From Prevotella sp. (GTDB taxonomy: Bacteria > Bacteroidota > Bacteroidia > Bacteroidales > Bacteroidaceae), in NCBI GenBank assembly GCA_024695705.1, contig JAILHP010000190.1:1-43749 (forward strand): a stretch of 43,749 nucleotides of DNA. The letters run 5' to 3'. Within the stretch, counting starts at the first letter, position 1; each line of letters starts with the position of its first letter. The translations under genes were made by a program, and so were the position numbers. The notes below the pieces were generated by a model. It worked only from the letters and a program-made list of their open reading frames with translations, had not been told where the DNA came from and did no database searches. Shown here piece by piece: positions 1-43,749 of this stretch.

Positions 1-26
1 CCCTGCGGAGCTGATTGTCCGCAGGG
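1..26. terminator. Hairpin (CCCTGCGGA / TCCGCAGGG), probable terminator
   Basis: Perfect 9-bp inverted repeat with 8-nt loop at the window edge; the flanking T-run cannot be judged because of truncation. Confidence 0.5.
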
Positions 27-33
27 TAGTATT

Positions 34-103
34 TATCGATTATCGCTTGATAGTTCACAACGAATTGTCAATAATTATCAATAACGAATTGTCAATTCAC
101 TCA
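34..103. repeat. Degenerate period-7 tract (about 10 units: tatcgat tatcgct tgatagt ... gaattgt caataat tatcaat ...)
   Basis: Read directly; ends at the stop codon of the 106..1875 CDS. Confidence 0.6.
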
Positions 104-105
104 TC

Positions 106-1875
106 TCAGCAACGTTCTATCCATCCAAGGTTATCACCCCGACGCACCTTGGCACCTTGCTTGGCAGCGACCTCGACGAGTTTGCCACCGAGTGCAGCAG
201 GAATAGGAACGATTTCGCCCCATGGAGCCTGTATGTAGCAGAAGGTCTCACCCTCCTTGTACTGCTGACCGACAAACGGTTCCAGACAAGGTTCGCAGGC
301 TCCTTCGCCTGAGAACTCGTAATACACTTGTCCAGCGATAGGTGCCGTGAGTGCATCGGCCTTGGCATGTTTGAAGGCAGAGAGTTCCTCTACGCTGAGT
401 TTGGTACCCAACTTGGCATCCTTTTGCTTCTGTAGGTCTGCCAGGAAGTTTTTCTTTGCCATTCCGCTCTTGAAGGGACGGTACTGCTCTGGGTGCATGG
501 CCAGCTCGAAGAGTTCCTCATCGTCAGGACCGTACTCCCAGCCGTTCTCATCCATCTCCTTGCGGAACGTGTCGAGGGCATTGGGAATAAGGGTATGCGG
601 ATCAGCATCGGTAAACTCACGCTTCTGCTTCTCAGCCAGCTCAATGAGCTCAGGCGCAATAGTGCCAGGCACCTTGCCGCTCTTGCCGAGAATCATACCC
701 CAGATGGCATCGTCCATCATGACGTAGCGACCCTTGCCCTGTTCCATCGTGAGAAGGTTCATGAGGGCAATGTTCTTCGTGTATTGTGAGAACGGCGTAA
801 CGAGTGGGGGATAACCCACCTTCGGCCATACGTACTCAACTTCCTGGAAGAGCTTGACGAGCATATCGTCCATCGTATAGGTCGGCTCGCCCTTCTTCTC
901 GCGCTCCTTGTTGATCATCTTCTGGATGGGACCCAGGTCGGCCATCATCGAGCCCATCATGCCGCCAGGCAGTCCGCTGCCGAGGAGGAGTGATGACATG
1001 TGCTTGTTGGCAGGATTGATGAAGCAACCCAGCCAGTCGTCGATGAACTCCTGTGTGAGCGTGCGTGCCTGCATGTAGGCATTCATATTGATATCGGCCA
1101 CCTCGAAGCCCTCGTTCTTCAGCATCGACTGTACGGAGATGATGTCTGGATGCACCTTACCCCAGCTGAGCGGTTCAATGGCAGTATCGATGATGTCGGC
1201 ACCATTGTTGCAGACCTCAAGGATAGAAGCCATCGACAGTCCAGGACCGGAGTGTCCGTGGTACTGGATGATGATGTCAGGATGCTTCGTCTTGATGCTC
1301 TTCGTCAGCGCACCCAGCATGGCGGGCTGTCCAATGCCGGCCATGTCCTTCAGACAGATTTCCTCGGCTCCAGCAGCAATGAGCTCGTCGGCAATAGCCG
1401 AGTAATACTCTACGGTGTGTACGGGTGAGGTGGTGATGCAGAGGGTAGCCTGGGGAATCATGCCAGCCTCCTTGGCCCACTTGATAGATGGGATGATGTT
1501 ACGGGTGTCGTTCAGTCCGCAGAAGATACGCGGAATGTCAACGCCCTGTGCCTTCTTCACCTTGTACATCAAGGCGCGCACATCGTCGGGCACAGGATAC
1601 ATGCGCAGGGCGTTCAGGCCTCGGTCGAGCATGTGGGTCTGAATACCTACTTCGTTAAACGGTTTGCAGAAAGCGCGTACGGCCAGGTTAGGATTCTCAC
1701 CTGCCATCAGGTTTACCTGCTCAAAGGCACCACCGTTGGTCTCCACACGGGCAAAGCACCCCATGTCGATGATGGCCGGAGCCACACGCTCCAACTGGTC
1801 CTTACGGGGCTGGAACTTACCTGAAGACTGCCACATGTCACGATAGACTAGGCTGAACTTGATTTTCTTTTTCAT
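106..1875 (-). CDS. oadA: Oxaloacetate decarboxylase alpha / pyruvate carboxylase subunit B-like carboxyltransferase with C-terminal biotinyl-like domain
   Basis: Protein motifs: LVYRDMWQSSGKFQ..., CLKDMAGIGQPAML, YHGHSGPGLSMAS; full-length 589 aa ORF; degenerate biotinyl domain. Confidence 0.85.
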   Translation of the reverse strand: MKKKIKFSLVYRDMWQSSGKFQPRKDQLERVAPAIIDMGCFARVETNGGAFEQVNLMAGENPNLAVRAFCKPFNEVGIQTHMLDRGLNALRMYPVPDDVRALMYKVKKAQGVDIPRIFCGLNDTRNIIPSIKWAKEAGMIPQATLCITTSPVHTVEYYSAIADELIAAGAEEICLKDMAGIGQPAMLGALTKSIKTKHPDIIIQYHGHSGPGLSMASILEVCNNGADIIDTAIEPLSWGKVHPDIISVQSMLKNEGFEVADINMNAYMQARTLTQEFIDDWLGCFINPANKHMSSLLLGSGLPGGMMGSMMADLGPIQKMINKEREKKGEPTYTMDDMLVKLFQEVEYVWPKVGYPPLVTPFSQYTKNIALMNLLTMEQGKGRYVMMDDAIWGMILGKSGKVPGTIAPELIELAEKQKREFTDADPHTLIPNALDTFRKEMDENGWEYGPDDEELFELAMHPEQYRPFKSGMAKKNFLADLQKQKDAKLGTKLSVEELSAFKHAKADALTAPIAGQVYYEFSGEGACEPCLEPFVGQQYKEGETFCYIQAPWGEIVPIPAALGGKLVEVAAKQGAKVRRGDNLGWIERC

Positions 1876-1919
1876 ACTATTATCTTTAATGTATAATGAT
1901 TAATTAATCTCTCAACTTC

Positions 1920-2381
1920 TCACACCATCCCCCTCTTCAGCAGACGCTCTTCAGCCATGCGCTCGTACTTGGTGCCTGGACGGCCGTAGTTGGCGTAGGG
2001 ATAGATGCTGATGCCACCACGGGGAACGAAAAGTCCCAGCACCTCAATGTACTTGGGGTCCATCAGCTTGATAAGATCCTTCATGATAATGTTGACGCTG
2101 TCCTCGTGGAAGTCGCCATGGTTGCGGAAGGAGAAAAGGTAGAGCTTGAGGCTCTTCGACTCCACCATGCGTTCATCCGGGATATAGGCTATCTTGATTT
2201 CCGCAAAGTCGGGCTGTCCCGTAATGGGGCACAGGGTAGTAAACTCGGGGCAGTTAAACTGCACCCAGTAGTCGTTCTCCTTGTTCATGTTTTCGAAGGT
2301 CTCCAACACTTCAGGAGCATACTGGTCACAATAGTGCGTGTCTTTTCCCAGCAGTTTTAGGTTTTCTTTCTTTCTGTCCAT
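1920..2381 (-). CDS. queF: NADPH-dependent 7-cyano-7-deazaguanine reductase QueF
   Basis: [53 protein letters not shown] signature. Confidence 0.95.
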
Positions 2382-2427
2382 CTTATTCAGGGAGCATAAA
2401 AGGTACTGGCTGCAAAGATAAGAAAAA

Positions 2428-2458
2428 GTTAGGAGTTAGGAGTTAGGAGTCAGGAGTT
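2428..2458. repeat. Period-7 tract (gttagga x3, gtcagga)
   Basis: Read directly: gttaggagttaggagttaggagtcaggagtt. Confidence 0.85.
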
Positions 2459-2578
2459 TTTTCCAACCGCTTAACTTTTTTTACCTTTTATCCTTTTGGG
2501 GTTCACTCAAAATTCGTACTTTGACTGTTGTCGCGCTCGGCATACCGAAGGGTGACGCTTGTTACCAACGGGACGCAA

Positions 2579-2644
2579 GAAGGTACTTACACTCGAGAAA
2601 ACTCATAATTCTTTTGGTTTTCTTCTCGCTTTTTCGTACCTTTG
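2579..2644 (+). promoter_or_regulatory. Promoter-repeat copy 1 (actcgagaaaactcataattcttttggttttcttctcgctttttcgTACCTTTG)
   Basis: Near-identical to 15086-15149 and 19235-19299; ends in a Bacteroidetes -7 box TAnnTTTG. Confidence 0.8.
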
Positions 2645-2664
2645 TCGCCAAATCAAGATATGAC

Positions 2665-3699
2665 ATGAAGATTATCCGCTTTTTAGCTTTATCATTGATT
2701 ATTCATCTATCATTTAGCGTAGCGTCTGCGCAAGTGAAGTTCCAAGTGGAGGGTATAGCACCCGCCAGCATGGGAAAGATCTATCTCTTCGACATGGCAC
2801 GGGGAATAGCCATTGACAGCATGGCACCGAGAGACAACCAGTTCCGCTTCTCAGGCACGGCACAGCCCGACCAGTTCTTCCGCGTAGGCTCCAAGGAAGT
2901 GACTTTCGTCCTGATCAGCGACGGCATTCCCGTCAGCATCAACTTCAACAAGGGAACCCTCAAGGGCTCGCCGCTCAATGAGAAGCTACACGGTTACGAA
3001 CTGCGGGTCAACGCGCTTGAAATGGCGATGCAGTACGCCTATATGGGACAGCAGACGGAACGCCTCGACTCGCTGCGCGAAGAGTGGCGCACTGCCATGA
3101 AGACGGCAACCGTTGAGAATCAGGACAACATGATACCAGCTCTCTACATGAATGAGCTGGCTTACTTCACCCCCTACGAGGAAATGAAGCAGCTATTGGC
3201 ACCCGACAAGCCTTATTACAACCACACGTTGGTGCAACAAGCTCGCACCATGCTCAGCGATTACGAGATAAAACTCCCTGGAAAGCCTTTTGTGGAGTTG
3301 GAACTGAACGACAGCTTCGGCCGTCAGCACAAACTAAGCGAGTGGTGCGGAAAGGGCAAATACGTGCTTCTGCACTTCTGGTACACGGGGTTCCTACCCT
3401 GCCGTCGTGATCTGCGACGCATCGTCTATTGCTTCGAGGAGTTTCATCCGAAAGGGCTTGACGTAGTCGGCATCTCCCTAGATACTGACAAACAGGACTT
3501 CCTGCGTACCATCAACGAATTCCAGATGACGTGGACGCAACTCACCGACCTGAAAGGTCCCGATAGTCCTGCCGCAGAGGCATGGGGCATCCACCAGGTT
3601 CCTGCCAACATCCTCATTGGCCCTGACGGCAACATCGTTGCCTCCAACCTCTTCAACGGCGCCCTGGAGGACAAGCTCGAAGAAATCTTCGGAGAATAG
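2665..3699 (+). CDS. DUF4369 / TlpA-like thioredoxin-fold protein with atypical active site
   Basis: Signal peptide MKIIRFLALSLIIHLSFSVASAQ; thioredoxin-fold C-terminus KYVLLHFWYTGFLPCRRDL...; track start 2521 is upstream of the promoter, so ATG 2665 is preferred. Confidence 0.8.
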   Translation: MKIIRFLALSLIIHLSFSVASAQVKFQVEGIAPASMGKIYLFDMARGIAIDSMAPRDNQFRFSGTAQPDQFFRVGSKEVTFVLISDGIPVSINFNKGTLKGSPLNEKLHGYELRVNALEMAMQYAYMGQQTERLDSLREEWRTAMKTATVENQDNMIPALYMNELAYFTPYEEMKQLLAPDKPYYNHTLVQQARTMLSDYEIKLPGKPFVELELNDSFGRQHKLSEWCGKGKYVLLHFWYTGFLPCRRDLRRIVYCFEEFHPKGLDVVGISLDTDKQDFLRTINEFQMTWTQLTDLKGPDSPAAEAWGIHQVPANILIGPDGNIVASNLFNGALEDKLEEIFGE

Positions 3700-3824
3700 A
3701 CCTAGCGTAACAGCTAAGCCGCACAGCCAAAGAGTTCTTTGAAATTGTAATTGATTCATGTTGGGTTCGGCAAATAATTAATCTTTTTTAACTCAATTCT
3801 TATATGATATGACTATACTTTTTG

Positions 3825-3832
3825 TAACTTTG
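3825..3832 (+). promoter_or_regulatory. Bacteroidetes -7 box TAACTTTG
   Basis: TAnnTTTG about 50 nt upstream of ATG 3882. Confidence 0.5.
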
Positions 3833-3881
3833 CATCCCGTAAGAAAATAAAAATTATTAATAAAACCATTACCATTAAATT

Positions 3882-5312
3882 ATGATTACTAAAAAATTTT
3901 TATTGATGGGAAGCATGGCCGTAATGGGCGTTGCTTTCATCTCGTGTTCAAATGAAAGTCTCTTCGACGATAATGCTTATCATAAGCAGAAGGACGAAGC
4001 CTACACTTCCAACTTCGAGAAGAGGTACGGTAAGATTGATCCGAATCAGACTTGGGACTTTACAACGGATACGCCAACTTACAGCATGGTTTCCACAGGT
4101 GGCGCTACCCGTGCCGCTGCATCTCTTGAAACTGCTAATTTCACCTGTGAGGTAAGAGAAATGGATATCCAGCCGGCAATCAGCGAATACATCGCTGACA
4201 ATCTGCCCAAAGGCCAAGACAACTCTTCAAAGGGTAGAAAATTCGAAATGGTTATTGGAGAAAACGACTTCACCGTCGTACCCCTCTTCCAGGGCTGTGC
4301 AAGTTACTACTGGGAGTTGTGGATGACTGTAGAGGGTGTCGGCGAATACAAAATCTGGTCAAAGGGTGAAGGTCTCAAATACAGAAAGGCCGGAACAAAT
4401 GATGAATTCCAAACTGTAGGTACAGGTAAGGATGGTATGGATTCAAACGCTGGCCCATTTGAGGTCAAGGCACCCAGCTACACTTTCAACAATCTGCCTA
4501 CTGGCAATTCGATGGCTTTCTCTCTGAGAGTGTGGACTAGCTATGACAAATTCTTGGCATATGAGCAGAATCCTCTCAACGAAGCTAATCATCCCATCAT
4601 CAGTTCGTCTGTCGATGCATGGATGATTGATCTGCAGAATGCCCCTGTACCCGTAGGATTGCCCGAAGGTTATTCGGCTACTATCATCGGCTGTGAGGAC
4701 AATAAGCACGGCGACAATGACTTTGAGGACCTGGTGTTCATGGTTTACGGAAAGCCCGTACCTCCGACAAAGCGTGTAGAAAAGGTTATAGAGCAGAAGT
4801 CAAAACGCTACATCATGGAAGACCTCGGCGAGACCGACGACTTCGACTTCAACGACGTAGTGTTTGATATCTTCTATGACAGAAAGGAAATCACCTATAT
4901 CTATGATAACGCTGACGCCACCGTTCCCAGTGATACCCAGACGAGGACTCTGGAGAATTTGGGCGTTGTCCGTGCAGCAGGTGGTACCCTCGACTTCGCA
5001 ATTATGATTGCCGGTGAAAAAGTGTGGATAAAGAGTAAAAATGTCAGCAAGACCGAGATGATAAACACCCAGCGGGGTTACAACCCCTACTACGTCATGG
5101 GCGAGTTTAAAGCCACGGGTTATATTGCCAATGAAAATAACGTTTCTGTGGCTGTTGAGGACAGAGGTAGTAACGAAGGTGTGCATTCCATCCCGTTCCC
5201 GGAGGCTGGTGTAGCCCCGAAGATTGTTGCTGTGCCCGTTACGACCAATTGGATGAATGAGCGTGTAAAGGTTCCTACTGATTGGTTCACTCCAAAACCT
5301 GCGAATAATTAA
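3882..5312 (+). CDS. LruC-domain (DUF4842-like) lipoprotein
   Basis: Lipoprotein signal AFISCSNE; repeated acidic motifs DNDFEDLVFMVYG and TDDFDFNDVVFDIFYD. Confidence 0.75.
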   Translation: MITKKFLLMGSMAVMGVAFISCSNESLFDDNAYHKQKDEAYTSNFEKRYGKIDPNQTWDFTTDTPTYSMVSTGGATRAAASLETANFTCEVREMDIQPAISEYIADNLPKGQDNSSKGRKFEMVIGENDFTVVPLFQGCASYYWELWMTVEGVGEYKIWSKGEGLKYRKAGTNDEFQTVGTGKDGMDSNAGPFEVKAPSYTFNNLPTGNSMAFSLRVWTSYDKFLAYEQNPLNEANHPIISSSVDAWMIDLQNAPVPVGLPEGYSATIIGCEDNKHGDNDFEDLVFMVYGKPVPPTKRVEKVIEQKSKRYIMEDLGETDDFDFNDVVFDIFYDRKEITYIYDNADATVPSDTQTRTLENLGVVRAAGGTLDFAIMIAGEKVWIKSKNVSKTEMINTQRGYNPYYVMGEFKATGYIANENNVSVAVEDRGSNEGVHSIPFPEAGVAPKIVAVPVTTNWMNERVKVPTDWFTPKPANN

Positions 5313-5330
5313 TAAATCATTCACTATACA

Positions 5331-5369
5331 AAAAAACTCAAGTCTCACAAAGGGGCTTGAGTTTTTTTT
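5331..5369 (+). terminator. Rho-independent terminator
   Basis: aaaaaactcaag ... cttgagtttttttt hairpin with T-run, 19 nt after the CDS. Confidence 0.85.
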
Positions 5370-5387
5370 GTTTCACTACACTTAGAC

Positions 5388-5600
5388 ATGAATGCTCCAA
5401 ATATCTCACCTATTTTGCCTACTGCCAAAAGGTCTTTTGCCTGCTGGTGAAAGGTGTTTTGCGCACTGGCAAAAGGTTGATACCCGCCGGGTGTCGTTTT
5501 GATTCATGCCGAGTCTCTGGAAGAGAGGTGTCGGGAAACTGGGACTTTCTGCCGGGGAAAGTCGGAGAGACCACGGATGTCTCTGGAATTCAGCGCCCTC
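5388..5600. repeat. Hairpin- and repeat-rich convergent intergenic region
   Basis: Near-repeats ctgccaaaaggtcttttgc / ctggtgaaaggtgttttgc / ctggcaaaagg; hairpins gataccc-gcc-gggtgtc and gactttc...gaaagtc; repeated gtctctggaa. Confidence 0.55.
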
Positions 5601-5605
5601 TGTTC

Positions 5606-5654
5606 AAACAAACACCGCCCGCTGTTGAAACGAACAGCGAGCGGTGTTTGTTTT
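5606..5654 (-). terminator. Strong 21-bp hairpin, terminator for the 5664..6629 gene (possibly bidirectional)
   Basis: aaacaaacaccgcccgctgtt-gaaacg-aacagcgagcggtgtttgttt; one G-U-type mismatch. Confidence 0.85.
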
Positions 5655-5663
5655 AAAGCGCTA

Positions 5664-6629
5664 TCAGACGTTGCAGAGCAGCCAAGTCAGGTAGCCGGCA
5701 TAGCCCAGCACGAGGACGGCACCTTCCCAACGTTCAACGGTATAGCGGGTGAAGGAGAAGAGCCACACCAAAACAATGCTGACCATCATCACACCCATGT
5801 CGATGACGGTGATGCCCTCCATCTGCAGGGGACTGATGGTTGCCGTAGCACCAAGAATCAACAGGATGTTGAAGACGTTGGAGCCGATGACGTTGCCAAT
5901 GGCAATGGCCGACTGACCTTTGCGGGCAGCCACCACACTGGTTGCCAGTTCGGGCAGCGACGTACCGCCCGCTACGATGGTCAGGCCAATGACTCCCTCA
6001 CTGACGCCCAACGACGTGGCAACGCTGGAGGCAGAATCCACAAACAGGTTACTGCCAAACACAAGGCCGGCAAGCCCGAGGAGAATCCAGAGGGCCTCCC
6101 CCCAGCCCCCTCCCAGAGAGGGGGAGTTCTTGACGGCCTCACCCCGGCCCTCTCCGAAGGGAGAGGGAGTAAGGAAGCTTTTCCTCGCCTGCCAAAGGGT
6201 ATAGGCCATGAAGCCTGCAAAGCCAAGGAGCAGGATGATGCCGTCGATACGGCTAACGTCGGAGTCGGCCATCGTCAGCAGGATGAGTAGCAGCGAGGCT
6301 CCTACGGAGAAGGGGATATCCTTCTTCACGGTGGAAGGACTGATGACCATAGGTGCCACCATGGCCGCACAGCCCACAATGACCATGGTATTCATGATGT
6401 TGGAGCCCACGACGTTACCCACAGCCATATCTGGCGTGCCGTTGAGAGCTGACATGAGGCTGACGAAGAACTCAGGCGCCGACGTACCACAGGCTACGAT
6501 GGTCAGGCCAATCACTATCTCAGGAACGCCGAAACGACGGGCCAGCGAGCTGGCGCCCTCCGTGAGACGGTCGGCACCTACGAGCACCAACGTTACACCT
6601 ATTATAATATAAAGGACATCAAGTATCAT
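5664..6629 (-). CDS. Calcium/sodium antiporter (CaCA family)
   Basis: Two homologous halves with alpha-repeats (GTSAPEFFVSLMSALNGTPDMAVGNVVGSNIMNT and GTSLPELATSVVAARKGQSAIAIGNVIGSNVFNI). Confidence 0.95.
   Translation of the reverse strand: MILDVLYIIIGVTLVLVGADRLTEGASSLARRFGVPEIVIGLTIVACGTSAPEFFVSLMSALNGTPDMAVGNVVGSNIMNTMVIVGCAAMVAPMVISPSTVKKDIPFSVGASLLLILLTMADSDVSRIDGIILLLGFAGFMAYTLWQARKSFLTPSPFGEGRGEAVKNSPSLGGGWGEALWILLGLAGLVFGSNLFVDSASSVATSLGVSEGVIGLTIVAGGTSLPELATSVVAARKGQSAIAIGNVIGSNVFNILLILGATATISPLQMEGITVIDMGVMMVSIVLVWLFSFTRYTVERWEGAVLVLGYAGYLTWLLCNV
6095..6129. repeat. GC-rich palindromic element, in frame in the antiporter
   Basis: cctccccccagccccctcccagagagggggagttc; encodes NSPSLGGGWGEA. 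Confidence 0.7.
6136..6174. repeat. GC-rich palindromic element, second copy in the antiporter
   Basis: gcctcaccccggccctctccgaagggagagggagtaagg; encodes LTPSPFGEGRGEA. Confidence 0.75.
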
Positions 6630-6657
6630 GTTGAGAGTTGAGAGTTGAACTATAAAC
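6630..6657. repeat. Period-7 tract (gttgaga gttgaga gttgaac tataaac)
   Basis: Fills the gap between the antiporter start and the next gene stop. Confidence 0.65.
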
Positions 6658-6659
6658 TT

Positions 6660-7133
6660 TTAGTCGTCCCAGTCGAAGTCATCGAAGTCTTCAACCACGG
6701 GTCCAATGAAGTCGTCGAGTGCACGACGTTCCTTCTTGGTAGGACGGCCGGTGCCACGGGCACGGTTGACGAAGCCACTAATGCGGTTCATCTCCAAAAG
6801 CTCGTACTGGTCGGGGGTTGTGACGTTTTCATAGACCTCGGGAATGAGTTTCGCACCTACACGCTGTTCGATGGTCTTGAGAATCTTAAAGGAATAGGTG
6901 ACAGGCGGCTTGCGCACACTGACCGTTTCGCCCACTTTCACCATGCGTGAAGGCTTGACGTTGACACCGCCAATGGTAACACGGCCATTCTTGATGGCGT
7001 CGGCGGCAATGCTACGCGTCTTGAAGATGCGGGCGGCCCAGAGCCATTTGTCTATACGGGCAAGACTCTCCCCCTGCCCCTCTCTGTGAGAGAGGGGAGA
7101 AGATACTTTCTGCGCTGAGGTTTTTTCCTTCAT
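6660..7133 (-). CDS. RNA-binding S4-domain protein (Hsp15-like)
   Basis: ARIDKWLWAARIFKTRSIAADAIKNGRVTIGGVNVKPSRMVKVGE; start MKEKTSAQ preferred over the longer track ORF. Confidence 0.85.
   Translation of the reverse strand: MKEKTSAQKVSSPLSHREGQGESLARIDKWLWAARIFKTRSIAADAIKNGRVTIGGVNVKPSRMVKVGETVSVRKPPVTYSFKILKTIEQRVGAKLIPEVYENVTTPDQYELLEMNRISGFVNRARGTGRPTKKERRALDDFIGPVVEDFDDFDWDD
7064..7105. repeat. GC-rich palindromic element, in frame near the S4-protein N-terminus
   Basis: gactctccccctgcccctctctgtgagagaggggagaagat; encodes SSPLSHREGQGES. Confidence 0.7.
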
Positions 7134-7143
7134 ATTTATTCCT

Positions 7144-7767
7144 TTATTCTTTATGAGGTAATTCCTCCCCTCCATTCAGGGAGGGGTTGGGGGAGGGTCT
7201 TTTCCCAAGTTTATTATACTGATTCATGGTGATGTCGATGCCGGCCAGGACGAAGCTACGGATGATTTCCACGCCCAGATCGATGGCAGGCTGCATCTGC
7301 TGGAGCTGCTCTTCGGTAAAACGCCCCAACACATAGTCAATCTGCATGCCCTGCGGGAAGTCATTGCCGATGCCCATGCGCAGACGGGCATACTGCTGAC
7401 CGATGAGCTGCTGGATGTGGCCCAAGCCGTTGTGACCGCCATTGCTGCCACTGGCCTTCAGGCGGAACTGACCAAGCGGCAGAGCGACATCATCGCTGAC
7501 GACCAACAGACGCTGCTGGTCAATGTTCTCCTTGTTGAGCCAGTAGCGCACGGCATTGCCGCTGAGGTTCATGTAGGTGGAGGGCTTGAGCAGGAATATC
7601 TTACGGCCCTTCAGCGACGTCTCGGCCACAAAGCCATAACGCTTATCGGCAAAAACAATATTGGACGCCTTCGCGAAAGCGTCCAATACGATGAATCCTG
7701 CATTGTGGCGAGTCATGTCGTACTCTGCGCCGACATTGCCCAAACCGACAATTAAGTACTTATCCAT
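7144..7767 (-). CDS. pth: Peptidyl-tRNA hydrolase
   Basis: [47 protein letters not shown]. Confidence 0.96.
7161..7206. repeat. GC-rich palindromic element encoding the Pth C-terminal tail
   Basis: attcctcccctccattcagggaggggttgggggagggtcttttccc; encodes [16 protein letters not shown]. Confidence 0.7.
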
Positions 7768-7790
7768 CCTAAGAAATTAGGGAATATGGA

Positions 7791-8393
7791 TTACTCAGCA
7801 GACTCCTCAGCAGATGCAGCAGAACGTGATGCACGTGTAGCCTTAACCGAGCATACAACCACCTCAGGTGAAGTAGCGATGTCAAGACCTTCGAACTGCA
7901 GCTGGCCTACCTTGATGCTCTTGCCGAGCTGGAGGTCGGTAACGTCAATCTCGAGCGTCTCGGGAATGTTCTTATAAGGAGCTGTGACGTTAATCTTGCG
8001 GATAGACAGGTTGATACGACCACCGTCACGAACACCCTGTGCCAGACCGTTGAGCTTCACGGGAATACCCACGGTGATGGGCTTCGTCTCGTTTACCTCG
8101 TAGAAGTCAGCGTGCAGCAGCGCATCAGTTGTGGGATGGAACTGCAACTCCTTGACAACGGCTACGTGGAGCGTACCGTCAATTGTGATGTTCAGGACAT
8201 AGACGTGGGGAGTATAGACAGCCTTGCGGAGCTCAGCCATAGGAATGGCAAATGCCAAAGCCTCGGGCAGACCGTTCTCGCCTCTCTTCTCACCATACAG
8301 ATTACAGGGAATCAGACCCTCCTTGCGAAGCAGCTTGCTGGCCTTCTTACCAGTGTCGGTGCGCTTCTGACCGTTCAATGCGATTTCTCTCAT
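7791..8393 (-). CDS. rplY: 50S ribosomal protein L25/general stress protein Ctc
   Basis: LNGQKRTDTGKKASKLLRKEGLIPCNLYG; TL5/L25 C-terminal domain pattern. Confidence 0.93.
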   Translation of the reverse strand: MREIALNGQKRTDTGKKASKLLRKEGLIPCNLYGEKRGENGLPEALAFAIPMAELRKAVYTPHVYVLNITIDGTLHVAVVKELQFHPTTDALLHADFYEVNETKPITVGIPVKLNGLAQGVRDGGRINLSIRKINVTAPYKNIPETLEIDVTDLQLGKSIKVGQLQFEGLDIATSPEVVVCSVKATRASRSAASAEESAE

Positions 8394-8484
8394 TTTGTGT
8401 TACTCTAAATTAAGTTGTTAATACTACTTTTGCTTAATTCACCATCACACGGTGCCTAAAAAGCGACTGCAAAGGTAATAATAA

Positions 8485-8519
8485 TTTACGAATTACAATT
8501 TATGATTTACGATTTTTTT
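8485..8519. repeat. Period-7 tract (tttacga attacaa tttatga tttacga ttttttt)
   Basis: Read directly in the divergent rplY/nusB intergenic region. Confidence 0.75.
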
Positions 8520-8561
8520 AAAAAAAATGCCATTTTTCTTGCACAATCGGGGAATTATTTG

Positions 8562-8569
8562 TATTTTTG
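8562..8569 (+). promoter_or_regulatory. -7 box TATTTTTG for nusB operon
   Basis: TAnnTTTG 37 nt upstream of ATG 8607. Confidence 0.5.
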
Positions 8570-8606
8570 CGGTTGATAAGAGTATCAATCAGCTATTATA
8601 TAGGAT

Positions 8607-9554
8607 ATGATTAACCGCGAAATTATTAGAATTAAGATAGTCCAGTTAACCTACGCGTACTATCAAAACGGAAGCAAGAACATGGATTCGGCTGAAAAAG
8701 AACTTTTCTTCAGCCTTTCTAAAGCTTATGACCTCTACAACTACCTCCTGGCCTTAATCGTTGCTGTCACTAAGGAAGCACGCAAACACCTTGAAGTAGC
8801 CCAGTCAAAAGCAAAACGCGAAGGCACACCAGAGCCTTCAGGGAAGTTTGCCTACAACCGTTTCGCCCTGCAACTGGAGGAAAACAGGATGCTCAACGAC
8901 TTCCTGGAGATTCAGAAGAAGAGCTGGGACAACGACATTGAGGCCGTACAAACCCTCTACAACCAGATTGTCAGCAGCACCATCTATCAGGAATACATGG
9001 ACAATGAAGAAGATTCGTATGCTGCCGACCGGGAGCTTTGGCGGAAGATCTATCGCACGTTCATCCAGGACAACAATGAACTGGACAGCGTGCTAGAGGA
9101 ACAGAGCCTCTACTGGAACGACGACAAGGAGATTGTTGACACCTTTGTGTTGAAGACCATCAAGCGCTTTGAGGAAAACAACAAGGCCAGCCAAGAACTG
9201 CTGCCCGAATACGACAGCGAGGAAGACAAGGACTTTGCCCGCAAGCTGTTCCGCTCAACCATCCTGAATGCCAACGAGTATCAGGGATTCATGAGCGAAG
9301 CATCACACAACTGGGACTTCTCACGCCTGGCCTATATGGATGTGGTTATCATGCAGATAGCCATCGCCGAGATGATGACTTTCCCCAGCATTCCCATCAG
9401 CGTGACCATCAACGAGTTTGTTGACATTGCCAAGCTCTATTCCACTCCTAAGAGTGGAGGCTACATCAACGGCATGCTTGATGCCATTGCCCGTCACCTC
9501 ATCAACACGCACCGGCTGATGAAGCGGATGGAAGAGCCAAGAAGAAAATATTAA
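8607..9554 (+). CDS. nusB: Transcription antitermination factor NusB
   Basis: C-terminal NusB domain (DFSRLAYMDVVIMQIAIAEMMTFPSIPISVTINEFVDIAKLYSTPKSGGYINGMLD); long N-terminal extension typical of Bacteroidetes. Confidence 0.92.
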   Translation: MINREIIRIKIVQLTYAYYQNGSKNMDSAEKELFFSLSKAYDLYNYLLALIVAVTKEARKHLEVAQSKAKREGTPEPSGKFAYNRFALQLEENRMLNDFLEIQKKSWDNDIEAVQTLYNQIVSSTIYQEYMDNEEDSYAADRELWRKIYRTFIQDNNELDSVLEEQSLYWNDDKEIVDTFVLKTIKRFEENNKASQELLPEYDSEEDKDFARKLFRSTILNANEYQGFMSEASHNWDFSRLAYMDVVIMQIAIAEMMTFPSIPISVTINEFVDIAKLYSTPKSGGYINGMLDAIARHLINTHRLMKRMEEPRRKY

Positions 9555-9595
9555 AGATGAAAAATGAAAGATTAAACATTAAACTTTATAATTAT
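9554..9595. repeat. Period-7 tract (aagatga aaaatga aagatta aacatta aacttta taattat)
   Basis: Fills the nusB-yajC junction. Confidence 0.7.
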
Positions 9596-9878
9596 GAACC
9601 CGAATACACAAATGCTAATCATGATGGTGGCAATCTTTGCCATCTTCTATTTCTTTATGATCCGTCCGCAACAGAAGAAGCAGAAGGAAATTCGCAATTT
9701 CCAGAACTCGCTGACTGAGGGCACCAACGTTTTCACCAGCGGAGGCATCTATGGAACGGTCAAGAAGATTGACCTGGCCAACAACATTGTGGAGGTAGAA
9801 GTAGCCAAGGGCACCATCATCCGCGTCAACAGGAACTACGTGTTCAAGGATGATGCCAGCACGCCGACAGCGAAGTAA
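9594..9878 (+). CDS. yajC: Preprotein translocase subunit YajC
   Basis: IFYFFMIRPQQKKQKEIRNFQNSL; GGIYGTVKKID. Confidence 0.95.
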   Translation: MNPNTQMLIMMVAIFAIFYFFMIRPQQKKQKEIRNFQNSLTEGTNVFTSGGIYGTVKKIDLANNIVEVEVAKGTIIRVNRNYVFKDDASTPTAK

Positions 9879-9916
9879 GAAGTAAGAGGTTAGAAGTTAG
9901 AAGTTAGGAGTTAAGT
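9875..9916. repeat. Period-7 tract (gtaagaa gtaagag gttagaa gttagaa gttagga gttaagt)
   Basis: Six consecutive heptamers; includes the yajC TAA and part of the next GTG start. Confidence 0.9.
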
Positions 9917-10898
9917 GAATAGCATCACGAGTGTTTTCCGTATAGTCAGGGACTTCTTGTTCAGTAACATCAACAAGCAGTTCCTGACGTTCTTGTTCTT
10001 TCTCTCGCTCTCAGGCATCTTCTGGATGATGCTGACACTGGTAGAGACCTATGAGAAAGAGCTGAAGATACCCGTGCAGATATCACAGATTCCCAACAAC
10101 GTCGTGCTCACCTCCGACGATGTCGATACGGTACGTATCACCGTTCGCGATAGGGGATGGATGATCCTGTCCTACCTCTATGGAAACCAGTTGAAACGGG
10201 TCTATGCAAACTTCAAGAACTACAACCGAGGAAACGGATACGGTGTGATTCCTGCCAATGAGCTAATGAAACTCATTCACGCCCAGAATCCAATCATGAC
10301 GTCGAAGATTACCAGTATCAAACCAGAGAAACTGGAATATTTCTATAATGACGGAGCCCACAAGCGCGTGCCGGTAAGATGGAGCGGACGGGTGATTCCC
10401 GAGCATCTCTATTTTATCTCACAAACACAATACTGGCCTGACAGCGTTGACGTCTATGCCTCACCCGGCAAGCTGGACAGCATTACCGTAGCCTATACCG
10501 AAACGCTGAACTACGCGAACTTCCGAGATACGCTTATCGTGGATTGCCAGATGGCTAAGGTGAAAGGTGTCAAGTGTGTTCCTGAGCACATCAAAGTGGG
10601 GTTCTACACCGACGTACTGACGGAAGAGAGCATTGACGATATTCCCATCATTGCGCTGAACATGCCTGAGGGCAAGGTGCTGCGCACTTTCCCTGCAAAG
10701 GTGAAGGTGAGTTTTGTGACGGGTGTCAGCCAGTTCCGCAACTTACGGCCAGAGCAGTTTGTGGTAACTGCCGACTACAAGGAGATTATTGCCAAGCCGT
10801 CAGACAAGTGCAACATCTACCTCAAGTCAGTACCTTCTGGCATCAGCCGTGCCACACTGGATCTGAAACAGGTGGATTATCTCATTGAGGAAGAATAA
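9915..10898 (+). CDS. YbbR-like domain-containing protein
   Basis: Single N-terminal TM segment and YbbR-like repeats; GTG start. Confidence 0.8.
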   Translation: MNSITSVFRIVRDFLFSNINKQFLTFLFFLSLSGIFWMMLTLVETYEKELKIPVQISQIPNNVVLTSDDVDTVRITVRDRGWMILSYLYGNQLKRVYANFKNYNRGNGYGVIPANELMKLIHAQNPIMTSKITSIKPEKLEYFYNDGAHKRVPVRWSGRVIPEHLYFISQTQYWPDSVDVYASPGKLDSITVAYTETLNYANFRDTLIVDCQMAKVKGVKCVPEHIKVGFYTDVLTEESIDDIPIIALNMPEGKVLRTFPAKVKVSFVTGVSQFRNLRPEQFVVTADYKEIIAKPSDKCNIYLKSVPSGISRATLDLKQVDYLIEEE

Positions 10899-11476
10899 TG
10901 AAGACGGGTATAACAGGGGGAATAGGCAGTGGCAAGAGCTATGTGTGCAAGTGGCTACAGGCTCGCGGGTTCGAAGTATATGACTGCGACGAAGCCGCCA
11001 AGCGTCTTATCCGCACCTCACCCGATATTCATCGTCAGCTGACTGCACTCATCGGCCCAGAAGCCTATCACTGCTCACCACTCACCACTCCTCCCTATAC
11101 CCTCAACAAGGCGGCAGTCGCCCAGTTCTTACTGCAGAGCGAGGAAAATGCCAAGTCCATTGACGCCATTGTGCACCCTGCCGTCTTCCAAGACTTCGAG
11201 GAGAGTGGCATGGAGTGGATGGAGAGTGCCATCCTCTTCGAGTCGGGCATCTACCGACTGGTAGATTGTGTCATCGTGGTGACTGCGCCCGAGGAAGTAA
11301 GGATTCAGCGGGTCATGCAGCGCGACGGCATCACGCGGGAGAAAGTACTGGAATGGATGCAGCGTCAGTGGCCTCAGGAAGAGGTGGTCGGGCATGCAGA
11401 CTTTGAAATCATTAATGACGGCATAGCAGACATCGACGAACAAATAGAGAACATTCTTTTAAAAATGTATCATTAA
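10898..11476 (+). CDS. coaE: Dephospho-CoA kinase
   Basis: KTGITGGIGSGKSYVCKWLQARGFEVYDCDEAAKRL. Confidence 0.95.
   Translation: MKTGITGGIGSGKSYVCKWLQARGFEVYDCDEAAKRLIRTSPDIHRQLTALIGPEAYHCSPLTTPPYTLNKAAVAQFLLQSEENAKSIDAIVHPAVFQDFEESGMEWMESAILFESGIYRLVDCVIVVTAPEEVRIQRVMQRDGITREKVLEWMQRQWPQEEVVGHADFEIINDGIADIDEQIENILLKMYH
11070..11097. repeat. Short period-7 tract inside coaE (tgctcac cactcac cactcct)
   Basis: Encodes HCSPLTTPPYT within CoaE. Confidence 0.55.
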
Positions 11477-11508
11477 ATCGTAAATAGTAAATTCGTAAAT
11501 AGTAAATC
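11473..11508. repeat. Period-7 tract (ttaaatc gtaaata gtaaatt cgtaaata gtaaatc)
   Basis: Read directly; coaE/DUF5606 junction. Confidence 0.75.
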
Positions 11509-11513
11509 ACATT

Positions 11514-11966
11514 ATGTCACAGATTACAATTTTAGCTATCTCGGGCAAGCCGGGACTCTACAAACTCATTTCACGTGCCAAGAACAGCCTGATTGTCGAG
11601 GCACTTGACGAAACCAAAAAGCGTTTCCCGACCTTCGGAACGGACCGTATCATATCATTAGGCGACATTGCCATGTTTACAGAGACCGAGGACATTGCCC
11701 TATACAAGGTGCTCAATGCCATCAAGGAACTGGAACAGGGAAAAACTGTGAGTATCGACTACAAGAAGGCCAGCGGTAAGGAACTGCAGGACTACTTCAC
11801 GAAGGTGCTGCCTGAATGGGACCGCGACCGCGTACACAACAGCGACATCAAGAAGCTGCTGCAGTGGTACAACATTCTCATAGCCGCAGGCGTCACGGAC
11901 TTTGATCAGTTGAAGCCTACGGAAGGCGACAACATTGACGACAGAGAAAAGAAAGAAGAAGAATAA
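11514..11966 (+). CDS. DUF5606 family protein
   Basis: ILAISGKPGLYKLISRAKNSLIVEALDETKKRFP; conserved Bacteroidetes family. Confidence 0.8.
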   Translation: MSQITILAISGKPGLYKLISRAKNSLIVEALDETKKRFPTFGTDRIISLGDIAMFTETEDIALYKVLNAIKELEQGKTVSIDYKKASGKELQDYFTKVLPEWDRDRVHNSDIKKLLQWYNILIAAGVTDFDQLKPTEGDNIDDREKKEEE

Positions 11967-11967
11967 A

Positions 11968-12037
11968 AAAGGTAAAAAAGTAAAAAGGTAAAAGACCGAA
12001 GCACTCAGTTCTTTTACCTTTTTACTTTTTTACCTTT
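11968..12037. terminator. 27-bp perfect inverted repeat between convergent genes (probable bidirectional terminator)
   Basis: aaaggtaaaaaagtaaaaaggtaaaag / cttttacctttttacttttttaccttt, 16-nt loop. Confidence 0.8.
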
Positions 12038-15005
12038 ACATCGGTCGGAACATACCGCCACCGCCGAAGCCGCCTCCACGGCCACCGCCGAAGCCGCCTC
12101 CACGGCCACCGCCGAAGCCACCGCCAGGCATGCCGCCAGGACCTCCGAAGCCACCGCGTCCACGGTTACCCTGACGTCCACCAAAGATGTTCAGGCGATA
12201 GATGACGTGAAGCATGGCATACTGGTGAACGGAATTGTACTCCGTATCACTGCGCATCATTTCGTTGATGGTTCGGGTAAGGTTCGACTGACGGTTCAGC
12301 AAGTCGTAGAACTGCAGGCTGACGGTGAGTGCATTGCCCCGCAGGAAGCTCTGTGATATCTGAGCGTTCCATATCAGTTCATTGGTATTCATCGAAGCAT
12401 CACTGAAGCCACGACGGCTGTTCATGCTGATGTCTGATGCCAGACGAGTACCCCACGGCATTGTCACGTTGGCGCTGAGTCCGTAGGAGAAGGTCCACGT
12501 GTCAAGGTTGGCATTATCCTGTATGCTGTTACGAGAACGGTTATAATTGAACGAACCGTTTGGTTCAATCTCAAGCCACTGGTCGCGGTAGCTCAATCCG
12601 ATGCGCTCACTAAGGCCAAAGGTCTTGGTTGTGCTCTTCGTAACATCCGCACCACGGTTCAGGTTGGCATAACCAACAGAGTTATTATAGCTCAGGTTAG
12701 TGAACGTATTGACGTTGAAATAGCCCGTGGAGTCAATGGATGCGTTATAGACGAAGAAACCCTGTGCGCTCCAGTTGCCGTTGATATTCTCCGGACGCGA
12801 TATTTTTCCGCCCGTCTTGGGGTCATACGTCACCATATTGGCAATAGAATTGCTGGTCATGCGGAAATTGAGGTTGGCCATTACCGACTGCTGGTGACTG
12901 GTAAAGTAGTTGTTGTACATCAGTCGGAAGTTGTTGGTGAACGAGGGTTTCAGTCCCGGGTTACCTTTCGTGATGTTCATGGGGTCACTGTTGTCGGTAA
13001 TATCAAGCAGGTCGCTCATGGAGGGCTGACCGGTCTGTCCACGATAGTTGATGCGCAACTGGCTGACATCTGAAATCTTCCAGCGGAAGTCGGCCGTCGG
13101 CGTGATGTTAAAGACAGTACGGGTGGTATCAGTTGTTACACCCAGATAACGCTGTGAGAACTTCGATGACTGTGGAACCATCTGCACACCAATGTTGAAG
13201 TTATAGTCATTACGGACAATGCGCAACATCACCTCAGCCGTGTGGATGTAGTTCTTGTACTCGGAGAAACGGCTCAGCGGCACACTCAGATAGTCACTGA
13301 GCGGATTAGTGAGATGTGACAAGTAGGCGTCCCATCCGCGATAGCCAGCCGAGATATTCGTGAAGTCGTATTCATCGAGGTCGTAGGTTGAGCGGTCACT
13401 CTTCTGGTATCTGTACTGGAATTCATAGCTGAACTGCAGGTAGGTTCGGGGAAGAATGGGCTCACTGTAAGTCAGACGAATGTTGTAATTCCAGTTCTTG
13501 GTCGGTGTAAGGTTGTAGCGGTTGGTTTGTAGAATGGAGTCACCGCCGAGCATATTCTTAATCTGGTAGAGGTGCGACAGGTTCGACTGGAACTGATTTC
13601 CTTTGTTCTCACTATAATTACCTCCTAAAACGAGGGTGACGTTACGTCCCATGGAACTAAGGCGGCGGTTTAACTGCAACGTACCGCCAAGACTGGTAGA
13701 AGTAGTGTAATTAATGGAAGAGTTGATACGATTGTTGACCACTGAGGTATCGTTGACTGCAAGCATACGTGCCAGACTTTCAGCACTCAGGGGATCATCC
13801 ACATAAAGATAGGGATCTACGCTGAAAGAGGCCGAATTGCTGGTACTAGTCTGGTCGTTTCCGTTGTAGCTGAACGTCGGACGGAACATGATGTTGGTCA
13901 CCGAGTCTGCCTGCCATTCTATACGCATTTGTCCGTTCCAACGATTTCCTCGAGAGTAATTCTGACTCAGGCTGTTCGAGAAGGAACCGACAGTAGTATA
14001 GAAGTTTTGGGAAGACTGCCTTGTGGCTGCATCACCATCACTATGATTCCAGCGGATGCTGCCATCCCACTTGAAGTCCTTGTTGGGCTCATAGTTAATA
14101 TTGATACCAACCATTTTGTTGGCAGTCAGACCCTGTCGGCCCATACCGCCACGGAAGCCGCCACCACCGCCAGGGAAGCCCATATCGTTGGTGTTGTTGG
14201 CATTGAGCATGGCAATGGCGGTCATTTTGTCGTCGAACTTACCACCCATGATACGACTGGCATAGCGATGCTTCGTACCAGCAGCCAAGTCAGCGTTACC
14301 CATGAGTCCACGGTTCATGCCGGGCTTCACGCCAAAGTCGAGCACCGTTTCCTCGTTGCCATCCTCAATGCCGCTGATACGTGCAAGGTCACTCTTCTCG
14401 TCGTAAGCCTTGATTTGGTTGACAATGTCTGTAGGCAAGTTTTTCAGCGCCGTCTGTGTATCGCCGGTCATAAACTCCTTACCGTCAATCTTGATTTTCT
14501 TGACCTCCTTACCATTAATGGTAATCTTTCCCTGATCATCAATCTGAGCACCTGGCAGACGTCTGACAAGTTCCTCAATGGTAGAGCCTTCTGGCGTACG
14601 GAAAGCACTGGCATTATAAACGAAGGTGTCTGCACGCAGCGTCACCTTGGCAGCCTGAGCCGTTACCACCGTCTCTTCCAGGATGATGGCATCGGTCTTC
14701 ACGCCAACAGAACCCATAGCGACATCCTTGCCGCTCACTGAGACCCGTTTGGTATAGGGCTTGTAGCCTACACTGGTAATTTGGACGATGTAAGTGCCGT
14801 TCGACGGAGCCTCTAAGTTAAAATTACCGTCTTCATCAGACAGTACGCCTTTCACCATCGTCGAATCGGTCTTTAACAGTTTTACCGTTGCCATTGGTAC
14901 GGTTTCACCCGACTGGTTATCTACAACGGTACCTGTAACCTTGTGTTGTGCCTGGATAGTCAATGCCGTAATAACGGAAACTATCATCAATAGAATTCTT
15001 TTCAT
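12036..15005 (-). CDS. Outer membrane beta-barrel protein with carboxypeptidase-regulatory-like N-terminus (TonB-dependent receptor-like)
   Basis: Signal peptide; HKVTGTVVDNQSGETVPMATVKLL; plug-like LRADTFVYNASAFRTPEGSTIEELVRRLPG; beta-barrel; Gly-rich tail. Confidence 0.85.
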   Translation of the reverse strand: MKRILLMIVSVITALTIQAQHKVTGTVVDNQSGETVPMATVKLLKTDSTMVKGVLSDEDGNFNLEAPSNGTYIVQITSVGYKPYTKRVSVSGKDVAMGSVGVKTDAIILEETVVTAQAAKVTLRADTFVYNASAFRTPEGSTIEELVRRLPGAQIDDQGKITINGKEVKKIKIDGKEFMTGDTQTALKNLPTDIVNQIKAYDEKSDLARISGIEDGNEETVLDFGVKPGMNRGLMGNADLAAGTKHRYASRIMGGKFDDKMTAIAMLNANNTNDMGFPGGGGGFRGGMGRQGLTANKMVGININYEPNKDFKWDGSIRWNHSDGDAATRQSSQNFYTTVGSFSNSLSQNYSRGNRWNGQMRIEWQADSVTNIMFRPTFSYNGNDQTSTSNSASFSVDPYLYVDDPLSAESLARMLAVNDTSVVNNRINSSINYTTSTSLGGTLQLNRRLSSMGRNVTLVLGGNYSENKGNQFQSNLSHLYQIKNMLGGDSILQTNRYNLTPTKNWNYNIRLTYSEPILPRTYLQFSYEFQYRYQKSDRSTYDLDEYDFTNISAGYRGWDAYLSHLTNPLSDYLSVPLSRFSEYKNYIHTAEVMLRIVRNDYNFNIGVQMVPQSSKFSQRYLGVTTDTTRTVFNITPTADFRWKISDVSQLRINYRGQTGQPSMSDLLDITDNSDPMNITKGNPGLKPSFTNNFRLMYNNYFTSHQQSVMANLNFRMTSNSIANMVTYDPKTGGKISRPENINGNWSAQGFFVYNASIDSTGYFNVNTFTNLSYNNSVGYANLNRGADVTKSTTKTFGLSERIGLSYRDQWLEIEPNGSFNYNRSRNSIQDNANLDTWTFSYGLSANVTMPWGTRLASDISMNSRRGFSDASMNTNELIWNAQISQSFLRGNALTVSLQFYDLLNRQSNLTRTINEMMRSDTEYNSVHQYAMLHVIYRLNIFGGRQGNRGRGGFGGPGGMPGGGFGGGRGGGFGGGRGGGFGGGGMFRPM
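12061..12120. repeat. 24-bp perfect tandem repeat (2.5 copies) coding the Gly-rich C-terminus
   Basis: ccgccgaagccgcctccacggcca x2 plus partial; encodes GGRGGGFG. Confidence 0.9.
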
Positions 15006-15085
15006 TACTTTTGAATTTTATGTCTTTTTGACGTACGGAAACTTTGAAGGTTTAAAGAAAAAGTGTAATTTTGATAAAAAATCGA

Positions 15086-15149
15086 AGGTACTCTCGCTCG
15101 AGAAAACTCAAAATTCTTTTGGTTTTCTTCTCGCTTAATCGTACCTTTG
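15086..15149 (+). promoter_or_regulatory. Promoter-repeat copy 2
   Basis: aaggtactctcgctcgagaaaactcaaaattcttttggttttcttctcgcttaatcgTACCTTTG. Confidence 0.85.
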
Positions 15150-15175
15150 CACCGAAAAAACAATTGAAAATAAAA

Positions 15176-16243
15176 ATGAACCCGCAAAAAGTGATTATCT
15201 CCGAGAATCTGACCCAGTCGCTCACGGCTGCAATGGAAGGAATAGCGTACGACCGGCTCTTCATCCTTTGCGACGAGAACACACGCCAACTGTGTCTGCC
15301 CGTGCTTCAAAAGTCAATGGTCACCGCTCACCACTCTCCAATCACCTATCACCTATCACCTATCACCATTCCAACTGGTGACACCAACAAGACACTGGAG
15401 TCGCTCTGCCACGTGTGGAGCGAGTTGCAAAAGGGCGGTGCTACGCGTCACTCGTTGATGATCAACCTGGGCGGCGGCATGGTAACTGACCTCGGGGGGT
15501 TTGCCGCATCAACCTTCAAACGCGGCATTCAATACATCAACATCCCCACAACCCTGCTCTCAATGGTCGATGCCAGCGTGGGCGGCAAGACGGGCATCAA
15601 CTTCGGAGGTCTGAAAAATGAGGTGGGCGTATTCAACAACGCTTCATCTGTCATTCTCGACACTATCTTCCTTCGTACCATGGACAAGGAGAACCTGCTG
15701 TCCGGTTTTGCCGAGATGCTGAAGCACGGACTCATTTCCGATGAAAAGACATGGGCGGAACTGATGAATTTTGAGTGGAGAGTGAATAGCGTAGAGTTTG
15801 CTACTACCATTGAGAAGAGTGTTGCCGTCAAACAGCGCATCGTACTGGCCGACCCGACAGAGAAAGGTATTCGTAAAGCCCTGAACCTTGGACATACTGC
15901 CGGCCATGCCTTTGAGTCGTTTGCCATGAAGCGGAACCCCGTACTGCACGGATACGCCGTAGCCTGGGGTATCATCGTTGAGCTTTATCTCAGTGTTGTC
16001 AAGACCGGCTTCCCCACTGACCGCATGCGTCAGACCGTCCAGTTCATCCGTGAACATTATGGGCAGCTTAACTTCACCTGCAACGATTACCCCGAACTGC
16101 TGCAGCTGATGCATCACGACAAGAAGAACGAGGGAGAAACCATTAATTTCACCCTGCTTGGCGGAATTGGTGACATCAGCATCAACCAGACAGCCACTGA
16201 GGAAGAAATCAAAGAGGCCCTTGATTTCTACCGCGAGGGATGA
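15176..16243 (+). CDS. aroB: 3-dehydroquinate synthase
   Basis: NLGGGMVTDLGGFAASTFKRGIQYINIPTTLLSMVDASVGGKTGINF; start after the promoter. Confidence 0.95.
   Translation: MNPQKVIISENLTQSLTAAMEGIAYDRLFILCDENTRQLCLPVLQKSMVTAHHSPITYHLSPITIPTGDTNKTLESLCHVWSELQKGGATRHSLMINLGGGMVTDLGGFAASTFKRGIQYINIPTTLLSMVDASVGGKTGINFGGLKNEVGVFNNASSVILDTIFLRTMDKENLLSGFAEMLKHGLISDEKTWAELMNFEWRVNSVEFATTIEKSVAVKQRIVLADPTEKGIRKALNLGHTAGHAFESFAMKRNPVLHGYAVAWGIIVELYLSVVKTGFPTDRMRQTVQFIREHYGQLNFTCNDYPELLQLMHHDKKNEGETINFTLLGGIGDISINQTATEEEIKEALDFYREG
15314..15376. repeat. Period-7 tract inside aroB (tcaccgc tcaccac tctccaa tcaccta x3 tcaccat)
   Basis: Encodes AHHSPITYHLSPITIPTG. Confidence 0.9.
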
Positions 16244-17240
16244 GCCGTTCGGCCTCGGCCCGGGCGGGTTTGCCGGTTTCCGTCAGGGGAATGTGTGGAA
16301 CGGCAATAATACGACGCGGCACCCAGTACTTTGGCAGCACTTGCCGACAAAGCCTTGCGATTTTCTCTTCCTCGGGGAACGAAAGGGGAGCTTCCACCAA
16401 CAGGACAACTATTTCACCAAACTTCTCATCGCGTGCGCGCGTAATTAAATAAGGTATAGAGAGGTGGGGACGCAACAGGCGTTCGGCCTCTTCTATTTGT
16501 ATCTTGATACCACCCGAACAAATGACGTTGTCCTTACGTCCCAAGATACGGAAGGAGCCTACCCACTGCCCCTCCCCAAAGGAGGGGGGATAGGGTTCAA
16601 TGATGTCGTTGGTAACTAATTTACCTTCGTGGACGGCGGGCGCATCAATCACCAGGCAGCTGTCTTCGTTCTGCGACAGCGTGACACCAGGCAGTGGCGT
16701 GTAATAGTTGCTGCGGCTGGGACCGTTGAGCCGCCGCAGGGCAATGTGCGAGAGTGTCTCGGTCATTCCATAAGTGCTCCACACAGCGTTAGGAAAGTCC
16801 TGTAACTCACGCTCCAGCGCCTCGTCGATGGCTCCACCGCCAATTATCAGATGTCGTATCTGCTTCAAACGTTCACGTCCCTCGGCATCATGCAACAAGT
16901 TCCATACCTGCAGCGGCACCATGGCACAAAGGTCTATCCCCAGCCCCTCCCCAAAGGAGGGGAGCTCTGGTTTGCCTGAAGGCTCCTGCACGATGAGCAG
17001 CAGTCCGCAGGTCAACGCACGCACTACCATCATCTTTCCGGCAATATAGTCTAGCGACATACAGAGCAATGCTGTGTCACCCTCATGTAATCCAAGAAAC
17101 TCACACGTTGTACGTGCCGAGGCCTCCATGCGACGTTTCTCCACATGCATGGTTTTCGGCTTTCCCGTTGAGCCGCTGGTATGTACCAGCACCGTCGGGC
17201 TGTCATTGTGCCATTCGGTTAAGAATTCTTCGAGATCCAT
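16209..17240 (-). CDS. menE: o-succinylbenzoate-CoA ligase (AMP-binding, short form)
   Basis: VHTSGSTGKPKTM, STYGMTETLSHIA, GRKDNVICSGGIKIQIEEAE; located in men cluster. Confidence 0.88.
   Translation of the reverse strand: MDLEEFLTEWHNDSPTVLVHTSGSTGKPKTMHVEKRRMEASARTTCEFLGLHEGDTALLCMSLDYIAGKMMVVRALTCGLLLIVQEPSGKPELPSFGEGLGIDLCAMVPLQVWNLLHDAEGRERLKQIRHLIIGGGAIDEALERELQDFPNAVWSTYGMTETLSHIALRRLNGPSRSNYYTPLPGVTLSQNEDSCLVIDAPAVHEGKLVTNDIIEPYPPSFGEGQWVGSFRILGRKDNVICSGGIKIQIEEAERLLRPHLSIPYLITRARDEKFGEIVVLLVEAPLSFPEEEKIARLCRQVLPKYWVPRRIIAVPHIPLTETGKPARAEAERLIPRGRNQGPL
16564..16594. repeat. GC-rich palindromic element in menE
   Basis: cactgcccctccccaaaggaggggggatagg; encodes EPYPPSFGEGQW. Confidence 0.8.
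16934..16967. repeat. GC-rich palindromic element in menE, second copy
   Basis: ctatccccagcccctccccaaaggaggggagctc; encodes ELPSFGEGLGID. Confidence 0.85.
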
Positions 17241-18277
17241 AGCTGGTCACCACGTATTTCAAGCGGCATGGGGATATTATCTCTAAAGAGCTGGCCAGTG
17301 CCGAGTCCTTGTGGCATGGTAATCCGGTCACCATAGACTGCTGAACAAAACTGGGCAATAGCATTTAGGCCGATATTGCTTTCCAGCGCACTGGTTATCC
17401 ATGAGCCAATACCCATGTCGCGAGCTATTTGAATCCACTCACGTGTTCCTGCCATACCACCATGCAGTGATGGTTTGAGAATGATGTATCGTGGGCGGAC
17501 AATGTTCAGCATTTGGCGTTTTTGTTCTGGGTCGTTAACACCGATGAGTTCCTCGTCAAGAGCGATGGGGAGCGGCGACTCTCGGCAAAGTTCAGCCATG
17601 AAGGACCACTGTCCCTGACGGATAGGCTGTTCAATACTGTGGATGTTGTACTGCGAGAGCAGTTCAAGCTTATAGAGCGCCTCGTCAAAGGAGAAGGCAC
17701 CGTTGGCATCGAGCCGCAGTTCCACTTCATGATGGGAGAAACGCTGACGGATGCGTTTGATTAAGTCCAGTTCACGGTCAAAGTCAATAGCTCCGATCTT
17801 CAGTTTAACACAACGGAAGCCCTGTTCCAGTTTCTCCTCCAAGCGACGGAGCATCTCGTCGTAGTTGCCCATCCAGACAAGGCCGTTAATGGGAATGCCC
17901 GTCTCGCCACGACTGAACGGCGTATCAAAAAGCAGTGGAAGATGGAGGGTGGAGGGAGGACGGTGGAGGGTCAGAAGGGCTGTTTCGAAGCCAAAGAGCA
18001 TAGAGGGATAGTCGCGCAGCGACTCGAAGAAATCGGAAACAGCAGCTTCTCCCTGTTCAATGGCGGCAGCAAATTCTTTACTCTTTACCCTTAACTTTTC
18101 ACTATAGTCAGGCAGGTCGTCGCACGACAACTGTGGCAGCGGTGCACACTCGCCGATGCCTGTAACAGGCCCCTCGGACATAATAACCAGCCATATCCTT
18201 CTCTCGGTATAGACACCGCGGCTTGTTCTTGCGGGCTGTTTGAAATGGAGCACAAACTCCTTGGTTATTATCTTCAT
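17219..18277 (-). CDS. menC: o-succinylbenzoate synthase
   Basis: Enolase superfamily: [55 protein letters not shown]. Confidence 0.88.
17935..17976. repeat. Period-7 tract inside menC (gtggaag atggagg gtggagg gaggacg gtggagg gtcagaa)
   Basis: Encodes [14 protein letters not shown]. Confidence 0.85.
18072..18106. repeat. Period-7 tract inside menC (aattctt tactctt taccctt aactttt cactata)
   Basis: Encodes [12 protein letters not shown]. Confidence 0.6.
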
Positions 18278-19131
18278 GGAATCTTTGGGTATTGTTCGAA
18301 GTCAGGCTTGCGCTTTTCGAGGAATGCCTTGCCACCTTCCTGAGCCTCATCGAGAAAGTAATAGAGCATGGTAGCGTCACCTGCCAGTTGCTGGATGCCC
18401 GCTTGTCCGTCAAGTTCTGCATTCAAACCAGCCTTAATCATACGAAGGGCGATGGGAGAACGTTCCATCATCTCCTCGGACCAGCTGACGCATTCATCTT
18501 CCAACTCACTGAGAGGCACTACCTTATTCACCATGCCCATCTGTTCGGCTTCGCTGGCAGAATATTGTCGGCAGAGGAACCATATCTCACGGGCTTTCTT
18601 CTGACCTACGATACGGGCGAGGTATGAACTGCCAAATCCGGCATCAAACGAACCTACCTTCGGCCCAGTCTGTCCAAAAATAGCATTCTCGCTGGCAATG
18701 GTCAGATCGCAGACCAAGTGCAACACATGACCGCCACCGATGGCATAGCCATTAACCATAGCGATAACAGGCTTGGGAAGCCGACGTATCTGCATCTGCA
18801 CGTCCAGGACACTGAGGCGGGGTACACCCTCGTCATCAATATAGCCTCCACGCCCTTTCACGTGCATGTCTCCTCCCGAGCAGAAAGCATGTTTGACGTC
18901 CTCCAGACGCTTTCCTTCGGGCACATCAGACATGGCACCCGTCAACAGTACGACTCGGATGCGCTGCATTTCACGGCAGAGAGAAAATGCCTCGCTCAGT
19001 TCCTGCGTGGTCTTCGGAGTAAAAGCATTTCTGTATTTGGGACGGTTAATGGTTATCTTGGCAATGCCATTATACTCTTCGAAAAGTATCTCCTCGAACT
19101 TACAAATCTCTTTCCATTCTCTTTGTTTCAT
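18274..19131 (-). CDS. menB: 1,4-dihydroxy-2-naphthoyl-CoA synthase
   Basis: [60 protein letters not shown]; start [10 protein letters not shown]. Confidence 0.93.
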
Positions 19132-19180
19132 AGCCTTATTTCTTTTTGTTGCTGCAAAATTACAAAAAAAGGAGCAAATT

Positions 19181-19222
19181 CTTTCATCTTTCAACTTTAA
19201 TCTTTAATCTTTTTATTATCTT
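19181..19222. repeat. Period-7 tract (ctttcat ctttcaa ctttaat ctttaat cttttta ttatctt)
   Basis: Read directly upstream of promoter-repeat copy 3. Confidence 0.75.
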
Positions 19223-19234
19223 TGACTTGCAGTC

Positions 19235-19299
19235 GAGGTATTCCCACTCGAGAAAACTCAAAATTCTTTTGGTTTTCTTCTCGCTTATTCGTACCTTTG
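19235..19299 (+). promoter_or_regulatory. Promoter-repeat copy 3
   Basis: gaggtattcccactcgagaaaactcaaaattcttttggttttcttctcgcttattcgTACCTTTG. Confidence 0.85.
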
Positions 19300-19319
19300 C
19301 ACGCGTAAAACCCAAAATT

Positions 19320-20999
19320 ATGCTTCAAATCCGCTGTAAAAACAACAACGTCACAAAGAGCTTCCCAGAAGGAACATCGCTGCTCGACGTCTATCAGGAG
19401 TTTGCCAACGAGATTAAACTCCCCTACCCCGTGGTCTCTGCCAAAGTGAATAACGCCTCACAAGGACTCAAGTTCCGCCTCTACCAGAACCGTGACGTGG
19501 AGTTTCTCGATGCCCGCGAAGGAAGCGGACACCGCGTCTATGTTCGTTCTCTCTGTTTCGTACTCTTCAAAGCCACGCAGGACGTATTCCCTGGTTCCAA
19601 ACTCTTTATCGAGCATACCATTTCACGCGGCTACTACTGTAACTTCAAGAAAAAGAACTTCGAACCTCTGGCTGACGGTGATGTAGAGCGCATCCGTGAG
19701 CGCATGCAGGAAATCATCAACCTCGATATGCCCTTCCGTCGCAACGAGGCAACGACCGAAGAGGCAGTCCGTGTGTTTGCCGAGAGGGGACTGACGGACA
19801 AGGTTAAACTCCTGGAAACCAGCGGACAGATATACAGCGACTACTACACACTGGGTGACACGGCCGACTATTACTATGGTCCGCTCGTCCCCTCTGCCGG
19901 CTACCTGACGGTGTGGGGACTGGAACCATACCACGACGGTATGCTATTACGCGTGCCCGACTGGAACAACCCCACCGTCCTGGCAGAAAAGGTTGACATG
20001 CCGAAGACCTACGGCATGTTTGCCGAGAAGACGAAGTGGGACATCATCATGCGGCTCTCGAATGCAGGCGACGTGAACCGTGCCATTCTAAAAGGCTATG
20101 CCTCAGAACTGATACAGGTGAGCGAGGCTCTGCAGGAAAAGAAAATAGTACAGATAGCCGAAGAGATAGACCGCCGTTTCCACGATGAGGAGAACCCTGT
20201 ACGCATCGTACTCATTACCGGACCGTCATCGTCAGGTAAGACCACGTTCTGCAAGCGTCTTAGCATCCAGCTGCTGGCCTGCGGACTCAGGCCCCTGTCG
20301 TTCTCGACTGATGACTATTTCGTGAACCGCGTTGACACCCCGAAGCTGCCCAACGGCGACTATGACTTCGATAACATTGAGACGGTGGAATACTCGCTAC
20401 TGGAAGACCATCTGCTACGACTCATGCAGGGTGAGCGCGTCGAGATTCCCGAATACAACTTCGTGACCGGCAAACGTGAATGGAACGGCAAGAAACTGAA
20501 GCTGTCGAACGACAGCGTGCTCATCATCGAGGGTATCCATGCCCTAAACCCACTGCTCACGAAGAAGGTTCCCGATACGGCCAAGTTCAAGATCTACATC
20601 TCAGCACTGACCAGCATCTCACTCGACGACCACAACTGGATTCCTGTGCGCGACAACCGACTGCTTCGCCGTATCATCCGTGACTATAATAAAGGAGCCT
20701 ACTCGGCCCGTGAGACCATCAGTCAGTGGAAGAACGTCTGTGAAGCAGAAGACAAATGGATATTCCCTCATCAAGAGAGTGCGGACGCCATGTTCAACTC
20801 GGCCCTCAACATTGAGTTTGCCGTATTGCGAACCCATGCAGAAATCATCCTCGCCTCTGTACCGAAAAACTGTCCAGAGTATGCTGAAGCACACCGACTA
20901 CTGAAATTCCTACGTTTCTTCATTCCCATCAGCGACAAAGAGATACCACCCACCTCAATCATGCGTGAGTTCGTGGGCGGCAGCTCGTTCAAGTATTAA
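19320..20999 (+). CDS. TGS-domain / uridine kinase-like nucleoside kinase fusion
   Basis: N-terminal TGS/ThrRS-like region (KSFPEGTSLLDVY..., FIEHTISRGYYC); P-loop VLITGPSSSGKTTFCKRL; DDYFVNRVDTPKLPNGDYDFDNIETV. Confidence 0.88.
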   Translation: MLQIRCKNNNVTKSFPEGTSLLDVYQEFANEIKLPYPVVSAKVNNASQGLKFRLYQNRDVEFLDAREGSGHRVYVRSLCFVLFKATQDVFPGSKLFIEHTISRGYYCNFKKKNFEPLADGDVERIRERMQEIINLDMPFRRNEATTEEAVRVFAERGLTDKVKLLETSGQIYSDYYTLGDTADYYYGPLVPSAGYLTVWGLEPYHDGMLLRVPDWNNPTVLAEKVDMPKTYGMFAEKTKWDIIMRLSNAGDVNRAILKGYASELIQVSEALQEKKIVQIAEEIDRRFHDEENPVRIVLITGPSSSGKTTFCKRLSIQLLACGLRPLSFSTDDYFVNRVDTPKLPNGDYDFDNIETVEYSLLEDHLLRLMQGERVEIPEYNFVTGKREWNGKKLKLSNDSVLIIEGIHALNPLLTKKVPDTAKFKIYISALTSISLDDHNWIPVRDNRLLRRIIRDYNKGAYSARETISQWKNVCEAEDKWIFPHQESADAMFNSALNIEFAVLRTHAEIILASVPKNCPEYAEAHRLLKFLRFFIPISDKEIPPTSIMREFVGGSSFKY

Positions 21000-22483
21000 T
21001 TGGTGGTGAGCACTTCCAGCAACAGGGGGTGCTCACTTTCCGTTTGTAGCAGCCAGTCGATACCCTGTTGCATCTCTTCCATGTTAGTGGCCTTTCGGTA
21101 GCCGACATGATTCTGCTGGCAGTTACCCTCAGCCGTAGCGTGATGTTCTGCTGCAACAAACTTGTCGCGAGCAGGACTCTGTTCCAAACCCTTGAGATGA
21201 CTGAAGATGCCACCGCAACCGTTATTAATCAGCAGGATGCGGAAATTGCCGTGCAGATTCCGGTTCCACAGCGCGTTCTGGTCGTAGAAGAAACTGAGGT
21301 CGCCGATGACGCAGAAAACCTTTTCATCCGTCACACACGAGAAGCCTGCTGCCGTTGACAACGAGCCCTCAATGCCGTTGACACCGCGATTGCAGAACAC
21401 AGGATGTTTCGCATAGATGTTAGCCAGACGGATGGCCATTGAGTTGGCATAATGGGCGGTTTGTCCGCCACGGCGCGCCTCAAAATACTTCACGGCTGCA
21501 GCCTGGGAATATGGCAGTTCGCAGGTTTCCACCTGCTGACGTGCCTGAGCGAGCAACCCCTCCCACTTCTGAACAAAGGGATGGGGTTTCTCCTGCAGTT
21601 TGAGGCGAATCATATCTGCCACCACCTCCGGGTCGCCCTGAATGACTTGCGTCAGGTTCATGAAGGTGTCGTTCACCTCGCCCGTAAGATTCACGGCCCA
21701 CGTCTCCCGAGCCTTACGCAGGAAACGCTTAACGTGTTTACTGACGATGGAACCGCCCGTATAGAGGACGAAATCAGGCACATACGACTCATCGTCCTGC
21801 ACCGCCAGGACAGCCTCCTCTAACAACGGATTCATGGGCTGTCCACTGATAAGCATGGGACGCGCGGACTGCATAAACATGCGGAAGACGCGGTCCAGCA
21901 TGACAGAAGACATGTCAGCCGGCATGAAATCAATCTTGCGCTCTTGGGGGAGCTCAGGCGTGGAAAAGAGGAAGAACGGCTCGCTGATGGGGACGTTGAT
22001 GTGCACGGGGGCATGCTTCTCCATCAGTGCCTCGTTCACCAAACGGTTGCAATACCAGCGGCTTTCCTCGTCATGAGGCTCTGGCAGGGAAACAGCCTTA
22101 CGGACAAAGCGTCCGAGGGCATCGGGCTGCGGCAGCGTCTGGCCGTCGAGCTGATCAATCCACTGGGGCGGACGATCGGCCGAGATGACGACGAGCGGCC
22201 GATGCTGATAGTAAGCCTCAGCCACAGCCGGAGCAAGGTTCAGCAGCGCCGTGCCACTGGTGACACATACGGCGACCGGTTCTCCCGTGGCCTGCGTCAT
22301 GCCCAGCGCATAGAAGCCCGCCGAACGCTCATCGGTCACGGGATAGCACTGGATGTCGGGACACTCGTTCAGGTTATGCACAATAGGAGAATTCCTACTA
22401 CCAGGACAGAGCACCGCGTGGCGAATGCCGTGCGCCACGAGCAGGGCTGTGAGTATATTGACGTTTTCCTTGTTGCTGTACAC
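20996..22483 (-). CDS. menD: 2-succinyl-5-enolpyruvyl-6-hydroxy-3-cyclohexene-1-carboxylate synthase
   Basis: HAVLCPGSRNSPIVHNLNE, CVTSGTALLNLAPAVAEAYYQHRPLVVISADRPPQWIDQLDGQTLPQ. Confidence 0.95.
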   Translation of the reverse strand: MYSNKENVNILTALLVAHGIRHAVLCPGSRNSPIVHNLNECPDIQCYPVTDERSAGFYALGMTQATGEPVAVCVTSGTALLNLAPAVAEAYYQHRPLVVISADRPPQWIDQLDGQTLPQPDALGRFVRKAVSLPEPHDEESRWYCNRLVNEALMEKHAPVHINVPISEPFFLFSTPELPQERKIDFMPADMSSVMLDRVFRMFMQSARPMLISGQPMNPLLEEAVLAVQDDESYVPDFVLYTGGSIVSKHVKRFLRKARETWAVNLTGEVNDTFMNLTQVIQGDPEVVADMIRLKLQEKPHPFVQKWEGLLAQARQQVETCELPYSQAAAVKYFEARRGGQTAHYANSMAIRLANIYAKHPVFCNRGVNGIEGSLSTAAGFSCVTDEKVFCVIGDLSFFYDQNALWNRNLHGNFRILLINNGCGGIFSHLKGLEQSPARDKFVAAEHHATAEGNCQQNHVGYRKATNMEEMQQGIDWLLQTESEHPLLLEVLTTN

Positions 22484-22487
22484 CTTG

Positions 22488-22522
22488 TTTATTTACGATT
22501 TGCGGTTTTACTATTTAAAAGA
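22488..22522. repeat. Period-7 tract (tttattt acgattt gcggttt tactatt taaaaga)
   Basis: Covers the menF stop codon and last codons (NSKTANRK*). Confidence 0.6.
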
Positions 22523-23574
22523 TTACGCATGGTTTCCATCTTTGCCTCCGTCTCCTGCCATTCCTGTTCCTCCACGCTGTCAGGCAACAAACCACCTCCT
22601 GCATAAAGGCGATAACCGTCAGGAAGTAACTGCATGCAGCGGAGCGACACATACAGATGAGTGGAAGGTGGAAGGTGGAGGGTGGAAGATGGAAGGAGGA
22701 TTGGCCCCATGAAACCGCTGTAATAACGGCGTGGTGAATGTTCGTTCTTCTGAATAAAGTCAAAAGTCTGAGGCTTGGGAAGCCCGCAGACGGCAGGCGT
22801 TGGGTGCAAGGTCATCAGTACGTCACCAAGATGCTGTTCATCGGGCAGTGTGAAAGTGAAGTCGCTGCGCAGATGTACCAGATGTCCAGCTCGTGCTGTA
22901 TATGGACCACATTCGTTGAAATCACCCGTAAACTGTTCTAAACATTCGGTCAGGTAAGTAGCCACATAACGTTGTTCTTGAATATTCTTGGTGCTCCATA
23001 AAACATGCTCACCCTCACTATTTAAGTCATCCCCTTCTAATCTCATGGTTCCCGCCAAAGCGATGGTTTGCCATAGTCCGCCTGTATTCGACAGTAAGAT
23101 TTCGGGGGTTGCTGTCAACCATGTACCGCTCTTGGGCGTAGAGACAAGGCATATAAACATACGCGGATAACGTTGGCAGGCATCACGAAAAAGGTCAAGG
23201 CCGCTACGTACAGGGTCTGAAGTTACATTAACACTGCGTGCCAACACGATTTTACGGAATTCGCCCGACAACAAATGTGCATGGTAATTGGCAAAGTCTA
23301 TGTGGTAATCGTCACGGGAGATATCCGTTTCCTTGAGAACCGAAGCTTCTGAAAGGACAGCACTTTCTAAAGAATCTATGAGACGAGTCTCAACCCTGTC
23401 TCCTCGTATCAGCATAATCGGCTCTTCTTCTGAAACAGCAAAAGGTGCCAGCACAAAACCTCGTTTGCCATTCAATTCCGCCAAGGAGAACAACTCCAAG
23501 GGTACCCCAGCGGTCTGTTCAACCAAAGTATAATGGTTTTGGCGAGGCAAGCGGTAGATAGCAAAGGCTTTCAT
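22489..23574 (-). CDS. menF: Isochorismate synthase
   Basis: Chorismate-binding domain: FRKIVLARSVNV, LAGTMRLEGDD, GDVLMTLHPTPAVCGLPK, RRYYSGFMG. Confidence 0.9.
   Translation of the reverse strand: MKAFAIYRLPRQNHYTLVEQTAGVPLELFSLAELNGKRGFVLAPFAVSEEEPIMLIRGDRVETRLIDSLESAVLSEASVLKETDISRDDYHIDFANYHAHLLSGEFRKIVLARSVNVTSDPVRSGLDLFRDACQRYPRMFICLVSTPKSGTWLTATPEILLSNTGGLWQTIALAGTMRLEGDDLNSEGEHVLWSTKNIQEQRYVATYLTECLEQFTGDFNECGPYTARAGHLVHLRSDFTFTLPDEQHLGDVLMTLHPTPAVCGLPKPQTFDFIQKNEHSPRRYYSGFMGPILLPSSTLHLPPSTHLYVSLRCMQLLPDGYRLYAGGGLLPDSVEEQEWQETEAKMETMRNLLNSKTANRK
22661..22702. repeat. Period-7 tract inside menF (gtggaag gtggaag gtggagg gtggaag atggaag gaggatt)
   Basis: Encodes LLPSSTLHLPPSTHL. Confidence 0.9.
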
Positions 23575-23576
23575 GA

Positions 23577-23625
23577 GTTGACAATTGAGATTTGAGGTTC
23601 GAGATTTAGGATCTGAGGTTTAATC
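23577..23625. repeat. Period-7 tract (gttgaca attgaga tttgagg ttcgaga tttagga tctgagg tttaatc)
   Basis: Seven consecutive heptamers filling the menF/thioesterase junction. Confidence 0.9.
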
Positions 23626-24042
23626 TTTATTGTTAGATTTGGTGATGACATAATTGGTGACACGAATGGTGGATATCAGTTCGCCTGCGCTGTTACTTAT
23701 TTCAACATTCCACACATGAAGCGTGGTACCCTTGTGCTGAAGGCGAGCAACGGCTGTCACTGTATCACCTTCGCTGACGGCACGTACATGGCTGCCACTG
23801 ACCTCAATACCCACGCACATCTGCCCGGGGCAGAGCGAACAGGATCCCACTCCAGCAACATTCTCGGCTAACGCTAAAGATGCACCGCCACTCAGGAACC
23901 CAAACGGCTGACGGTTTCGCTCGTCAACCTTCATGCGAGCGATACAAATATCATCCTCGGGCGTAGAGACAAATTCCATCCCGAGGGCAGTGGAAAGGTT
24001 GGGCTTTTCTTCTATGATTTGCTTGATTCTTTCAACATCCAC
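23620..24042 (-). CDS. PaaI-type hotdog thioesterase, candidate DHNA-CoA thioesterase
   Basis: FGFLSGGASLALAENVAGVGS; position adjacent to menF; MenI role is inferred from context. Confidence 0.75.
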   Translation of the reverse strand: MDVERIKQIIEEKPNLSTALGMEFVSTPEDDICIARMKVDERNRQPFGFLSGGASLALAENVAGVGSCSLCPGQMCVGIEVSGSHVRAVSEGDTVTAVARLQHKGTTLHVWNVEISNSAGELISTIRVTNYVITKSNNKD

Positions 24043-24046
24043 GGGA

Positions 24047-24081
24047 AAGATTATTGATTACAGATTAAACATTATAATGAG
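24047..24081. repeat. Period-7 tract (aagatta ttgatta cagatta aacatta taatgag)
   Basis: Read directly. Confidence 0.7.
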
Positions 24082-24091
24082 AAAAGGAGGA

Positions 24092-25075
24092 TCATTTAAA
24101 CAGGGAGTATTCTTTGACGTCCCAAGCCAATGCTGAAGCTCCAAGAAGGGTTCGGTTTTCTTCATCAAGGATAGAAGCCAGAATCCTGACACGACCACGA
24201 AGGTTATGGAAGACGTTTTCCTCTATGGTCTGTCGGACACTAGGCATCAGCCATTCCACGAACTGAAGTATGTCACCCGTTAGGATGATTGCCTCAGGAT
24301 TGAGTACCGAAGCATAATTGGCCAAGGCACGTCCTAAGATGACGCCCGAGCGCCTGACTGCTTCAAGAGCTATTGCATCTCCTTTCTGGCAACAGAACAG
24401 CAAAGACTTGACATTGACATTCTCTATATTACGCATCAAGGAAGGCACATCACTCTCTTTCAGCAAGTCACGAGCCGTTTGTACCATACCATACACAGAA
24501 ACGTAGGTCTCAAGACAGCCCCGGCTTCCGCAGCCACACTGGCGACCATCAGGAACAATACAGGTATGACCTATCTCACCGGCAAACCCGTTGGCTCCCA
24601 AGTGCGGCCTACCTGAAATGAAAATACTGCTACCTACACCTGCATGGGTAAAGGTCATGACTATAAAATTCTTCATGCCGTGCGCACTGCCGTATGTCAT
24701 TTCACCCAAAGCCGTCACATGGCCGTCATTGCCTACGGCAACGGCCAGGCCCAGACGATCGCGCAACATAGCTGCCAGAGGAACAACACCCTTCCAAGGC
24801 AGGTTAGAAGCGTTTTCGATGCATCCCGTCTTGAAGTTGGCACTTGGGGCACTGATGCCTATGGAGCGTATGAGCTCCAGGCCTCCATTCTCCTCTGCCA
24901 TCCGTATCAGCCTGTCGTAAAGTGCAGACACGAAATCATTTATATCATCATAGTCTAAGGTAGCGAACGAATCTTTTGCAATGACTTTTCCACGAATATT
25001 GACAATGGCATAAGTCGTAACTTCTAAACTTAAGTCAACGCCAAACACCCTGGTTTTAATCTTCATCTCTTCCAT
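24092..25075 (-). CDS. ROK family protein
   Basis: AVAVGNDGHVTALGE; GFAGEIGHTCIVPDGRQCGCGSRGCLETY. Confidence 0.85.
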   Translation of the reverse strand: MEEMKIKTRVFGVDLSLEVTTYAIVNIRGKVIAKDSFATLDYDDINDFVSALYDRLIRMAEENGGLELIRSIGISAPSANFKTGCIENASNLPWKGVVPLAAMLRDRLGLAVAVGNDGHVTALGEMTYGSAHGMKNFIVMTFTHAGVGSSIFISGRPHLGANGFAGEIGHTCIVPDGRQCGCGSRGCLETYVSVYGMVQTARDLLKESDVPSLMRNIENVNVKSLLFCCQKGDAIALEAVRRSGVILGRALANYASVLNPEAIILTGDILQFVEWLMPSVRQTIEENVFHNLRGRVRILASILDEENRTLLGASALAWDVKEYSLFK

Positions 25076-25080
25076 AATGC

Positions 25081-25112
25081 TTAAACATTAAAATGAAACA
25101 TTAAACATCAAT
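25081..25112. repeat. Period-7-like tract (ttaaaca ttaaaat gaaaca ttaaaca tcaatc)
   Basis: Between the two ROK genes. Confidence 0.5.
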
Positions 25113-25113
25113 C

Positions 25114-26094
25114 TCACTTGAACAGCGAGTATTCCTTCACGCTCCAAGCCAGAACGGAAGCACCAAGAATTTCTCCTACGTTTTCGTCTAGTCCAGACAT
25201 GATGAAACGCACCTTGTTCCTGATATTGTGGAAAACGTACTTATTGAATATCTCCTCAGCAGGTTCCAAAAGCCATTTTCCAGCTCTCGTAACACCACCC
25301 GTAAAGATGAATGCCTCCGGGTCAATTACTGACGCATAGTTAGCAAGCGACCAGCCCAAATAACAGCCCGTACGGCGCATCACCTCAATAGCCAATTCGT
25401 CACCTTGTTCACATAAGGCGGTGATGGTCTTCGGTTTCAGATTACTGAGACTCCTCATCATGCTCGGCTCAATGCTTTCTTCCATTACCTCACGGGCCGT
25501 CTGGAGAATACCCTTTGCAGCCACATAGGCCTCGACACATCCACGCTTACCGCAGTTGCAGAGACGTCCGTTGATGTCGCAACACGTGTGGCCGATTTCT
25601 CCGGCAAAACCGTCAGCGCCCATGAATGGGAAAGAATCAGAATAGATAAAACTGCCTAAACCATGACCAAGAGATATCAACACAAAATCCTTGAGGCCAT
25701 GGGCTGCGCCAAACTCATGTTCGGCTAAGGATCGCAAATGTGGCTTGTTTCCAATAGCCACTGCAAGTCCCAATCTGTCACGTATCATGGCGGATAATGG
25801 GATAATTCCCTTCCAAGGAAGATTGACGGCATTCTCAATACATCCAGTTTGCGTGTTTGAATTGGGAGCGCTGATGCCAATGGAACGGATGGCACCCAAC
25901 GCATCGTTTGCCAGCATCATCTCAAGCAAACGTTCGCATAAACCCGAAGCATAATCATTTACATTGTCATAGTCAGTAGTTGGAAACTCTTCACGAGCCA
26001 AAATATTACCCCGGATATCAATAATAGCGTATATGGTGCGTTCAATACTAATCTGCACACCAAATACTTTTTCTTTCATTGAGGTCTCAATCAT
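25114..26094 (-). CDS. ROK family protein, paralogue with altered catalytic motif
   Basis: GFAGEIGHTCCDINGRLCNCGKRGCVEAY; AVAIGNKPHLRSLAE. Confidence 0.82.
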   Translation of the reverse strand: MIETSMKEKVFGVQISIERTIYAIIDIRGNILAREEFPTTDYDNVNDYASGLCERLLEMMLANDALGAIRSIGISAPNSNTQTGCIENAVNLPWKGIIPLSAMIRDRLGLAVAIGNKPHLRSLAEHEFGAAHGLKDFVLISLGHGLGSFIYSDSFPFMGADGFAGEIGHTCCDINGRLCNCGKRGCVEAYVAAKGILQTAREVMEESIEPSMMRSLSNLKPKTITALCEQGDELAIEVMRRTGCYLGWSLANYASVIDPEAFIFTGGVTRAGKWLLEPAEEIFNKYVFHNIRNKVRFIMSGLDENVGEILGASVLAWSVKEYSLFK

Positions 26095-26181
26095 AGCTAT
26101 TCTATTAAAGTTGTCGCAAATTTAGCAATTATTCGCCATGCGACCAAATGATTTACCGTTTTTTTTGCAATAATTGAAAAA

Positions 26182-26216
26182 ATTATCCATTATGCACGAT
26201 GAATTATGAATTATTT
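26182..26216. repeat. Period-7 tract (attatcc attatgc acgatga attatga attattt)
   Basis: Abuts the lysS -7 box. Confidence 0.65.
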
Positions 26217-26218
26217 TG

Positions 26219-26226
26219 TACCTTTG
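26219..26226 (+). promoter_or_regulatory. -7 box TACCTTTG for lysS
   Basis: TAnnTTTG 24 nt upstream of ATG 26251. Confidence 0.6.
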
Positions 26227-26250
26227 CATCCAAAACAACACTTTATTAGT

Positions 26251-27981
26251 ATGAACGTTTTAGAATTAAGTGAACAAGAAATAGGCAGACGCGATAGTCT
26301 GCAAGAGTTGCGACAGATGGGAATCAATCCCTACCCCGCCGCTGAATATCCAACCAATGCTTTCTCAACTGACATCCGTGACGAGTTCCAGGACGATGCG
26401 CCACAGCGCGAGGTATGCATAGCCGGTCGTATGATGAGCCGCCGTGTCATGGGTAAGGCATCATTCGTTGAACTGCAGGATTCCAAAGGACGCATCCAGG
26501 TATATATCACCCGCGATGACCTCTGCCCCGACGAGAACAAAGAATTATATAATACGGTGTTCAAGCGCCTGCTCGACATTGGTGACTTCATTGGCATCAA
26601 GGGTTTCGTGTTCCGCACACAGACGGGCGAGATTAGCGTACATGCCAAGGAGCTGACGCTGCTATCGAAGTCGCTGAAGCCGCTGCCCATCGTAAAGTAC
26701 AAGGACGGTGTGGCATACGACAAGTTTGACGACCCTGAGCTGCGCTACCGCCAGCGTTATGTTGATCTGGTGGTCAATGAGGGAGTAAAGGACACGTTCC
26801 TGCAGCGCGCCACCGTCATCCGCACCCTTCGCAAGGTGCTGGACGAGGCTGGCTATACCGAGGTGGAGACACCAACGCTGCAGATGATTGCCGGCGGTGC
26901 TTCCGCCCGTCCGTTCATCACGCATTTCAATGCCCTCGATCAGGATATGTACATGCGTATTGCCACCGAGCTCTACCTGAAGCGCCTCATCGTGGGCGGC
27001 TTCGAAGGTGTCTATGAGATTGGCAAGAACTTCCGTAACGAGGGTATGGACCGCAACCACAACCCCGAGTTCACATGCATGGAGCTCTACGTGCAGTATA
27101 AGGACTATAACTGGATGATGTCGTTCACCGAGAAGCTCTTGGAAACCATTTGTATCGCCGTGAACGGCAAGCCCGAACGCGAGATTGACGGAAACCTTGT
27201 ATCGTTCAAAGCACCTTATCGTCGTCTGCCCATTCTCGAGGCTATTGAAGAGAAGACAGGCTTCGACTGCAACGGCAAGACAGAAGAGAAAATCCGCGCA
27301 TTCTGCCTGTCAAAGGGCATGGACGTAGATGAGACCATGGGCAAGGGCAAGCTCATTGACGAGCTGTTCGGCGAGTTCTGCGAAGGCACGTTCATCCAGC
27401 CGACGTTCATCACCGACTATCCTGTCGAGATGTCGCCGCTGACGAAGATGCACCGTTCAAAACCCGGTCTCACTGAGCGTTTCGAACTGATGGTCAACGG
27501 TAAGGAGCTGGCCAACGCCTACTCGGAGCTGAACGATCCCATTGACCAGGAAGAGCGTTTCGTGGAGCAGATGCGTCTGGCTGACAAGGGTGATGACGAG
27601 GCCATGATCATTGACCAGGACTTCCTGCGTGCCCTGCAGTACGGCATGCCACCGACCTCAGGAATTGGTATCGGCATCGACCGTCTGGTGATGCTGATGA
27701 CCGGCAAGACGTTCATTCAGGAGGTGCTGTTCTTCCCGCAGATGAAGCCCGAGAAGAAGATGCCTCAGTCGTCCGTAGCAGAATGGGCCGAAGTGGGCGT
27801 CACGGAAGAATGGGTTCCCGTGCTGCGTAAGGCCGGCTTCAACCTCGTTTCAAACATCAAGGACGAGAAGGCGCAGGGTCTGCAGCAGAAGATTGGCGAC
27901 ATTGTCAAGAAATTCAAGCTCGACATGCAGAAGCCCAGCGTCAACGACGTACAGGGTTGGATTGAAAAAGCTAACTGCTAA
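26251..27981 (+). CDS. lysS: Lysyl-tRNA synthetase (class II)
   Basis: KGRIQVYI, YRQRYVDLVVN, NFRNEGMDRNHNPEFTCMELY, GIGIGIDRLVMLMT. Confidence 0.97.
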   Translation: MNVLELSEQEIGRRDSLQELRQMGINPYPAAEYPTNAFSTDIRDEFQDDAPQREVCIAGRMMSRRVMGKASFVELQDSKGRIQVYITRDDLCPDENKELYNTVFKRLLDIGDFIGIKGFVFRTQTGEISVHAKELTLLSKSLKPLPIVKYKDGVAYDKFDDPELRYRQRYVDLVVNEGVKDTFLQRATVIRTLRKVLDEAGYTEVETPTLQMIAGGASARPFITHFNALDQDMYMRIATELYLKRLIVGGFEGVYEIGKNFRNEGMDRNHNPEFTCMELYVQYKDYNWMMSFTEKLLETICIAVNGKPEREIDGNLVSFKAPYRRLPILEAIEEKTGFDCNGKTEEKIRAFCLSKGMDVDETMGKGKLIDELFGEFCEGTFIQPTFITDYPVEMSPLTKMHRSKPGLTERFELMVNGKELANAYSELNDPIDQEERFVEQMRLADKGDDEAMIIDQDFLRALQYGMPPTSGIGIGIDRLVMLMTGKTFIQEVLFFPQMKPEKKMPQSSVAEWAEVGVTEEWVPVLRKAGFNLVSNIKDEKAQGLQQKIGDIVKKFKLDMQKPSVNDVQGWIEKANC

Positions 27982-28002
27982 TAGCCAAAAGCTAACAGCA
28001 AG
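27968..28002. repeat. Period-7 tract (aagctaa ctgctaa tagccaa aagctaa cagcaag)
   Basis: Contains the lysS stop codon. Confidence 0.7.
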
Positions 28003-28005
28003 ATA

Positions 28006-29001
28006 ATGTTTGATTGTGGTAAAATAGCGATTATCGGTGGCGGTTCGTGGGCTACGGCCATTGCCAAGATTGTGGTGGGACACACCCACCACATCGGATG
28101 GTACATGCGCCGCGACGACCGCATAGAGGACTTCCGTCGGCTGGGTCACAATCCGGCATATCTGGTTGGTGTGCACTTCAACATCAACGAGATAGAGTTC
28201 TCGAGCGACATCAACAAGATTGCACAGCAGTACGACACGCTCGTTTTCGTCACCCCGTCTCCCTACCTGAAAAGTCATTTGAAAAAACTGAAAACACGCC
28301 TGCGCGACAAGTTCATCGTAACAGCCATCAAGGGTATTGTACCCGACGAGAATCTTGTCTGCTCTGAATATTTCCATCAGGTATATGACGTACCTTACGA
28401 GAATCTGGCCTGTCTAGGCGGACCTTCGCACGCAGAAGAAGTGGCACTGGAGCGTCTTTCATATCTCACCATCGGCTGTTCGGACTTAGAAAAGGCACAG
28501 GCGTTTGCCAACATGTTGACAAGCGACTACATCAAGACGAAGACATCGGCCGACGTCATCGGTATCGAGTATTCGTCGGTGCTGAAGAACGTGTATGCCA
28601 TTGCCGCGGGTATTTGCTCTGGTCTGAAGTTCGGTGACAACTTCCAAGCCGTACTTATCTCCAACGCGGTACAGGAGATGACACGTTTCCTGAAGAGCGT
28701 TCATCCTCAGGAACGTAACATGGACGATTCGGTATATCTTGGCGACCTGTTGGTGACTGGCTACTCGAACTTCTCGCGTAACCGTGTATTCGGTACGATG
28801 ATTGGCAAGGGCTACAGCGTCAAGTCGGCCCAGATTGAGATGGAGATGATTGCCGAGGGATATTTCGGCACGAAGTGTATGAAGGAAATCAACCGTCACC
28901 AGCACGTCAACATGCCTATCCTCGATGCTGTCTATAACATCTTGTACGAGCGCATCAGTCCACAGATTGAAATTAAACTGTTAACAGATTCATTCAGATA
29001 A
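28006..29001 (+). CDS. gpsA: NAD(P)H-dependent glycerol-3-phosphate dehydrogenase
   Basis: AIIGGGSWATAIAKIV, SAIKGI-like TAIKGIVPDENL, GPSHAEEVA, SSVLKNVYAIAAGI. Confidence 0.94.
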   Translation: MFDCGKIAIIGGGSWATAIAKIVVGHTHHIGWYMRRDDRIEDFRRLGHNPAYLVGVHFNINEIEFSSDINKIAQQYDTLVFVTPSPYLKSHLKKLKTRLRDKFIVTAIKGIVPDENLVCSEYFHQVYDVPYENLACLGGPSHAEEVALERLSYLTIGCSDLEKAQAFANMLTSDYIKTKTSADVIGIEYSSVLKNVYAIAAGICSGLKFGDNFQAVLISNAVQEMTRFLKSVHPQERNMDDSVYLGDLLVTGYSNFSRNRVFGTMIGKGYSVKSAQIEMEMIAEGYFGTKCMKEINRHQHVNMPILDAVYNILYERISPQIEIKLLTDSFR

Positions 29002-29010
29002 AACAAAACT

Positions 29011-30366
29011 ATGAAAAGTATTAGTCTTGACATTACAAAAGCTGCCTGTTTCCTTGAAGCTGGTGCAGTTAAGGCTTTCGAGCCGAAAGTAAAAGAGGCG
29101 CAGAAGGCGCTTGAAGAGGGCACATGCCCTGGTAACGATTTCTTAGGTTGGCTTCATCTGCCCTCCTCCATTACACCTGCATTCCTTGACGAGGTACAGG
29201 CTGTGGCCAATACGCTCCGCGAGAAGTGTGAAGTGGTTGTAGTAGCCGGAATCGGCGGAAGCTATCTCGGTGCCCGCGCCGTTATTGAAGCCCTCGGAAA
29301 CTCGTTTGCATGGCTCATCCAAGACAAGAAGAATCCCGTTATTCTCTTTGCCGGAAACAATATCGGCGAGGACTATCTCTCGGAGATGACTGAATACCTG
29401 AAGGATAAGAAGTTTGGTGTCATCAACATCTCCAAGTCAGGAACGACCACCGAGACCGCCCTGACCTTCCGTCTGCTCAAAAAGCAGTGTGAGGCTCAGA
29501 TGGGCAAGGACGTGGCCAAGCAGGTCATCGTTGCCGTCACCGATGCCAAGCGTGGTGCTGCCCGTACCTGCGCTGACAAGGAAGGCTACAAGAGCTTCAT
29601 CATCCCCGACAACGTGGGCGGACGTTTTTCGGTGCTCACTCCGGTAGGCCTGCTGCCTATCGCCTGTGCTGGCTTTGACATCAAGGCACTCGTACAGGGT
29701 GCTCAAGACATGGAGAAGCAGTGTGCAGCGAACGTTCCGTTCGATGAAAACCCTGCAGCCCAGTATGCTGCCGTTCGCAACGGTCTGTATGGTGCCGGCA
29801 AGAAGATTGAAATCATGGTCAACTACCAGCCCAAGCTGCACTTCATCAGCGAATGGTGGAAGCAGCTTTACGGAGAGTCTGAGGGTAAGGACAAGAAAGG
29901 TATCTTCCCCGCCAGTTGCGACTTCACGACAGACCTGCACTCTATGGGTCAGTGGATTCAGGACGGTGAGCGTACCATCTTCGAAACCGTTATCAGCGTA
30001 GAGAAACCCAACCGCGAACTGCTCTTCCCCAGTGACGAGGAGAACCTCGACGGATTGAACTTCCTGGCAGGTAAGCGCGTTGACGAGGTAAATAAGATGG
30101 CAGAGCTCGGTACCCGTCTGGCTCACGTCGATGGGGGTGTACCCAACATCCGTATCAGCGTACCTGAACTCAACGAATACTACATCGGACAGCTCATCTA
30201 CTTCTTCGAAATCGGCTGTGGTATCAGCGGCAACGTTCTGGGTGTCAACCCGTTCAACCAGCCTGGTGTAGAGGCCTACAAGAAGAACATGTTTGCCCTG
30301 CTCGACAAGCCTGGCTACGAGGCAGACTCAAAGGCCATAAAGGAACGTCTGGCAAAGGAATGCTAA
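29011..30366 (+). CDS. pgi: Glucose-6-phosphate isomerase
   Basis: [48 protein letters not shown]. Confidence 0.95.
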
Positions 30367-30405
30367 ACTAGTAGGACTAGTACGACTAGTGGAACTGGTA
30401 CAACT
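30367..30405. repeat. Period-9 degenerate tandem tract (actagtagg actagtacg actagtgga actggtaca act)
   Basis: Read directly in the pgi/HAD junction. Confidence 0.8.
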
Positions 30406-30411
30406 AAGATA

Positions 30412-31131
30412 ATGAAAAAAGCAATTCAACAATACTTGATAAGCAACGGCTTTCGGACATTCACCCCGAAAGCCGTGCTTTTCGATATGGACGGTGTGAT
30501 CTTTGACTCCATGCCCAATCATGCCCGTTCGTGGCACAAGGCCATGAAGCAGTGCGGCATCGAGATGACCGAGGACGAAGCCTATGAGTACGAGGGTATG
30601 CGCGGTGTGGAAACCATCAAGATGAAGGCACGGCAACAATGGGGGCGCGACATCAGTGACGAGGAAGCGCAACGCATGTACGACCTGAAGACGCAATACT
30701 TCGCAGCCTGTCCCCCTACAGAGAAGATGGCGGGAGTGGAGTCGCTGATGAAAAAAATCAAAGACTGCAACTGTATCATTGGAGTAGTAACCGGAAGCGG
30801 TCAGCACACATTGCTTGACCGACTGGAACAGTCATTCCCCGGACTGCTCAAAAAAGAATTGATGGTGACCAGCATGGACGTCAAGCGAGGCAAGCCGAAT
30901 CCAGAGCCTTACCTCGCAGGACTTCAGAAGGTGGGAGCTGAGCCATGGGAAGCCATTGTCATTGAAAATGCACCGTTGGGAGTACGTGCAGCCGTAGCCG
31001 CACATATCTTCACCATTGCTGTCAACACAGGTCCACTGCCCGACCAGTTGCTCTATGACGAAGGGGCGGACATTGTCCTGAAAAACATGGCTGAGGTGCA
31101 GCACCTGTGGAATCAGCTCTTCAGCAAATAG
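30412..31131 (+). CDS. HAD-superfamily hydrolase (beta-phosphoglucomutase-like)
   Basis: AVLFDMDGVIFDSMPNHARSWHKAM; GVVTGSG; KRGKPNPEPYL; VIENAPLGVRAAVAA. Confidence 0.9.
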   Translation: MKKAIQQYLISNGFRTFTPKAVLFDMDGVIFDSMPNHARSWHKAMKQCGIEMTEDEAYEYEGMRGVETIKMKARQQWGRDISDEEAQRMYDLKTQYFAACPPTEKMAGVESLMKKIKDCNCIIGVVTGSGQHTLLDRLEQSFPGLLKKELMVTSMDVKRGKPNPEPYLAGLQKVGAEPWEAIVIENAPLGVRAAVAAHIFTIAVNTGPLPDQLLYDEGADIVLKNMAEVQHLWNQLFSK

Positions 31132-31141
31132 TGCTCTTCTG

Positions 31142-31714
31142 TCAGACGCCGTCGTCATCGGAAGGCATATCCGCCCGATCCTCTAGTTCTGTGTCTAACC
31201 GCGTATCACGGGTGATTGCAATTTCACCCGACCGCGTCACTGCCAAAATTAACGGAATAAACTCATCGCTTTGCGGCTTGCTCACACTACAGGCAAAGCG
31301 GACATCATTTCCTTCAACCTTTTCAAACACAAAGCCCTCAAGAATACCCGTCTGACGGAAGTCATCATCTATATACGAGTTAAACGAAGCCTTCGTAAAC
31401 GTGCGGTTGAAAAACACGCTGCCATCGCTACGGCTGATGGTCAGATGTACACGGTTATCCACAAACAACTGACCCGTTTCATCCTTCACCATCGGGAGCG
31501 AGTCATCAGCCAGCCGCTCAATCGTCCACACATAATCGCGGTCTAACCAGCGGAAAGACTTGCTCTCCCGATAATTATCAGTCGAAATGGGCCCCTGGGG
31601 CACCGGCTTCTCATACTTGACAGTAATGATGTCATCACGTTTCTTCTTGCTGCTGCACGATACTATAATGCCTGTCAACAAGCCTATTACAATAATGGGA
31701 AGTAGTCGTTTCAT
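31142..31714 (-). CDS. DUF4738-like lipoprotein
   Basis: Lipoprotein signal GIIVSCSSKKK; family assigned from general pattern. Confidence 0.7.
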   Translation of the reverse strand: MKRLLPIIVIGLLTGIIVSCSSKKKRDDIITVKYEKPVPQGPISTDNYRESKSFRWLDRDYVWTIERLADDSLPMVKDETGQLFVDNRVHLTISRSDGSVFFNRTFTKASFNSYIDDDFRQTGILEGFVFEKVEGNDVRFACSVSKPQSDEFIPLILAVTRSGEIAITRDTRLDTELEDRADMPSDDDGV

Positions 31715-31784
31715 TGTTTCTTATTGGTTTTCGACTGCCAAAGGTAAACATTATTTATGAGAAATCCAAACAATCTGCCAACTT

Positions 31785-31960
31785 TATAAAAAAAGAAACT
31801 CCCTGCTGTCCAGCAGAGAGCCTCCAAAAGTTATCACCAAATAATCTTAAACCTAAAAAATCTTACTAACTATTGACAGGCTCGCTTGCCTTCCTAAAAC
31901 ACTATGTTAACCTAAATCACTATGATGTATGAATCTATGTTATGTTCTGATATTATGACG
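31785..31960 (-). ncRNA. Candidate minus-strand small RNA or leader with intrinsic terminator
   Basis: Minus strand reads ...ctctctgctg-ga-cagcagggagtttcttttttt (hairpin at 31799-31820 plus T-run) before the DUF4738 start; 5' end uncertain. Confidence 0.3.
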
Positions 31961-32033
31961 AAGGAACACACACAAAGTTTAATGATAAGCGAAAAAAAAA
32001 GAAGAATTTTGAAGCAAACTGACTTTTTTTTCG

Positions 32034-32041
32034 TATTTTTG
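32034..32041 (+). promoter_or_regulatory. -7 box TATTTTTG for DUF4230 pair
   Basis: TAnnTTTG 18 nt upstream of ATG 32060. Confidence 0.5.
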
Positions 32042-32059
32042 CAACAAATTATAAAAAGG

Positions 32060-32716
32060 ATGATGAAAAAAGGTTTACTTTGGCTCTTGGTTGTCGGCTG
32101 TTGGCTGTCTGTCGTCTGCTGTCAGTCAACAGACAACGGACAAGAAACGGTGGACGACGGCCAGCTGCTTATAACGCATATTCAGCAATGTTCACGCCTT
32201 TACACGGCTGAGTATCAGATTCACAAGATTATCACTCACGACGACGTGCTCCGGCTGCAAGGCCAGATGACCGGCCAGGACTACGACATTGCGCTACCCG
32301 TGCTTGGCGACCGCAAGATTGCCATTCCCATGGATGCTACAGTGAAGGCTTATATTGACTTCAGTGGTTTCTCTGAGCAGAACGTAGAGCGTGACGGCGA
32401 GCGTATCACCATCATCCTGCCCGACCCGAAGGTAAAACTGACCAGTACGAAGATTGACCATGACAACGTCAAGAAGTATGTGGCGCTGCTGCGTTCCGAT
32501 TTCACCGACGATGAGATATCCTCCTATGAGCAACAGGGACGTGCCGCTATTCTCAAGGCCATCCCCGAAATGGACATCGTCGAGTCTGCCCGCAAGAATG
32601 CAGCTCGTATCCTCATTCCTATGATCAAGCAAATGGGCTTCAGCGAGCGTAACATCACCATTACGTTCCGCAAGGACTTGAATACGCAAAACATTATTGA
32701 AAGGAGTACGGAATGA
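32060..32716 (+). CDS. DUF4230 domain-containing protein
   Basis: AEYQIHKIITHDD...IAIPMDATVKAYIDFSGFSEQNVERDGERITIILPDPKV; start after the promoter. Confidence 0.8.
   Translation: MMKKGLLWLLVVGCWLSVVCCQSTDNGQETVDDGQLLITHIQQCSRLYTAEYQIHKIITHDDVLRLQGQMTGQDYDIALPVLGDRKIAIPMDATVKAYIDFSGFSEQNVERDGERITIILPDPKVKLTSTKIDHDNVKKYVALLRSDFTDDEISSYEQQGRAAILKAIPEMDIVESARKNAARILIPMIKQMGFSERNITITFRKDLNTQNIIERSTE
32080..32163. repeat. Period-7 tract in signal peptide / N-terminus of the DUF4230 gene (ttggctc ttggttg tcggctg ttggctg ... acagaca acggaca ... gtggacg acggcca)
   Basis: 12 consecutive heptamers; second half resembles the reverse complement of the first. Confidence 0.8.
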
Positions 32717-33324
32717 AAAAGAATCGCTTTTGGATCATTGCTGTCGGCACTTTGGCCTTCATTCTTTTCCTGTTGGCAGCCTTCTTTATATATAATAAGG
32801 TAAAGAGCAACGACATCAGTCTGACCACTGATGACCGTATTGACGTTACCCCCCAGCAGATTCGCTCCATGCGAGCCATTGGCCAGTGGGAGTTCCTCAG
32901 CATCAGCGACGAAGAAATGATTGACACCATCAGGCGCGGCATTTTCTTCGATGACCAGTTAGTACGCATCTACTACGGCACGATGCGCTTAGGCATTGAC
33001 ATGCAACAACTCCGAGACAGTGCTTTCACCTCCCGAGGCGATACGCTTGTTGTGGCACTGCCTCCCATCCAACTGCTTGACAATAACTTCATTGACGAAG
33101 CCCGTACACGTTCGTTCATCTCCAAAGGCGAATGGAGCGGTGCCGACCGTGAAGCCCTTTACCGTCGGGCTCGGCAGAAAATGCTGCGTCAGTGCTTGAC
33201 ACTTGAAAACCTCCGGCGTGCCCAGGAGAATGCCGATGAGCAGATCTCCGATATGCTCCGCGTCATGGGATTCGAGCACGTCAGTGTAACTTTCGATACC
33301 TCCCCCCTTAATCCTAATCTGTAA
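32713..33324 (+). CDS. DUF4230 domain-containing protein (second copy)
   Basis: N-terminal TM; EEMIDTIRRGIFFDDQLVRIYYGTMRLGIDMQQL...VVALPPIQLLDN. Confidence 0.75.
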   Translation: MKKNRFWIIAVGTLAFILFLLAAFFIYNKVKSNDISLTTDDRIDVTPQQIRSMRAIGQWEFLSISDEEMIDTIRRGIFFDDQLVRIYYGTMRLGIDMQQLRDSAFTSRGDTLVVALPPIQLLDNNFIDEARTRSFISKGEWSGADREALYRRARQKMLRQCLTLENLRRAQENADEQISDMLRVMGFEHVSVTFDTSPLNPNL

Positions 33325-33337
33325 TCCGTATTCCAGC

Positions 33338-34720
33338 ATGATCGACCTGCTCACCACTATCAGCGACTTCCTATGGGGATGGCCCATGATTATCCTGCTT
33401 CTGGGAACCCACATTTACCTCACCGTGCGACTGCGCTTTCCGCAGCTACGCATCTTTACGGCCATCCGCCTGTCCGTCAAGAAAGACGCTGACGGTCATG
33501 GCGACGTGTCACAATTCGGTTCCTTGGCTACGGCCTTGGCTGCCACCATCGGAACAGGTAACATCATCGGTGTGGCTACGGCTATTGCGCTGGGCGGACC
33601 AGGTGCCGTGCTGTGGTGCTGGCTGACGGGTGTGTTCGGTATTGCGACGAAGTACGCAGAGGGTCTTTTGGCCATCAAATACCGCGTGAAGACAGAAGAC
33701 GGCCGCATGCTCGGCGGCCCCATGTATGCACTCGAACGCGGACTGGGCTGGAAATGGCTCGCTGTGCTCTTTGCCTTCTTTACCGCCTGTGCCTCCTTTG
33801 GCATCGGCAACACCGTACAGGCCAATGCCATTGCCATGCTGGCCAACGATTCCTACGGCATCTCACCCTACCTATCAGGAACTGTCATCTGCATTTTGAC
33901 AGCAGCCGTCGTGCTTGGCGGTGTCAAGAGCATTGCCCGTGTCTGTTCCATGCTAGTGCCCTTCATGGCATTCTTCTACGTGTTAGGTTGTCTGGTCATT
34001 CTCGGCATTAACTGGCATTTCCTTTGGCCGGCAGTCAAGTTGATTGTCGTGTCGGCATTCTCGCCTGAAGCAGCTGGTGGAGGTTTGGTAGGTTCTACGG
34101 TCATGATGGCAGCCCGTTTCGGCATTGCCCGTGGTTTGTTCTCCAACGAGTCGGGCCTGGGTTCCGCTCCCATCGTGGCAGCCGCTGCCAAGACGCGAAA
34201 CCCGGTGCGTCAGGCACTGGTCTCGTCAAGCGGCACGTTCTGGGACACCGTTGTCATCTGTGCCATTACAGGTCTGGTTATTGTCAGCAGCATCTTGGCT
34301 TACAGCGACATAGACTACTCCAACGGTGCTGCGCTTACCAAAGCGGCCTTTTCGAAGATTCCCTATTTAGGCACGCCACTGCTCTCCTTCGGTTTGCTGA
34401 CCTTCGCATTCAGTACCATTCTCGGCTGGTGCTACTACGGAGAGCGGGCAGTGGAGTATCTCGGCGGTATGCGCTGGGTAAGGGTGTTCCGTGTGCTCTA
34501 TATTGTTGCCGTCTTCGTGGGCAGCGTCATCAACCTGAGTCTTGTCTGGACGTTTGCCGACTGCGCCAACGCCCTCATGGCCATTCCCAACCTGCTCTCA
34601 CTGCTCTTCCTCAGCGGCATTGTAGTTCATGAGACGCGCACATACTTATGGCACAATCAGCTCGATGCCTACGACCACGAGACGGTTTCCGCTGACTCGG
34701 AAACGAACGTCACGTCCTGA
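33338..34720 (+). CDS. Sodium:alanine/glycine symporter (AGCS)
   Basis: FGSLATALAATIGTGNIIGVATAIALGGPGAVLWCWLTG; FSNESGLGSAPIVAAAAKT. Confidence 0.95.
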   Translation: MIDLLTTISDFLWGWPMIILLLGTHIYLTVRLRFPQLRIFTAIRLSVKKDADGHGDVSQFGSLATALAATIGTGNIIGVATAIALGGPGAVLWCWLTGVFGIATKYAEGLLAIKYRVKTEDGRMLGGPMYALERGLGWKWLAVLFAFFTACASFGIGNTVQANAIAMLANDSYGISPYLSGTVICILTAAVVLGGVKSIARVCSMLVPFMAFFYVLGCLVILGINWHFLWPAVKLIVVSAFSPEAAGGGLVGSTVMMAARFGIARGLFSNESGLGSAPIVAAAAKTRNPVRQALVSSSGTFWDTVVICAITGLVIVSSILAYSDIDYSNGAALTKAAFSKIPYLGTPLLSFGLLTFAFSTILGWCYYGERAVEYLGGMRWVRVFRVLYIVAVFVGSVINLSLVWTFADCANALMAIPNLLSLLFLSGIVVHETRTYLWHNQLDAYDHETVSADSETNVTS

Positions 34721-35323
34721 AAACGGCAGGCCATAGACGCGCTGCGCATCGTCGTGGTATTGCGGACGGGGGTCTTCAGACAGAATGGCCAGTAAGGCCT
34801 TCAGGTCATTAGCGGAGAACTGTGCCCGCAGCTCATTGGGCATCTCCACTTCTAAGCGTTTCCACTTCCTCTCATCAACAAAGCCACTGCGCACTCCCGT
34901 ATGGCTATCCACATACTCCAAGTAAGGTTTAATATCGAAGATGGGCGTGCCATCCATCAGGTCGGCACCCAATACGTGGATAACGCCCTCCTCTATTCGC
35001 GCAATACGTACTGACGACAGTCCCAGCCAATTGGGACGGAAAGGTGAGCGCGTAGCCCATACACCTACCCGTTCGTTTCCGCCTAGCAGTGGGGGACGAA
35101 CGGTAGCCTTGAAGGAGGAGGGAGCTTCCTTGATATTCTCCGAGAAGCCCCAGATAATCCACAAATAGTCAAATGCTTCCAGTCCTCGCAACGCTTCAAC
35201 ATTACGGAATTGCGGCTCAAAGACTACCTGACCACGCAGGTCGGGTACGATACCCGCCTGTCGGGGAACGCCGAACTTCGACTTCAACGGAGAATGGAAA
35301 TAAGCAATCGGTTCTATAATCAT
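34646..35323 (-). CDS. trmO: tRNA (N6-threonylcarbamoyladenosine(37)-N6)-methyltransferase TrmO (TsaA family)
   Basis: IAYFHSPLKSKFGVPRQAGI, ALRGLEAFDYLWIIWGF, RSPFRPNWLGLSSVRI, LMDGTPIFDIKPYLEYVDS; start MIIEPIAYF. Confidence 0.92.
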   Translation of the reverse strand: MIIEPIAYFHSPLKSKFGVPRQAGIVPDLRGQVVFEPQFRNVEALRGLEAFDYLWIIWGFSENIKEAPSSFKATVRPPLLGGNERVGVWATRSPFRPNWLGLSSVRIARIEEGVIHVLGADLMDGTPIFDIKPYLEYVDSHTGVRSGFVDERKWKRLEVEMPNELRAQFSANDLKALLAILSEDPRPQYHDDAQRVYGLPFSGRDVRFRVSGNRLVVVGIELIVP

Positions 35324-35364
35324 GGTGCAAAGGTAATGAAAAAAACGTATAAGCACTCAGGAAA

Positions 35365-35428
35365 GCAGAGAAAAATGTAAAATAATACACTTTTTTCTTG
35401 GCGTATTACATATTTATTCGTACCTTTG
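35365..35428 (+). promoter_or_regulatory. Promoter of MBL gene; inverted repeat upstream of TACCTTTG, architecture similar to the promoter repeats
   Basis: atgtaaaataatac ... gtattacat then atttattcgTACCTTTG. Confidence 0.5.
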
Positions 35429-35448
35429 CGCCGTCAAAACCAATAATA

Positions 35449-36180
35449 ATGAAAAAAACTCTTACTATTCTGCTTATGACACTGGCCACCATCACTGCCA
35501 GCGCACAGCGCAAGACCGACACTTTCACAACCCCGTCGGGCAAGCAAGTAACATTCACGTGCATCAAGCACGCCAGTCTTGAAATCAACTACAACGGAAC
35601 GGAGATTCAGGTTGACCCCGTCAGCGATGCCGTGAAGCCCGTGACCAACTACTACGACTTCCCCAAGGCCAACATTATTCTGATTACCCATCAGCATCAG
35701 GATCACTTCGACCGCGAGGCCATTGCCGCTCTACGCACTCCCGCTACGGTCATCTACGAGCCACTGAGCGTCTTTAACATGTGGTTCAACGGATTGCCTA
35801 TCAATAATGGCGACTCGGTACAGATAGCCGACGACATCCTGCTGAAAGCCGTGCCAGCCTACAACACCACCGAGGGACGCGAACAGTTCCATCCCAAAGG
35901 TCGTGACAACGGCTACATCCTCACACTCGACGGTCTGCGCATCTACATTGCCGGTGATACCGAGGATATTCCTGAAATGGCAGAACTCGGTCCCATCGAC
36001 ATTGCCTTCCTGCCCTGCAACCAGCCCTACACCATGACGGTCAATCAGCTGGTCAGCGCTGCCAAAATCATCCGTCCGAAGGTGCTCTTCCCCTATCACT
36101 ACAGCAATACCGTCATCGACCAGGTTACCATGTTCCTGGGCGGCACAGGCATTGATGTGAGGATCAGGGACTATAAGTAG
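35449..36180 (+). CDS. Secreted MBL-fold metallo-hydrolase (UlaG-like)
   Basis: Signal peptide MKKTLTILLMTLATITASAQ; ILITHQHQDHFD; YIAGDTEDIPEM; FPYHYSN. Confidence 0.9.
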   Translation: MKKTLTILLMTLATITASAQRKTDTFTTPSGKQVTFTCIKHASLEINYNGTEIQVDPVSDAVKPVTNYYDFPKANIILITHQHQDHFDREAIAALRTPATVIYEPLSVFNMWFNGLPINNGDSVQIADDILLKAVPAYNTTEGREQFHPKGRDNGYILTLDGLRIYIAGDTEDIPEMAELGPIDIAFLPCNQPYTMTVNQLVSAAKIIRPKVLFPYHYSNTVIDQVTMFLGGTGIDVRIRDYK

Positions 36181-36214
36181 ATGAAAGATGAAAGACAAAA
36201 CATTAAACATTAAA
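36180..36214. repeat. Period-7 tract (gatgaaa gatgaaa gacaaaa cattaaa cattaaa)
   Basis: Fills the MBL/porin junction. Confidence 0.75.
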
Positions 36215-36222
36215 ACGCAATA

Positions 36223-37332
36223 ATGACAACAAGACTTATCAGACGCGCCACACTGGCTGTGGCGCTTGCTGCATTGAGCAGCACGGCGGCCATGGGTCAA
36301 GCCAGTGTGTCTGGTGGTTCACCCGCCAGAACCGAAACAGACTGGCTGCAAGACCTCACCTCACGTATCACACTCAACGGTTACGCACAGGCCGGATGGT
36401 CCTATCAGGACCCCAACGGACAGAAGCAGAATGCCTACAACCTGAAGCGTACCCTGCTCTGGGCGAAAGCCCGCATCACCGACCGATGGTCGTTCCTTTT
36501 CATGCACGACTTCTCCAGCGTCGTTCAGGAGTTTTATACAGACTACCGCGTCTCGAACGACAACGCGCTGAGCGTCCGCCTCGGACAGTTTAAGCACTCC
36601 TACTCCATGGAGAACCCCCTCTCCCCCACCCAACTCGAGCTTATTGACGTCTATTCGCAGGCCGTGCTCTATCTGGCCGGCGAAGGCCCCGATCCCCTGA
36701 ACGGCGTGAATTACGGCCGCGACATGGGACTGATGGTCTATGGTGACCTGCTGCAGAACCACCTGCACTACGAGTTGGCGCTGATGAGTGGACAGGGTAT
36801 CAACCGTAAGGACCAAAACAACCAGAAAGACTTTATCGCAAAACTCGAGGTACGCCCCTTCGACGGACTGCGCATCGTGGGCTCAGGCTATCTGGGTACG
36901 GGCTGTGCCGTAGGTACGGCAGCCTGGAACCCTAATATCAAGGTGGGCGACAACTACAAGCGCAACCGCTACTCGGTGGGTGCCGAATACAAGTCAACGC
37001 CCTACACAGGCAGTAAGTACAAGGAGGCCCGTCCGCTCTCCATCCGTGCCGAGTGGCTCGGAGGTGAAGACGGCGAGGTGGGTTCACGGGGCGGCTACAT
37101 CACCACAGCCATTCCCGTGGTCGATGCCCTCGATATCGTAGCCAGCGGCGAAACCTTCGACCGCAACACCAGCGTGGAAGGATGGGACCAGACGAACCTC
37201 ACTGTCGGCCTGCAGTACTGGTACTACAAGAAGTGCCGTCTGCAGCTGCAATACACCCGCTGTCTCTGTGGCGAGAACATCAGCACTAAAGACTATAACT
37301 GGATTCAGGCACAAGTTCAAGTAGCATTCTAA
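36223..37332 (+). CDS. OprO/OprP-like porin
   Basis: Signal peptide; LNGYAQAGWSYQDPNG, YTDYRVSNDNALSVRLGQFKHSYSMEN; C-terminal aromatic strand. Confidence 0.8.
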   Translation: MTTRLIRRATLAVALAALSSTAAMGQASVSGGSPARTETDWLQDLTSRITLNGYAQAGWSYQDPNGQKQNAYNLKRTLLWAKARITDRWSFLFMHDFSSVVQEFYTDYRVSNDNALSVRLGQFKHSYSMENPLSPTQLELIDVYSQAVLYLAGEGPDPLNGVNYGRDMGLMVYGDLLQNHLHYELALMSGQGINRKDQNNQKDFIAKLEVRPFDGLRIVGSGYLGTGCAVGTAAWNPNIKVGDNYKRNRYSVGAEYKSTPYTGSKYKEARPLSIRAEWLGGEDGEVGSRGGYITTAIPVVDALDIVASGETFDRNTSVEGWDQTNLTVGLQYWYYKKCRLQLQYTRCLCGENISTKDYNWIQAQVQVAF

Positions 37333-37335
37333 ACT

Positions 37336-38859
37336 ATGGTTATAAAAGTATTACTGACCGTCATCTTTCTGGCCGTGATGATTGGTGTGGGACTCTATAC
37401 CCGCAAGCAGGCCAGTAGTGTTGAAGGTTTCGTATTGGGCGGACGTGCCGTAGGCCCCTGGCTCACGGCTTTCGCCTTCGGAACAAGTTATTTCTCGGCA
37501 GTGGTCTTTGTGGGCTACGCCGGACAGTTCGGTTGGAAGTATGGTCTTTCCAGCGCATGGATAGGTATTGGCAATGCTGTCATTGGCTCCCTGCTGGCAT
37601 GGATTCTCCTAGGTCGGCGCACCAAGCTGATGACGCAGCACATCGAGAGTCGCACCATGCCCGACTTCTTTGGCACACGCTTTGCCAGTCAGGGACTGCG
37701 CGTGGCAGCCAGCATCATCGCCTTCGTGTTCCTTATTCCCTACACGGCTGGCGTCTATAGCGGCATCTCCCGTCTCTTTGAGATGGGCTTCAACATCCCC
37801 TACGAGTATTGCGTGGTCATCATGTCCATCCTCACCGCTGTCTATGTCATTCTGGGCGGCTACAAGGCAACGGCCATGAACGATTTTATACAGGGTATCA
37901 TCATGCTCTTCGGCATTGTGGCGGTCATCGTCGCCGTGCTCTATGCACAGGGCGGATTGACACCTGCCGTCGAGAAACTGGCCCAACTGCCCTCCGATAC
38001 CGACCCGTCGGTCAACGGCGGCTTTGCTTCGTGGTTCGGTCCTGACCCATGGGGACTGCTGGGTGTGGTCATCCTGACCTCATTGGGTACCATGGGACTG
38101 CCCCAGATGGTGGGTAAGTTCTACAGCATCACGGACGAGAGTGCCATCAAGCGTGGCACCGTCATCTCGACCCTCTTTGCCTTTGTGGTGGCTGGTGGCT
38201 GCTATTTCCTTGGCGGTTTCGGACGTCTGTATGAGCCCGTCATTAACGAAGCGACCGGCAAGATTGCCTTCGACTCTATCGTGCCCGCCATGCTGATTAC
38301 ACTGCCCGATGCGCTCATCGCCCTCGTGGTGCTGCTCGTATTGTCGGCTTCTATGTCCACGCTGGCTTCGCTGGTGCTCACGTCGTCATCGACGATGACC
38401 CTCGACCTCATCTACCGTGACAAGAAGTCACTGCCGGGTGAGGTGGAAGAAGGAACCATCGACGACATCGTCGCCGAGAAGGTGGAGCGTCGTAAAGTGG
38501 TGGTGATGCGTGTGCTTATCATGTTTTTCATTGTTATCTCGCTGATGATTGCCCTCAATCCTCCCACGTTCATTGCCCAGCTCATGGGCATCTCCTGGGG
38601 CGCACTGGCAGGTGCCTTCTTGGCTCCTTTCATGCTGGGTCTCTACTGGCGTGGTGTTACCACCACCGCTGTCTGGGCCTGCTTCGTATGGGGCGTAGGT
38701 CTGACGGTTATCAACATGCTCTTAGGCAATCCCATCAATCCCATCAACTGCGGTGCCATCGCCATGGTAGGCGGTTTCCCCGTCACATGGATTGCCAGCC
38801 TCTTCACGCCGAAGCTCGACCGTTCGTTGGTCAACAAGTTTTTCGAATGCTATAAATGA
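37336..38859 (+). CDS. Sodium:solute symporter (SSS family)
   Basis: ASSVEGFVLGGRAVGPWLTAFAFGTSYFSAVVFVGYAGQFGWKYG; multiple TM segments. Confidence 0.93.
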   Translation: MVIKVLLTVIFLAVMIGVGLYTRKQASSVEGFVLGGRAVGPWLTAFAFGTSYFSAVVFVGYAGQFGWKYGLSSAWIGIGNAVIGSLLAWILLGRRTKLMTQHIESRTMPDFFGTRFASQGLRVAASIIAFVFLIPYTAGVYSGISRLFEMGFNIPYEYCVVIMSILTAVYVILGGYKATAMNDFIQGIIMLFGIVAVIVAVLYAQGGLTPAVEKLAQLPSDTDPSVNGGFASWFGPDPWGLLGVVILTSLGTMGLPQMVGKFYSITDESAIKRGTVISTLFAFVVAGGCYFLGGFGRLYEPVINEATGKIAFDSIVPAMLITLPDALIALVVLLVLSASMSTLASLVLTSSSTMTLDLIYRDKKSLPGEVEEGTIDDIVAEKVERRKVVVMRVLIMFFIVISLMIALNPPTFIAQLMGISWGALAGAFLAPFMLGLYWRGVTTTAVWACFVWGVGLTVINMLLGNPINPINCGAIAMVGGFPVTWIASLFTPKLDRSLVNKFFECYK

Positions 38860-39687
38860 TTACGGGAAGGGCCGCATCATGATGGGGACGGGGGTGTCTC
38901 CGAACATGGGACGGTCCTTACCCCAGATAGCTTCCTTGACTATGTGACCCAAGGGTAACTCGATCTTGGCTCCATTGTTAAACTTATAGTAGGGAGTGAT
39001 GATAGGCTCCGTTTCCCAACGTCCGTTCATAGGATTCAGATAACGCTGGGCACCGAGGTTTGCACCCCAATGGTTGCTGAAGCGAACGTCGGCGTAGCCT
39101 CCATACGACGTCGTAAAGGCATACGGACTGATGGCAGGCTGCAGGCGCAGGTCACCGGCATAGTAGTTGCCGAAAGCATGGAGCGACAACCAACTGGCCG
39201 CATCGTAACTCACGTGTCCGCCAAAGCCGTACTGAGTCAGTAACGTGCTCTGCATGGGCATCCAGTACTTGTTGGCATTGGCCGACAGCGACAGATGCAG
39301 CCGTCCGAGGTCTTGGAACAGCACCACCGAACCGGTATTCAAATCCATGAGTCCAGGCATGTGGTCCATACCGCCATAAACGCCCACTGCCGCATTTTTC
39401 CACAAGGGGAAGTATACACCGCTCATCTTGCCGCTCTCCACGTCATAACCCAAAGAACTGACGGCACCTCTATCTGCTCCTGGAGCCCCCCTTTCAACTC
39501 CCGAGGGGGCTTCAATACCTACAGGACTTACACTTGTGTCCCCCTCGGGGGATGACAAGGGGGCTGTGGGAGTGTCTGGCGTTAGGGTTTCCGTGACTGT
39601 AGGCTTCACTTCCTGTGCCATAACTGCTGCTGTCCAAAAGAGGGTCAGCAGTAACAACGCTATTCTTATTGACTTACGTGTTTTCAT
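38860..39687 (-). CDS. Exported/outer-membrane-like protein of unknown function
   Basis: Signal peptide MKTRKSIRIALLLLTLFWTAAVMAQ; beta-rich C-terminus. Confidence 0.65.
   Translation of the reverse strand: MKTRKSIRIALLLLTLFWTAAVMAQEVKPTVTETLTPDTPTAPLSSPEGDTSVSPVGIEAPSGVERGAPGADRGAVSSLGYDVESGKMSGVYFPLWKNAAVGVYGGMDHMPGLMDLNTGSVVLFQDLGRLHLSLSANANKYWMPMQSTLLTQYGFGGHVSYDAASWLSLHAFGNYYAGDLRLQPAISPYAFTTSYGGYADVRFSNHWGANLGAQRYLNPMNGRWETEPIITPYYKFNNGAKIELPLGHIVKEAIWGKDRPMFGDTPVPIMMRPFP
39485..39570. repeat. Pair of GC-rich palindrome-like elements in the 5' part of the CDS
   Basis: agcccccctttcaactcccgagggggcttc and gtgtccccctcgggggatgacaagggggctgtggg; encode TAPLSSPEGDTSVSPVGIEAPSGVERGAPGAD. Confidence 0.6.
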
Positions 39688-39911
39688 TTTCCTTTCTTTT
39701 GACTGCAAAGATACGTATTATTTTCCTACTCTCATCACTTTTCCGAAAAAAGTTTTACCTTACGCTTTTCCTTTGGCTTCGCCGAATGTAAGATGCATCT
39801 CTGAAATGAAAAAAAACATCTTTATTTTGCATTTCGCTCAATTTTCATTACCTTTGTCTTAGGAAAACGGAGGTGTCGATTGTATTATGAGTAAAAAGAC
39901 TGAAAGAACAG

Positions 39912-40394
39912 ATGATTGACAAACGGGAATTTGAAACGATTTTCAGGCATCACTACGACGGGATGTTCCGACTGGCCAGGAAGATGCTGGGTGATGACGC
40001 AGAAAGTAAGGACGTGGTGAGCGACGTGTTCGCCCACCTGCTGGACAGCGGCAAGGACCTGCGAGCAGACACGCTCCAGAGTTATCTGCTGACCAGTGTC
40101 CGCAACCGTTGTATCAATCTGTTGGTCAAGAAGCAGCGTACGCAGGCAGTCGTCGTAGATCTGAATACGGAGAATACAGACAGGGAACTGCTGGATGACA
40201 TGTACCACTACATTGACGGACAGTTGCCCCCACTCTCACAGCAGGTGCTGCGTCTGCGTTACCAGCAGGGTCTGAAATACCGTGAGATAGCCGAAGCGCT
40301 GCAAGTCAGCGAGGTCACCGTACACAATCACCTGTCACAGTCGCTCAAACAATTAAAGGACCATTTTAAATCATTAGGTTATGGAATCAAATGA
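39912..40394 (+). CDS. RNA polymerase sigma-70 factor, ECF subfamily
   Basis: DDAESKDVVSDVFAHLLDSG; LPPLSQQVLRLRYQQGLKYREIAEALQVSEVTVHNHLSQSLKQLKDH. Confidence 0.95.
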   Translation: MIDKREFETIFRHHYDGMFRLARKMLGDDAESKDVVSDVFAHLLDSGKDLRADTLQSYLLTSVRNRCINLLVKKQRTQAVVVDLNTENTDRELLDDMYHYIDGQLPPLSQQVLRLRYQQGLKYREIAEALQVSEVTVHNHLSQSLKQLKDHFKSLGYGIK

Positions 40395-41025
40395 CAAACT
40401 GGAACAGCTCCTCCGACAAATGTATGCCGAGGAGTCCCTCCACGAAGAAAAAGACATCGATACCTCGTCCATCATCGACGAGGAGTGGGCGAAGTTTGAA
40501 GCCAAGCACTTTGGAAATGCTACCTCCACCTCCACTGATGGAAGCGCAGATTCTATGGCGGCAGCACGCTCGGCTTCGCCGCTTTGCTCTGCAAAGAAGT
40601 CTTCACTCTACACTCTAAACTCTAAACTCTTGAAGATTGCAGCCATGTTCATCGGCGTGCTGATGCTCTCGGGTATCGCCTACGCTGCTTTCCACTATTT
40701 CAGTGGCGACCCACAACCCTCAGCAAATATCTCTCAACCCTCATCGCTCAGCCCTCAGCCCTCAACACTCAACCCTCAACCTTCAACCCTCAACCCACAA
40801 CCCTCAACTCCCATCGTCTTTGAGGATGCGGAACTGGCTACGATTCTCCAGGAGGTTGCAACTTTCTATAAGTGTGAGACCGTTTATAAGAATGAGAAGG
40901 TGAAGCACGTGCGACTCTACTTCACATGGGACAAGACAAAGTCGATAGACGAGATTGTCGAGACGTTTAACAAGTTTGAGCGTTTCCACATCACCCGAGA
41001 GAACCAGAAACTGATTGTAGAATAA
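40381..41025 (+). CDS. Anti-sigma-like TM protein with C-terminal DUF4974-like domain, apparently lacking a FecR domain
   Basis: Overlaps sigma gene; TM LLKIAAMFIGVLMLSGIAYAAFHYF; C-terminus FEDAELATILQEVATFYKCETVYKNEKVKHVRLYFTWDKTKSIDEIVETFNKF. Confidence 0.75.
   Translation: MESNDKLEQLLRQMYAEESLHEEKDIDTSSIIDEEWAKFEAKHFGNATSTSTDGSADSMAAARSASPLCSAKKSSLYTLNSKLLKIAAMFIGVLMLSGIAYAAFHYFSGDPQPSANISQPSSLSPQPSTLNPQPSTLNPQPSTPIVFEDAELATILQEVATFYKCETVYKNEKVKHVRLYFTWDKTKSIDEIVETFNKFERFHITRENQKLIVE
40604..40631. repeat. Period-7 tract in the anti-sigma gene (cactcta cactcta aactcta aactctt)
   Basis: Read directly; encodes LYTLNSKL. Confidence 0.75.
40712..40809. repeat. Longest period-7 tract: 14 heptamers (consensus CTCAACC) in the anti-sigma gene
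   Basis: ctcaacc ctcatcg ctcagcc ctcagcc ctcaaca ctcaacc ctcaacc ttcaacc ctcaacc cacaacc ctcaact; encodes PSTLNPQ repeats. Confidence 0.95.
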
Positions 41026-41041
41026 GAAAGCAGTAGTCATC

Positions 41042-43603
41042 ATGAGAAAGATTATATTCACAGCCCTGCTCTGCAGCCTGTGCCTGTGCCTCAATGCCCA
41101 GAAACTGACCCGCAACTATCATAACCAGTCACTCTCGAAGGTGCTGGAAGACCTCAATGCCGTCACTGGCGACCAGACCATCTACTTCATCTACGATGAG
41201 CTGGAGGACTTCACCGTGACCTGCCACTTCACCAACCTGACGCTGAAAGAAGCCGTCAACGAGGTCATCGGCTTCTACCCCATGAAAGTGAGCTACGACC
41301 AGAACAACATCTTCGTGGAGTGTACGCAAAAGGAAACCACGAAAGTCATTGGCCGGCTGGTCGATAATGCCAGACACCCCATAGAGTTCGCCAACGTCTC
41401 GTTGCTCAGCGACAGAGATTCCACATTCCTGAACGGCAGCGTGAGCAATGAGAACGGCGACTTTGTCATTCCCTGCAATGCCCGCCGCGTGACGGTTAGG
41501 GCAACCTGCATCGGCTACCAGACCTTGCTGCGCAGCGTCAGCGTGGGCGAGATAGGCACCATCGTTATGCAGCCTGAGACCTACAGCATTGACGGTGTGG
41601 TGGTAAAGGGCGTAATTCCGCAGTACAAGATGACCACGGGCGGCATGACCATCGAGGTTCAGCACAGCATCCTCCACGATGTGGGTACTGCTGATGACTT
41701 GCTCTCCTTGTTGCCAGGTGTTCAGGGGCGTGACGGCAAGTTTACCATCATGGCCAAGGGCGAGCCCGAAATCTACATCAACAATAAGAAGGTGCGCGAT
41801 GCGCATGAGCTGAAGCAACTGAAGTCGGTCGATGTAAAGAACGTGGAGATTATCACTGCCCCTGGTGCCCAGTACAATGCCGAGGTGAATGCCGTCATCC
41901 GCATCAAGACGCTGAAGCCACAGGGCGACGGACTAAGCCTGATGGCTACCGGCAATCTACAGCGTAACAACCACTGGAGCAGCTACGACGACCTGACCGT
42001 GAAGTACCGCACGGGTGGACTGGAGGCTTTTGCCAACGTGGCGTTCGACTGGGGGCACTTCAGCAACGACGAAGACCTGGATCAGGAGCTGCACATCAGC
42101 CAGGACCAGTATAACATCCATGCCTATGCACCCGTAAGGACGCGCTGGACACGACTTCAGTACCAGACAGGGTTGAGCTATGACTTCAACACAGACCATT
42201 CTGTCGGCCTTAGTTTTTCGTTAGAAAGGCAACCATCTCAGCACTTCAAGAATGACATGCCGCAGGAGTATCAGAAGAACGGAGCGTACTATGGCAGCAT
42301 CCTCCTAAAGACCGTGGGTGAGGAGCCTGATAAGCCCGTGTGGGAACTGAACTCGTACTATATAGGAAAGGTGGGAAAGCTGGGCATCGACCTGAATGCT
42401 ACCCTGCTACGACGCGAATCGGGAGACCAGTTCAACCAGGAGGAGTTGAGTCCGGAGTTGGGCAACCGCACCCTTACCATCATCAACGAGGAGAAACGAA
42501 CGTTGGCAGCCGGCAAACTGGTACTGACTTACCCTGTATGGCAAGGTGTACTGAGCTTCGGCTCGGAGGCCACCTCCACGGAGAGCCATGGTCACAACAT
42601 CGACCAGGAGAATATCATACCCGAGGCCGACAACGAGATGAAGGAAAAGAACATTGCCGGTTTTGCAGAATACGAACTCACGCTCAACGCTCACCACTCA
42701 ACGCTCAACTTTAACGCCGGCCTACGTTACGAGCATGTAGCCACGGACTACACGTCGTTCGGCATCTGGCAGCCAGAGCCCAGCCGTACCTATAACGACT
42801 GGTTCCCCAACCTCTCAGTGGCCTGGCGGAAAGACAAGTGGGGCGCACAGCTGAGCTACAGCAAGCGCATCTCACGTCCACCCTACCGCATGCTGTCATC
42901 CATGGTAGTTTATGACAGCCGAATGATTTATGAGGGCGGCAACCCGTTGCTGCGACCTTCGGTACGTCAGAGCATCGACTTCAACCTCACCTATTCCTGG
43001 CTCAACTTCACGACGGGCTTTACACGTGAGAACGACCTGATTAGCCACATTGCCGAAGTCTATGACGAGGCGAACGAGATTGCCATCTTCCGACCCGTCA
43101 ACATCGACCATCAGGACCGCGTCTATGCTACCCTCGTGGTATCACCGAAGCTGGGTTTCTGGCAGCCACAAGCCACGCTGCATTACTATCAGCAGATGTT
43201 TGACGCCGAAGCCTACGGTGTACCGATGAAGCTGAACAAGCCTGAATTCAGCTTCAATCTGAGAAACTGGTTCCTCATCAATCCCACGACGAAGGCACTT
43301 GTTTACATCGATTATACCGGTAGCAACCACTGGGCATTTATGTATCGTGGCAGCAATTTTACCATGGGTGCCCGTGTGCAGAAAACCTTTTGGCAAGGAA
43401 GGTTGAACGCTACACTGTATGCCAACGACATCTTCCGCACCATCAAGACGAAGACGACCACCTACTACGCCATAGGATCAACCGCTCAGAACGACTATAA
43501 CTATACGCAGAGCGTAGGCCTCACCCTGAGCTACAACTTCAACGTCACCTCATCGAAATACAAGGGAACAGGTGCCGGCAACGAGGAGCGAAACCGACTC
43601 TGA
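41042..43603 (+). CDS. TonB-dependent receptor-like outer membrane protein with N-terminal STN domain
   Basis: STN-like KLTRNYHNQSLSKVLEDLNAVTGDQTIYFIYDELED; carboxypeptidase-reg-like VIGRLVDNARHPIEFANVSLL; beta-barrel. Confidence 0.88.
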   Translation: MRKIIFTALLCSLCLCLNAQKLTRNYHNQSLSKVLEDLNAVTGDQTIYFIYDELEDFTVTCHFTNLTLKEAVNEVIGFYPMKVSYDQNNIFVECTQKETTKVIGRLVDNARHPIEFANVSLLSDRDSTFLNGSVSNENGDFVIPCNARRVTVRATCIGYQTLLRSVSVGEIGTIVMQPETYSIDGVVVKGVIPQYKMTTGGMTIEVQHSILHDVGTADDLLSLLPGVQGRDGKFTIMAKGEPEIYINNKKVRDAHELKQLKSVDVKNVEIITAPGAQYNAEVNAVIRIKTLKPQGDGLSLMATGNLQRNNHWSSYDDLTVKYRTGGLEAFANVAFDWGHFSNDEDLDQELHISQDQYNIHAYAPVRTRWTRLQYQTGLSYDFNTDHSVGLSFSLERQPSQHFKNDMPQEYQKNGAYYGSILLKTVGEEPDKPVWELNSYYIGKVGKLGIDLNATLLRRESGDQFNQEELSPELGNRTLTIINEEKRTLAAGKLVLTYPVWQGVLSFGSEATSTESHGHNIDQENIIPEADNEMKEKNIAGFAEYELTLNAHHSTLNFNAGLRYEHVATDYTSFGIWQPEPSRTYNDWFPNLSVAWRKDKWGAQLSYSKRISRPPYRMLSSMVVYDSRMIYEGGNPLLRPSVRQSIDFNLTYSWLNFTTGFTRENDLISHIAEVYDEANEIAIFRPVNIDHQDRVYATLVVSPKLGFWQPQATLHYYQQMFDAEAYGVPMKLNKPEFSFNLRNWFLINPTTKALVYIDYTGSNHWAFMYRGSNFTMGARVQKTFWQGRLNATLYANDIFRTIKTKTTTYYAIGSTAQNDYNYTQSVGLTLSYNFNVTSSKYKGTGAGNEERNRL
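42674..42715. repeat. Period-7 tract in the TonB-receptor gene (gaactca cgctcaa cgctcac cactcaa cgctcaa ctttaac)
   Basis: Encodes ELTLNAHHSTLNFN. Confidence 0.75.
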
Positions 43604-43611
43604 ACATTAAC

Positions 43612-43645
43612 AAAAGGCTTCCCACGATGGTGAGAAGCCTTTTTA
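43612..43645 (+). terminator. Rho-independent terminator
   Basis: aaaaggcttcccacgatggtgagaagcctttttac, 9 nt after the CDS. Confidence 0.85.
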
Positions 43646-43667
43646 CTTTTTTACCTGTTTACCTTTT

Positions 43668-43749
43668 TTACCTTTCAATCACCGTGAGCACCGTGTCTCC
43701 AGGTTTGAAGAGCAGGCCCGTACACTTCGTGGCGGCAGCCTTGTAGGTC
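43668..43749 (-). CDS. C-terminal end of a truncated CDS, unknown product
   Basis: Open minus-strand frame ...TYKAAATKCTGLLFKPGDTVLTVIER* running off the window; short. Confidence 0.45.
   Translation of the reverse strand, partial: TYKAAATKCTGLLFKPGDTVLTVIER

Follow-up and report, generated by a model that had tools for sequence, protein, structure and literature searches.

The window analysed here, a stretch of 43,749 nucleotides from a Prevotella assembly, carries genes with Pfam matches to queF, nusB, ybbR, coaE, the menaquinone genes, Porin_O_P and outer-membrane receptors, and its closest relatives are rumen Prevotella, with 91% protein identity. Judged from these Pfam matches and best relatives, the window is rumen Prevotella DNA. 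A cyanobacterial origin was rejected because of these relatives, and the cyanobacterial comparison drawn for its repeats by an earlier reading of the letters of this DNA (hereafter the sequence-only reading) does not suit this genome. Between and within the genes are tandem tracts of 7-nt units (heptads), which are listed in Table 1; all of the tracts quoted in the sequence-only reading were located. The gene following the ECF sigma gene, which holds two of them, is a putative anti-sigma factor, judged by its position.

Table 1. Tandem tracts in the window, with their positions, context and the basis of each entry.
Unit	Position	Strand	Context	Basis
AGTTAGG x4.4	2427..2457	.	intergenic, just upstream of Bacteroidota-type promoter (TAnnTTTG)	TRF, segment scan, context
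GTTGAGA x2.7	6630..6648	.	abuts start codon of Na/Ca-exchanger gene	segment scan, Pfam
TTACGAT x4, degenerate	8486..8515	.	between divergent ribosomal L25 and nusB genes	TRF, segment scan
AAAGATG/AAACATT x6	9546..9588	.	fills nusB-yajC spacer; other units or none in other species	segment scan, comparison
GAAGTTA x6	9872..9913	.	fills yajC-ybbR spacer	TRF, segment scan
TCACCAC x3.3	11068..11090	.	within coaE	segment scan
TAAATCG, mixed 7/8-nt	11474..11508	.	after coaE stop codon	TRF, segment scan
TCACCTA	15307..15367	.	in frame in aroB, encodes HHSPITYHLSPIT	segment scan
GTGGAGG	17936..17971	.	in frame in menC	TRF, segment scan
TCTTTAC, weak	18075..18103	.	in menC	segment scan
TCTTTAA	19180..19212	.	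upstream of a gene, near promoter	TRF, segment scan, context
GTGGAAG	22661..22695	.	in frame in menF (isochorismate synthase)	TRF, segment scan
TTGAGAT, weak	23578..23606	.	between two minus-strand genes	segment scan
TTAAACA x4.1	25081..25108	.	between two ROK-family genes	TRF, Pfam
ATTATGA	26182..26214	.	upstream of lysyl-type tRNA synthetase gene	segment scan
TTGGCTG, weak	32080..32108	.	in DUF4230 gene	segment scan
AGATGAA/ACATTAA	36179..36214	.	begins at stop codon	segment scan
TCTAAAC	40600..40630	.	in frame, gene after ECF sigma gene	TRF, segment scan
CTCAACC x10.9, longest tract	40733..40808	.	in frame, gene after ECF sigma gene, encodes LSPQPSTLNPQPSTLNPQPST	TRF, segment scan
ACGCTCA	42680..42709	.	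in TonB-dependent-receptor-like gene	TRF, segment scan
CCTTTTTA, 8-nt, minority period	43638..43675	.	after last gene	TRF

Other repetitive features are also present in the window. Direct repeats of 22 nt (7+7+8) with short palindromes, at 5413-5477 and 5594-5648, are possibly a mixed-period relative of the heptads, and a 24-nt repeat at 12054-12126, in the C-terminal end of an outer-membrane-protein gene, is apparently an ordinary coding repeat. Additionally, the ORF calls at 2521, 15071, 19146 and 35398 open with a similar peptide, SRKLKILLVFFSLxRTFA or part of it; these starts are repeated promoter-like DNA with a TAnnTTTG box read in frame, and they are spurious, not protein.

The 7-nt period

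With a threshold segment score of at least 9.5 on lag-k matches, 19 lag-7 tracts were detected in the window, as against about 0.25 expected from order-2 simulations. The remaining lags yielded none (lags 5 and 11), one (lags 6 and 10) or three (lags 8 and 9), and 12 tracts were found at lag 14. The density at this threshold is 0.43 tracts per kb, not 0.6 as stated in the sequence-only reading. In 566 kb of the same genome, scanned at a threshold score of at least 12, there were 153 tracts at lag 7, 27 at lag 8, 15 at lag 9, two at lag 6 and none at lags 5 and 10, whereas an order-4 Markov simulation gave 0-1 tracts. The period spectrum runs 7 >> 8 > 9 and is empty at 4, 5 and 10, and lag 7 is likewise the top period in the relatives. 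In the comparison with lags 5, 6, 8 and 9 that had been set beforehand, lag 7 lay far above each of them in both the window and the 566 kb; the lag spectrum confirms that the 7-nt step is special, and with it the heptad observation.

The tracts cover about 1% of the sequence and are approximately 12-fold denser between genes than within them (within the 566 kb, the 44.5 kb of intergenic sequence hold 78 tracts, and about 521 kb of ORF hold 75). An excess at the same step is seen in short matches (5-6 nt), of which tract-rich DNA contains 238 at lag 7 versus 40 expected, about sixfold. In the own genome this enrichment declines through 8, 9 and 10 and has a sharp edge below 7; in 40 congeners free of tracts, lag 7 was not special in the short-match test.

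Units, placement and turnover of the tracts

The statement that the unit differs from tract to tract is correct insofar as one genome holds many units, but units recur far above chance: in the own genome, AACTCCT is found in 15 tracts (0.25 expected), AAAGCTC in 14 and AAATGAT in 13, each with fewer than 0.4 expected. Other species prefer other units. The loose pattern R-T-K-R-R-N-N that had been proposed for the units is weak but real, as it fits 67% of those in the own genome versus 45±4% of letter-shuffled units and 24% of ordinary intergenic heptamers, and in other species 72% versus 39%. The information in the unit pattern is 4.60 versus 4.03±0.08 bits, and the common pattern is approximately T-K-R-R-N-R, again weak but above composition. 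As the sequence-only reading had argued, slippage at single loci does not predict such a shared pattern. Along the tracts of the own genome, the similarity between units falls with distance, from 84% for neighbours to 74% (p=0.0005), but no such gradient exists in other species, where similarity is flat at 84% (p=0.89); interior units were used, as ragged tract ends bias the test.

Many tracts begin at the stop codon of the upstream gene, and tracts are enriched at gene ends and next to promoters (ACCTTTGCA). One explanation of the arrays is that they are translational insulators, in which a tandem stop-bearing heptamer closes all three frames after a gene; the starts at stop codons are consistent with it, as is the presence of a stop in 31/36 sense-strand units between co-directional genes of the own genome, versus 65% of letter-shuffled units. 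However, other species show no excess (72/95, or 76%, versus 72% by composition), for which reason three-frame stop arrays were rejected, and tracts in coding sequence necessarily avoid stops. We regard this explanation as very improbable.

The tracts turn over between species. For 1,261 tract-species pairs with alignable flanks, in which tracts figure repeatedly and which are not independent, the partner had no tract at the orthologous place in 1,126 cases, a tract of a different unit in 121 and a tract of identical unit in 14. Absence or replacement was also commoner than retention in the pairs with 84-92% flank identity, and in the nusB-yajC spacer the unit varies by species, most of which have no tract. 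The comparisons support turnover with replacement of the unit. They also bear upon the idea that the arrays are regulatory, i.e., clusters of sites that selection maintains for a DNA- or RNA-binding protein whose footprint spans 7 nt. Three 7-nt units correspond to two helical turns. The weak common pattern, which exceeds composition in both of two separate samples, the enrichment beside promoters and at gene ends, and the flat unit similarity in other species are all in agreement with this idea, but at most orthologous places, conserved operons included, the tract is missing or has another unit, 40 of 60 congeners have no tracts near nusB, and many tracts lie within enzymes. A period-7 binding constraint, which the sequence-only reading had offered as a possibility, is not supported as the main cause, since the tracts are specific to lineages, are lost or have another unit at orthologous sites and lie in frame inside enzymes, and we consider the regulatory explanation decidedly unlikely.

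The tracts located inside ORFs are read through in frame. At the menF tract, the protein has 7 extra residues relative to EntC, and in aroB similarity to solved structures sets in directly at the end of the tract. In comparisons with close orthologues, coding length differences of 15, 18, 21, 24, 27, 36, 42, 81 and 132 nt were observed; with one or two sites excepted, these are divisible by 3, and most are not divisible by 7. At one coding site, the sequence was overwritten at equal length with no change in size.

Within the genus, the trait is patchy. In a survey of 20 kb around nusB in each of 60 congeneric species (densities outside the own genome thus rest on about 20 kb each), nine species had 5-7 tracts, two had three, two had two, seven had one and 40 had none, so that 11/60 species are tract-rich. 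In a four-protein tree, the tract-rich species belong mostly to one clade (with G141 and G032 as exceptions), with three separate ones (G006, G151 and G122). The assembly that contains the window is fragmented and 74% complete, as would suit an artefact of metagenome assembly, but five tracts were also found in 21.5 kb of a named isolate, P. ruminicola KHT3, and therefore the tracts are not such an artefact. The preservation of frame by the coding insertions and the agreement among assemblies of many studies likewise make this explanation extremely improbable.

TAAATGA/TTTATCA arrays flank start codons at five loci (L109 4175-4368, L084 18565-18677, L117 7067-7167, L127 5126-5243 and L137 4704-4835). 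In several unrelated genes, they code for the hydrophobic core of an N-terminus resembling a signal peptide (GLSFIIYHLSFS), and many have GC hairpins, such as GCGGCCTTCGGCC, in front of them.

Palindromes with heptad arms

Inverted pairing of tracts, like the in-frame coding insertions described above, was absent from the sequence-only reading. Among pairs of tracts 30-200 nt apart, 42 were inverted (roughly 33 separate loci) versus 6 direct. In the own genome, an inverted partner was located no more than 220 nt away for 26% of the tracts, versus 3% in a null with exchanged flanks, and none of the 12 window tracts tested had one. Inverted pairs make up short palindromes with heptad arms, in which the core varies and the inner ends are conserved (AATTATGATTAC...GTAATCATAATT in one family); in the copies read, the arms are inverted and their unit is specific to the locus. 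Sequence conservation along the palindromes is limited to the inner ends, while arms and cores vary. The autocorrelation of the arms is 0.49, 0.43 and 0.41 at lags 7, 14 and 21 versus about 0.28 at lags not linked to 7, and the inner end (AATTATG-ATTAC) shares the 7-nt phase of the arms. The five examples that were folded do so strongly (z -9 to -16).

The exact AATTATGATTAC...GTAATCATAATT pattern is present in 12/200 congeners, with several copies in some of them; the reversed control gave 0, and the pattern was not found in any of 294 other Bacteroidales genomes. Matches of the pattern in viral contigs were rejected, as they lack heptad arms and look like chance, and neither the window nor the palindromes gave an Rfam match. 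Conservation of the inner ends was seen in several palindrome families, and outer ends are not conserved. The ATTATGATTAC family is multicopy in several congeners, with up to 8 exact matches per genome. A second family, from another species, has two copies within 1 kb in L003, one of them an exact 132-nt in-gene insertion (L003 vs L004); in this comparison, the one insertion examined, target-site duplication was not observed. The dxs product has about 35 additional residues exactly at an element, where the match to 2o1s breaks, and other in-frame elements are found in genes of the OlsH and CCA-transferase types.

Other arrangements of this kind were noted in passing. Upstream of fabF, two species have different heptad-armed palindromes at seemingly one junction (L118 13543-13690 and L278 1440-1600). 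At L124 2398-2612, a palindromic element is tandemly duplicated, with two nearly identical cores, and near 8115 in L060/L061, GGAGTTAA-like words recur, with a perfect hairpin after each that differs from word to word (CGGGCTTTGCCCG, GCACTACGTGC, TGAGCTTTTGCTCA).

Based upon these palindromes, all of the tracts could be viewed as arms, half-elements or remnants of mobile RPE- or MITE-like palindromes, spread by transposition, with the period derived from the element ends. The excess of inverted over direct pairs, the several families with conserved inner ends, and the paired copies and exact gene insertion of L003 are as expected from mobile DNA, and the ATTATGATTAC family also occurs in species poor in solitary tracts (G004, G077 and G102). 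However, 74% of the own-genome tracts and every window tract tested have no detectable inverted partner, the cores are mostly dissimilar, no duplication of the target site was seen at the one insertion examined, no autonomous element came to light, and an association with REP-type transposases (see below) failed validation. That all tracts derive from such palindromes appears rather unlikely.

Origin of the arrays and relation to known systems

The analyses above show a 7-nt period, its patchy presence or absence among species, rapid turnover of tracts, placement limited by tolerance, insertions that keep the frame, and inverted pairing of tracts in palindromes whose inner ends are conserved. 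To explain them, we lean, by a modest degree, towards an error of copying that favours steps of 7 nt and whose products are filtered by selection, together with an RPE-like palindrome family built from the same heptads. A local error in DNA copying, by slippage or template switching, would realign preferentially by 7 nt, with a minor tail at 8-9 nt, and would keep making, homogenising, overwriting and deleting tandem heptamer arrays in this Prevotella lineage. Selection would then set which arrays persist, namely those at gene junctions, in promoter spacers, in signal peptides and in protein loops, and within genes only those in frame. The heptads double as the inverted arms of the genus-restricted short palindromes, whose inner ends are in 7-nt phase, and an error acting at hairpins would extend both arms. 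We infer that a copying error, of the type proposed in the literature for heptamer SSRs (see below), is the generator; the palindromes and solitary tracts probably share it, and the palindromes probably move or copy themselves. Some observations do not favour this model: the coding insertions of 15, 18, 24 and 27 nt and the one overwrite of equal length count against it, and neither the shared unit pattern nor the strong recurrence of a few units is predicted by pure slippage. The missing similarity gradient in other species is a point against stepwise slippage; with flat similarity, slippage by single units is not general, and multi-unit duplication or conversion is needed there. A different possibility is that some Prevotella lineages have an enzyme or element specialised in synthesising DNA 7 nt at a time, which builds inverted, locus-specific heptad arms around variable hairpin cores and spreads the palindromes in frame through protein genes, the solitary tracts being its footprints; we hold this to be doubtful.

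The on/off pattern was explained by none of the genes that were tested as candidate generators. Loss of MutS was rejected, as MutS-family matches are present in 27/28 genomes and the long MutS is intact in most of the tract-rich ones. A reverse transcriptase was rejected, as none is found in the tract-rich, 99% complete G151 and G079, and a Y-family polymerase was rejected, as it occurs in every congener tested except the incomplete own assembly. An IS200/RAYT (REP-type) transposase was suggestive in a first set (12/13 versus 3/13), but this result was not reproduced in 35 further genomes; long RAYT-like proteins, a subset chosen post hoc, are present in 6/11 versus 3/49 genomes. The RAYT genes in L294 and L295 have no flanking heptads.

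The sequence-only reading knew of no formal description matching these repeats, and it missed that over-representation of heptamers in bacteria has been published: heptanucleotide SSRs are over-represented in bacteria (Mrazek, 2007, as cited in PMC4692102), with GGGAATC in Xanthomonas and GGGGATT in Nostoc as examples (Rehm, 2015; PMC4692102) and tandem heptanucleotides of Calothrix among those cited there, where a suggested cause, also given by citation, links slippage of the polymerase to its contact length. The Prevotella tracts share with these SSRs (PMC4692102) an excess of the exact 7-nt period, intergenic enrichment and variation of length and sequence between close species, and some inverted pairs are known from Xanthomonas. 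In contrast to them, the Prevotella tracts have many units per genome instead of one G-rich unit, strong on/off variation within one genus, in-frame copies in genes and a role as arms of palindromes. Additionally, their units are not G-quadruplex motifs, unlike the heptamers of Rehm (2015; PMC4692102); the common units AACTCCT, AAAGCTC, AAATGAT, AAAGATT, AATTCTC and ACCACTC have no GGG on either strand. Heptamer arrays have also been noted in some Bacteroidetes: TAACTGA direct repeats are known from Beggiatoaceae, Cyanobacteria and a few Bacteroidetes (MacGregor, 2015; PMC4679880), and they resemble the present tracts in being located near start codons, in their patchy distribution and in that the long Bacteroidetes arrays mix in other heptamers. 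However, that work stresses one fixed heptamer (PMC4679880), unlike the situation in Prevotella. The TAACTGA class is absent from the unit list of the own genome.

The REP/RAYT systems and MITEs are dispersed palindromic DNA in intergenic spacers. The Prevotella palindromes are likewise scattered between genes, and REP-type transposases occur in several tract-rich species, but there is no consistent association with a transposase, and the inner, not the outer, ends are conserved. With the Rickettsia palindromic elements (RPE; Ogata, 2000), as summarised in PMC10969869 and PMC2996958, they share a short length, scattering within one genus, several families and in-frame presence in conserved enzymes with a recognisable peptide (in Prevotella, ENGELRIxNYDNQ...NHNSxFSILNSQ). 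Long foldable inverted repeats and in-frame insertion in conserved genes were both found, whereas conservation along the element was not. Unlike RPE as described in those summaries, the Prevotella palindromes have tandem-heptad arms with a unit that depends upon the locus and a hypervariable core, and most copies read are intergenic. Our literature search found no paper on heptad arrays or heptad-armed palindromes in Prevotella, which does not prove absence, and the palindrome-linked architecture looks new.

Why the repeats of bacteria prefer exactly 7 nt was raised as an open point in 2007, and close Prevotella species, which range from none to 5-7 tracts per 20 kb, offer a natural setting in which to test what determines the step. 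Palindromes in frame within genes have been described from Rickettsia and Wolbachia (PMC10969869, PMC2996958); those described here would widen such gene-entering selfish DNA to abundant rumen bacteria, where they add residues to core enzymes that annotation takes as ordinary sequence.
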